A stretch of 64,000 bases of DNA from Phorcus lineatus (taxonomy: Eukaryota; Mollusca; Gastropoda; Trochida; Trochidae). A model generated the notes under the pieces. That model ran no database searches and was not told the DNA's origin. It saw nothing but the letters and a program-made list of their open reading frames with translations. Positions 1 through 64,000 of the stretch are shown one piece after another; position 1 is the first letter of the stretch; the number at the start of each line of letters is the position of its first letter. Location: assembly GCA_921293015.1 (NCBI GenBank), contig OV121090.1:4588001-4652000 (forward strand), written 5' to 3'. The translations under genes and the position numbers were made by a program.

Positions 1-592
1 ATTTGGATGATACATTTTGGAATATTGTCATGCAAGACATGTATTAACAAATGTAATATCACTTGCTGTTGCGGCTATCTAACGTCTGTACATGAGCTAA
101 GAGTATGTTATAGACTAATTATCATCCCAACTGTATGTCACACCATTACATATAACCACCACCGTTCATGGTTCGTCGATCGACGGTATCAGTTGTTTCA
201 AAAGCATGCTTTATGCAACTTTATGCAACTATAAAGCATTTGACGGAGACTGACGTCATTGTCCTTAATTAAACCACAGATAAATCCTGTCCCGTTTATA
301 TTATACAACCCCAAAATTTACCACATATTGTTCACTAGCTATATATATAGTCATAGTTAGAATCATCAGCAGTTTTTTTTATAAAACAACTTTGCTTTAA
401 TTCATTTCATCTGAGATGAAGGATAAATAAATGTACATTTTAATTACATTTTTTTAGAAATGCAATGGATAGATCAATAGTAGCGATCAAACATTTCGAT
501 ACAGAGTAGATTAGAGGCAAACATTTGAAAAATTGTCACTCGTTTAGTAAACATCATGTGAGACACTTTCTCGGATAATTATCCCTTTCTTT
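1..592. other. Non-coding stretch with one repeat fragment
   Basis: I see no convincing gene here. The open frame at 7-234 has no recognisable domain and no splice signals that suggest an exon. A TGACGTCA octamer lies at 251-258. A piece of the fold-back repeat described at 5,812-6,115 is visible at about 528-574 (cactcgttt…gagacactttctcgg). Confidence 0.6.
528..574 (+). repeat. Fragment of fold-back repeat family A
   Basis: This stretch aligns by eye with the 3' arm of the fold-back at 6,070-6,115: both read a-rich, then cactcgttt, then a run of a/t, then gacacactttctcg or agacactttctcgg. Only this arm is recognisable, so it looks like a truncated or decayed copy. Confidence 0.5.
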
Positions 593-965
593 CATATAGT
601 AAGATATGATATAGTGTAGTGTATTATAGTTTAATATTGTGTGGTGTATTATAGTTAGTATAGTGTGACATGGTATGATAAAGCAAGATGTGGTAAAGTA
701 TATTAAGTTTAGTATTGTTGAAAATATAGTATGTAGTATAGTATAATATAGTATATATTAGTGTAGTATAGCATAATGTAGTATAATATAGTGTAGTGTA
801 GTGTGGTAAGTATAGTATACTATAGTATAGTGTAGTGTATTATTGTTAAGTAAGGTGTAGTGTACGTAGTATAGTTTAGGATAGTATGATATGGTATGAC
901 ATAGTATAATATGGTAAAATATATTATAGTGTGGTATAGTTTAGGATAATTTTCTATAGTATATT
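593..965. repeat. Degenerate TATAG/TGTAG simple-sequence array
   Basis: About 370 bases consist almost entirely of variations of tatag, tgtag and tatgg, such as tatagtgtagtgta and atagtataatatag. This is an expanded and mutated pentameric microsatellite or cryptic minisatellite. It has no open frame and no internal gene. Confidence 0.8.
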
Positions 966-3489
966 TCGAAGATCGTTAAACATTCGTGAACAACCATACA
1001 TAATTTGTTTCAAAACTTCGATGTATAAACTATGTAAACTAAGATATATGAATGGATCTCCTAAGAAAACTTTCAACAAAAAAGTTCAATGTAACAAACA
1101 TTTTACCAAATATCTCAATAGAAAATAAATGATATGCTATAGTGTCGTTTGGTAAGATATTTCAAAAGGTTTTCTTATTCAAAATTTAAAGTAGGTGAGA
1201 AAATTAGACTTTATAATACTGTGTTAATTTTTTTATTTATTTGGCCACAAAGAATACTGATTGTAGTATTGATAACAATGACGAAAAATGATCTAACTGG
1301 GATAATGATATATTCATGTTTTGTATGTAAAATTAAGTAACAGTTTGATCAGTAGTATAATCTGGTTGTTACGGTTAGAATATAGGTCAGTCCAGTTATA
1401 ACATTAACTTCTACATCCAGAATTTTCATTACAGCCATACTTAATCTATCCTCATTAGATGACTGTCGAATGATTTGCAATTAGGAAACAAGGTCTATTA
1501 ATGTCAACAATTCTTGAATTATATCAATTAACATTGCTTCCCTTCCCTACACGAAATGTTAAGTATTGAACATTTTTTTGAAATTATATGATTCTATTAT
1601 GAAGATTTTCACGCTTTTTAGATGTGTTTTGTGTATACTAACAGATAGCACAACTTATCAAAAATCAATTCGATCTGTTGGGTCGTGTTATTTTTATTCA
1701 CATGTTTTAAACATTTTTGTCGATGTTGCTGCCTCAGCTGCCAATTTCGTTTATATAAAGATTTCATGGATTAGGTAAACCCGATTAAAAATCTATTTTC
1801 CCCGACTTTTTGTCACGCAAAGTCAGGAAGAAACCGATATTTGGACAGTTTGATGTGTTCCAACTGACCTTTAAATGTTAATTCAAACAAGAAGCCTGGA
1901 TATTTGAATTCAAACAAAAACAACGAATTTTGTTATGATTTTATATACTTGAAAGGAAAAGGAAAATCGGATTTCGGTGCCGATATATTCATTAAAGGTA
2001 ATTTTTATAGATATGTTATAGATTATTAAATTGGAAACTGTTTCCAATGTTTTAAGACACCTCATACATGTACCAAAATACGTTAAAAGTTGGAAGATAT
2101 TACTTCTTTGATTTGCGCATAGGACTATTAGGATCGAACGTGTGAACTGTTACCATGAGCACAAGACATATGTCAGACATATGTCAGACATTGCATCACA
2201 ACTAAAACAATAAATGGTATCTGAGTTATGACTCTCTGTCACTCTCAATCATTATCAAATAAGTTACTGTATTCTAATTCACTGTTTATCCCACTTGCAA
2301 CAATCTTCATAATTTGGAGGAATTGAAGATGATATATCGGTGATGGTGCCTTAAAGGGGCAAGAAAACGGGGTTTTTTTTAAAATTTTATTTCTTCATAT
2401 TTTCCCCATTTAAAATTAGTTTATGCCATGTGTAATATCCTTACTCAAACATATCATTACTCAACCTGGCCGTAGAAGACATAAAGGTACCAAGCAACAA
2501 CTACTGGTGGCCATTCTTGTGTGAGCACCATTTGATCTCTTTTTGCGATAAAGAAATGGTTTCTCATTGCCTAACTGAATATCTTACATTCGTTTAGAAG
2601 TGCTCCGTTTGATAAGTAAAATTGTCTCGTAATTGGGAAAATTAAGTTTCGTATTCGTTAGATCATTTTATTTTTCTAAATAAACGTTCGACCTCCCCCT
2701 TATATCAGCTGGGAGACCACCAAATATTTGGTATTGTATAGTCACAAATAATTCAAAGATAGTAATTCACTTGAATAATTTCTTCAATTCACCTTTGCCG
2801 GTGAGGAATATTCTTGAACGGTGTTGAGTGTTAACAACGAAAACGTGAAACAGTAGCTTCTGTCAATATATTTTTCATTCTAAACGTTGTCTAACGTTCG
2901 AAAGGAAGGGAATGGAAACATCAGTAAAAAAAATCACCAGCCCTCATTCCTAATTATTCAGATCGCACATTTGGACAACTTCAATAAAATATAATTGACA
3001 GGCAGACCACGAGGGATAACAAAATAAAGGGCATGTTGTATGTTTGGCCCAATTTAGGAAATGAGTGAACTAAAATGGCCCATTTTATTCTGTCTACATC
3101 AATTTCTTCCGATGCAATGTGACAAGGGGGCTTCTGACATCAGTTCTGCTCAACGATGAGATAACATGAAGTTGATGTTGATGTATGATGTCCCTTGGGT
3201 TCCTTATTGATTCTGTCTGCACACTAGATGAATTAAAAAAATCACCGGGACATATGTCAAGCAGAACATTGATCGCTTCCACTCCGTCGTCTTAGTTTAT
3301 TCTGAGAGAAGTCTTTTAAAGGATTTGGCTTAATTATATCAAATTCCATTAAAAGGCAGAGAGATGTCAGTTTAAAGGACGATCGGTAAAGAGACTCCGT
3401 TATCTGCTAAATGATTTGATTATATTTTCCTTAGATTAGAAAGGTGTCAACAAACGTGAAAGTGTATTAGCTTTTTCGTTCGTCAATTT
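966..3489. other. Intergenic or intronic DNA, no supported gene
   Basis: I see only short open frames (for example 1,149-1,340 and 1,566-1,778 on plus, 3,094-3,282 on minus) with low-complexity, AT-driven composition and no recognisable domain. At 2,165-2,190 an 11-bp unit (acatatgtcag) is repeated in tandem. Nothing else stands out. Confidence 0.6.
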
Positions 3490-3957
3490 CAACCTATGCA
3501 TTATCGTAGAGATCAATTACTTTCGACGTGGCAGGGTCCCCATGAACACGATCAGGACGTGCCTCTATCAGAACTCTCTATCTGTTCCCAAGGCAGTCCT
3601 CTGAAGCAAGCTTATTGAGAGTGTGGGCTGACAGCGAATGCGATCGTGAGTGACACAGGCACGAGAGAGGGTGGTCCCGAGATGAATAGCTTTGTGTCGA
3701 TGTCTCTGATTGGATATAATTCTCATAGCCTCGAACCTAGTATGGCATGTGTTGTCCCAGCTAGTACTGGACTAGCATCAGCGGTGGTCCTAGATCGATG
3801 GTTGGAATCAGAAACAGACTGCCAGATTAGATTTATCGTTAATGGAGCGGGGAATCTACTGCTCTCTATCTTCAGTTTCTACTGTCTCTCACTCGCTCAC
3901 TGGACGGAAAACATAATAGCAGTAGTGGAAAGTAGCGGATAACTTTTCTTGTGACAG
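3490..3957 (+). other. Possible exon ending at a consensus splice donor
   Basis: This stretch is richer in G and C than its surroundings and contains a 98-codon open frame (3,646-3,942). It ends just before gtgacag followed by gtaagaag, a good 5' splice site with the intron starting at 3,958. The frame stops at 3,942, before the donor, so if the donor is used this would more likely be an untranslated first exon than a coding one. I do not recognise the translated product and no partner exon is visible. It could equally be chance. Confidence 0.2.
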
Positions 3958-5811
3958 GTAAGAAGTTATTATGGCACATGTATATAAGTTTAGTATTAGT
4001 ATTAAAGTAATATAACTTGTAAGCGCTCAGGAGTCACTTTTCATTATGTCAACAATTGGACTGACATTGGATAGTACGATACCCAAGTATGTAATTTTTT
4101 AAGGTTATAAACAGTTTATAATATTATACGTCGTACAGAAATAAGAAATGCTAATCTATCAACATATAGACATACCAATTTCTAACCGTCGTATCATTGA
4201 AAACTTGACAAAAAAATTACATAAAAATGCAAACTAATTGCCGCGATTACAAGATACGCTCTGTAGAAGTGTCTCTAAAAATAAATGTTTGTAAACACAG
4301 TAAACGACATATATAGAAATAACAGAATGCTCAAAACAAAGATAATGAACCTTTGCAAGTCGAGTTATTAACAATAACGATATTAGATCAAAACAACAAC
4401 AAAAAAACAATCAAAAATAGATTACCATGATTTAACATAAATGACGAAAAAAAAATTTTTTTCAAATTCAGGTTAATCGGAAAATAATGCGTATTTGTAC
4501 TCGAATAGCATTTATCTTTCTATTGATTAGGTGTGGCTCATCTAAGTTTCATAGTGTAAGTAAGTTAGCAGTAGGTCTTTCGTGATATACGTGGCATGTT
4601 TTAAACATATACCGTGCTAGCAAACCAGATAATTCTTTGATAGACCTTCCCTATCCTTCCGTGGTCGTTTCTAATTAACCACACATCCAAATCCCATTTC
4701 GTTTATTTCCGATTCCCTTTCCATTTGCCGGTGTTGGTTAGATTTAAGTACATCGGATATGAGTTTGTCTACATTGTTCGATGTTGTTGATGCATTTGTC
4801 TCCGTTCTAAGTCAATGTATATGTGGGCATGATGTAGCTCTTGTCAAGGTAAAACTGTCTGAAATGTTTGGTGAGAATTTACAGCATTTGAAAATTTTGA
4901 AAACAGCACCACACTCAACAATGTATACACAGCAAAAAGGAATAATTGATGAGATGCACTTTCAATCAACAGGCTCCTTGACAAAACCGCTCGTTAAATA
5001 TTCAAAAGGACTTAATCACTTTAAACATTACCTTGTGTATCTTTTAAATTGCCTTTCGAAACTGTCTTTCGTTTTGAAAACTTGTTAAGTTTTGAACAAA
5101 ATTTTCTCGAAACTGGCAAAAAGTACATGAAAGGAAAGTCATTGGAAATAATGGAAAACCTGGTTTATGTGTTTTTGTTTTTCACTCTATAAATCAAAAC
5201 ATAATGTGTTTCATGTATTTGAAGACTTCACTCAAATACACCACTAAGGACGTTTTGTCAATAACGTCAGAAGAAACCGGGAAACTACTTGGAACAAATA
5301 TTCGTTTAAAGAGAATTTTAAACCACTAATGCACTTACATTATCAAAGGATTTAATAATTTTCTCGATTGTCTAGTTGATAAACAACATTCGGATTTTCA
5401 AAATTTAAAGAAAAAAATCATCAAAGGATCGTGATTGATAAAACTGGAAATGGACATCATCACTCAACATCTCTTTTATCTTAAAACTAATCTTTAGTCA
5501 CTCTAGATTAAGAATGCGGATTTCCATTACCATTTATATAAGATTCACTAATTGTACCGCAAAAAACTGCATTGTAAATATCAATTACCTTCAAATATTT
5601 GTTTATCTTTTGTCATGGTGTATTGATGTAAACATTTTGTTCTGAATATTCAAGTATTTTTGCTTTCGGTTTGATGTTGGTCCCTCAACACATGTTGTAA
5701 AAGTTGCTAAAGTAAAGACGTCTTCAGTATGGTACTGACATTAACTTCACCATGCTATGACACAAACACATTTATTACTCATATAGTTACTCAAAAGAGG
5801 TGACATAGTTT
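3958..5811. other. Intergenic or intronic DNA, no supported gene
   Basis: The only sizeable open frame is at 4,759-5,088 (109 codons, plus). Its predicted product is leucine- and lysine-rich, has no domain I recognise, and has no convincing splice site at either side. I do not call it a gene. Confidence 0.55.
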
Positions 5812-6115
5812 CAATATGAGCACTTGTGCAAAAATTACGTTTGCCTAGCAACGATTGTTTTTGCGCGAGTTATTGTATTTCGTCGTCTGTGACGTCATGA
5901 CAGCATTGTTCATGATGTCACCGTAGCGGGCCGTCGGAAGGGAAGTAGGCCGTTTTCTGAATATGTCAATGCGTTTAAAATGGAATATAATTGGTAACAA
6001 TGGTATTATTACACTCGGAAGTATGTCATTTGACGTTCTTGAAACTCGCTCTCGCTCCTGTAATACAAAAATTCACACTCGTTTCTTAAAAGTAATATGA
6101 CACACTTTCTCGAGT
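5812..6115 (+). repeat. Fold-back repeat family A, plus-strand copy
   Basis: The unit has two parts. The first (about 5,812-5,900) carries atatgagcac, ttgcctagcaacg and tatttcgtcg, followed by a TGACGTCA octamer at 5,890-5,897. The second (6,013-6,115) is a fold-back: the left arm begins actcggaagtatgtcat and the right arm ends atgacacactttctcgagt, with cgctctcgct near the apex. The same two parts occur in the same order, on the opposite strand, at 61,384-61,671. It has no coding capacity. It is most simply a non-autonomous transposon (MITE-like), but no target duplication is clear. Confidence 0.65.
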
Positions 6116-8790
6116 AAAAATCTCTATATACATCCCACTAACTTTGTGCTCGTTAACTTGAAGCCACGCTATGACATCAGATCCCTAAAACCTTGTATAA
6201 ATAACATCCATGTCTCCATTAAGATCTCCTCTGACGAGCATGAACTTCCGACAGACTATTTTCGAGGTTTCAGCTGCTGAAATGTTCTTCATGACGTCTT
6301 TACATTTGTCCTTTGGTTAATCTGTGTTTTAGAAATCTTATACTCGTTTGCTCTTAACCTTTGTTTAAGAAGCTATGAGACTTGCTATTGCACTCAAGGG
6401 AAATAACTCTTTTCTCCTAGAGCGACTATCAACATCTTTTTGGTTAATTATGATCCTGTGTTGTATTTAATCGACGCGTCTTGCTTGCGGACGTATCAAA
6501 GTTTAAGAGCGAAAAACATGTTTTGATCACCTGTGCTCTAAGCCCTGTATTGTTGATAATCAAAATCGATTCCACGTTTTTTTTTGCTTGATAACATAAG
6601 CGGGCTGTTAGTCATGTTTGCATTTCGACACAATAGATGACAGCATACTTCGTTCGCAATTCTTATCATGTCCCCATGCAATTTTTCTCATTTCAATCAA
6701 CAATCGATCGAGATTAATATTATTACATTGATGTAACAGTTCATTAATAATACATTATCAAATTCCTGTGATCATGGTTAAGACAAGTGTATTGCAGTAC
6801 AGAACATTTATCCCGATAAAAAGCTCCATTTCTCATTGGTTTTCTCTTTGTTCTTGCATTATGAGATGAAAGTGAGTCCTGTCATCCCATGAACGTACTG
6901 GATATTACTACTGATGGGGAACAAAGGTTCCAAATTGGATGAGAATCATAAGCATTTGGGACATTTCCATTCGATTTCCTATTTATATGAACCAGTCACA
7001 TGGATATGAGGGACAGCCATTCGGTGCTAAAATGGAACTACAATGGATGGCAGTCATGCATTTATATATTGTCATACCGAAATAATTCAAACAAAAATGA
7101 TCACCTTGATCACTGTTTTTCAGTGAGTCTTTGAGGCTTATCTGATGTTGATGATCGCAAGCTTACACTCAACGACAAATGAAATGTCACCACATAAAAT
7201 GCAGGATAGTTTAATCCACAAGGGATAAATACATCTAAGAGAAAGTTACATATGTCTCCAGAAGCCAACTATTGTAATATTAAATTGCGAAACATTATTT
7301 GCCATGTTTCTAAAATGTGTTTGAACAGGTATGAAAATTAAATTCATACCCTGATGAGTAAACTTATATATATATATTACTATCAACATTCATACGCTTC
7401 TTGAAATAAGCATTTAAAGCAAACATTTGAAATAAACCTTATCTGGCAGTAGAATTTTGTTTTTTTAAAAAGAAAATTAGGTGACGTTTATTTTGCGATT
7501 GGGTGTAGTCCTTTTATGAGAATAGCTATTACCAAGATGAAAATTGCACTTATTATTTATATCAATATCCAAAATAGTGACGAATCCATGCCAAGAAACA
7601 GGGTATTGACGCTATATCAAGATATATAAAGAAAACACTACATCAACGTTAAATGACATGGTAATGACGCAACCTTGGTGAACATTTGAATACTCCTAAC
7701 TTTTATCATTACAAAATGCATAAAGATTGGAATATTATATTACCTTACTACTGGTTTTATTCTTATGCTGATTTTCAACAACCTATGTAGGTATACAAAG
7801 TCACCGTTACTGCAACAGGAAGCAGGTAAGGGCAATGTGGTCTTAACCATTTTAAGAATTTGTTGAAATGAATAAAATTTCGTATAAAAATTTTTTACAT
7901 TGACGAAACATTAAACTTTATATCCAAAAGCGATGAGAGAAAAAAAAGGTATTTTATGGACTTATGTTATGGGTTTAATTTTACAAATCGAATTCTTATT
8001 AATATCTGGTATTAAAATTCTGTAGGACTATGTACATTAATATTTGAAATTTATTAAACTTACACATTAACGCCACATGGATTTGATGCAAATCCAACAC
8101 TTAAAACTTATTTTTTCCATTTAATTCTGCTGAATCTAATCATAGCATATCAATAATTATAAAACTTACCCGTGTATCATATTAACATCTAGTATAGAAG
8201 CTTCTATATAATAAATAAAATAAAATAAGTTTCTGAAGACAAAGATTTAGACCGATAGCCTTTCATGTAAATACGACACTCATCATCGAAATGCATCAAA
8301 TCGAAACGAATTTACAATATAAATCAACAGTTGTGAAATGTATGTCTATTAATCATTTTTCACACCCTGACAACCTTTGTTAATTTTTTTAAAAATTTAA
8401 TTAATATAAGCTTTAACGTTATGCAAAAGCAATATAATTTGTATAAACGAGAATTTAAAATTCTCATCGAATATACACCAAACTGAATCGAATTTACAGT
8501 GTATGTTAATAGTCGCGGCACCATATACTTACTGCAAGTTATCATCTGTAATCATACTTATATACAACGACACAGAGCTTTAGCGGTGTCTATTACCATT
8601 TTCACTGAAAGACTTATTCACATTCACAAGACTTTGTCTGTGTATATTGTTACTGTTAGTAGATTGACAAGAGATTGACAAACATTTTGCATTGTTCTAG
8701 GAACTCATCAAGAGGTAGCTTGATGACATCATCTACCTAAAAGGATCTATAGATGCTAGGAGTAGCCAAGTCTTGATATCATCCTAAAAG
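6116..8790. other. Intergenic or intronic DNA, no supported gene
   Basis: AT-rich sequence without a recognisable gene. There is a short palindrome at about 7,329-7,352 (ggtatgaa…ttcatacc) and a short (ta)n run at about 7,363-7,378. The two stretches 8,281-8,344 and 8,463-8,517 share a weak resemblance (both contain tcgaa and cgaatttaca) but too little to call a repeat. Confidence 0.6.
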
Positions 8791-8794
8791 CACA

Positions 8795-8975
8795 GAGGTT
8801 TATATCCAAAAAACATGTTGGCCTCTCATGACATAGACCCAGGTTCGAATCCAATAATTTGTGACCTGAGCACCATGCTGCTTTGTGTCCCGGGGCAAGG
8901 CACTTCATCCACATTGCACACAGTCTACGCGACTGTTAAATGGGTACCTGAAAACAGGGATGAACAAAAATGTCG
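8795..8975 (+). mobile_element. tRNA-derived SINE copy
   Basis: A B-box-like ggttcgaatcc (8,842-8,852) is followed by a body reading ttgtgtcccggggcaaggca, cttcatccacattg and aaatgggtacctg. This matches my memory of a widespread marine-invertebrate SINE body in which a B box is followed by a 'gggcaaggcactt' block and an 'aaatgggtacctg' end. The A box is decayed and boundaries are approximate. It has no coding potential. Confidence 0.6.
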
Positions 8976-8979
8976 CTAA

Positions 8980-11900
8980 TTTCATAATTGTTAGAAGTGA
9001 ATTCATTTTATTACAAAACTGTTCAAGATTGTTTGTTTTTCCATATGCATATGAAAAAACTGACAGTAAATGTTGCCCTGAGGAAAATAAATTCCAGTTT
9101 CATAAAACAGTATTTTGATAATATATTGCTATCAACTTTGACCTTTTCTTATAAAGTTAAAATTCTTAACCTGTTCTGTGTAATATGTTATGAGTTAACA
9201 TGCCTTACTCTTTACACTCATGAGTACTGAAACGTTCGTAAAATGATCTAGGCTATTTATCCGAGAAAGTAAATTGCATACACGAAAGCACACGTCATAC
9301 ATGCTGTGTAAGTTTATAGTGTCAAGATATAGTGATCAAATCTTTCAATTACCCTTGTGTATATACAGTTAAGTACTTTTTCAATGATAGAGATTTGGAA
9401 AGAGCAAAAGCCTCTGTTATTTTAATTGTACCTTGTCATTTCATAGTAGCGTTGCATGCTTTGAATGATCCTGAAATACTTATTTCAAATACTCCAAAGA
9501 AGCAAAAAAACTACATGCCGTCTAAAACGGAAATAGCAACTATTACCAATTTCAATTTTGCAAAATGGTAGGTGAACAAATGTCAAAGCCGTTTCCCATG
9601 TATTCCAATGTCGTATTCTTGCAAGGTCAATTCTAATATAAAAATGTTTTTTTTTAAATGGACAATTAGATCCATACCCTACTTTTACCGAGTCTTGCTT
9701 CTGGATGCTGCTACAAGTGAAGTGGCAATAATGCGGTTTAAATTCACTGCCTGATTTACGAGCAACCTTAAAGCTAAATACCTAATCCCAGATTTAAGTA
9801 AATCCCTCCCACCGGCGAAACGATTTAGCGTTACCAAAATCCGCATGACGAACAGCATTCGATCTTGGAGAAACTTCGCGGCGATTACTCCGCTATCAAT
9901 AAAACAAGCCATGTATACAGGGACGTATAAGGTGGGTAAGCTCGACGGCAGTGCTGTCTGAAAACTAGGCTTCATCAAGCTTAGGATAGAAAACGACACA
10001 TTGCCTCACATAGACAAATACTAATTGTTTTAGATGGTGGAGAATCAGGGTGCTCATCGGCAATGAATGTTCTGTCACACGTTGATTGACTTGATGAAAA
10101 ATAGCACTGATTATGAAGTGGGCACTCTTGGCGCTGGAAAACGATTTTCTGGTCGTGGATTTTAGAAGAGGCCATCGTCACTGAATCCCTCATTTTTAAC
10201 TACTACACTGACAGGAGCCTTGGAGCAGATTGGTATCAGTCTATTGATCGGACAAGTTTGCTGGGCGTCTGAGTTTTGATGGTAGAAGATGATGGGGAAT
10301 ATAAGACAGTGATCAGTGAATCTGACCTTCCACTTCGTAAAGTTTCACTAACCATCGCTGAATTCTCCTGTGAAATTTATGGGAACAGTTTCTGCTACAT
10401 GCCATCAAATTTTATCAAACTTATTTCATTACAATCCTTCGTTCATAAGGTATAACAATTGCGTGTAAGAGCCATCGCCAATCATACAAATATCTTTTTT
10501 TCACTGAAGATGGAAGTTACTTGAAAGAATCAAATCACAGCTACATACATATATTTTTACATATAGACATATATATTGAAAAATATGACGTTAAAAGTCA
10601 ATTTTATTCGATTTTACGTATGCCTCATTTGTTCCGATGTTCTATGTTTGCATATGTCTATGAACCTACATATATACATTTAAGTTAACAACGTAGCATG
10701 ATTGCTAGGCATATTACAATACCAGTCAGTCACGAATACAATTAAGAAACATGTCTGAGGTTTCTGTTCATACGCATCTCTACAAGGCGCTAACAAAGCG
10801 GGTAATGCAGCGTCACAAAGAGAGTAATAGATGTTGTAATAGCGGTGACATAGTGGTTCGGCGAATGTAGAGTTCTCATTTCACATCTGAATGTAGCCTA
10901 GTTTCAGTTTTCACTTTTTATCTCCAGAATTAACATATTCTCATTTGTGTACATACTTTCATAGCCAAAGTAAATGTCAAATGAAATTATCAGACATTTT
11001 GCCATTGAATAAACGGACGGCTCATATCTAGCGCGTTTAAGCAGATGAGATATGATTTCAGTCATTGATTTAATTTCCAAAGACATCAAATAAACGAAAA
11101 TATCCTTCGTGTGTAAACATTTCTCATTTTAGAAATATCTTCCTGCATAACATATTGAAGTCAATGTAAATCACTGTATTGATTGTTGCATTTGAGTCAT
11201 GTCTTAGGTCCCTTGATAAAGAATACTTCTCCAGAATGACAGCGGCTATTGTGCCAAACATCTCTGATTTCTTTGAAGTTTGGAAATCATGTTGACCCGA
11301 AAGTATCGCATATATCATTGGTTACTTAAAGGCGATCCCCATCTGAAGATCGTTATTCTTTGCAGCCCGCTGCTTTTGAACACTACTCAGATTTCAGTGT
11401 ACTCAATAAAGTGAGCGAAAGAGGCGCCTACAGTATTCTATGCTTCGTCGTCTCAGCGGGTTAGTGATGCCTCCATTGCCAGGAAATGAATAAGGGTCAA
11501 CAGCTAAAATGTTACTATTTGTTCGAGAGATTTGAAATTGAATTGATTGTGCTTATGTCTTCGGGACGTGAATATAACGATGATTGAAAAGGTTTTTTGT
11601 AGAGTATAGAGAGTATATTTGCAGTCTACTGAATGGGCAGAATATTTCGTTCATGTCCGAACATCATTCTAAAACAGCACAACATCATAGTACTAATGGA
11701 TCTGTCAGTGATAATTCAATATTCTTACTCAAAGTATTTAGCAGATATGGAAAATATTTCGCACAGCTTTTATTTTCATGTTTTAAAAAAGTTGATTTCA
11801 AAATTAATATAAATCCATGAATGTCATTATCTATGATAAAACGAATTATTAAATATTAAAAAAACACTATGTTAGGTTTAGCAAGGCAAAAAATCACGCA

Positions 11901-14900
11901 GGTGCATATATGTGTTGTCACGTTCTCGCCAACATGCTTATAATTTTAAGATTCAACGATGACTGATAATTGACCCTTTCGATCACGTGACTTATACTTG
12001 CAAATAATTAATTGATGGCCATCCTTCTTTCAAACTCGTCATTTGATTATTTTCCATAATTGAAATTTTCAGGGAATCATAATTAGGAATTAATGATCTA
12101 ATGTCATAAAAATGCCTCAAACAATAATTACAACGTACTTTAGCCTTCCTAGCATCTTCGCATGCAGCAGGAGATTATCTCAAAATAGAGGCAGAACCCA
12201 GTGATTGATTCTCAACGAGAATTCTTCCTGTGCCCTCATCTTGTAGTTTGAACTCCGGAGGACATTCTCCCATCGATATTGTTATTGAACACTTAAAATT
12301 GTGATTACAAATTACCACGCACTATAATTCTTCCTATGAGATTTTCATTACCTACGTATAGGCAACTATTATAGTGCATAGTAGGTGAAGAGTGAGCATG
12401 CTTTGTGTCCAATCCGAGCAGAAATTGCCTTGAAGGGCTATAAAAATCAAGTAAACGTTATGATTGGCGGGAAACGGGTCCCTCCACAGAAGGAGTTACA
12501 ATGTGGTACAATAGCGGCGCTTCAAATCAGCGTCTATAATTGTCTCTCAGGCCATCCGAACATGCCACTCTCTGTATCGACCAGACTACTTGAAAAGATA
12601 AATAATAGATTGAATCATGCAGGTTTTGCATTCTGATATCAATATTACGTATATACTGGCGGCAGAGTGCTCTTCCCCAATTACCCTCAGGCAACGTCTT
12701 CTTCGATGGGAACATTCCGGTGCGATTTTTTTTCAAAATTCTAATGCCCTTCGTCAACCAGAATTTTGAAAAGAGCGATGCAACGAATTTGTTGGAAATT
12801 GATTTTGTGAAAATATGACGGATGCTGAGAATTTAAGGCAATGATCGAAAGTTTGCAAGTAAATCCTCCGATTTGGTGTCTTTGTTTCCTTCCGACTTCA
12901 AAATCCACGTTTCTTCTAAGCCTATGCGCAGTAATCGGACACGCGCTGATGTCCGCCATCATACATGCTAGAAAAGATTATCACCTATCGATTTTATAAA
13001 TCTGAAATCGACAACAAAATCAGCTTAATCTGAAAAAGTGTCCTATGACGTGCAAGGGCTTAGGATAAGTCGACTAAATTCGTTCACAAGTCCGGTGCAA
13101 CTTTAATCCGTCCATTTCTGCTTTCACTGTTATAACATGCGATCTATGGATTTATTTGTCTTCAGAGTTGTTTGTTTGCGATAAATCCTGTTTATGTTAT
13201 GTCTTTTCTTCATCTAATGTGTGATTGTTTAAAATCAGGCATTCTTCATTATATTTATAATTGTAAACCAAATATTCTCTGATTGCATTAACATTAATGT
13301 AATCGCTTTTGTAACATTAAATGAAGATAACTTTCGGTAGAGCAATAACGGATTTCTGGATAGCTGAAATTGTAAGGCTTTTTATTTGTTATACCTGTTT
13401 AAGCATTCTTATCATTATATAACTTAAGTTGTTGCACTTGTTTTTCAACTGCATGGGCTAGGACTAAGTGCAATAAAAACAGTGAGAAGAAACCAAAACA
13501 GTAAGCGTATTAGAACAAGCAAAATATCACGAGCCCGGTTATTTACGTTTTAACATTGCTTGATTTGTTCACCAACAGTGAAATGAAAAATGTTTGCGTC
13601 GCTGATGAGCTCTTGAACGATATTTTTGATGATTTAAGCTCTACTTTCAACAAACTCCAGGTTCCATTTAGCTTTGAAGATACAGAAAACACGTCTATGG
13701 GCTTAGATTGTTGTTTTTGGTTCGGACTAACCCCCTTCCATCGACCAACCATTACCAGACACCATCACGACTTATAGGTATATCAGTGACAGTCACAGAC
13801 CACAAACATTAATCCTGACGCAAACACATTATGTCAACTGGTGTCTCGAGTACTGCAAACCAAGGCGATTGGTATCACTTCCTGTCCATTTCGTGAGAAA
13901 TCTATAAAGCTTTGATCCAAATATTTAACCAGCTAAAGGGAAGCCCCGCTTAATGATCGGTTTATGAAGTAAACACAATTAATCTCGAACTTGTACGGGC
14001 TCTGGACTAATATTTGACATAGCTCGGGACAAGCAGAATTCCTCAAGCCTCTATATCGACGGCTGAGATAGGTCAGTGTTTCCTCGTTATACTTGGGTGT
14101 CATGGCGTATGGGTGGGTGATGATTGGTAAACTCACGGTTTGCTGTAGGCTTGAGGGGACGTCTCTCGACTGAAGCCTTTGGTTCGAATAAGAACCTTCC
14201 AGTTCCACTGTACCTTTTGGTGTCACAATATGTTTTTTTTAATACATCTGTAATATTAGGATTTTATTTTCATACTAATGAATGTTTAATAAACCATTCT
14301 TATAAACGCCCCATCAATTCAGGAATATTAAGTCATCATATTCATTCAAATGAATTACATGGTAGGCCAATCTTAATTTTATCGAAATATATACATATAT
14401 TAACATACGTTAAACGTATTAGCGGGAACTTGGTTTTCACACGTTTTCGATTAAGTGATAGGTGTTCTTTGTTCTAGACATCACTGTAATTAGCTACTTC
14501 AATTACTCACTATTTTAATGCATACACAGGCGGCAAATCTATTAGGAGAAACTCCAGGCAATGGACAGAAAAGAGTAATGACGTCACACTATCTAGTCAT
14601 TTTGTCGGTCTGTTAATGTAAGGATCATGGCAAAGGCCAATTAATTTATAATTCCAAATGAGCCGTAGACTGCAAGTCGCATTCCAATATTCCCTCACCA
14701 CCTTATTACGTAATATGGCGAGATTGCTGAAAGGCTTTAGGTAATTATTTTAGTGGCACATTTATGCTGAATGTCATGTCATTAGTGTGGGGATCAACCA
14801 GTAACTTGAGGCACTAAAACGTGTTTGTATATTGAACTCTTACCATGAATATTCGATACTGTAAAGAAACATCACGGGATAACTGCCCGTTTCAGGAACG

Positions 14901-16950
14901 AGCTATTTTTACTAGCCTGCTATTTAAAAAGACACTGGAAAACATGTATAACTTAAATTTATCTATCCATGTGACATAACATTGTATTTATTTCACTTTA
15001 TATCGAACTTCTTCACGATCAATTTCGCCCATTAAACACAATGGTCTAATATCACTGCAAGTACCTGTCATGCTTCTCGTGTTATTTCATCAGATGGGAC
15101 CACTGTTATTCAAACTGTAATTCCCCTACAATTATGTCGAATAAAGATCAATAAACGCACACCAATTGATAGCAAATCAAATCACCTGATCAAACATCGA
15201 AAGAAAGGAATAAACAAATAATCCATTCTGTGAGAGAACTCATCAATGTTTGATCCATTTGATTCAATCGAGACTGTAATGATACCTATAGCACAAAGGA
15301 ACCCCCGACATTCCGAGTATCTCAATTTGACTTATGGTCGGTCTAAATCATGAACTTTTGTTGCTTCATTCAACGGCCATTGCTTGTCTATTTGATCACG
15401 TCACGGTAAATTAAACCAGGCGGTTTCTATGTCAGTTATTCGATGTGTGGAACATGTGCTGATCACAATGCTTATCATTCCGTGCTACTGATTCTGTCTG
15501 GGTTGACCGAATGGTAGGCCCTGAAGAAGAGCTCCAATTAAACATAACAATGATCATTGATATTGACGATCGCTTTAACACTGTGCTACGTGCATTCCTG
15601 AGGTAATGGTAATATCAGCATCGATGCTGCACTTAGTCTCACTTTAGAAATGGAAACTGGCTGTTTCTTGATTTGAGCCGTACGTGAATTTCTAAGGTCT
15701 GGGACGTTATTTGATTGTTGGACACAATGCCACAATTACAAAAAGAACTTGCGAGCGTATGGAAACAGTGTTTTGTGCTCCCCGCCGGTATAAAATTTCA
15801 ATGTGAAACTGTCAGAATCCATGGCTATCGAAAATGACAGCTAGTTGGCGCCGTAATTATCCTACTTAAGTATATACCAAATGCAGGCCCGTAGCGCCAA
15901 TTTTAGAAACAAGGGATCAAACATACAAATTTTGTAGCTCAGGAAATGATTGTAAATATGATTGTAATGTTGGAATTGTATTCACTTCGCAGCAGAAAAA
16001 TGAGTAAAATACAATGCCTAAATTTGCTGACAAAACATAAACGTTTTAGCAATAAAAAAAATTCTATTAATTCCATTAATGTGAACTTTCCAAGGTTTAG
16101 AAGGTTTCATTTTCAAAGTATGCCTTTGACATTTGCATCTACTTCTCATTGTTAATTTCTATGATCTGAATCAATTTTTATTACTTACCTAGCCACGATA
16201 ATTGTTCTTTTGTCTCATTAAGCAAGTTCACGTTGATAAAATGGGTTAGTGGTACATGGAAAAAACATTAGATCAAAGTATCGCCTGTAAATCTAGGCAA
16301 TATTCTTTCTTCTTCATCACTAGACTGCGGAAACAAATGCCGTGTTTAGTCTTGCGGAACAGAGCTCTGACGTCCGAAAGGAAATGGTCCAGAAAATGCT
16401 CTATTTATATACGCTAAAATTGATAGTCTCTTTCAAAATGGGAAGTATATGCATATCGCTCAGAAAATCCATAAACATTTAGCTGCCTAAGATACTGTAG
16501 GAAGTGGCGGGTTATTGGAAAATTTCATGAATTGCGTGAACGAATCGAAGAACGATGTCACTTCACTCTTAAACTCAGAAAGGAGAAGGGCATATATATT
16601 CAAATGTAAATGAAGTTTTGTCAGTATTGAGGGCCTCATGGCCAAGAGTACAATCATTTAAAATAATAGGATTGATAGGTTAACATGTAAATATGATAAT
16701 TTGTTTACACAAACAGGTTGAGTTTCCAAAATATTGCTTTTAATTTCAAAAGATTTACATTTGATGTTGAAAAAAGTTTTTGAATTTCAATTCTGTTTGA
16801 AAAGTATGATAATAAAAAGTTATTTACATTTTTCTTCGTACAGAATAGGAGGGAACGACAAATAGAAAATAAAATTAATTTTGTTCAACATTGAACTCAA
16901 ATTTGTCAAAAATGAGAATATCGCTATTTTCATCAGCATAATATATATAT
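8980..16950. other. Intergenic or intronic DNA, no supported gene
   Basis: Eight kilobases without a convincing gene. Open frames at 9,685-9,999, 12,385-12,636, 13,543-13,777 (both strands), 13,933-14,226 and 14,124-14,477 are 70-117 codons. They overlap one another on opposite strands or read as arbitrary AT-driven sequence, and none shows a known domain. A TGACGTCA octamer lies at 14,579-14,586. I see no clear repeat array here. Confidence 0.55.
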
Positions 16951-16953
16951 ATA

Positions 16954-17101
16954 GATTATTACCAGAGTATGTTTTGATATCGTAAATATCATTATATCAA
17001 CAATAAAAATTGTATTAGGCGAGGTTTACCGAGCCTAATACATAGTTTTTATTGTTTATATAGTAATATTTACGATATAAAAACATACGAAGGTAATAAT
17101 C
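16954..17101. repeat. Long fold-back (arms about 67 nt, 12-nt apex)
   Basis: The left arm (16,954-17,020) runs from gattattacc to tgtattaggc and the right arm (17,033-17,101) is its near-perfect reverse complement, ending aggtaataatc. Shared inner blocks include tatcgtaaatat and caataaaaa. The apex reads gaggtttaccga, so CGAG-type motifs point at each other. One short mismatch stands out: cagag in the left arm faces the complement of cgaagg in the right. The structure has no open frame and looks like a MITE-type palindrome. Confidence 0.85.
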
Positions 17102-17160
17102 CTTTTATCATAAAATGTCATTTTGAAATAAACCTCCTATTTTGGTTAATTCCAATTCGC
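17046..17160 (+). repeat. Direct repeat unit 1 (right arm of the fold-back plus flank)
   Basis: The right arm of the 16,954-17,101 palindrome and its downstream flank (tttttattgtttatatagta … aataaacctcctattttgg) occur a second time at 17,477-17,580. This shows either a second, half-deleted insertion of the same element or a tandem duplication. A TGACGTCA octamer lies just downstream at 17,173-17,180. Confidence 0.75.
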
Positions 17161-17476
17161 GTCATAGGATAATGACGTCACACTAGAACAAAATAGTCCA
17201 ATTTGTCAAACCTTTTACAACAACAGTGTACGCGTTCGCTTGAATAAAACATCACACAAACGCTAACAGGTCACGTTCAAAAGTTCTCGCACCGCGTTAT
17301 ACTGAACACATTGTACGTCATTCCTGACTGCTGTCGGATTCAATAGCTGCAATATTCCTCTGTATTTTCGAGGAGAGGATAGAATTTTGGTGATTTATGG
17401 TCATTGACTGTGAACACCACCGGAAATGGACACATGTATTTCACTCGATGATCGAGAACAGGCTAGGTTATTCGGT

Positions 17477-17580
17477 TTTTATTGTTCATATAGTGATAAT
17501 TACGATAAAAAAAACATACGAAGGTAATAATCTCTTTATCATATAATGGTAAACCTCCTTATTTTGCTTAATTTGTGTCG
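17477..17580 (+). repeat. Direct repeat unit 2 (solo arm)
   Basis: This copy reads tttttattgttcatatagtg … cataatggtaaacctcctta and matches 17,046-17,160 with scattered substitutions and small indels. The left arm of the palindrome is absent, so no hairpin can form here. Confidence 0.75.
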
Positions 17581-17894
17581 ATGCGAACACAATCGCCGAT
17601 TGACAAGGCGCCCATGTTTGAATACATTGACGCCCTCGTCTGCAAAACATACCAAACTCGACACGTCGTTTGTATTGCTAAGGAAACGATTTAGGATTCG
17701 CTTTTCTCGGCAAGGAGCTAGCGAAAGTAGTGCGACCTTGTTACCCTCATTTGTATAGTTATCAGGGATCTGATAACATGATTACAAGATGGGTTTATTG
17801 CACCGATAACACTGCCCATTATATGATAAATATATATTTTAATACACTCATCTTACTATGCTGACTGTCATATACAATATAAAAACCATGCAAT

Positions 17895-18375
17895 TAGAGA
17901 CACGCACTCGACAGACGGACTGATGTTTAACAGAGACACATGTCCTAAAACTGAGACACACATTTACTATACATAGACACACGTCTGTAGACTCGGACAC
18001 TTGATCAATACTAAGAGACAAAAATCCGTCATTCTGGGACACATGTTCAACAAAGACACCCATCAACAGACGGACACAGGTTTGACAGACAGGGACACAG
18101 GTTCAACATACGAACATAAAGGCACTGGTTCGTTGGACGGGGACACATGTTCAACGACAGAGACACACGTCAACGAGCACCCATGCCCGTAGACTTGGAC
18201 ACACATTTAGCAAACGGAGACACACGTCCTTAGATTGGGACACATGTTCAACAGAGAGAGAAACACATCAGAAGAATTGGACACACGTTGATCAGAGAGA
18301 TACGCACGTTCAATAAAGAGATGCATACGTCTATAGACTGGGACACACGTTCAACAGACGGATACACGTCAACAA
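17895..18375. repeat. Degenerate minisatellite of GACACATGTTCAACAGA-type units
   Basis: About 480 bases repeat variants of gacacatgttcaacaga and gagacacacgtc with an irregular spacing of roughly 20 or 40 bases. Examples are gggacacatgttcaacaaag, gggacacaggttcaacatac and gggacacatgttcaacagag. The order of the two variants suggests an old dimeric unit. Small open frames inside it are by-products of the repeat. Confidence 0.8.
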
Positions 18376-18497
18376 ATAGATATACCACAAAATTACTTCA
18401 CAACCCACGGTACAGTCAACAATATGTCAAATACAAGACAGGCAGACTACAAAAAACATACAGAAGTTCACCATGAAGCCTTTTGTTGTTTAATATA

Positions 18498-18524
18498 AAC
18501 TGGCAGGCAAAAGAAAGTGAACAC
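18498..18524 (+). repeat. Terminal inverted repeat, 3' side of the Tc1 element
   Basis: The sequence begins aactggcaggcaaaagaaag and continues tgaacac. It is the reverse complement of the other end except for one g/a difference at the sixth base. Confidence 0.93.
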
Positions 18525-18745
18525 CTCATTTCATTGGCAGATAAGATTAAAACTAAAACTTCAATATAGTAAATGCGTTTATAATAAGATTAACAAGTGA
18601 ATACGTCAACGGAAAATATAAACATTTTTCAGTACCTTTAACAATAAATTGGATAATGACCCGAAAACGCAGGTAGGGTACCACAGATACAAGAAAACGG
18701 TGAGTGTAACAATGTCATATCAACTTTAGTGTCCCTCAATGGTAC

Positions 18746-19756
18746 TCAATAGTTAGTATGACCCCCTTGACGGTCAATGCATTCCTGTGCACGTCGTCTC
18801 ACTGATGACGTCAACCTTCTGATTACGTCATGGGGTATCCTGTTCCACTCTTGAATCAGGGCGTTTTCAAGTTCATTACGGTTGGCTGGTGGTTGGGGAC
18901 GTCTTCTAATCTGGCGATCAAGGTAATCCCAAAGATGTTCGATGGGGTTAAGATCCGGAGAGCGTGCTGGCCATGGAAGAACTTGAACATTGTTGTTGTT
19001 CAGGAAATCTTGAACCAGTCTTGCGGTGTGTGGCCTGGCGTTATCGTGTTGCAGTATGGTTCCCTGTCGTTGATTTCGGATGAATGGCACCACTACAGGT
19101 TGAAGAATTGTGTCCCTATATGTTTGGGCTTTCAGATTTCCGTTTATGATCACTAATCTTGTTCGCTGGTTGCCACAAATCCCTCCCCAAACCATAACAC
19201 CTCCTCCACCGAAAGCACGGACGTCCTGAATACAGTTGGGGGCCAGGCGCTCTCCTCTTCGACGGTAAACTCTTGCTCTACCATCGCACCTATACAATGA
19301 AAACCTGCTTTCGTCTGTAAAAAGCACTCGGTTCCATTCGCGGACCTGCCAGCGCCGAACAGTTGTTGCCCATTGACGTCTACGTCGCCTATGTTCGCGG
19401 GTCAAGGCCATTCCGCGCATGGGACGTTGAGGTCTGACACCTGCGTCACGGAGTCTTCTCAACACTGTGTGTTCACTGACAGGGCGTCCCAATGCCGTAG
19501 TTGCCGTTTCCGATGCCGTTCTGAAGCGGTTGCGCAGATGAAGGTTGCGTATGTAGCCATCTTCTTGAGGTGTTGTAACCCTCGGTCTCCCTGTTCTCGG
19601 TCTGTCCTGTGTTCCACCAGTCTGTTGTAAACGTTGGACTAGCCTGATGACCGTTCCACTGGTACAACGGAAGGTTCTTGCAATGTGGGTATTGATGGCC
19701 CCCATTTGTCGCATTCCTATCGCCCTTTCTCTCTCTGCTGCTGTTAATCGTGGCAT
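18746..19756 (-). CDS. Tc1-family transposase, 336 aa, apparently intact
   Basis: This enzyme cuts and pastes its own element by binding the terminal repeats and catalysing strand transfer at TA sites. Residues about 1-60 form the N-terminal helix-turn-helix half of the DNA-binding region. A GRPR-type linker (RTGRPR, about 54-59) follows, then a second helix-turn-helix to about residue 120. The DDE catalytic core is complete: D148 in TDESRF, D238 in QHDNARPH, and E273 in PDLNPIEHLWD. There are 34 residues between the second D and the E, the DD34E spacing of classical Tc1 elements. The glycine-rich block GGGGVMVWGG (about 183-192) is also typical. Length is normal for the family (about 340 aa), and there is no stop or frameshift. 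The start at 19,756 gives MPRLTAAERERAIG, the usual N-terminus in this group. Family identity is secure; activity is inferred. Confidence 0.95.
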   Translation of the reverse strand: MPRLTAAERERAIGMRQMGAINTHIARTFRCTSGTVIRLVQRLQQTGGTQDRPRTGRPRVTTPQEDGYIRNLHLRNRFRTASETATTALGRPVSEHTVLRRLRDAGVRPQRPMRGMALTREHRRRRRQWATTVRRWQVREWNRVLFTDESRFSLYRCDGRARVYRRRGERLAPNCIQDVRAFGGGGVMVWGGICGNQRTRLVIINGNLKAQTYRDTILQPVVVPFIRNQRQGTILQHDNARPHTARLVQDFLNNNNVQVLPWPARSPDLNPIEHLWDYLDRQIRRRPQPPANRNELENALIQEWNRIPHDVIRRLTSSVRRRAQECIDRQGGHTNY

Positions 19757-20009
19757 ACCTAGGGTGTATGAATTTTTTTGAGCTGTGATGGCTGACTACC
19801 GATTCACTGTATTTTTATCCACTTTACGCACATGCATTTCTCTGGAGACCCGAAGATCATGCTTTTCACATCTTCCGAAATGCACGTGTTTTTCCCGTTG
19901 GAAACTGAGTTGCGTTCGTTCAATTGCATTTTCAGTTCCCGACCCCCTTATATACACCTTCTTAAAATTATCTAACTCCCCGAAATATTTTACAAAATAA
20001 AAAATAAAA

Positions 20010-20036
20010 GTGTTCACTTTCTTTTGCCTGTCAGTT
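20010..20036 (-). repeat. Terminal inverted repeat, 5' side of the Tc1 element
   Basis: It reads gtgttcactttcttttgcct then gtcagtt on the plus strand. It lies upstream of the transposase start, with about 250 bases of leader between it and the ATG at 19,756. Confidence 0.93.
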
Positions 20037-20039
20037 TAT

Positions 20040-22340
20040 CTACACCACTTACAAAATGAAGTAAAAAGTTACAAATAACCCCGTTTTGTTTTGTATGTGC
20101 GAGTAGATTTATTTGATAACCGAATACATGAGTGTTATTTTTTATTCATCATCCAATATCATCTTCATTATTTTCAAATAAAAAATATATTAATTTTAAC
20201 AGAACATTGTGATATAATAATTGTTAGTCATTAACTTACCATGTTAAAACATTTCATTCATTAACAATGGTTAAAGATTTTCGTATCAGCTGATGAAAAT
20301 AGGGCATTATGCGAAACAAAAAAAATGAGAAAGAATATCAAACTTCTAACAAAAGCTCTATTTTCAACTATAGTTTTGGATGAAAAAAATACTGCTATCA
20401 TCTATAGATGAAGCCACACATTCAAACAATGGCGAGACACCAAACACGGACATACAATAGAGTGCTCCGCTGTGTCAACGCGAAAGGCACAAAAGAATAC
20501 AGACACAAAGAACATAGGCACAAGCATGAAACTCCTGAAGAGACAACAGACACCACCAAGAACGTTACATGTTCACAGATCGACGGCACAGCACACGCTT
20601 ACAGCTTCAATCGGAGCTGGACTCGTAGATGGGAAGTGTTTATTCGCGTCTGCCACTGTGCTGTAGCCCAACACCAAAGCGTCTTAATTTCTACAGTGGA
20701 CGCTGTCCTGTGATTAATATGAGCAGGGAGTCGCCCTGGAGGCGTCCACTCTCTCTTGATAGCTCGACACTTAGGGCCAAATCCCAACTCATCACTCCCC
20801 CAATTATCAAATGATTTTAGTGCTGCTCTTTGACTGCTGTTGAATACCGATCGAGGACGATTTATTTCTACGTAATTACGATCACTTACTTACCCGAAGG
20901 CACAACGAAGTCCGTGTAATTGGGAGAGGCGTAAAACGGAGTCGTTTGAGACGCATTTAACGGGCAATTCGAGATGATAACTAAGAATTCCATGGATAAA
21001 TTCCGATTTAGACAAATATTGATGGTTTAATGACGTAGGTGACAAACAATTTACTGTCCTGTATGTGGGTCGGTCCGGTATGATAGTACATTCATCACTT
21101 CCCTCAAGTGGAAGTTCTTCACGAAATAATTAAACTTTGAAGTACTTAATCAAAGGACACAAGTGATGTTCGTTACATGTTTCTATATATCTTATTTCAT
21201 TGATTCGAGTTAACGTGATTTCGATATCACGTATTGAAAAGAGGGACATTTTTCACACTATTAATTCAAGCTAGTGATGGCATCTGTATGGGTTTTACCG
21301 TTTAATGGTACACTTACTCCATATAATATATTGGCTTAGTATATATCCGATTAAATGACCTGAAAATCTTCTCACACTATGATATTAACTGGGTGTGATT
21401 TTCCGTACCATTGCATAGACGGAATAAACTTTCACGCAAACTTGTTCCATTAGTCTGGGAGCGTTGACGAGGAAGACCCGAAAAGCAGATATGTGTAAAT
21501 GACGTCACTGCCAACTTGTGCGTTAAAATCGATCCTCTTCTGCTATCTCTCAAAAGCTCTTCATGTGTGTTTTGAGCGATGGATCACTGCCTCTAAATCC
21601 TTTCATCAGTTAATCGTTAAAGATGAGACTTAAGTGCCTTGGTTTACTCCGTAAGTAATTCTAAAGAAACACATTTTCATTCAAATTAAATTGATCTCGT
21701 GTTTGGCATTGACAATGTTGTGGGATGAATCAGAAAAGGAAATTTGAGAAAGTAAACTAAGGCTGCTTTAATGTACAGCAATTATAGACAATTAAAAAAA
21801 GGCCTCTGTCTAAAATAGTTGAATGGTGTGGAACGTAGTGATTGGTGAAAGATAACAAGTGACCATGACTGTATGTTGTATATAACTTAAAGTGGATAAG
21901 ACCCTTATGTCACCAAGGACACAGAACCTATTGATTATGATTACCTATTGAAGAGATTTGACATGGCACAAGTGAGTTATCGCTGTTTCGTGCAAGCGTA
22001 AGAATACGTAATAAAACTTGTCTTATTAAATACCACATTACCAAATGATTCCTATTACAAACCCATATTAACCAAGCGCGATTGCTGACTGATTAATGAA
22101 ACTACGATTTTCTACAAAACACCGTACATGGGTAAATCATAATGTCCACAGAATAAGTATGATGTAACAATGCACTACTTCCAAATTATTTATAAACCTG
22201 GAAAGCAATCTTTTCTGAAGATAGTGATATTTTGTTGCAACCATCCGTACAGTAGTTTTTGAGATATGACATCTCAAAATGCGTAGGTGGAATAAACTTT
22301 ATATAATGTTAGAAAACGTCCAGTCATAAAAGTATCTGTT
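20040..22340. other. Intergenic or intronic DNA with one possible first exon
   Basis: Apart from the possible micro-exon at 21,623-21,650, I see no gene. The overlapping frames at 20,408-20,814 lie on both strands and look like chance. A TGACGTCA octamer lies at 21,500-21,507. Confidence 0.5.
21623..21650 (+). CDS. Possible short first coding exon (signal-peptide start)
   Basis: An ATG at 21,623 with A at -3 opens nine hydrophobic-leaning codons (MRLKCLGLL). The frame then meets a consensus donor, with the intron starting gtaagt at 21,651. The preceding 150 bases are somewhat richer in G and C than the surroundings, as an untranslated leader might be. This pattern is what a short first exon of a secreted or membrane protein looks like. 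No downstream partner exon is visible, so it may be coincidence. Confidence 0.17.
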
Positions 22341-22341
22341 C

Positions 22342-22965
22342 AGGAAAGGAATGTCTGCACAGGAAATCCATGAATGCATGGTCGATACAATTGATGATGA
22401 CTCCCTTGCTGTTCACGACATGGTGCTAGCAGACAGACGTGTGACCATTCAATAAATCGTTGAGACACTAGGCATTAGTTTTCGGGTCAGCATACACAAT
22501 ACTGACAGATGTTCTTCGCATGAGCAAGCTCTCTGTAAGATGGGTGCCAAGAATGTTAACTGGTGACCAGAAACAAAAACGCCTGGACATTTCAAATGAA
22601 CTTTTGGCTCGAATCAGGGTAGACAGGAATAATTTCCTGAAACGATTAGTGACCCAGGATGAGACGAGGGTATATCACTTTGACCCTGAAACCAAAATCC
22701 AGCTAACAGTGGAAGCATGTCAAGTTTCAACCAACATAAAGGTTCAAGCATCTGCTGGAAAAGTGATGGCCTCGTTTTTTTAGATAGAGAAAGTATCATC
22801 ACGATAGATTACTTAGAGAAGGACAAAACTATCAACGGAGCAAATTATGCTAATGATTTGAGGCAATTAAGGGCAGACATCAAGGCCAAGCGGCGAGTGA
22901 AGCTCAGTGCAGGAGTGCTGATCCGTCCACTGCACATGTCGCGACTATAATACAAGTCAACCCAG
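22342..22965 (+). pseudogene. Decayed mariner-family transposase
   Basis: Several blocks match mariner transposases of the SETMAR (Hsmar1-like) type. They are the HTH linker HDMVLADRRVTIQ (with an in-frame TAA immediately after), the signature ARWVPRML-type block (here VRWVPRMLTGDQKQKRLDIS), the first catalytic block VTQDETRVYHFDPETK, and YLEKDKTINGANYANDLRQL. The frame changes several times: near 22,480-22,520 after LGIS, around 22,690-22,760, and again after 22,915, where the second catalytic aspartate block is scrambled. Part of the N-terminal region is deleted and the third catalytic residue is absent. I could not identify terminal repeats. This is an old, inactive copy, much more damaged than the Tc1 element 2.3 kb upstream. 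Confidence 0.88.
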
Positions 22966-22969
22966 TATA

Positions 22970-25240
22970 AAACTCATATTCTCAAAAAATACATTAAGTA
23001 TCACTTTGCCTGTTGCCGTTATTTTGTATCTATCTTCAAAACACTAAATCCCATAAATAGTACGCCAGTGACTGTATAAAACAACAGATTCGTAATGTTC
23101 TCTCTCAAAGTCAGTTCTAAAAGTTCAACTGAATTGAAGAAATTGGTCAGGGTTCCAAAACTTTGGTAAGTGAATTTAACTTTAATGGGAAATGAGTTCC
23201 CGCCTGGTAAAGTATACAACCATGTTAGCTTTGCTGTAATTAATGTTGTGAGGACGTGACGTCAAGCAACGTAAACGTTTAACCAATGTACAGCTTATGA
23301 GGTCCGTGACTTGAAAAAATCTCATGTTTGTTGTCTTGGGAAAAAGTATGAGCTTTTAATTAAAAGTTTAGTTGTTCTTGGAGATTAAGAAATGCAAATC
23401 AATGTATTGGAGAATCAATTCCTTCAGATGAAGACCAAAATACCATACAGTTTCAATCCTAAGAAGGCAATATTTCACATGTCTCTTGAAAAGGAGTTCG
23501 CATACACAAGAGCAGCGCTTATGGTTTTGGTTTCTTACATCCATGTATGGCTACCATTAACAGCATTTCTTGCATGGCCAGACTGAATAAGTCAATGTGA
23601 AATGGTGAATTATTTCCGACTCTTCCTGCATTATAGCGGGAAAGTGGCCGAGATGTGCTTTGACGTTAACATGCACGTCCTTCGCGTTCATTTCATTGGT
23701 GTTATATTGGGGTTTTATTCTCATTTTCTAAAGGCCATTGCACGATTTAACATTGGAATTGACAATGTAGATGACCATCACGTGTGTTCTCTGTGAATTA
23801 GAGTTATCATACATGAAGAACTCCCTCCATTATTCAATAATCGGATTCACGTGACATCCGAAAATGTTTCCCATATACCGATGTGCTTTCAAATTCCCCT
23901 GAACCTTTAAATAAGATCTTTAAGTTCACTTCTTTGCATCTCCTCTGTTTCAATCGAATCTATTGACCAGGGGAAGATGTTAATTCTTTTGATGATAGAC
24001 AATATTCAACACGTTGTATGACTTCTTGCCAAACGTTGAAGTGGAATTGGTCAACAGGAAATGATCCCACGCGCATACAACGGTACCTGATGTTCATGCG
24101 AATGTTTTCCATGTAGAATGAATCATAATGAAACGAACACAATTTTAACATTTGTTTTCCTTTTATTGTAACCTTTATGACGTTCACTCGCATGCATTTG
24201 GCTTTATATATTTACAAATAACGTTTGCCATATATTTCAAAAAAGTTTTAATTCCCTGTATATCAAACTGATCGGTTATCAATCTGACAACAGAGCCGCT
24301 AGGACATTTAACTTGTGAGCAATATTTCAAAATGAGTACAAGTTATTGAGGCAACTAGAAACTGGAATATCAAGCTTTCTCCATTTCTTTCAAAAGATTC
24401 ATCGTCAGGACTCACTAGTACATGTACTGTTTTTGACAGAGTTCAATAACACGAATAACAATATATTAAATATTATCAACTTCCTAATGATTTAGATATC
24501 AAATATTTTTAACTTCTTAATAACCTACCTATCAAATCGTCTTAAATTGAGTATCCAAATTCTTAAGATCATCAGGGTATTCCATTAGCTTTTATCCTTT
24601 CTTTTGCTCTTATTGTCCCTGTCAAGCCGGTCTCTGTGTACCAAGCACATCAATGTTATCTTACAGGACATTGAGGTACTACTGCGTGGCGGCCTCTTCC
24701 TCAATATCGTTTCTGCGAAGGCAATTACACGAGAAGTAAGGCAATTTTAGCTGACAACTATTGACTGTTACTTCTTGATTGACTTCATACAACATGGAAT
24801 TGCTTTCGTAGCCTAAATAGGACCCTTTATTTCAGCTAGTGTGAGAACAGATATGTTGACATTGAGAAATATCATTATCAAATGATGACACCATGAAATA
24901 AAATAGGCTCCAACTCTTCAATGTGGACAAACATTGTGATTAATGTAGTTGACAGTGATCCTCAGACTGTATGCCTTGCTCATGTCTTCCGCTTTTCTGT
25001 GACTGAGTAATTCCTTATCGGACACTGTAGCTATCACGAACTCATATTTCAGGGTCTTCTTTGGCCGAGGGGTGTAAAACAAAAAAATATGTTGGTGCAT
25101 AATTGGAGTATATCTGTCTGGAGAAAAAAAGGAAATAAGAATCAGGGCGTGATCCCAGTGAAATTTATTTAGGGTTACAGGATACCGAAATAATAACAAT
25201 CATCGTTCCCTATAGCCAATAAGTTTGAACACAACATTTC
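22970..25240. other. Intergenic or intronic DNA, no supported gene
   Basis: Open frames of 60-93 codons (23,392-23,586 and 23,602-23,796 plus; 23,960-24,193 and 24,918-25,199 minus) have no known domain and no good flanking splice pairs. A TGACGTCA octamer lies at 23,257-23,264. Confidence 0.55.
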
Positions 25241-25244
25241 CGCT

Positions 25245-25770
25245 TTCTAGACCTTTCCTTCTAAATAAGATGACAAAATTGGTTCTAGCGCTTGGTCTTT
25301 GTGACCTTTATTAGGGGCCACCTGGTCACCAAATATTAATCATAATCTCCTGTAGAAAGCTTTTAGGCCTTTTCCTTCTAGAGAAACTATCAAAACTAGA
25401 TTTTAGGGCATTGTCGTTGAGACTCTTTTAAGAGAACACCTGTCACCAAAATCTATTAATAATCTCCTTTAGAGAAGTAGTGTTAACATAAAATGTCAGT
25501 TTCTAGGGCTTACGTATCAAGAGAAGACGAAAAGGGGTTTTCAGGGCGTGGCCCCTCTGGTCCTTATAATATACCACGGGGTCCCTAAATCTATATATGA
25601 TAATCATTTATTAGTCAAGAAGTCTGTACACAAGATTTTACGTTTCTAGAATCAGTGGTTCCAAAGAAGTCGAAAAAGAGCAAGGTATACGGGCGTATGA
25701 ACGGACGGTTGTACAATTCTACAATGAAAGGACGGACATCAGACGCCATGCCATGCCATAATTTCATAGT
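25245..25770 (+). repeat. Degenerate tandem repeat, period about 115-145
   Basis: Four units begin with related blocks: tttctagacctttccttcta (near 25,244), cttttaggccttttccttct (25,360), tttctagggcttacgtatca (25,499) and gtttctagaatcagtggttc (25,645). Each is followed by an a-rich 'agaagaygaaaa' block and then a 'ggtcaccaaat' or 'ggtccctaaat' block. The array ends in gaaaggacggacatcagacg and ccatgccatgccataat. I recall this kind of repeat, with its 'ggacggac…gacgccatgcca' ending, from mollusc genomes. It has no coding capacity. Confidence 0.7.
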
Positions 25771-25836
25771 GTTATCAATAAACATTGGACAACTACCTTA
25801 TCCGAGGGCTTGTGCAGCATGATTATCACCAATATA

Positions 25837-25976
25837 CAATTATAGACTGGTGACGAGGTCAATACCTGTTTTTATAGACCCGAGGAAAGCAATATTGACC
25901 TCGGACACCGAGGTCAATATTGCTTTCCTCGGGTCTATAAAAACAGGTATTGACCGAATTCACCAGTCCATAATTG
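25837..25976. repeat. Long fold-back with 47-bp perfect inner arms
   Basis: The arms are 25,837-25,904 and 25,908-25,976. The inner 47 bp of each arm (25,858-25,904 and 25,908-25,954) are perfect reverse complements, running from gtcaatacctg to gacctcgg. The loop is only aca. The outer 20 bp match apart from a few substitutions. The apex reads gacctcgg-aca-ccgaggtc. Three TGACGTCA octamers follow within 140 bases (26,065, 26,087 and 26,108). No open frame lies inside. I read it as a palindromic MITE-like element. Confidence 0.92.
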
Positions 25977-26064
25977 TTTTATTATGTTTCAAATTAGATA
26001 CGAAAGGAAAAGAAAAACTACAGTCATGAACAGCAATTTGGATCTATTCAACACGACGGTCAAA

Positions 26065-26115
26065 TGACGTCACGATAACAATACAATGACGTCATGTAAC
26101 AACGGTTTGACGTCA
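26065..26115. promoter_or_regulatory. Cluster of three TGACGTCA (CRE-like) octamers
   Basis: Perfect palindromic TGACGTCA sites lie at 26,065-26,072, 26,087-26,094 and 26,108-26,115. TGACGTCA is the consensus site of CREB/ATF bZIP factors. Three in 51 bases is far beyond chance in AT-rich DNA. They sit next to the fold-back at 25,837-25,976 and may be part of that element rather than a host promoter; no gene start is visible beside them. Confidence 0.55.
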
Positions 26116-26387
26116 TTATGTCTATGTCAAGTCAATATCACTTTTGGTCGGACTCGGAGTGAAGTCAATATGCTTTTCTGTCGACTGACACGTGACCGCT
26201 TCTCGACCAATCGGATCGCCGGAAAAATAAGCTTACATAATAATAGACCTTATTCGTACTTGAGTACGTGAGTTGGTATTAGGCCTTTTTACATATTGTC
26301 TGCGTATACTTAAAACTATTAAATCATTGTCTTTGACAATCACAGGTACATGTGTATTTGTCAGCATAACGGTTCCTAAATGTAATT

Positions 26388-26655
26388 GGGAGGAGGGAAA
26401 GCGCAGTGGTTAGCGCGTTCGGCTCCGGATCAAGAAGTCCGTGGTTCGAATCCCGCCAGAGGCTAGGCAACTTTCTCTGCGGTAGAGAACTATTTTACAC
26501 GCAATAAGGTTTGGGTACAATGATACACTGAATTTCAGCGTAGTACCACCCATGGTTCGCTAGTTCCAGCCGATAGTTTCTCCTTGCAATAATACTAGCA
26601 GATGTGATACAAGTGAAATACTCTTGAAAGCGGCGTTAAACCCCTCACCTCACCT
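26388..26655 (+). mobile_element. tRNA-derived SINE, near full length
   Basis: A tRNA-like head carries an A-box-like gcgcagtggttagcgcg (from 26,401) and a perfect B box ggttcgaatcc (26,443-26,453), the internal promoter of RNA polymerase III. The body follows (aactttctctgcggtagaga … ataatactagcag). The 3' end reads aagcggcgttaaacccctca followed by cctcacc, a tail type I recall from gastropod SINEs. It encodes no protein and would depend on a LINE for mobility. No clear target duplication could be found. Confidence 0.8.
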
Positions 26656-26659
26656 AAAT

Positions 26660-29600
26660 ATAACTGAAATTATTGACTAGCATTTTTTAAGTGCTGCAGC
26701 TATGTTACATCAATATTAGATACTAAGATGTATGTCTTAGTATGTCTTTCTTGAGCACATTGTCCATGTTACCGTAACCCGGCGAATCCGTATTCTTTGG
26801 GAGTTTTAAATCCCAATTGAGTCCCAGTACAATAGGAGTCAATTTGTAATTCAGCATTCTAAACGAGTTTTGAAAGCGGAGGCCTTTAACATGACAATCC
26901 TGACAGTCCGTGAATATATACATCTCTATGTAGACACTTTGGACACAGTGTTTACAACTCGTATCTTGAAATATAGTACATCGTGGCATATTTCCTTTTA
27001 TGTATCTCAATGTGACATCCAGACATGAACAAATCTTTATATCCATATCAGAATTCTGTGACACTCAATAACTCTCTACCTGCGGTCAATTATGCATGAT
27101 ACTGATTTTGATAAATTATTTTTACATTGATTCTAATGCATGTACAATATTTCCTATCCTTCCGGTATAATTTCGTATAATGAACTGAACTTAACTACTA
27201 TTCTTCATCAAACAATCAATGCCGTATCCTTTTTAAGATGACAACCACACATGACACTATCTTAAGGCCAGTTTTAGGATACATATGAGGTTCGTGCCGG
27301 CAGGTTATCATTTATGGATTCCGAGAACCAAGCATCAAGCAATTACCATTCATTATGTGATCAAGGTTTGTAATATGTATTTAGGAAATACCATATTTAA
27401 TGATAACCACATGGTACGAATTATATGAGAAAAAGACCCACAGCATTCGCGGAAAAGAGTGCAGCTTCTTTATTGATGTGAATGTATAAATACTTTATTA
27501 TCTTTCCAGAGACAGTTAATTATACGATAGGCGATTAAATCACACCGGATCGATATTGGTTTGGACGCGTGAGGGGTTGGAATAGTTTCCTACAGGCAAT
27601 CATCTTGTTATTACGTGTTGTACAAACAGAACGGACCGATATGGCCAAAGTCTGAAATTCAGTAAAACCCAGTTCCGGAGCTAGATCAGCAAATTCTTAG
27701 GAAATGTGGTTTATTTCTATTCGGATATTAATTTTGAACTATTTTCAATCTCATACATAAATATCATCGTGATGGTTAGTTTCCAAGTAAAAAAGATTTA
27801 TGTTATCAAGTCGGAAATAAATTACGAAAGTGTGCTGAGATTATAGCGATGAAATGTAGTTTGAATTTTTAACTCGTTAATTGATTCTGAAATCATTCGA
27901 CTAAAAGCATCAAATGGACGTGCGTTAAATCTGAAATGAGATATTATATCAATTTTCCCTCAGAGATTTGTTGACAATAGTCGGTTATATATTTATTTTG
28001 CGGACGAAGTTAAAAATCAATCGATTAAGTGAAGGTCTTAGACCTCGCGGGTACATATTTTTTTTAAATGTTCTCATCTTAGAAACAACATTGTACTTGA
28101 CGAGTTTGTTTGATATTGAGAGTAAAAAAACTCAGGCCCTGTTGTAGACCGATTGGCGAGTCAGTTATCATGATGGCGCTGAGAGCCTACGCGGTATTAT
28201 CACTGACAGGCCACGTGGTCACGTGCACTTGACTGGTTTGGTTCTATACTACTTTACCAGTTTTATCTTTTAATTAATCACCAAGTCCTGAAATCAATTG
28301 TGTCGGTTCCTCATCCACTTAAAAAGATAACATGAACAATTTGTAGAATATATCTATTCCCGAGTTGTAAAATCAAATTATTTAGTTTCGTTTTCATAAC
28401 TCATTTAACGCATTGCTTTGTACCAGGAGAAGTGTTGTTTTCATTATCGTTAAATTGGTGATACCTACATTTTAGACGTTGATGGAATTTTTACAGACGG
28501 GTAAACTTATGGATTTGTAAGTAATGGGTTTCAATTACGTATGTTATTTCAATCAAAAGCTTCCTGCGAATGTGAAATAATATTATCTTCCATATTTGTT
28601 ACATGGACTTTGCAACACAAATATACAGTATAGTTAACACTATCAAAATCATACAATAAACCATTGACAAAGATATCGAATGAAAATGCAAACAGTTTTC
28701 CACATTTTCTACAACACTTCACCACACGAGAATACATATACTTGACAAAATAAGTTAATAACATTAAAAGTTAATGATTAATAGTTCTTAAGGTCGTAAA
28801 CAAATAAAGAAATCATCATTTATAACTTTAAACTTTAAAATGTTCAGATGTTTTCTTTTGGCTGTCCGGTGCAGGCAAATACGATCTAAACATCGAGAAC
28901 TATTTTTAGCTTTGCATAGAGTATGGTCAATTTATTTAATTTTAAATGAAGAAATGGTTTCAGTCACTTGCCAATATCAACGGTTAATGATTCTAATAAC
29001 TTTCTTAAGCTGCATATTTTTTGTCAATCCATATTTATCAGTTTGAAGTACATCGATTAGTATATTTCATCTAGTCACTATCTTCATACATACACTTAAT
29101 ATTCAACACGAATAATAAACATTTGTATGTGTTTACACTTCGATTATTCACCACATAAATAAATTCATTCTTTTCACAATTGTATTCCCATCAGAGAAAA
29201 TATCTGGACAATTTTATTTCAACCAGACTTCAGTGGCATTACAGTATGGTTTTATGGTCAAACGTGTGCTCTTAATAATGAATAGTGAAACCTATATCGG
29301 TCATTACAACACGCTAACTTGCATGTCACCAGGATATCAAAGCCATCACGATGAACACGTGTGTAACTAGCTGTCTGATGCAAAAACGTCAATATCATAA
29401 ACCAACACGGCAAGACCTCTCTTCCTCTTACACGTTCATATAATGCAAGGCCACTCTCTCCAGGACTAATTTCTCCTGTATAGTATTAATGGATTCTCGT
29501 TGTAACAACGTGTAAAAGAATAGTATTTTCTGTGGTGCATAGATCTTGCTCGACAGCCATCATGTCCTAACACAACCTCCATCGATTCCTGTTTAGCTTT

Positions 29601-30469
29601 CTATGGAAAACCGGCTTTTACCACTTATCCCTGCGAAGGTGCATTGATTCGAAACGTTTGTTTCATAAGTACTGGTAGCGCTGCAGTCAACTTTTTAGAA
29701 TGGAGTTAAAGTGTCATAACAGTGCATTAACTGAACTTGTGAGAAAATTGCCTGAGTTCGTTGCTGTCATATTTCGACTTATTTGAGTGCAATTTCAGTA
29801 CATTGATGTTAAGACGGAATCACGACTTGCTTGACTAGGTATTTAAGGAAGTTTTTATGAGCCAGGAAAATCTTATCTAGTAACGATGCCTGCGTTGTTT
29901 GACACTGTCCTCTGTGTTCATTTCTCAAGACATTAAGTTTAATATGATTGTGCTTTCTGATACTAATACACCAGACAATTAAAATGAGAGAGATATGAAA
30001 CCCGGTGTCAAAACTTAATTAAACAGCAATATCCAATGTCCCCATAGCCAACGTTTAAGACACCAAAGCCAATTTGTATGATGTAAATTTGACATTTTGT
30101 CAACGATATACAAAATTAAAGGTTAGATTATGAAAACTTGATAGTGATGAGTCAATTCTTCAGGGATATAATTCTGTATTTAAAAAAAGAATATGGTCAG
30201 CATCACCAAGTAGACATCAAAGGATGCTGCAAAGAACATGTGACATTGCGTTGATGCCCAATCAATCTTGTAACATACTTATATATCCAGGAATATTAAC
30301 ATCACGTACAGTTGACACTTTTGATGCTAAAGCAGGCAACACGCATTGCTCGTTTTTTGTTATAACATTGGATCCCTGAAGCAGTGCATCTAATTATGAT
30401 ATATGAATAATAGGATCACAGATTGAAATTGTTCGTGTTAGTTTCAAAACATTAAAAAATGTATCTTAA
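26660..30469. other. Intergenic or intronic DNA, no supported gene
   Basis: The largest open frame (26,723-27,064 minus, 113 codons) is moderately cysteine-rich but has no recognisable domain and no clear splice sites. Others (28,549-28,764 minus, 28,840-29,046 plus) look like chance. I see no tandem array here. Confidence 0.5.
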
Positions 30470-30483
30470 TGATATCCTAATCC
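30470..30483 (+). repeat. Target-site duplication, 5' copy
   Basis: The 14 bases tgatatcctaatcc occur here and again at 31,068-31,081, exactly bracketing the truncated LINE. Confidence 0.88.
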
Positions 30484-30999
30484 TAATTAGCCAGGATGTT
30501 GGCAATACTGATTAAGCTAAGCCTTTATGATAATCTTAAACAGTGTTGGTATGCTTCTGTACAAAATTCTACTAAATGTTTAAATTACTGTCAATTTAAG
30601 ACACTCTTAAAGATTGAAAGATACTTGAATTGTGACATTCCTTTACACCTCAGATCTGCATTGTCAAAATTTAGATGTGGCAACTTTCATTTAGCAGTTG
30701 AAGTGGGTAGATATAATATAGTTAACCATAATGAGAGATAATGTTTATTTTGTAAATCGAATGATACTGACGTTGTTGAAGATGAGTTTCATGTTCTTTT
30801 GAAATGCCAACGTTTCTCTGAATTAAGATTAAGATATTTACAGAAACACTTGAAGGATCTTAATTCCATTGTAAATTTCAACAACATTTTAAAATCTGAT
30901 AATGACCTTATTATAAAAGACGTTTGTAATTTTCTATACCAGGTACTTACACATATAAGAAATGCTTCAGCTCAGCATGTGCACCAGGTTATGAATTAA
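30484..30999 (+). pseudogene. LINE ORF2 C-terminal remnant, one premature stop
   Basis: The frame runs from inside the insertion to a normal stop at 30,997-30,999 and is interrupted by a single TAA at 30,739-30,741. Before it, residues such as HLRSALSKFRCGNFHLAVEVGRY match the conserved 'LTKFR…LPVEVGR' region near the C-terminus of many invertebrate LINE ORF2 proteins. After the TAA comes a zinc-knuckle-like pattern, CLFC … EFHVLLKC (C-x2-C-x12-H-x4-C), which is the usual C-terminal motif of these proteins. The position of the stop suggests one base change from a tyrosine codon (inference). Endonuclease and reverse-transcriptase domains are missing because of 5' truncation, so the copy is not functional. 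Confidence 0.85.
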
Positions 31000-31067
31000 G
31001 GAAATGAATGTTAAATGGGCCTATGGCCTTTTACTGAATAAACTTGCAATTTGTCTGTCTGTCTGTC
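30484..31067 (+). mobile_element. 5'-truncated LINE (non-LTR retrotransposon) insertion
   Basis: The 584-bp insert contains only the C-terminal end of a LINE ORF2, a short 3' untranslated region with an AATAAA (31,037-31,042), and a terminal (tctg)n microsatellite tail. It is bounded by 14-bp direct duplications. 5' truncation, a simple repeat in place of poly(A) and a perfect target duplication are hallmarks of target-primed reverse transcription. The preserved duplication suggests a fairly recent insertion. The clade cannot be fixed without the reverse-transcriptase core. Confidence 0.88.
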
Positions 31068-31069
31068 TG
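31049..31069 (+). repeat. (TCTG)n 3' tail of the LINE
   Basis: Four to five tctg units end the insertion directly before the second target duplication, as in several invertebrate LINE clades with simple-repeat tails. Confidence 0.85.
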
Positions 31070-31081
31070 ATATCCTAATCC
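31068..31081 (+). repeat. Target-site duplication, 3' copy
   Basis: Identical to 30,470-30,483 over 14 bases; its first bases overlap ambiguously with the end of the tctg tail. Confidence 0.88.
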
Positions 31082-33490
31082 GATGTCAAATGATGCTAAT
31101 CTCCATTGTTGTGATTACCATCAACTGTTATCGGTAATTATATTACCTTTAAATCTCGTGACTCTGCATTAGAAACAAGGTCACGTGATTATCATCTTTT
31201 TACATACATGTACTTTCCAATATGCGTAACAACTCATATATCAGTAGTTCAGAAAGAAAAAATTATGCTTAAGAACTTTGCATACGATGTTTACTCTAAA
31301 TTCTCATTTTTTATAATTTCACTTTGAAAAAGTGATGTTGCCTTTGTCGGAGTGACAGGATGTGACCTTGCAACTTGCTACAAACTAGCTCTCAAAATAG
31401 ATGCATCGACATTGTCTATAACTTGCATCACCATCCGTTAAATCAACACAGGCACAGGGCGTAATCGGAGAAAAAGATAATACCACCTCAATCTTCAGAA
31501 ACTTCTATCCTAGTTACTTGCTTAATCTTGTATTACCTATTAGCATAATGTCTTTTGCGAGACACGCTAACACACAGTGACAAGTACGTACAGTCCGATA
31601 GATCACCGGGGTTTTATCTCCCACGCGACCCTTCATATAGCGTATTCACGGTATGATTGTATCACGGGATATTCGCTTCACACGGGCGTATCACTAACAT
31701 AATAATATATTTTCACATGAAACATGTTAGTGTTGTAAAACACCTGCAGTACGTACTATGACTCCTACTCTAAGATCTAATCTTCATATAGTAAATGAAT
31801 GTTGACTCACTTACCTCTTCATACGAAGGACAGTAAGAAACACCGACATTTTCAGTTTTAAGCATCATCTAAATAATTACATTAACTATTGGACATTGGG
31901 GTGTAACTGAACTTTGTTGAGTTTATTTGTCCGCTATTACAATAAATGTTCGGTGAATGACCTTACAATTCGGTACTTTGATTAAAACTAGACTTGTTGA
32001 CTATAGGTGCTATTCCATTTGTGTTATTTTGACCAACATGAGTGTTGACTTCTCGACATATCTACACTGGTGAAAAGGAAATATTTTAAATGGTTCAAGT
32101 CCTATAACCTTCGATAAGAAAAGGTAACTTATTACTGGATGTCGTTGGGTATTATTTGCTATAAAAAAGAGCTTTTATACGATTTATTCCTATTAATGAC
32201 TTTACCATGTCATGTTGATGACTTAATAATTACAAAAAGCTTCCAACGTTCACGGTTATGGTAAGCCATACCAAGGACCAATTAATCAAAGTTCTCCACA
32301 TTTATGTCGACCAGAACTGGTCATCATTATTTCACCTCCTATGGAAGGTAAGAGTGTAGGAGTGGATGCGTCAGTCTGTCGTCCAGTGGACAAAGCGCAT
32401 TGACCGGAATCGCAAATAACGTCACTTGAGCGGAGTGGACATTGTAACCACTAGACGAAGGCAAGGAGAACCTTTCCTCCAGTATATGACAGGAGTGCGT
32501 CCCAGAAACCATTCTAATCATGGACAGAGCGAGTGCAGCGCACACGATCCAATTCTCAATGTCACTCAATTTATCTCCAAATCTTATATCCTCCTTACAT
32601 CTATTGCTCGCCTTATTCAGGCCAATAATGAGCCACTACGTCTGGACAGTGTCCACTTGCTGGACAACAGGCTATGCTGGGCACACGTTTCTCTCTAACC
32701 GGTATTGATACATGCCTCTGAGTCTTTGATTTGGGCATTACTCCCACAATGAGCTCGTTGAACGGGTTTATGCTCGAAATATTGTCCGTGCATTGCGCCG
32801 TTCTTTAGGGAAGGTCACCACTTACTTAGGAGTGTTCGATTTTGGGTTTTAATTCCCAAAGGTACTGGACGTGTCTTTGGGCGTCTCTATTAAAGCTTGA
32901 GAGAGCGGGTCTAGACGATACATTTACCCCCGTACAATTAACTACAGAAAGCAAGGCAACACCTTAATGATAAGCTGCTCTTTGATGTAGTGAATCCGCG
33001 TCTATTATCAACAATTAGGTATTATTTCTGTGACGGCCCTACCATAATCACCCCGAAGCTCAGGGTTTCTTAGTGATTGCCTGCTTACAGAATCCTACTA
33101 TGAATATCCTCATTTCTTCAAAAGGCCGGGGTCAGAGTAGTTACTTTGAGTATCTTCGGTAAATGTGGTGATAAAATAAGTTATCGTCGTCGTCATTAGA
33201 ATAGCATTTAAACGGCAATATCACAGACGACGAAATTGCTAATTCTCCGATCACAGAAGTAAAGACGCTTTGAAAACTGTAATACGTTGATGGCCAAGCA
33301 TTTGTGCGACGACGAACAGCAATGATGTCTACTACTAAAAGTAACATTTCATGGATATAACACTTTCATTGAAGCAGAGAATGGTGATTGACTACTCGTA
33401 ACGTTACCTATATATATGGTTCAAGCATTTTGTCAGAGTTAATAATTTGAAAACTTATCCTTCGAGTCGTGGAATGCCTAGCATCATTAA
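31082..33490. other. Intergenic or intronic DNA, no supported gene
   Basis: Frames at 32,339-32,708 overlap on both strands without recognisable content. On the minus strand, 31,815-31,849 is a 12-residue ATG frame ending at a good donor (gaag|ag then gtaagt from 31,814), too short to call. Confidence 0.5.
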
Positions 33491-33492
33491 TG

Positions 33493-33531
<39 letters not shown>
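33493..33531 (+). repeat. (AAT)n microsatellite with repeat-derived flank
   Basis: About 13 AAT units are followed by gaatatttatatagcgcctg, a phrase I recall following AAT runs in dispersed marine-invertebrate repeats. The microsatellite may therefore mark the end of an old element. Confidence 0.7.
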
Positions 33532-33532
<1 letters not shown>

Positions 33533-36500
33533 ATATTTATATAGCGCCTGACCTCGTAATTTGAGCACTACAACAATGTCATTGTTTCAAATAAATCAGG
33601 TACTTGATAGAGGCTTATAAATTTTTTCACCATTTACCAACCCTACACGCTAAAGAAAAAGCAAAATGCAATAGTTTACCTTTGTTAAAAAGGTAGCATT
33701 CTAACTTCTATAGCTCTTGATAACGTTTTTCACGGGAAGAAGTAGAATTAACATGTCGGAGAAGATATTACAAAATATTGCAGTAGAATATGACTTTGAT
33801 GTAGTTTTTACTGCAAGTCCTAAGATCCGAAGCTCTTTAAGAACCAAAAATAGATGGGTGGGATGGAAAATTGTGATCTGGCTAAGAGTGACGCAAGTGA
33901 TATATTGGCCACATCAAGAAACAAGGACCTTGATCTTTTTCTTCAACTCTACCATTGCATATAAATTAATGGCCAGGGAGATATCTTTACGTGAGAGAAT
34001 CGTTTTATCCAAAGTTACCAAATACATTTGATCATAAGACAATTGCAGGATGAATAATACTTTGGCAGCTTGCGGATTAACCAAGTGTTTAGAGGACTGT
34101 AATAAAATGAGTTTCACGATGAAAACGGAGTTTTTATGACTCCTAAATCACACATCCCTCTGCACGGTGCGCATGATAGGTTCGTCAGAGGTGCTTCAGT
34201 CGTGAATCGAATTAGGCAGTTATCGAATTTCAAATCAACTACTTAAATGAGCACACATGCAGAACTGTGCTCATCAGAGGAATTATTCCAAGGACGTCGC
34301 CCAGTTGGACAGCAAAGCCCCGTCTCCGTAGGATGAACGTTTACTGCTTGAATAGTTCCGAACTGGAGATGATACCTTCCATCCTTGATGTTCGCTGAGG
34401 TAAGCAATTATCTGCCTGAGTTATGAGCAAAGCGGTAAACTAGATTTACATCATCCATCAGCGTGAGCACATCGGACGTTGAGACTTTCCGCACCAACAC
34501 CTCCACAAATTTATATAGCTCTTCTTAAAGTTGCAGTCATACCCATTCGCGTCTTCCTACAGATGAAGATGGCACTGTCTTTCTGCAGTCGTTATATTCT
34601 CGCATGATCAGTCTGTCCTGTCTTCCTGCAGGATTAAAGTGTCCTATCCTGCAGACAAGATGGTCCATTCCTGCTGCAGGAATAGAGTGTACTGTCAACC
34701 AGCTCATACACGTCAAGTCTACGGGACAATAAAATATAATGGGCATCGATGTTTATTGGCAATCTCAGGGGATAATATTTTCTTTAAGGAAATAGTCCAC
34801 AATCCGTCTCCGAACCATGACATAAATATAAGCTTTCAGTGACATTTTTAAGGATTCAAGCACTCAAGGTATTAACTGGGGTATAGGCTTACTTGGAACC
34901 ATCGATATCTAGAAAACGAATTGCAGTTGTTTGCATCTGCAGTGAGATGTTGTCGCCATAGCGTGCTTTGTGACCACTTAATGAGTCTGACCAGATGTAT
35001 TATCCGTATACGAGAACCTTGTGGGTGACATCTGGTTCATTTGGTAGCTTCAAACAGACGCTTATAAACAGAAGATCAAGCATCTTTGCTGTTTATAGAA
35101 ATTCGATGCGCGTCTCATGTCGTCCTACTGGGTTTTCTTTGTATCAACACAAGTGGCGAGACAAGCCTGTAAACACCTACATGGCAATGTCTTCCCAAGA
35201 TCACACAGCTCTGCAGATGACAGTGAGAGACCCGGATAATTCACCTTTGACCTCTCGTCTGATCACAGATTAAGGAGACCAGCGTATCATTTTGCGATAA
35301 GTACAATGCGAGGGTCTTTTCGCCAGACGGGAGTCCTTATTGGACAATGTTTCTCATCTGTTCCTGGTGTGATGTCTATTCCAGGGTTGAAATATTCTAT
35401 CTAAATAACCTGTATAAGTGCTGAAAGAATATCGTCCCAGAATACAGCATTGGTAATATATTGATTTCTTCCCAGGATTACCTTAGAATAGTTTTATTAG
35501 TATAATTTGTTTTACTGTAAGGTACATGGAGTAAAAATACTCTTCATTAATGAATTTTTCTTTGATATATAAAACCAAGGATGACACATTCATAATAAAA
35601 CTATATATGCTTATAGGTACATTAGAATATGATGAAAATGTACCTAACGAATGCTACCATTATGTTTCTTATACAGTGCAAGAAATATATACAATTTTAT
35701 TTGTTATCGACAATTCAATTTGTTTGACTAAAGACACATCAAAACCCGCATGCTTGACCCTTTCACTCTTTTGTCCGTTGAATTCATTATGATATTTGTA
35801 TAATGCTGATAAATATTTTGTTCCGTTACGATCATTCTTCAGTTTACTATCAGGTTCATACCATCTGATCGATCGAACAGTATGGATACAAGACTAAAAC
35901 TAATAAAGAAGATATAAACGTTTTCGCTTCTCTGTTGACCGTACGGTGCGCCATGTGCTTTCGATATTTTCATTCCCTGAAAAATGTTTAGTTAAACCCA
36001 TAGAGGAGATGTAAGCTGTAAAATATTATATTGACATTATCCTACAGGACCATTACTTACATCAATATGAGAGCAAGAACTCCGTTCATTTATGTTGCAG
36101 TTTCTTGTTAAAATTTATATACATGTGTTTATTTACACACATCGCTTCCCATATGTCTGTAATTAGTATCGATATTCAATAGGTGTTGAATATTCATGTG
36201 TTATGAGTACCGAGTAATTACCATTTTATGTTTATCGTTTGACAATGTCAATTGGAAGTAAATAGTTAAATATTTGAACTCACACGTTTATTTGTACGTT
36301 CTTACTGGTTTGTGTTAACACTCTGAGAGAGTATTGATTAAACTCAACTGAACTGCTTCGGAATCTAGAACTTAAGACATTTTAGGTTATCTATCACATT
36401 ATCGTCAATCAAAGTAGCAAGTTGTCTGAGGGAAATAAAGTGATCTGGCGAAAAGATAAACTTACGCTACCTATTGCAAGATAATCTTTCTTAATCAATG

Positions 36501-36685
36501 CAAAGACTTCTTGAACAAACTTACAAAGTTAGATTGAGCCACGCGATTCCATTTCCGTAACCTTCAAATGCCTGATATAAGTCCACACTAAAATGGCCCA
36601 TGCATTTTTCTCGTGAAGCATGACCTTTTTTCTTCGACTACGGATAAATGCAATTTTAAAACATAAAATGTTTTTATACGAAAAC
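33532..36685. other. Intergenic or intronic DNA; weak minisatellite near 34,540-34,700
   Basis: At about 34,540-34,700 variants of gtcttcctgcag and agtgtcct recur four or five times at irregular 25-45-base spacing, a very decayed minisatellite. Frames such as 33,717-34,031 and 34,995-35,273 have no recognisable domain. Confidence 0.45.
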
Positions 36686-36689
36686 CACT

Positions 36690-36762
36690 TAGACGGTGCC
36701 CGAGTAGCGCAGCGCAGCGTGCCTAGGGAACCGGTCCTTGATTTCCCGCAAAATATTGGGGC
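36690..36762 (+). mobile_element. Possible decayed tRNA-like SINE head
   Basis: The stretch gtgcccgagtagcgcagcgc … gtgcctagggaaccggtcc … ttgatttcccgc resembles a tRNA-like head with an A-box-like block and a corrupted B box. The usual SINE body does not follow. It is flagged only because of this resemblance. A TGACGTCA octamer lies at 36,787-36,794. Confidence 0.25.
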
Positions 36763-36799
36763 TTTGACGGACATGACGTAATTTAATGACGTCATCTCA

Positions 36800-37288
36800 A
36801 CCCTAAACGCAGAGCGACTAATTCCTAATAGAGTTTCCTTACCCTCTGATAAAGTCATATTGGCATAAAATAATCTTAATTTGGGAAATGTGAAAAAAAA
36901 TACATTTCATTTTCCAAAAGAAACGTAACGTCGTCAACTGGGAAAATGGTAGATAAAATGGTTTGCTGTTATAGTCCTCAATTTTAAATGGCGTTTTTCT
37001 ATGATCCTACACAGATTTAAGGATAACGAAGTGTTGATGTCACATAAAACATCATGTCTCCTAAACCTTCGTTTCCATTGGTGTTCAGTATGAATAACAC
37101 CACAAATGTCATACGCCATGTCAAAGCTATGAAAACTAACTGAAATAGGATCTCAACCCTTCAAATATCAGATCAGCCGGACATGAGGTGGGTCACCAAA
37201 ATGTAATCCAGTGACGAACTGCGCTTACTGTTGTTGAACTGGATTGTTAAGTTAATCTAGTAACCTTGTTCATCTTGATGGCTTGTTT

Positions 37289-37324
<36 letters not shown>

Positions 37325-39740
37325 CCGTAAACAGACGAGAGAGTGTCTTTTTCCCAATTGATTTGCTTTTATCTAAGAGATCTTTTCGATTTAACCAATT
37401 GATATGAAACATAGGAAACAAAGACAGGTATGTATTTATATTTAATTTGCAGGTTACACCTGAAAGTTTTAAACAATCATAAAATGGAAATGTAAAACTT
37501 AACTGAAATTTTTGCAGTTTTTAGAAACATAGAAACAACTAGAAACATATTTTAGTAACGATTAGAAAACTTTTGTAGGTTGCCCTTAAAGTTGTTCTAG
37601 CAACACATTTGCATTGCTTCTTTTACCTTTTGAGATCCATATTCTCCTGTTAATTCCGTAACCATATTTAAGAAATACATATGAACATGTTAACTTAAAG
37701 GATGAAATTTATTGATAACACAGATACAAATAAATCGCTCTCACATAAGTTAATAAAGGCTAAAACTAACAGAAGAAGTGGCATTTCTACCTTAAACGAG
37801 TATCAGTTTGATATAAAATAACTCGAGAGTCTGATTATACCTATCATCAAAAATCATATTTCATGAGTCTCCATGGAGAATATACAAATCTAAACACAGC
37901 AATAAAATTAGACTTGTTGATGTCATAGCATTGTGATGTCATCATATATACAACCTGGTGACACTGTGATATAATTGATGATTTAAAAGCATTGTGATGT
38001 CATGAAAATACCGATTGCAAAGCAGTGGCAAAATCAGTTTGGAACAAAATATCTCCGGCGAGATGCTGCTTGCTCGCATATCTTATTGGAGCCAGGTTTC
38101 GGAAGATCAATGCATAGCAGGTTGAGATGAAGCCCTGACTTGATGCCCACCAGGGATATAGTGTGATGATATGCTAGTCATATCAACCAAACCCTAGGGA
38201 CAACTAACCTGTATAAATGCCCTGATAAACATCAAGAACTGTAAAACTAAGATCGCCACTGTCTGACCATCGAGGGTCGCTGGCTCTTATCTAGAAGTCG
38301 GTGATATTTTCACTTAGCCGAGTTAACCTAAAACGAGCGTCATCAGGGAGCGGTAAGTTGAGACAGACGGCTACAAGAGTAGATTAGCTTCTTCAAGCTC
38401 CACTGCAAAGCTTTCTCATGACGTTTATTACCGCTGTTTCGCTTTAAAACTTATTTAGCTAGAATTGGGGACAGGGTGGTAGTGTGGTCAAGGGGGTAAA
38501 GGGAGATAACATTGTTAAACCTAAAAATTTACTTAACAGTTTTGCAGATATACCATTTGAAGTTCGCAAAGAGCTTTAATCAGTACTCACAGCTGACTTT
38601 TCAATTCAGGTGAACTCAATTATAGATCCGAATCAAGTAGCCGACGGAAGTGATTTCTAGGTAGATTTCTATGGTCGATGATGAGGAAATTCAACATTGC
38701 ATCAAACTGAAAAACCCTTCATTCCAATTATGTTCGAGAAAGAACGGTTCGATAATAAATCGATTTTTAATGAATGGTTCACTGATGACGCGAGCCATAG
38801 ATATATCTCTGAAATCATATCTTACAAAGATAATGTAAAGACTTAGTAATAAATTTGAAAATGTCGGGTATATGAATTTTTTTTATCCTTTTAGGTACCA
38901 TAAATATAATGCTTCTTTCAATATTGTGGAACTCATGACCACAACTAGAGATTTTTCTTGTCAAATATTAAAAATTCAGAAATTTAAAAATAGAAAAAAT
39001 GCCCGATCACTGGAACAAGATCTTCACTCAATCTGCGCTAACTTCTCAAAGTATATCACCAGAACTATCATAATGCTTTTCATGAAGCATAAAGACGTAA
39101 AGGTTGAGGCAGTCATTACTACAAAGCCTGTCTAATTCCGTCTTATAGACAGGGAAGGCGCCAGAGACCTTAGTTGTATGGTTTATGATGGCAATGACTC
39201 GCGTATCGCATAGGCGGTTGCAGAGCGAAAATATGTGCTTTAGTGATTAATATCTTGAGGAAATACAACCTTTATTAAATAATATTCTCGATGTGAGGAA
39301 AGGAGATTTACTGCCGTGGCTGTAACGAGAAAAATAATGTGATTATCTATAGAAATGCGTGGCCCTATGACTGTTGAGAACCTTTTAGTAGAGGAAAGGG
39401 TCTAAACAGGGAGGGTATGAGCGGCAGTGTGAGAGAACAGTCCACCATGGGCTCGTTACACAGCTTTGATTTATTTAAAGCAAAGATTGTAGAATCAATC
39501 AAGTATTCTTATTTTAAGTAACAGTTTCGTGGCTTGCAGATGCACATCTGCGGGCAGAGGAGCGTTAAGTCGTGGCGTTAATTAGGTAATTTCTCGTCTA
39601 ACTCACGACTAACTTGCAATCCCAGAAGCATAAGCGCTGCACCACGAGAGTCCCATTTAGAAGGAACCCTACGTAAATCATATTTCTGTTGCATAATGGT
39701 TCAATCATGGCAGGGTAATTGATTGAGAAAATGGCTCACG
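36800..39740. other. Intergenic or intronic DNA, no supported gene
   Basis: A (TA)n microsatellite lies at 37,292-37,323. The frame at 38,872-39,135 (87 codons, plus) sits in an AT-rich stretch (38,450-39,135) with several adjoining short frames that might be a very old element, but I recognise no motif. Confidence 0.5.
37292..37323. repeat. (TA)n microsatellite
   Basis: Sixteen uninterrupted TA units. Confidence 0.95.
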
Positions 39741-39741
39741 A

Positions 39742-39880
39742 TCCACACATCTTACAAGTAGTCTCCGTACTGTGATTTTCTAGCAATGTTCTCCTAATGA
39801 CAATCATTTGGGCCGCGATGCTGCTTTCATTTCCTGTTCGCAGATCGCCGAAAAAAGGATCAAGTCAGCACTTTAACAGT
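39742..39880 (+). repeat. Local direct repeat, copy 1 (139 bp)
   Basis: The block from tccacacatcttac to a final cagt recurs at 41,296-41,434 with about ten substitutions by eye and no net length change. Shared phrases include agtagtctccgtactgtgat and gggccgcgatgctgctttca. It contains no open frame in common. Confidence 0.88.
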
Positions 39881-40471
39881 ATTCATTTGACAGGATCGAC
39901 AGTAGCACCTTTGCTCACTTTACCAGCGTAATTTATTATCTCATTTCTTGTCCCCTGTAGGCCAAACAGGAATTGTATCTGCTTGAATAAACCATTAATG
40001 CTCGAATTGATTTAAATATATGTCTGGTTGTTTCTCTCTAGAGCAAGGAAAAAAGATAAAGACCTGTTTTATTAAAAGTAACGACGTAAAAAGGTGACAA
40101 CTTGCAATGTTTTTTCGCATTTAATGATGATCGATTCTGGGTGATTTGCCCCGTATGATGGATGGTAACCGGTAGCGCTATATTGTAAACGAACGCTAAG
40201 AGTTTGTGAAGTTATACATGGAAAGTAAATGATGACAATGATGACATATAGCCTAGTAGGAAAACAGTGTCACTAATATCATCCTGGTGCGCAGTGCGGA
40301 ATCTAGGCTACAACTATGACCCTTCCCTCTATCGAATAGAGAAATTTACGTTAACTTACATTTTCACTTTGATATTTTCAATACATTATTACACGGTCAT
40401 GGAGTATTCCGCAGTTCATGATAATTTTTGGTGAAATACTTGCCTCGAGAATTGAAACAACCGTTTCTCGG

Positions 40472-40786
40472 GTCACAGTCCTTTCGTCACTTTACTAAGT
40501 GACCCTAAACATTATTGGCGCTTTCCTGACGTCATGCTGATAGCATGTCAAGGCCTTATCATTTACCGCTTGAAATCAGATGCTGTCAACATGAAACAAA
40601 AACATACTTATATGATGAATTTACCATCTTACAGGTCACAGTTACTTGTAACCTTTTAACGTCACTATACTGGGTGAACTTGAACATTATTGCTGCTCTA
40701 TGACGCCGAGGTGACAGCTAGTCATGCCATTAACCTCTTGAGACCATTCGACGTCAATATAAAACAAAAACATAATTATATGATGA
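40472..40786 (+). repeat. Degenerate tandem duplication, two units of about 150-165 bp
   Basis: Unit 1 (about 40,472-40,618) and unit 2 (about 40,636-40,786) share in order gtcacagt, a 'cgtcactata/ttta' block, aacattattg, ctcatgcca/atgtca and finally aaacaaaaacata followed by ttatatgatga. Divergence is considerable, so the duplication is old. Unit 1 carries a TGACGTCA octamer at 40,527-40,534. Confidence 0.65.
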
Positions 40787-41295
40787 TAGATTTTATGTTT
40801 CTCCTTGACAACTTTACCATCATTTTGTTGAAAAATTTAAATTTTACTTGGGTTTATGCCAATTTAAATCCTACTCGACGAGATAGCGAAAACATTAACT
40901 GCGTGATATTCATACATCAATAATACAGAAATGTCATACCATATATTGGACGATACAACTTGAGTATCGCCCGGACTATGGTGAATGAATCGTGAAAATC
41001 ATGTTTTCATCACAGAGTTGGCTGTTTTGTTTGATGAATAGGAACGAGCAATAAGGATAGAGAAAACCCTTTATTATTTTATTTGTATTTATACCGATGT
41101 AATGAAACGCTTGATTTATATGTATACATATACATGTATGTGTACATAATACATGGCAACTCTTTTAATATTACTATATTTGATTCTAAGAAGATATAAA
41201 TATTTTCTTACTTATATCGTGATTATTAAAAAAGGGTTATTTAATCACAATGTGATCATATTGTAACAGTATTGGGTTTGGTAAATACAATGAGC

Positions 41296-41434
41296 TCCAC
41301 ACATCTTACCAGTAGTCTCCGTACTGTGATTTTTTAGCAATGTTCTCCCAATGACAATCTTTTGGGCCGCGATGCTGCTTTCATTTCCTGTTCGTAGATC
41401 GTCGAAAAAATTATCAACTCAGCACTCAAACAGT
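41296..41434 (+). repeat. Local direct repeat, copy 2 (139 bp)
   Basis: Second copy of 39,742-39,880, about 1.55 kb downstream in the same orientation. A 98-codon minus frame (41,334-41,630) overlaps it but is not conserved in copy 1. Confidence 0.88.
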
Positions 41435-41518
41435 AGCCTCTCGTCTCTGCGACAACATTACGTAAATGACACATGACGTAAATGTTACATATAGTCATAT
41501 AGTCAAGCATTTTGCCAT

Positions 41519-41870
41519 GGGCAATTTTCAAGTGAAACTTTGATATCAAGGAATTCTCATGATATCGATATATCGATATGTTTGAATGATATCTTATTTC
41601 CACGTGTGTATCAGGGAACTCTATAATCATTGATATGTTTGAATGTTATTTGCACATGATATAAATCTGTATCAATGATAGTTGACAATATAGTTGACAA
41701 AATGTTTCATGACGTCAAACCAACGTGCTATGACTTAATGGCAGTTTTCAAGGGTAATCTTGGTATCAAGGAATTCTCATAATATTGATATGTTGGCATG
41801 TAATACTATTTGCACATTAAATAAGTCTGTATTGATCATAGCTATATAGTTTAAATTGTAGGTAATTAGG
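41519..41870 (+). repeat. Degenerate tandem duplication, period about 220-240
   Basis: Both units contain gcaattttcaag or gcagttttcaag, then tatcaaggaattctcat, then a 'gatatgttt/ggcatg' block, then atttgcacat and ctgtat. The units start near 41,519 and 41,740. A TGACGTCA octamer lies at 41,710-41,717 between them. Confidence 0.65.
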
Positions 41871-41989
41871 CTTTATGTACACGAATGAAAATTATATAAT
41901 AGAATAATTACAGGTAAGACACATATACTCATAATAATTCGTCAATTGTTAATTTCCTTTATCATGAACCTTTCAAATCAGATATAGAG

Positions 41990-42135
41990 AATACTACACG
42001 AGGTCTCATTACGTACGAATTATACGAAACGAGTGTCCTTCCGGCGGTATCTGACCGAGCGAAAGCGAGGTCAGATACCAAAGGAAGGTCACGAGTTTCG
42101 TATAATTCGTACGTAATGAGACCGAGTGTGGTATT
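41990..42135. repeat. Long fold-back (arms 67 nt, 12-nt apex)
   Basis: Arms 41,990-42,056 and 42,069-42,135 are reverse complements with a perfect 28-bp core that begins gtctcattacgtacg and ends atacgaaac, plus a perfect ggtatctgacc next to the apex. The apex is gagcgaaagcga. Mismatches fall in short blocks, notably gag in one arm facing the complement of tcg in the other, twice. No open frame lies inside. A related partial copy of the outer arm lies at 43,226-43,258. Confidence 0.9.
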
Positions 42136-43298
42136 TTATTTATTACCCACGTTCTAAATGCAAAAAAATGGGGAAAAAAACTGTTATTTTGTAGTTTTCA
42201 TGTTTTCAAACCGAAACCAGTTTCGTAAAGCGGTTGCGGAGGAATTTCAGATTACCTATGGCCACTGCACTTCTTTTGACCTTCGTGCGTATGCGCAACA
42301 GAATAAATCCATATAGGTTTTTCAATTGAAAGAAAACGAAACCAAAGGAACAACTTAAGAACTTTAATAACAACTAACTCAAGCTTCAAAAGAAGCAAAT
42401 TTCATCTTTTCATATGTGAATAGCGTACAACTATTGTTTTTGTCATTTCGCCCCGCACAACATCTACCGTCAACCGTCACTTGAACGACACTTGACGTGT
42501 GACCTAGTTTAGCATTCGAGTCGGCTCGATCACAGGACGGGTTACGGAATTCTCACGCTTTTCCCTACCCTGACATTGGTTACTACAGAAGTTAATGTTT
42601 ATCGTGCCAACATAAGATGGGGGCAGCGAGTATCGAGTTCCTAAACCCAGGACGAGATGGAGTTGGAGCTAGTGATGGTCGCATTGTGCTGGCAGTGACT
42701 GCGTTGGATTGGGGCGGCATGGTTTGCTGAAGGGCAAGGTCACCGTCACAGGAAATAACGCTGCTAAGCTACGTTTTGATGTTGAACACACTGAATGTCC
42801 CCAGAGGTTTAACAACTGAAGTAACTCTTCCTCGCATAGTACCATCGATTGTACCATCGCTGTCATTGACACAAATGTGAGTCGCCATGTTTTAAAAAGA
42901 CATTTTAGACAGAAAAACAAAGCAGACAAACTCTTAAAAATCTATTTATTTTCCAAAAAAATGTAAATTACTTTTAGTGTCTTCCAAAAACGTACTCTTA
43001 TGCTTTGTGGTGTATTTATTTGTTCTTGTAAGTAGTTTAAGTACTATCGTTAATGCGAGATGTAACAACCTGTGAAAATGACGTAGTAAACGTTTTTAAA
43101 ATGAATGACTTCACGTGATTGTTATGAATGAAAAAGGAGTTCCGTCAGAACATGACCTAAGTGAAAGGTCAACGGTTATCCAATCAAATCGTTAGAATAC
43201 GGGTCAAATGGTTACGACACAGGTCAATGCGATACGACACTCGTGTGACGTACGGAATTAGTATGCAACTGCCTATACGCTGATCACGTGGGTAATAA
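42136..43298. mobile_element. Possible larger element bounded by TTATTACCCACG inverted ends
   Basis: Ttattacccacg at 42,140-42,151 faces its exact reverse complement at 43,287-43,298. Just inside the right end, 43,226-43,258 (gatacgacactcgtg … acgtacggaatta) resembles the left arm of the adjacent fold-back. The interior contains an 86-codon minus frame (42,669-42,929) and, in another minus frame, about 39 codons that open MATHICVNDSDGTIDGTMR. I recognise neither. The whole region may be one non-autonomous transposon with the fold-back as one end. No target duplication was found. Confidence 0.4.
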
Positions 43299-43299
43299 G

Positions 43300-45150
43300 A
43301 TAGAAGACTCAACATAGGCAAGCTTCCTTCTCACCGCAAAGAAAAGTATTGGGTTTTCTGATAGCCGTAATTGATCAGTTACACATTTGCTTTATAATTT
43401 TATTTTTTGAGATAATGTTTTTGGCTAAAGAGAATCTTATGTTTTGTGTTTTTTAAGCCTTGATAACAAGAAAATGTGGTCAATGATGAGTTGTACTACT
43501 TTCAAATCATTAAGAGAAATGATGAACGAATTATGAAGTCTCAAATGAATGAACATATGCAATTAATGAGAGATGGATAGAAAATGTTTGAAAAGAAAAT
43601 ACTGATTTGATATGATCATTGTGAGGCAAGCTTACTTCACCTGACAGAACTCAGTAATTTATATTAATACGTGATATTTATTTCCGATATGAAAGATCAT
43701 GATTTGTTTCACATGCATGTTTTCCGAAATTATGTATCAGGTATCAGATTGAATCTAGTATCGGTTTACCGATAAGAAAATGAAATATTATATGTATATA
43801 TATATATATATATAATTCCCAACACTAATGTTGCGATGACGTAATATAGATGCCATTCTAATTTTCATTTTGTAGGGTTTTTTTAATTTATGACATTATT
43901 CTAAAAAAAATAATAGACTCGATCATTGAGTTTTTATTTCATCTTAATATCTTAATTATTCCCAAAATAATCTCTTAAAGTGAATTATGAAAGAGGAATT
44001 TCAGTCAAGATTATATCAAGTAAGACGTTATTTCTATATTTCAACATTGTTAATATTCCACATTGATTTTCCCTACATAATATTACTTTTACTGCATGTG
44101 TCTACATGTGTACACATCTCTTATACCTATAACATTTGTATGACAATAAATGTCATTATTTAAACATTGGACTGTTTTCAAAAATTTATATTGCATCAAT
44201 CAGGGTTTTTTTTAAACGTAATATTCAAGACAGATGAAATAATGAGATTCACAGTTGTCCCTCGTTTTAAAGCGATCAAACATATTTGATTCGTTGTTAC
44301 TACTTTGTCATACTTATAATTCAATTATAGTTGAATACATAGTAAATATAAGATGACTGATGATCACTTGAGTTCCGGTCATGTTTTATATATCCAAATA
44401 AAGTTATTTCTTCATCTATAGACGTTACAGAAATGGCAATAGTGCTATCGACTCTACTCAATCTTCTTATATCACGGGGACAAAATTTTCTACTCTGGGA
44501 ACATCTTCAGCTACTTGTAAACCATTCTCCCTTGGGGGTCGTATCAAGTGCTGTCTACATGTTGAGCTATGGATTCTCTCCCCTCTAAAATCTACACGGA
44601 TGGTTCCAGAGATTTCTGATTCTATTGATAGAGGACTTTTTTTGGTTAATTGATTCCGTATGAAACTGAGTAAGCTTGGGGGTATTGGCCATACTAATAG
44701 CAGTGTCGGAGCTTCAGCTTGTTTCCATACGTTACAAAGCCCGTCTTTTATGCAAGAATTACTCGCAGTATGTTCGTAAATACATTTGTTCTATTTCTGT
44801 TTGACTCGCATTAACTGGCACCCGAAGGCTTTTCATAGGGTTTGATATTAAAAACTTCGATGAAATTGGCAGACTTTCACTGTCCTCCAGCGTAGAAAAA
44901 ACCATCATTCTCTTCATGCTTTTCAATCTTAAACTTTCGACATTTACGTAACAAAGAGACTTATTATGGTAGTTAAAGGATGCTTTGTGGTAAAAGTTTT
45001 CTTTGGAAGAATAAGAGTAACTTAATTAGGAATGTTGGTTCTTGCTTTCTAATAACCTTTCGTTTGAGTTTTGAAAGTTTTTATGTTTGCTTCAAATAAC
45101 TCTGAAATACCAAATACCAAATATCAACTATTAGAACATTATATATATAT
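43300..45150. other. Intergenic or intronic DNA, no supported gene
   Basis: AT-rich sequence without open frames of note. A (TA)n run lies at about 43,795-43,814. Nothing else can be supported. Confidence 0.65.
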
Positions 45151-45152
45151 AT

Positions 45153-45324
45153 ATATTGAAATGAGGTAAACGTGAGAAATTAGGATTGAAAATACTTGAT
45201 TGATAGAAGATAAGATAAAGAGAGGTATAGAGAAATAAAGAACATATGGACCAATTTATATATATATCTTCTATCAATCAAGTATTTTCAATCCTAATTT
45301 CTCACGTTTACCTCATTTCAATAT
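45153..45324. repeat. Perfect 60-bp inverted repeat with 52-nt loop
   Basis: Arms 45,153-45,212 and 45,265-45,324 are exact reverse complements over 60 bp (outer end atattgaaatgagg, inner end tgatagaagata). The loop is 52 nt and ends in a (ta)n run. A (ta)n run also lies directly outside the left arm. Perfect identity points to a recent or actively maintained palindrome. It could be a small MITE, a palindrome made by DNA repair, or the source of a hairpin RNA. Confidence 0.95.
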
Positions 45325-47530
45325 TCAGAAGCATTAGAATGACAGAAAATAAAACTATTTATTAATTATGAGGTACATGATTGTTTTATTACGTGTTAAG
45401 CTAATCATTTCGATTTTATTTCCAATTTAGGAGTGATTGATTACATGATTAACTGCAACAGACCATAACGTTAAAGATAGAAAATCGATCACAACTGCAT
45501 TGCATATGTGTTTTTAACAACAACATTATTCTTTATTACGCCCACTTCAGGTACAAACATTTTTCAAAAGCTGATATATTTTCAAACTTACCTTTATGAT
45601 AGTTTCAGATTTGATAATCAATAGTGTCATTTCAAGAATACGATAAAAGAAACATCAAGAACAACATTGCATAATATATGACCTGTCAAAACGAAGCTGA
45701 AAGACCTCAAGCTTCACCTTGATAACGAGGCTCAGAGTTAAATCATAAGTTCACGCCTAGCGGATAGGACCAGTCAAAGATCATGTTCGACAAAAAATAT
45801 ATCGAGGTTGAAAACGAAATGTATACGCTCTTGCAAATAATGTCAAAATAAAATACACAACTATCCATCAACATTAGTCATGTTAACGTTAAGACCATAA
45901 GCCTAAAACGAATTCTATACATCCTTGGAATCAGTGTTAACTCATGGTCGTGAACTACTCATTTCTTTAAGGAATAGCCTCTTGTAATCCCTCAACATGT
46001 TCCACATGGACTGAACATCTGTTTCACTGTATGAGTCCTATAAACATCAAGTTTTATCAATACAAAACAAGACTTCTAAAATGAATTGCCCCATTAGCTA
46101 TAAAATCGACGAAAGGCATTGATCAATTGTTAGGCTTTAGTCTAGTAAGCAATTCTTTGCGCATTCGCTCGACACTGTAACTATTTATCAAAGTCAGAGG
46201 AGCAAGTGTAGATTCGTCGCTGTGCGGTGCAGTTTTGCTTCAGTCCATACTTCTTCACACAGCGTGCACAAAGGGAAAACTCCTCGACAGGAGTCGAACT
46301 ATAATTTGCAACCTATGCGCATTATCCCGTTGCACGGTTGTAATAAGCCACAATCTAGTACGGCCATGTTCTCTGAACTCTGTATCTATTTCACTTGATT
46401 TCGGAGGAAACCATTTATATCGCTTAAATTGAAATAATAGGACCTTTGCTTGTTATGCTGTATGAAAGGCGAGTGATGTTGCGGGGTTCGTTAGGTAATA
46501 TTTTCTTTTTGACAGTAATCGCACTCCCAATTTGATGTTTGGCGTCTTGCGATATTGACGGCATAATTTAGAACATGGCCTAACACACGCAGTAGACATG
46601 AAGCATTATCGTTCTATATTGGGCCTAGCCTCATGTGTACAATTCTAACTCAATCGAGACCCAGGTAATTTCAAAAAGCGAATTCGATTCCATTATTTTC
46701 GATGATTGGGAGATAGTTTCATTCGGTCAAATTAAATTGAAGTATGTTTTAGAGCTGTATGGGTACATATTCTTGTCGATCCAGTGAACATGGACAGGCG
46801 CTTAGTCATAGCCTTACCGTTCATGTAACTGGTTTCTCTTCGATTATGACCAAGGTCCCTGAAGAGGAGGTTTCAATCAAAGGACGGGTCCTCAACTAAT
46901 GAAGAATTGATCAACTATTCACCAGCGCATCTAAAATAATTACCCTGCCCGACTGATTTCTATTTTTGAGGATAACCACCAAAAACCGTAGTTGTTTATC
47001 GAAAATCCGCCATAGCTCTTTCAAAGGTGTTTTAGCCATTTTGGCAAAATGTTTACTTAATGAAAAAAGCAGATAACGTGTCTACTTTTAACGGATATTA
47101 AAAAGAGAAACCAATAAATCGAAACGATGGTGGCAGATTAACAACTCATTCTATATCAAGGTTTCTTTAATGTATGAGGCGTCTGGTATTTTCCTTGGTC
47201 GTGAGATATCACTGGGGTCAGGCAAATATTATGTCATCAACGCAAACTAAACGCCAATTCTTAAAGGATAAATTCCTGTGCAGCTTTCCAGCTTGGACGT
47301 TTTGCAAATATGTTGGGGAAGTAAGAAGTCATGAAGGTTACCGTTAATGCATTCCCTATGTTTGAAGAGGTCTTTCCCAAGATGATGCAGTCTCCAAGAC
47401 CGCGGCAACTAGACCTAAAAAAACATTGCTTGATCGTACAATCAAAAGATATAGTCAACCAAACTCTTCTGCACAAACAAAGGCTATAATAGCATGGTTT
47501 CAAGTACGTATTCAAACATATCGTGTACTC
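45325..47530. other. Intergenic or intronic DNA, no supported gene
   Basis: I see no gene or clear repeat. The frame at 46,235-46,432 has no recognisable content. Frames at 47,261-47,515 (minus) adjoin the candidate exon described next. Confidence 0.5.
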
Positions 47531-47532
47531 AC

Positions 47533-47646
47533 CGCTTCAGTAGGTCTATCATAAGGAGACGATCCATTAGCAAGGTCTCGCACATCAAAAAAACGAGAGA
47601 CGAAAGCGAGAATTAAGTAGATGCAGTTTGTGGAACTGATTGATGT
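47533..47646 (-). CDS. Candidate internal coding exon, 38 codons, unknown product
   Basis: On the minus strand a plausible acceptor (…catataccttcag) is followed by exactly 38 open codons, then a good donor (gaagcg|gtgagt, intron from 47,532 downward). Reading starts TSISSTNCIYLILAFVSRFF and ends SSPYDRPTEA. It thus has a hydrophobic stretch followed by a polar, proline-containing tail, which looks more protein-like than the surrounding chance frames. It begins and ends in phase 0. A possible next exon lies about 120 bases further on (47,416 downward, after a tttttttag acceptor), but a phase-0 join there meets a stop almost at once. I do not recognise the family. Confidence 0.22.
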
Positions 47647-48728
47647 CTGAAGGTATATGTTTCTCAAAGTAAAGACATTCTAAATATGGATTGTCTATAC
47701 GATAATGACGAAATCGGATGTCTAATAAGTACGTCGGAATTGCCTTCAACATGTACGGTTTTTGCTTGTTTGGTAGGTACTGCCATTCAATTTGAGTGAC
47801 TGATGCGAGGTCGAGAATATATATATCAAGGATGGTGAAATAAGTGTTACCAAATTTGAATAAGATATCAAAACATACATATCATGAATATTTTAGGCAT
47901 TTCCTGGTCTGTGTCTCGTTTCCAATCCGAACCCTTTAATTGCTACCTCAGCACCTCATTAAGGTTATCAAGGACTGGTAAAATCAGAGCATTGTTTGTC
48001 ATCTGACGCCTGTGTTCTTTCTAGGACACATGAAGAACAGGCACAGCACGACCAGAGTATGTGTCATTTTGCTCTATCATCGTATTTGAGAATTTGAGAA
48101 CTCCGTCCAATACCTTGGTCTCATTCAGGGAAAAAATCGTTTTATTATGTTTTAGTAAATTACGGTGAAAATGTATAAAAGTTTCATTTTTAGCACTTGG
48201 ATTTGGAATGCCTCTGGAGTCAAAAGATTAGCGAGTTAACTCGCCCCTTCGTCATTCTCCATTTCAGATTTACTACTTATTTGGGAATGATCATTCTCTG
48301 TCAACAGAGGTCGATCCAGCCATAAAATCCTACGCTAACCTGTTTAAAATAAAGAACCTTTCGGTAACCGCGTAAATGCGACAAATCTAGCCTCAAATGT
48401 CCACCAATGAAAATATTTCTCGCATGAGGGGCTTGATTGCTGTCACTGAGGCAGATGCTACGATTCAGTTGCCATAAAATGGGACAGTGTTCTGTCAATA
48501 ACATTCATGTGAGTAGTTATCTAACGAATTAATTCCATTTTACCGATAAATACGGAACTGACAATGGTTATGAAAGTGATTACTTTTGAAATAAGTTGTA
48601 ATTCAAAACCTTGCAATGTTTATATACAGCGCATTTATAATCAGACAGTTAATCACATCTTGTCATTCTTCTTTTAAATGACATCACAATTTATAAGAAT
48701 ATTGATTTTCTATATTTTGTATTATAGT
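47647..48728. other. Intergenic or intronic DNA, no supported gene
   Basis: No recognisable gene. The frame at 48,301-48,504 (minus) has no known motif. Confidence 0.55.
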
Positions 48729-49022
48729 TCATATTGTACTATATTGGCCTTTCAGTATTGAATAAAGATTGATTGAATCGACGGTGCTGAAAAAATTACA
48801 CTTACAATTATGCGTATGAATATGATAATAGCTTTGCAAGTGATTAATTTGGTTATCTTGTACCCCATTCTCTATCCAATGGGTAGGCAGTATAAATGCA
48901 TCAACATTCGTGTTATCTGCATGGGGCTTATACCTAACATAACTAAGGGGTTGGATGACCCTACCCAGGTTCTTCACATATAGCGTGAAGAATATAGGTC
49001 CTAGCACTGACCCCTGTAGCAC
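48729..49022 (-). pseudogene. Decayed LINE reverse-transcriptase fragment
   Basis: On the minus strand the first 45 or so codons match the core of non-LTR reverse transcriptases. LQGSVLGPIFFTLYVKNLG corresponds to the conserved 'PQGSVLGPLLF.LY…L' block, and HADNTNVDAF sits where the catalytic YADDT motif belongs. The catalytic aspartate pair has become A-D-N, so the enzyme would be dead. After about 48,850 the similarity fades. The stretch near 48,755-48,775 (aataaagattgattgaat on plus) could be a remnant of a 3' tail. Endonuclease and C-terminal domains are missing. Confidence 0.75.
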
Positions 49023-52000
49023 TCTGCTCTGTAAGAAACATAACGTGTTTTTATTTTGCGTTATGTATAATAGAATACTGTCTCATATACCGTAGACATT
49101 AACCAGCTCACTTAGATTAGTACCCCGAAGTCTACATCAACCTTTACAGAGGCAGTGTCACGTTTTTTAAAAATTTTCTTTCTTCAAGTTTTCTTTAATA
49201 CACTTTTGTTTATTCCAAATGTATTAACTTCAGAGGGCCAGTCAACTCATATCTCAACCGGATTATCCGTAGAGGAAGTTATCAAGTATAAAACAAAAAC
49301 CACTGGTTACCATTTGAGTGTTAGATTGCTTCTCGTTTGATAAAAAAAAACCCATTGTCTTGCAATTGGTAATATTTATTTTCGTTTCTTTGACATCGAT
49401 TTATTTACATTTAATCAGATGACCATGATAGATCAAGCAGCGTTGACACAGTAACTGTTATCATTAACAACTTACAAGTTATAGTAGTAATATTTGGGCA
49501 TTTTGACAGAAGATGCATTTTGAAAAGGTAGAGGCATAATTTCTGTCACCACTTGATGCGAACGCAAGTACGTACGAAGTTAAATTTTGTTTTATTCTTC
49601 CGTACCAACCACTTTTAGATAAATATTAAATGAAACAAATAAGCGTCCTGTCAAATATCTGGTGAAAACTCCTAGTTATATTGAAGCAATATTCAAAAAA
49701 GCAAATAACCTTAATCGTTTATTAGGAATGAAATTGAAATATGTCATATTTAAACACCACCTCGAATTCATATTGACTAAGCTTAAAGTAATCCCCGTTG
49801 GTCAGTATTATTGGTATGAGGTAATCCTTGACCTTTCGTCTTCTCTACCCCTACAACATACCAGTGCTGACCAATCTCGGACATGCCGGACAAACTATCC
49901 TATCTCCTAACAGCAATCAGACGAATCTATACCCAAATATTTACAAAGGTGTTGGCTAAGGATGGCTTTCTCATTTACTTAATCTGTCTTTATACTGAAT
50001 TCGCCTCTAAACTTAATATCCAATATTTGATGTAAATAGATCGATAAAAACGCCCGTACTTATTACTTCCATTGACAAACTTGAACCATTTCTCTATACT
50101 AGCACATTGTGGCTGGATTCCAAACTTATTTGAGCGTTTTCTTGAGTTTGTCCTGTATCTATTTGCAGATAGAAGATCTAGACATTTTCTCAATGTCTTC
50201 TTACTGAATTAGGATTTAGAAATATATAACGTTGCACATGTGTAGATGTCAATATTACAGATGTAGATATCATCTAAGGGTACGGTGTACTCTACCTATA
50301 CCGATATTTATCGATTATATGACTGGCATAGCCAACTTTTTATGAAATGTATAGACATTGATGGATAAATGTGTGTGACTTGTGTCCTGAGTTAGTGATG
50401 TCACTTCTCGTAATGTTTCTGGAAGAACCATGAATATATTTTTCACTTTGCAGTTCACGAAATAACTCAATTTTATTATGCTGACTTATTGTCCTGATCG
50501 CCTCGTTTCACACACACACGGCATAAAGTACAAGCTACTAAGCCCCTAGTGACACATAAGTAATAAGTCTATACCGGGACTCAGAGCTATTACGTGCACC
50601 CCACTGCTCCAGCTAGTGTGTATCCAGGCGATGTAGTAATCTAATAGAGAAAGTAAATGTTAATTACACTCTGGCTTCATGCAGAATCGTAGCACACTTT
50701 GTATGGATTTCAGTTATTACTTTTGGCAAAGTTGCCAATTACTGCTTTTGGAGAAGACACTGTGTCCTTCATACACTCGTCAATTTCATTAGGAAATGAC
50801 ATATTGATGAACGTATGTGAAGGTATTTCGTAATTTCACTTAAACTAACTTAAGTTTGTTTGATTTTTTTAAAGGAAGAGGAGCTGTTTGACCTTCTTCT
50901 TTAAGAAAACAATTATCAAAATTACTGTATATGGTTTTCTATTATCAGAAAGTGTTCTAACGCGTCATAGTAAGAATCAAAACTTGACGATGAACATTTC
51001 CAATTTAATATTAACTTAAGTTTTAGAGTACGCGATCCAATTCATTCACATTTGACCTAACGACTGACAAGGGTTTTTAAAAATCCTAATATAATCCTTG
51101 CCATTTAAAGAAGCCCTTTAACTATATCATTGAGTTTCTATAAGAATCGTTTTGGTCATGTCCTCGATTTGGTTTTTGTGACTCTCTTTGAGAATGCTCA
51201 AGTAAACAAATTATACATTGTGTACATTGTGTACATATATGGTAACTGTATCGTCTCCAATTCCTTAACCATTGGCTTAATGCTACCTGTGTAACACTCG
51301 TGTTTTACATCTCATTTCATTCGACATGCTTAATGTAATTACGTGCCGTGATGGATTCCATAAAAGATTTTCATAATCCACTTTAGGCACGTTAGTAGTA
51401 TAATTGTATGAAAAGTAATCATTTCTAGGAACATTTCAATGTGCATAACCCTGCCCACGGCAAGATGTTCCCATGCAAAGTACAATAACATATCATCCAG
51501 GCAGACCATCCATCGGCACACTCAATGGTCTTTACGTTCTGATCGGTGCTTTGCTTGCTTTATGGGCCCATTGCGTCATAATGACGTAAAAATCCTTTTA
51601 CAAAACATCTTTATCCGGTCACTGATGTTGATGATTCTTGTTACAGAAACATGTCCCACAATAACTCCAGGAGAATTGCTTTCAAAATGACATGATTTCG
51701 AAAAAAATGAAAATGAAATCAATACATTGGCATAGAATTAAGCTACAGTAACGAGCTCATAACCCATCCATCTTAATGCTATACGACTATTTGCATTCTT
51801 TGTGCAGTCAACTATTTACGTCAATTACTTCGTACAAATGAGACAGTGTCCGGAACATATGTTTGACATCTTTGATACAATGCGGAGGTTATCTAATGCT
51901 TTGGTTCATCTGAAGACAATGAGATATAAGGAGAGGAATTTACTGCTGAGTACATCTTTAATAATCTTTCAGGAAATTATTATTACGCAAATGTAAAAAA

Positions 52001-53530
52001 AAAAAGGAAGAGTAATTTGATTTCGTTTGTATACCAACGATGCGAATGAGTAGAAAATCATAAATTGGGTTCATAACAGGGATAACGAGTTGCGTTGTAA
52101 TTCTTTCAGTCATTAAGATGAATGCAGATATTCATAAAAACTTCTACAAATAAATCACAAAATCTCACATAAATCACGTAGCCTTACGAAGCAGAAAACA
52201 TCACATGGTTTACGTCTTTTACTCGAATCTCGTTTGTCGTGATGAAGCGGTTTTTCTATGACATTATAATTCTCCCATTTGTTGATGATAGTGTAATATT
52301 GTTCCATGTCCAATTGTCTCATTAGTTGGTGGCATTGTAACGGCACTTCTTGTCCAATTGACGCCTTGAATTGATGAATTACTGTTTCTCATTACAATCA
52401 CCAGCGATTTTTGCATTGCTTTATCCCATCAGCGTGCGAGCTATTACCGTGTATCCAAATTCAATACCGGGCATTACAAGTCGTGTCTCATTATGACAGC
52501 TACTTGTCCTAATGAGGAAACAAGTGCCGAGAATGCCCAGCTTCCATGTAGAGATATTTGTTACTGTCAGCAAGACAAATGCATGTGTCTCATCATTAGC
52601 ATTCCAAATCCAAAATAATTTCTCTCTCAAAGTATTCCTTCAAATATTATTCATATCCTCGTGATATTTCACACGCTTTCTCCGCCTTCATCAAATTTAC
52701 AAATGACTTGCGTTAAAACGAACTTAAGTCTTGCTTGAAGAACGGAATCTCACATTTGTGCTGTGATATTTGTAATCTTACCCTAAGAGATAGAAATCAT
52801 GCATATAATTATTCGACCTCTATATGTAATGAATTATGACATTAACTGCGATGTTCCCAGAACAATATTCCACGTTGACTGTTAATGAAATAAGGCGACT
52901 TTAATAGATTAGTGAGCGATACAACAAAGGACAAAATGCTAAGATATCTAAGCTTATTTGTACAGATGAATCGTGTTGAACCCATGTGAAAGATTTCCTG
53001 TTAACCATATTTCCCAACAGACAGCTGTCCATGTGTCAAGTTTGGATTAATCCGGATAGCAGTATGTTTCCAATCTATAGCAGGATCAGTCAAGAATAAA
53101 TGACCTGGCAAAATCAGACTGACCATTCCGGCCAAGTGAACAGGTCATTCAATTGCACGTTGTGGTCAATAACACTTGCCCGGACACCCTTCTCTGAACA
53201 CTGATTAAAATTTGCCAATGTAATACATCCCATACAGTAAAACAGTTAATACATGTATGTTTAATTTAGATGCTCTTTTATGGGACAATCTCAGCAACAA
53301 TAATCTCAAATGTTTTTCTCTTCTTATCAATATACAGGTAGTGTCAAATGCTTGATAAACTAATATATAAGCAAATACTACCTAACGTTTGAAAAGAATT
53401 TGAATATATTATATATTGCAATAGAGAGATATCTACCGTTTGAAAAAAGCTGAAATATTGCTGATTGAACTGCTTCGCAAAGTTTAAAAAAAAAACCATT
53501 TAAAAAGAATTTTTTTTAAAGTCATCTTTA
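49023..53530. other. Intergenic or intronic DNA, no supported gene
   Basis: Open frames of 60-83 codons (for example 49,662-49,910, 51,439-51,690, 52,421-52,630) have no recognisable domain. No tandem array or fold-back was noticed. Confidence 0.55.
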
Positions 53531-53539
53531 TATTATTCT

Positions 53540-53548
53540 AATAATAAT

Positions 53549-53583
<35 letters not shown>
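53540..53583 (+). repeat. (AAC)n microsatellite
   Basis: A short aataat run leads into about twelve aac units. Confidence 0.9.
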
Positions 53584-53589
53584 GCAAAA

Positions 53590-56500
53590 ATAGTGTTTGT
53601 TTATCCTGAAATGAGTGTTTTGTAAGACAAAGTTCATCATCGTAATATGGCAGTAATTCTCTCTCGCGAAAAAAAATGTGGGAACGTTAAAATTAAAGAA
53701 TTATGTCTAAAACTTTACGATGACGAGATTTCAATCTTCGAAAAAAACATAAAACCAAATGTCACTTGTTAGTGTTCCCTATGCATCTACATGTGTAGCA
53801 CGCGTAATGTCAAATGGGTCTTTAAGTTCAACTTGATCACTAAAATTAAGCTAAACGTTTCTACTTCTCCGCACTAAGGTGTACAACATCGATATCAAAC
53901 TCTGAAAAAGTTGGTGAATTCAAAAAGAGGAAAGTCGAAACTTCAATACTGAATAAACTTTGAAATAAGATCTATCGTCGCCTTTGGCAACATTTTACCC
54001 AAAGTGGATAATTACCTCCCTTTCAATTTGGAACGTGTATTTATTGTCTGTAGATCAATGGACGTTGAGGATATAGTTACGAGTATGCATTAAAGGTGTC
54101 AGGGAGACCGGCTTCAGTCCAGTCTGGCTCCAACACCGACACCAACGGTCTCTACACTACACTTCCACTATCAAAACCAACATTTCTCTTCGAAGGTACT
54201 TCATTAGGAAAAGCTAAAATAGAAAGCAAATCAAAGTTCAGAACTTTAACAGTGAGAGTAATTTAAATGTCTGTTCGCAGACAACTGACTGGATAATGCA
54301 TACATTATGCAAACCAAGTGTACCATGAGGTAAAGGACATAGGCGATTATCCGATCGAGACTCATCAAGGAGATTGCCGCATATATTTTCATTAAAAACG
54401 CTATATGGACCCATCTTGACTACACCACTCCTCATGATGGATGTTATCCGTGGGATTGTCGGTGTCGGGATCATCGGGCTCGCATTCTTTCTATCTTCTT
54501 CCCTCAGGCTTTTTTAAGTTGATTGTCCAGATTTTCATTACTTAAGGATGCTTATAGATCGATCTGTATTCTGATAGTAGACTTTATGTTCATCTCTGGG
54601 TTAAGATCAGCTTACAGACGCAGAGGTATCGAAGTGGCCATCTCGTTTTGCCTCATCTGATCGATAAAGGCTTACCAACCCATTTACCTAATTAGAAGGG
54701 TAGTCAGTGAAGTTATGCAACAGTGCATGTACATATTATATATCAACATGGTTGATACGAAAACATCTACGTCCATTCGTCAAGCCCGACAAAACACGGT
54801 TTATCACTTTACTTATACAACAGCATACGTGTAATGGAGGCATCTGACTAGCGTAATAGCTCAAGGGTTGCTTTTATTACACCAAGTTTGCTAGAATGAC
54901 ATTACAAACCACTCTACGATATCAGATTCCGATGACCTTTGTCTTAGCATCATTTTGATTTCAACTGAGCAAACTCGAAGCCAAGACTGTTTCCTGCTAT
55001 CTGGGCTTGTACTTGAATTTCTAAATTCGTCCAGTAACCTGTAGCTTGTGACTAAGCCTGTGTCAGTATTTTTAAATCGGCATTAATTAATGAATTTGTT
55101 TGATTCAAAAAGAAGAACGTGGGGCGAGGCGTTTCTCTTAAAATACGACTGCTGGTTTCATTATCACACGAAACCCATTGTGATTTACCATCGTCAAAAC
55201 ACCTGTCATAATTATTTGGAACTGTTGATTCAGGGTTGACACTGCTCTAAAATTGCAAAAGACATTCATTCTTATTAAGCCAAATTTGGTGATCTCCGGA
55301 ATCCAATCGTGTTTTTTTTCGACCAATCTGCCTCTGAATTTGATCAATCTATGTTTGTTGTTAAGTGTCAAAATGTGTTTGAAAATCAATAATGATTCAA
55401 ACAAAGTTGCACCTTGCTTGAATCGTGTCGTTTGAGACATTATCCTGTATGAACGAACCTGTTTCAAATGTAGTTCCCTTAAATCGATAAAAAAGTGTCA
55501 CTACAGACTATATATTTTTTTTACTGTTGGAATTTCCAAATAACACTTTCCGTAAGTTAGTGCCTGAAAATCCAACATTAAAAAATATCCATTTTCTCCC
55601 GAAATATGTTGTTTTCCAAGAGGCTTTTCTCACTACATTTCCGTTGTTCTTAAGACAACCGTATTTTGTTGTTCCTTGGTTTATTTTCAACGTGTTGAAA
55701 GAACATTATACTCGCTTTGAAACTAAAGATATACAACCCAAGCGCCGTTTTCAATCCAATCAAGTAACTTCTCAACCTACTTCTCTTTTAAGCGATCATT
55801 TACACCTCTATGTCGCATGTTTTAAAAATAAATACATCTCAAGATAAAAAACTTGAAACAAAGAATAAAACGTAGACAAAATAAAACTGATATTTTTTTG
55901 TTCTGAGCTGAGTATGTCTTTGTCTGCTAAAAGCCTTTCTACTCGGCGACCACGCAAGGAACGTGTCTTTCAGAATTCCTCTATGCTCCGTGCTTCGAGC
56001 GGACAAAGTAGTTTATGCCAATATTATTCCAATCGGATTTTCCGAACCAAAGTCTTCCCAAGACGCAGTGAGAGTTCTCTGGTTCCTAGGACAAGCGTGT
56101 GTTAATTAGCTTATGGTGCGGCCACCAAACCTTCAGATACATTTGTCGTCCATATAACAAGGTACTAAGAAACGCATGTGCTTCCTTCCCCCGTGTCATG
56201 TTAATAATACATGTATTTCATGGTAATCACCTATCGTCTGCCCAGCCTAATCTTTGTAAGACAGTGCCTATGTTATAAAGAATGCGCCCCTCGTCGTTTG
56301 TCTCTACAGGATCTCAAAGTTACTCTTTGTGTTTCAGATTGGTGCTTTGGCCACCCTTGGCGCTGTCATCACAAGCTGATCTGCGGGCGAGTCGGGCAGA
56401 TGTATATAGGGTGCTACACCTGGACGCAACACAACATCGATCTCGATTCAGCCGTCTAACGCAACGCTCTCAATCATGGTATGGCATCGTTTAGGAAACG

Positions 56501-56730
56501 CGTGTGATAGGGGGTTGGTCCGACGATAGTGTTTGCGATCTCTTCCTTCGTTTTGTCATCCTCAGTCATTTCTAGAATTTCTTCTTGGTGTTTAGATCAC
56601 ATGGCGTTCTGTTTAATTGATTCGCTTGACGATAAGCGCCATGAAATTTTACCGTATCTCATGGATATATGATTAGGAACAGCTCGTGTTAAGTGGATAC
56701 TTAATGTTGTTCCTCATTATTCGTTGAGAC
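53590..56730. other. Region upstream of the receptor gene; no supported gene
   Basis: The frames at 55,138-55,467 (minus), 55,527-55,847 (plus) and 56,211-56,494 (plus, two frames) overlap or look arbitrary. The last 800 bases before 56,731 are more mixed in composition and may hold the promoter and leader of the receptor gene. However, I see no TATA box I would commit to, and its transcription start cannot be placed. Confidence 0.5.
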
Positions 56731-57391
56731 ATGTGTCGGTGGGGAGTACCCGTGCACCTCTTGTGTGGATGTGTTACTTTACTAGCTAGCTTCTCCTTCG
56801 CTGGAAGTAGTAACATTGTAAACTACACAGTTCTGAACCACCCTGGATACGATGAACACAATTCTACAGTGATGTATATTGACGGGGTGTCCTCAGCCTA
56901 CTTACCGGAACCTACCACCCAGCCTGAACTGGATGTTGTGGAGCAGTTTCTGGAGGTCGTGGAGCAGTACCAGACGGGTAAAGAGAACTGCACACCGGGT
57001 ACCCACTATAACCTTGGGAAAGGTGTCATCAAACAGTATGGCTTGAAACGTTTCAAACGACAAGCTATGGTAGCGGTGAACCGAGCCAATTTCCTAACCC
57101 GAATCTGGATGAAAGCAGGTCCGTCTGTCACCCAGTCCGAGTACCTGTTTTACACGCAAGTGAGATCCATGGTCGAAGGGGACCCCGATATATTCGCTGG
57201 AGGAAATTGTTATGACAACTTTGAGTTTAAAAACTATTATTTATTCTGTCCATACGCGTATAGGACAGAAAATGGTCAGCTCAATGTGAAAGATCTCTCT
57301 GTTGAATACGATTACCTTGGAAATGGATCAGAGTGGTTCTATTCTGCACGATTAAAAGCTGGGAAATTAGAAAACTTCAACTACACCTTGG
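56731..57391 (+). CDS. GPR158/GPR179-like orphan class C GPCR, first coding exon
   Basis: This exon encodes 220 residues of an extracellular N-terminus. In vertebrates the family comprises GPR158, a metabotropic glycine receptor that signals through RGS7-Gβ5, and GPR179; the ligand-binding part is a Cache domain outside the cell. Residues 1-25 form a signal peptide (hydrophobic LLCGCVTLLASFSF). The block VNRANFLTRIW (116-126), followed by MVEGDPDIF (147-155) and EWFYSARL (201-208), matches the conserved start and tryptophan motif of the family's Cache region. Cysteines 87, 160 and 173 could form disulfides. N-glycosylation sequons lie at N31, N44, N86, N198 and N217. The exon ends at 57,391 in phase 1 before a perfect gtaagt donor; reading on gives only three more codons. 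The seven membrane helices and cytoplasmic tail must lie beyond the window. Family assignment is firm; a glycine ligand in this organism is an inference. Confidence 0.85.
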
Positions 57392-58214
57392 GTAAGTTGT
57401 TTTGAAAAATATTCCTTTAGTTTTTAGTAACCACATCTTCTTATTTCAGTGTATGTATTCTCGTAGAAATATTGAATTGAAATTATACTTTATGTCGCTT
57501 TTATTGCGACTTTAATAATACATGCTCGTGTTGATGGCTGATTTATCCTTTGAAGAGACTTGCACACAAGAAATTAATCACCAACGAGTCTGAAAGTTTA
57601 TAATGTCAGTTCAGAGCTTTGAGACCCGTGTGTCATGCACGTTAATAGTGTCGTGAAGACAAATGTATGCCTTCATACTTCCTATAAATCTACATGTATT
57701 TCTAGTCTTTATTCAATATACATCATTAATATTCAATTTTATGTAAATCATAACGACTGGGATTTCAAAGGTCAGTTATGATATGAGGACATTTGAACAA
57801 ATGCTACCATAAATTTAAACCATTTTGACAATCTCTTAGGAATGGTCTCTTCAGTTCTGCCTTTAAGCCGCAGGTGCGAATGATGTTTTCTCAGAATAAA
57901 AGCCCATTAGGCTTAACACTATTACAGCAGTTTTCTGTGGATTGATTGAGGTGAGGGAAGAATTCATATGATGTCTGTTTTATGAACAAAGAACTATCAT
58001 AATTTTTTGCTGAGCGTACAGAATTCTTACTTTTGAAGGAATGGAGAATATCAATGGCCAATACAATTATTAAAATATTATAACGGGTTAAGAAAGTTTA
58101 CTTTCCTTAGGTGGTATTGTGTTTGTTTTAAACACTGAACACAGTGATATATTTCTTAAACATTTTGGTTCTTTATTGTGACTTTTATTTCATGGGTTTC
58201 AAATTAAGGTGTGA

Positions 58215-58296
58215 ATGCAAGATGGACACATCTCCTATTGCCGCTAATGGCTGAAATATTGCCCAAACGGCGCTAAACAATAATTCACTCACTCAC
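58215..58296 (-). mobile_element. Fragment of a gastropod-type SINE-like repeat
   Basis: Read on the minus strand it begins gtgagtgagtgaattattg and continues agcgccgtttgggcaatatt followed by tcagcc. I recall this as the start of a very abundant repeat in abalone and other gastropods (gtgagtgagtgagttt…acgccgc…caatattccagc). Only about 80 bases are preserved. This is the main taxonomic clue in the window. Confidence 0.65.
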
Positions 58297-60106
58297 ATGT
58301 TCCGTGTTATTCTTTTACATCATTTGTTCTTTTTGAGTGCAGCCCAAATCTTTATGATCATATTTTGTTTGTGTTTATGTAGATTTTAACACAAAATTGT
58401 CAGCAATATGACGTGGCAGGTTTGTTGATTATCATAAGTTTAAGCTTAACGTACCTTTCAAACTATCGATGTGAACATAGTGCGTTTTTATATAAATACA
58501 TTTTTATCAAGTCTTCTCAATCTGCATATATGCACACCATTGGGAATTCGCTGCTTGTTTTATGAACAGTATAAGCGAATAACCTTTGCTGATGCGATTC
58601 TTAGTTCAAATTATGTCAATACATGCAAAGCATATTCAATTGAATTATTTTATTTCTGTATTTTGGGCCTTAGGCCCTGGATACAAACATTTCATACTAA
58701 GTTTTGTTAGACAAAATGCTAACTATCTACCAGTAGGTGATGCCATAAAAATTAATGATTTCTCCGGAGCTTTTTACGACACATCTTACCATCGAACTTA
58801 ACTTACTAAATGAAGTGAATTTATCTTCATGCATTTCCCCAAAGGCCGTCTTGAATAGTTTGTGTTGCAAAATCATAAAGGAGAGAAAGTGTAGTCAATG
58901 TCCGAGGATAATGTGAAGCGGATCATGCCTCGGTTGTTCCCAATGTTCATCTAATTCAATTGTTCTGTTCCTAACTTCACTCACATGTGGGATGTGTCTC
59001 TCTCAATTTCCATCTCTAAGAATGACGCTAAAATCAAATTTGCGTCTTCCAGCATCGTACGATATAAAAATGCGTTATGTAAAGATTGTTTGAAAGATCT
59101 TTCGCTGGCAACCAACGAGGCTCTATGAAAAAGAACACTGTATAATGTTTTAAGTGTTTCTTGTCAATATATATTGACGCACAAAAACATCATCGTATAT
59201 ATCATGATCCTAAAGGAGGTGTGTCTGAATCCGTGTTACATGTAATTTTTGGAGTCAATAATTCAAATATTCCCTGTATTTGAATTTGTATGAACCACGT
59301 TAAAGAATATATTCAGAAACGACATTTCTCACTACAGAGAAACAGACACGCGATACATAAATCAAGCTTACAATTCAATTATCTTGGACGTTTAAGAATA
59401 TACATGTTCTTGGAAACATTATGGTTACCGGAATGAATACTTCGCTAGGAAACTATTTCATGAATCGATTGACATTTTATAAATCTTTCCAGTCTCATTA
59501 GCGTGAAATCTGCTTGATTTATGTGCAAGAAAATATATCTCTTTGTTCAAACGTTTTCTAATCATGGTTTCTCTTTGACAGAAGCTAGATCGATACGGAA
59601 TTATGGTTTTCTCATCATAGTATTTGTTAGTCTATTTACTTTGAATGTGTATCTTACTTAATGAGCTTTTCATAGTTTTTAAGGTCATTCTGGTAAAGTT
59701 ATTCTTCAAGGGGACATTTTTCTCATCGCGTGGTAAGTTCATTTGGTCTTCTAGTATATGAGACACTGACAGATGATAGTTGAGGACACGCTTCTCTGTT
59801 TCTGTTTACACAACAAAGATTGTTCAGGAAATGACAAGAATAGACATGGCTATTTCAATATAAGGGCATAACATTTGTTCATTGTTAGAGCAGGGTTTTT
59901 AAAAAATACTTTTTCAAGGTTTATACATATTATTATATCTTAACTATCAACATCTTTCATGTCTTCGTAACATTGTTGTTAACTTCCCTCTCTATCGGTG
60001 TATTCTAAATCGACTACATCGGCGACCAAGTTCAGTTCTGAAAACGTCGACATGTTTTAGACATAGTGTGGCATAGGAAATGCTTTATTTTCTTTCCTTA
60101 CAAAGG

Positions 60107-60117
60107 GGGGGGGGGGA
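60107..60117 (+). repeat. Poly(G) run
   Basis: About eleven consecutive G residues, unusual in this AT-rich DNA. It lies in the receptor intron and may be unstable or error-prone in sequencing. Confidence 0.85.
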
Positions 60118-61383
60118 CTTGCAAGAAAATCTTGTATGTACAACAACAAAATATCGACCGAACAACGACTTACAAATTAACATTATACTTTTATAGTCTT
60201 GTCAACTAAATGAAGTTAACTTTTGGTGTCCAAATTATTCACCTTTTAGATTTAAATTTTTTTCTTTTGATTCAGTTTTTATTTAGGTAAAAAATGGATA
60301 TTGGTGTCAATAAATAACATGGAACATCCAGTTTATAGATTTTATAAGTTCGTTGACCCAAAGCTTACCTGATTGTACAGAAAAGAAACTGACATGTCAA
60401 ATTAAATCCACTTGATCTTTACCCTTTTAGCTTTGAAATAAGGTTTGTCCTCGCTTCGAATTTGTTTTAGAGAAGTGAAAGGTGAATTGAATGCATTAAT
60501 TGTAAACAGTTTAATCTTCCTCACTTCAAATAATTATCTCCTAAGTGTTTCCGAAAAGTTTTGTTTTCTATGGTCATTTATGTTCCGTTTACAAAATCCT
60601 TTGAAAGTACATTTTACATTGACTAATTTGACAACAGAATAAGGGACATCAGTAGACTTAATTCATTCTCTGATAAATAATTTTCAAAACCGACTAATAA
60701 AGGAGCTTCTGTGGAAAAGAAAAGTTAAATTCTAACCTAGACTTGCTTTTCAAGACTATATGAGAAGCACAACATATTACATAAATTATGTGCGTCAGAG
60801 CAATCATATACGGAAAGATGATTATTTACAGTATTGACTCATTCTGTTTGCAGTTAGTCTGGACCCAAAGATTTATGCTTAGTAAGTAGTCATTTAAAAA
60901 TTATGAAAATGAAACATCAGTCGCCACATATTGAAAGCAAATTTGTCTACAGAGAAATGTCAAGCTTATCATCAACCTTTATATTTCATTCGGTTCATTA
61001 CCGAAAACATTACACTTCGATAGCTGTATTTATGATTAAATCAGCTAGATCTTTATTTGTCTTTAATCAGAAATACAGCGTCTCATTTAAAGAAACGGAC
61101 ATTTAATTTCACATGTCTATGCTTTGAAAAAGCAGTGATAATTCTAACAATGGTTATTTAATCATAATAACATTATAGCCCAGTAAAAAGCAAACACATT
61201 ATAACTGTTTACAGAAAAAGTTTGGATTAACTTCGTGTTACTTTAGGGTCATTTCTTTCTTTATCATGATTGTGAAAGATCATTCTTGTCTGATCTAATG
61301 TCTGGCGCTTTCTGTGAGAAACATTGTGACGTATTTCTATTTCTGGTATACGACTAATATCTCAAATGTCGTATTTACCCGAT

Positions 61384-61671
61384 GAAGTGTGCCACATGAC
61401 TTTTATGAAACGAGTGTGAATTTTTGCAGTGCCTAAGCGAGAGCGAGGGCTTTACACAAAGTTGTATTAGTTTCGTAAAAGTCATGACACATTTCCAAGT
61501 GTCTTAATTTTTTAAGACCAATTCCTTTCTATTTTGAATCGCGTAAAAATGACAATGTGACTCGTTTTATTAACAGTCGTTTTATGACGGCACAATCGAC
61601 GAAATACGGGATTTCGCAATTAATTACCGTTGCTAAGCAAATGTGGTATGTATACATGTGCTCATATGAAA
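61384..61671 (-). repeat. Fold-back repeat family A, minus-strand copy
   Basis: Reverse-complemented, this region repeats the order seen at 5,812-6,115: atatgagcac, ttgcttagcaacg, gtatttcgtcg, then a fold-back ending in aaaaattcacactcgtttc and acacttcatc. The fold-back arms (about 61,384-61,411 and 61,470-61,497) share catgacttttatgaaac and its near complement, with cgagagcgagg at the apex. The family's TGACGTCA is here mutated to tgccgtca (minus strand). It is non-coding and lies inside the probable receptor intron. Confidence 0.68.
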
Positions 61672-62755
61672 TTTTTTAACTCGCTTTTATACAGCCGTAT
61701 GTGTAATAATGTAATATGATTAAAATGTTAAGCAATTTTTATGCGTAAACAGCCTGACAGACCACAGATTTTTTCAACGCTTTTTTGATGACACTGGTAC
61801 AATTTAGTTAATTAATTTTGGATTATATCTTTGAATTAAATCCTGTTTATTTTATCGTTTTCCATACAAAACGATGAAAAAAACACAAATTGTAAATATA
61901 ATGTATGTTTGCATTATTCGCGTAACAAGAAAGTTGTCATTTAATGATCTAACTAGACCACCTGTGTGCAATAAACCTGTGCATTTATTATAAACATATC
62001 AATTAAGTTTGGGGTTATTCAATGAAAATAGAATCTATAACAGAACAAAAACAGTAGAATAAGATAATTTACTTGCAGTGAGAAAGGTAGGACTTGATCT
62101 ATTACCTCCCTTGAAAACACAATTATCTCCCTTTGCGGTATTGAACGTCAGTGATGTGTCACGGCATTGATTAGACCGTCGATAAACGATTTGTCGCGAT
62201 GTTTTTGGCATGAAAGTGTCTGTATCTTGCACTGTCAAAAACATTTCCATATCAAAAGTCCTTCTTAAGTTCGTTGTTTTATTGTATGGTAATTAATGTT
62301 ACCGCGAAAAACGTCACGAAGCAAGTTCACTCATCAGATTAACTCACCGTAAATTAATTCGCGTTAAAAACTGGCCATCCTAGATCCATAAGAGGCTTTT
62401 ATTTAGCCATGGATTTTCCTATGATTATTCTCAATTTTCATATAACAAATTTTTACAAAAGATATATATTTTAAAACCATTTTCCGATTTAATATCGATT
62501 TTCGAAACTATTTCCTCATCGCAATTAACGTGCAACTTAAATGGGAGGCAGTGTCATTTCATTGTCAACAGCACAATTTCGCTGCCATGGCGATGTTGGC
62601 CTACAGAGTTTAAATTCTTTCATGATAGTAAAGTGTATATAATATATAGAGTTTGTTGTGCATCTGTTACACATTTGAGAGGTTTTCACTTGAAATGTAA
62701 ACGTACTTACCTATCTTGATCTCATTTGATCTGTAAATCATTTCTTAGAAATCAC

Positions 62756-62757
<2 letters not shown>

Positions 62758-62820
<63 letters not shown>
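62758..62820 (+). repeat. (AAT)n microsatellite, left flank of the TIR element
   Basis: About 21 uninterrupted AAT units end exactly where the inverted terminus at 62,821 begins. It gives a spurious poly-isoleucine frame. Confidence 0.97.
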
Positions 62821-62821
<1 letters not shown>

Positions 62822-62849
62822 TACATAGAGAACAAAGTTAAGCACCCCC
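62821..62849 (+). repeat. Left terminal inverted repeat
   Basis: It matches the reverse complement of 63,660-63,688 at 26 of 29 bases; differences are at positions 8, 9 and 13 from the outer end. Confidence 0.88.
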
Positions 62850-63659
62850 CTATTTTCAAAATTGCAAAATGCATGTGTGGAGAAAACCACGACAATATGA
62901 CTAATTGGATCCCCTTGACATAGAAACTAAAGTTTTTCGTGACTTTGTATCTTTAAAATCATCATAAATGATGACATTTTGAGAACTTAAGATAAAAAAC
63001 GTAATGGTACTGATTTTTCACCCAAAATAACTATCGTCAGTTTGTCAAAAGTATGCGATGGATTCTGATGTTAGTTGTCATGAACAACAATTTTGTTATA
63101 GGGTACAATTTTACACTTTAAAAAAACACGTATCCTTCACAATAAGGACATAATTGGGTTTTGAAATTTGATAAGAATTTTCGATAATTTTTAGAAAATG
63201 GCCATAACCAGACGATTTTGGAATAAAGGTGGTCTTCTTTCACTTTAACTCAGTAACCCTATACTTCTTTTTGCTCTATAGTCGTTGTTACGGTTACAAC
63301 TGCCCCATTTAGTCCCTTTTTATGAATGGGTCATTTTCCAAAAAATGAGATTTTGGAGGTCCATACTGCTGTAACTAGTGACTTTTGCTTAAGAGAGCCA
63401 TAATAAAGTTTGATCAGTGGAATAGGAATAATGGAATAATACACATTAAAACAAAACATATTGACTTTCTGAACATATTCACCTTTTGATCTCAAAATTA
63501 CCAATTTGTATAACTGCAATTATTCAAAATATCCGAAATGATATTTTAATGAAATTACGTTCTTAAATTGCAAAATTATGATTCTATCATATCATACAAT
63601 TACTTTTACTGCAATGTGGTCCACTTTATTCTCAGACAAAACTTATTGGTGAAAAACTT

Positions 63660-63857
<198 letters not shown>

Positions 63858-63919
63858 GTTTCATGAACTGTTAAAATAATTTCATGTCGTTTATAAGAGT
63901 TGTTAATGTTTTTCAACAG

Positions 63920-64000
63920 AAGATGAAACTCACAAAATGAAGTTAACAGGCGAAACTGCCAAGCAGCTTCATCCTAGTTTAACCAGGCTCAAAGACGAAT
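63920..64000 (+). CDS. Candidate second coding exon of the GPR158-like gene, cut by window end
   Basis: A pyrimidine-rich tract ending tttttcaacag is followed by sequence that stays open to the window end when joined in the phase left by exon 1. The split codon becomes GAA. The peptide starts EDETHKMKLTGETAKQLHP and continues SLTRLKDE. In the family, the segment after the tryptophan motif is a variable linker leading to a conserved 'W(S/T)PPY(L/F)' block. A hydrophilic linker here would fit, with that block just beyond the window. The join is plausible by phase and splice signals but the peptide has no diagnostic motif of its own. Confidence 0.45.

Follow-up and report, generated by a model that had tools for sequence, protein, structure and literature searches.

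Hairpins of one plan with differing arms resemble the ends of highly abundant mobile DNA in Phorcus lineatus

Mobile DNA of a highly abundant class appears to end in the hairpins described here, which follow one plan of CGAG marks and paired arms but differ in arm sequence. On balance, we favor the reading that they form one terminus of DNA transposons of the tyrosine-recombinase (YR) type and, mostly, of their non-autonomous derivatives. Five of them lie in a 64,000-nucleotide stretch of the genome (the window), where an initial annotation had described dispersed inverted repeats with unrelated arms and a shared CGAG-type apex. All five inverted repeats are present at the coordinates it gave, and the quoted apices are found at 6045-6056, 17020-17033, 25899-25913, 42056-42069, and 61435-61447. 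The hairpins at 25837, 41990, and 16954 are among the window's five strongest 220-nt folds; the 61384 hairpin is weaker, ranking 13 among these folds, and the 6013 hairpin is a decayed copy.

Abundance and plan of the hairpins

Genome-wide counts of the apex exclude chance. The exact apex CGAGCNNNNGCGAG occurs 6,999 times in 958 Mb, compared to 367 occurrences of the reversed pattern; the initial annotation had made the link between the five hairpins depend on an excess of CGAG-type apices, and the excess over the reversed control is 19-fold. When the first 20 apex sites in list order were folded, 16 had folding energies of -28 kcal/mol or lower with DNA parameters over 200 nt and 4 were weak, and grouping hairpins by arm, as had been suggested, gave six arm groups by eye among 20 apex sites taken in list order. 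In a 264-kb folded sample the module is uncommon: 11 of 719 2x2 internal loops were GA/GA, and exact CGAG/CGAG on either strand was encountered four times (in L037, in L042, and twice in 41990).

The apex motifs had been described as CGAG and its complement in opposed orientation. This holds for the 25837 hairpin, which has a complementary apex (CCTCGG-ACA-CCGAGG) and no mismatch apex; in the other four hairpins the CGAGs lie on the same strand. Where intact CGAGs of one strand face each other, tandem G·A mismatches are formed. Among the five, only 16954 (at the apex) and 41990 (at three levels) retain two exact, mutually facing CGAGs flanked by paired stems; in 61384 and 6013, one member of every such pair has mutated or is gone.

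The fuller hairpins follow a fixed order: a 7-nt tip, an 8-bp foot, CGAG/CGAG, a 27-bp arm, CGAG/CGAG, a 19-22-bp arm, CGAG/CGAG, and the loop. The G·A module at the apex recurs up to twice more in a hairpin, at spacings of about 31 and 23-26 bp. Comparison of the 27-bp arm in eight families, performed at fixed offsets with the 6013 family (F6013) represented by L003 instead of L079, revealed Watson-Crick pairing in 207 of 215 cells at a mean arm identity of 0.46; covariation was strong, with 72 pair types versus a shuffle maximum of 54. The view that the arms are unlike one another is too simple for 41990, the 6013 family, and L042, in which register and the 27-nt spacing are kept and similarity is graded.

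Could the palindrome arms simply be kept alike by arm-to-arm copying in replication, with CGAG as a mere remnant? Template switching is a known way of correcting palindrome arms, the arms here are nearly fully paired, and L042 and L080 have a fully or almost complementary base module, as copying would yield. However, copying would remove the G·A mismatches, yet 8 of 12 chosen representative hairpins, with different arms, have an exact middle module at fixed spacing (it is absent in F6013 [L079], L065, F16954, and L036). We therefore consider this explanation highly improbable.

The structure is also strand specific, with the CGAG strand outfolding its complement in 11 of 12 hairpins with RNA parameters and in 10 of 12 with DNA parameters. 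Of 99 loops taken from the 100 exact apices listed, 62 were GNRA and 26 CTTG, 11 of the CTTG loops coming from one array. Such loops, like the C-GA-G modules and the asymmetry between strands, would suit RNA, and the conserved structure might accordingly work as RNA, e.g., as a structured 5' transcript end, rather than as DNA. We hold this to be improbable: the hairpin sits at the tip of an element, its foot is a terminal box with an inverted counterpart at the opposite end, and a search of the window with Rfam gave zero matches at the gathering score. At E values up to 1, three Rfam matches, including a sub-threshold mir-310 match on the 25837 hairpin and one at 45157-45319, were judged to be chance. 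Two further inverted repeats in the window are unrelated, i.e., that at 45153-45324, with perfect 60-bp arms, a 52-nt spacer, and no CGAG, and that at 63687-63860, an ATA/ATT microsatellite.

Element ends and insertion sites

The hairpin is one terminus of mapped elements of about 360 bp in the 6013 family and about 1.3 kb in the 41990 family (F41990). A complete non-autonomous F41990 element of 1,315 bp lies on the plus strand at 41984..43298, delimited by copy matches and a predicted right end, and consists of an ATAGAGA tip, the terminal hairpin, a tail, and the right end CACGTGGGTAATAA. With 40 of 438 candidates scored, one of them the window copy itself, 34 of the 40 matches begin at query positions 53-55, corresponding to 41982-41984. 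The right end was predicted from the box beside the hairpin, then located at 43285-43298, and it is present in six of eight further copies retrieved. The hairpin itself (41991..42134, plus strand) has CGAG/CGAG at the base (41999/42123), middle (42030/42092), and apex (42056/42066), closed by a GAAA loop. No coding remnants were recognized by eye in this element.

The 6013 family is represented three times in the window. A 356-bp non-autonomous element on the minus strand (5772..6127), bounded by ends conserved in an alignment with further copies, contains the decayed hairpin with its apex at 6045-6056, TGACGTCA at 5890, and GTTGCTAGGCAA at 5841. The second copy, on the plus strand (61372..61709), has a full-length but mutated hairpin (61372-61497), an unrecognizable ATAGAGA tip, and the right end GTATGTGTAATAA, and the third is a minus-strand fragment of the outer arm only (528..586). 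The F16954 hairpin (16951..17101, plus strand) belongs to a different family, with the apex CGAG-GTTTAC-CGAG at 17020-17033, a base of AGAG/CGAA, and no middle module. A second F16954-type copy at 17475..17830 (plus strand) is missing its left arm; its right end is probably CCCATTATATGATAAA, to judge from complementarity to the box TTTATCATATAATGG beside the arm. In the 25837 hairpin (25839..25990, plus strand), a base CGAG at 25854 faces CGAA, followed by a perfectly paired stem and the complementary apex at 25899-25913; by its base, this hairpin is possibly a divergent relative.

The non-autonomous elements carry inverted end boxes, TTATTACCC and GGGTAATAA, and tandem copies occur. The initial annotation had called for a check of target duplications, and none was detected in 30 insertions of the 6013 and 41990 families or at two paralogous empty sites, where nothing was gained or lost at the join. 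The insertions are flanked by A|A (T|T in the other orientation), and the target of the two families is palindromic and resembles CATA-N8-TATG. For one F41990 insertion at another locus (L056), a repeat at 26001..26300 in the window (no strand assigned) represents a paralogous empty site. Both families thereby lack the target-site duplication characteristic of a DDE transposon or MITE. The initial annotation had also set simple descent aside; the mapped ends are the termini of defined mobile elements and the arms covary in register, and with fixed ends and many similar copies, descent therefore matters.

An element with a tyrosine-recombinase match and a proposed mechanism

An element of about 3.46 kb possesses a hairpin end 5' of a gene with a YR match (PF00589), which spans about 60 profile residues only (101-160 of 172). 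In a DNA search with 40 of 154 candidates scored, the YR match was flanked by the hairpin end and the other end in all 14 copies with both ends listed at 3.29-3.48 kb; a 420-aa open frame is kept in 9 of these, and frames of 111-345 aa are found in 5. At least 150 PF00589 matches in the genome are over the cut-off (150 of 895 candidates scored). Judged from its length, the 3.46-kb element probably lacks a reverse transcriptase. Its hairpin has only the apex module, which the 6013 and 41990 families also possess, but its tips, near GTACTAAATAGTAACC and CCCTAGGTGTGTAT, are different from ATAGAGA-TTATTACC and GGGTAATAA. L083, located between two YR copies, contains two further CGAG-type hairpins besides the apex CGAGCGGTAGCGAG.

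No recombinase was found for the families with three-level hairpins. By eye, no copies of the 6013, 41990, or L080 families were seen inside a YR element when the 40 scored in each (of 2001, 438, and 811 candidates, respectively) were compared with the 150 YR matches listed. For a second YR family (L084), no hairpin was detected in a 500-bp slice that is internal and short of the ends. Separately, one 41990 copy is situated some 760 bp away from a YR element (C13:23.3 Mb), and among the open reading frames near L036 and L037, a LINE-type endonuclease fragment was seen by eye, at L037 only.

We propose that a YR would join the element ends of a circle (GGGTAATAA...ATAGAGA-TTATTACCC) to the target, so that the left side would carry the element's 7-nt core and the right side the host spacer. 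The CGAG-bearing strand would fold, with the G·A modules and the loop, often GNRA, marking strand and geometry, and the folded single strand may be what is recognized, by analogy with integron attC sites. Selection would then act on shape more than on sequence, and the arms would therefore drift in pairs. The initial annotation had invoked one mechanism behind the changing arms; a structure shared while arms vary bears this out, whereas hairpins made anew at random places do not fit. Its suggestion of a nuclease or transposase reading the apex is matched in part by a recombinase-kind enzyme carried by one element family that has an end of this type, although the apex is not the sole mark.

In tentative terms, a large group of YR transposons in this eukaryote might use a terminal site read by its shape as a folded single strand, with as many as three tandem G·A modules at even spacing, a special loop, and free arm sequence, a eukaryotic counterpart of integron attC serving thousands of non-autonomous copies. 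An abundant unnamed repeat is here tied to a candidate enzyme class, and a single plan finds its members regardless of their arms. Folded-strand recombination sites in eukaryotic transposons become directly testable, and arms of equal shape but different sequence provide a natural substrate series for such tests.

Comparison with known systems

Subterminal hairpins with conserved mismatches are a feature of IS200/IS605 and REP-associated HUH transposases, which recognize them single-stranded, and the hairpins described here resemble them in position and mismatches. No description of hairpins like the present ones was found in the titles and abstract openings of the papers listed in literature searches.

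The chief rival to a YR partner is one of the Helitron2/Helentron type, in which the hairpin, in the opposite reading direction, would be the 3' terminator of a rolling-circle HUH-helicase transposon. In the parts of the sources compared (PMC3627910, PMC4067079, PMC7492417), Helitron2/Helentron elements and HINEs likewise have no target-site duplication, asymmetric terminal repeats, and a terminal hairpin or palindrome. In the Helitron2 layout, the 5' inverted repeat lies at 0-2 bp and its partner directly precedes the 3' hairpin (PMC3627910). Read in reverse, the 6013 and 41990 families have this arrangement, with the tip occupied by TTATTACCC and GGTAATAAA adjoining the hairpin. The A|A or T|T flanks, the tandem copies, and 53 RepHel matches in this genome point the same way. 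However, the Helitron descriptions compared include no palindromic host target with an 8-nt spacer, and their hairpin is short because the 3' repeat lies about 20-30 bp from the end. In the 14 kb around each of two RepHel copies (L057-L060), whose element ends are not established, the top three folds of each stretch include no hairpin of this kind. Moreover, the coding partner in those descriptions is RepHel, whereas the sole coding element found here to have an end of this type carries a YR match. We consider a Helitron2-type origin unlikely.

For a YR partner, the nearest eukaryotic likeness is with Cryptons, which in the portions of PMC3212892 and PMC3627910 compared are DNA elements with one YR frame and no target duplication. 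Cryptons are described there as having short terminal direct repeats and no terminal inverted repeats (PMC3627910), unlike the inverted end boxes of the non-autonomous elements here, and a terminal hairpin of fixed plan is absent from both descriptions as compared. Because of these inverted boxes and the lack of a terminal hairpin in the Crypton descriptions compared, we name the elements YR-type and not Crypton.

Integron attC sites form hairpins that vary in sequence but keep their spacing and unpaired marks, and a tyrosine recombinase recognizes their folded strand. They are bacterial, the layout of their boxes and spacer is unlike that of the elements described here, and folded-strand use in the latter is hypothetical. 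The likeness would lie in variable arms, conserved spacing, unpaired marks, and a crossover at one side of the spacer.

Facing CGAG modules and arm covariation

The five hairpins described in the initial annotation, at 6013-6115, 16954-17101, 25837-25976, 41990-42135 and 61384-61497, are all present in the window (64 kb, 36% GC, free of N), and three of them, named by their starts as 25837, 41990 and 16954, are among its five strongest 220-nt folds. The claimed arm likeness of 6013 and 61384 was borne out, the two forming a single family (82% over 74 nt) with a third fragment at 528-586. The apex motifs had been described as CGAG and CTCG in opposed orientation; this has to be corrected, as each arm of 41990, in the orientation adopted, has its CGAG on one and the same strand, an arrangement repeated at three levels (41999/42123, 42030/42092 and 42056/42066). 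Facing CGAGs pair as C-G, G·A, A·G and G-C, and the apex follows the pattern CGAG-C-NNNN-G-CGAG. The apex of hairpin 16954 contains an exact CGAG pair, 61384 and 6013 retain the CGAGs on one strand with their partners mutated or missing, and 25837 has the base alone in common with the others, its apex being truly complementary.

Several other features of the window were recorded. An inverted repeat at 45153-45324, with perfect 60-bp arms and a 52-nt spacer, lacks CGAG and gives a weak Rfam MIR2118 match, far below the MIR2118 threshold. TGACGTCA occurs at 13 sites (e.g., 251, 5890, 17173, 26065, 26087, and 26108; rough base-composition expectation, <1), three of which (5890, 17173, and 26065) lie 70-125 nt away from hairpins, and the X-box-like GTTGCTARGCAA is present in both longer copies of the 6013 family. 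Positions 18495-20039 are taken up by a Tc1/mariner element; its terminal repeats are 30 bp long, and its open frame of 336 aa carries DDE_3 and HTH domains.

The common plan was read from an arm-to-arm alignment of twelve hand-picked hairpin representatives, eight of which have an exact CGAG/CGAG in the middle. Base and middle modules are separated by 27 nt in seven of eight families and by 26 nt in the other, and the inner spacer measures 19-22 nt in the seven families parsed throughout. Between-family arm identity averages 0.46 (range, 0.19-0.85), and the outer arms covary: 207 of 215 cells in eight families are Watson-Crick (mean 111 and maximum 132 in 2000 shuffles), with 72 pair types compared to a shuffle maximum of 54. 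When two hairpins from elsewhere in the genome, L042 and L068, were left out, the figures were 155 of 161 and 70 pair types (maximum, 54). The base modules of the eight families are exact in three, have two or three letters changed in three, and are complementary or nearly so in two. The strands are asymmetric, the CGAG strand beating its complement in predicted folding in 11 of the 12 representatives with RNA parameters and in 10 with DNA parameters.

Throughout the genome (957.8 Mb, 74 contigs), exact CGAGCNNNNGCGAG was counted 6,999 times (3,403 + 3,596) versus 367 (177 + 190) for the same pattern read backward, these being counts of copies rather than independent events. Among 99 loops transcribed from 100 sites listed, 62 were GNRA and 26 CTTG, 11 of the latter from a single tandem array. 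When the first 20 sites listed were folded with ~93 bases on either side and DNA parameters, 16 reached -28 kcal/mol or better (weak: L065, L067, L070, and L072), and the 20 were sorted by eye into six arm groups. Given this excess, folding and diversity of arms, the link drawn in the initial annotation therefore withstands the test of an apex excess over control proposed with it. In a folded sample of 264 kb (twenty 10-kb stretches plus the window), GA/GA accounted for 11 of 719 2x2 internal loops of long stems, and exact CGAG/CGAG on either strand was found four times (L037, L042, and 41990 twice); by that measure alone, therefore, the module is not common. Apart from the window's hairpins, three of the sample's 17 strongest show the same design: one in L042 at about 9680-9830 and two on the minus strand, in L037 (about 8080-8230, with CGAG facing GGAG at the apex) and in L036 (about 4110-4280, with AGAG-CTTG-CGAG there). 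Other strong hairpins lack the CGAG module, e.g., L029:30-205, a near-perfect ~170-nt palindrome at the stretch edge. At G000:C1:4046168-4070398 (L081 and L082), eleven same-strand apices within 24 kb, with four spacings of 1284-1285 bp, are arrayed in tandem and belong to a single hairpin family, all three modules being perfect in the two stretches read.

Element ends and insertion sites

In two families, the hairpins proved to be terminal. In these, 6013 and 41990, for which 27 and 8 further copies were fetched, respectively, the left end reads ATAGAGA followed by an 8-nt box at the hairpin foot (TTATTACC, ATACTACA), and the right end is GGTAATAA, located in six of the eight fetched 41990 copies. 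In the latter family, the right end CGTGGGTAATAA was predicted from the hairpin-side box TTTATTACCCACG and then located 1.3 kb away. The 6013 query gave 2,001 first-look candidates, 40 of which were scored; the 321-nt 41990 query gave 438, and the 40 scored, window copy included, showed 94-100% identity over the matched part. Seven of the eight fetched 41990 copies match at 90-99% over at least 1 kb, the eighth over 333 nt only. With L080 as the query (811 first-look candidates), 38 of 40 matches stop close to the foot of the hairpin, between positions 177 and 186 of the 200-nt query.

The target duplications that the initial annotation had proposed to look for were seen at none of 30 insertions (23 of 6013 and 7 of 41990, window copies included; left out were L009, a duplicate of L006, L015 and L021, whose right end is uncertain, and L023, L027, L050, and L051, in which one end could not be located). 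Left-flank positions -4 to -2 read A-T-A in 24, 25, and 25 of the 30, and on the right flank, A is the letter at +1 (21 of 30) and +9 (19), and T that at +8 (23) and +10 (17). The target therefore resembles the palindromic CATA-N8-TATG, in which the element occupies the spacer's left edge, and part of the left-flank signal might still be the element's own. For two insertions, L022 (two copies) and L056 (window 26001-26300), uninterrupted repeat copies exist, which the joined flanks match with no gain or loss at the join; L056 has a 13-nt gap 11 nt past it. Circularization would join the ends as GGGTAATAA-ATAGAGA-TTATTACCC, i.e., inverted boxes flanking a 7-nt core, as is typical of tyrosine-recombinase sites.

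A serious rival is that a rolling-circle partner of the Helitron2 type moves these hairpin-ended elements, since the end boxes, read in reverse orientation, fit Helitron2 anatomy as outlined in PMC3627910; the genome has 53 matches to the Helitron protein RepHel. Contig C25 holds 20 of these, with several open frames of >1,400 aa.

An element with a tyrosine-recombinase match and a hairpin end

The reading of the hairpins as terminal sites of tyrosine-recombinase (YR) transposons draws on a coding element. PF00589 gave 895 candidates genome-wide, of which 150 were scored and all 150 listed above the cut-off; many have a 420- or 421-aa open frame, and some lie in tandem arrays. In the first array sampled, on C29, the 1,081 bases between two YR copies (L083) include a hairpin whose apex is exactly CGAGCGGTAGCGAG, compared to 0.008 exact apices expected at the mean genome density. 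By eye, two more small CGAG-type hairpins were placed at L083:415-525, toward the YR element's other end, with the loop GCGAAGC, an unusually stable DNA mini-hairpin. When L083:60-560 was used in a DNA search (40 of 154 candidates scored), matches split at position 177-180 of the query, no more than a few bases from the hairpin foot, and the two parts proved to be both ends of a 3.29-3.48-kb element. All 14 copies with both ends listed at this length have a YR match between them, the hairpin end lying 5' of the gene; two longer copies (C1:56.4 Mb and C13:23.3 Mb), the C29 array and five ends whose partner is absent from the list (C7, three; C17 and C19, one each) stand outside the 14. An element with a tyrosine-recombinase match therefore ends in a CGAG-type hairpin. 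This hairpin has the apex module only, with tips other than those of 6013 and 41990, and no coding element combining a three-level hairpin with the ATAGAGA tip was found among the elements examined. L084, a 500-bp slice internal to a second YR family and away from its ends, has no hairpin. The slice recurs at 99-100% identity at at least 16 places, and G000:C13:26558840-26576725 holds five copies of this second element in both orientations, neighbors being ~3783 bp apart and open frames 421-426 aa.

The 420-aa frame is kept in only 9 of the 14 copies, the other five having 111-345 aa, and the non-autonomous elements have inverted end boxes where Cryptons are described as having direct repeats (PMC3627910); because of both, the YR reading becomes slightly less likely. 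The same paper describes YR elements without TIRs and Cryptons with direct repeats, which disfavors filing these elements as Cryptons.

In the mechanism that we propose for the YR reading, a recombinase would connect the ends of the element with the target, at the spacer's left edge, with the folded CGAG strand as the putative substrate. The G·A modules and loop may set strand and distance, and selection would act on shape more than on sequence. Integron attC sites offer the comparison for a folded-strand recombinase substrate; the proposed mechanism would resemble theirs, with no claim of membership for the hairpins.
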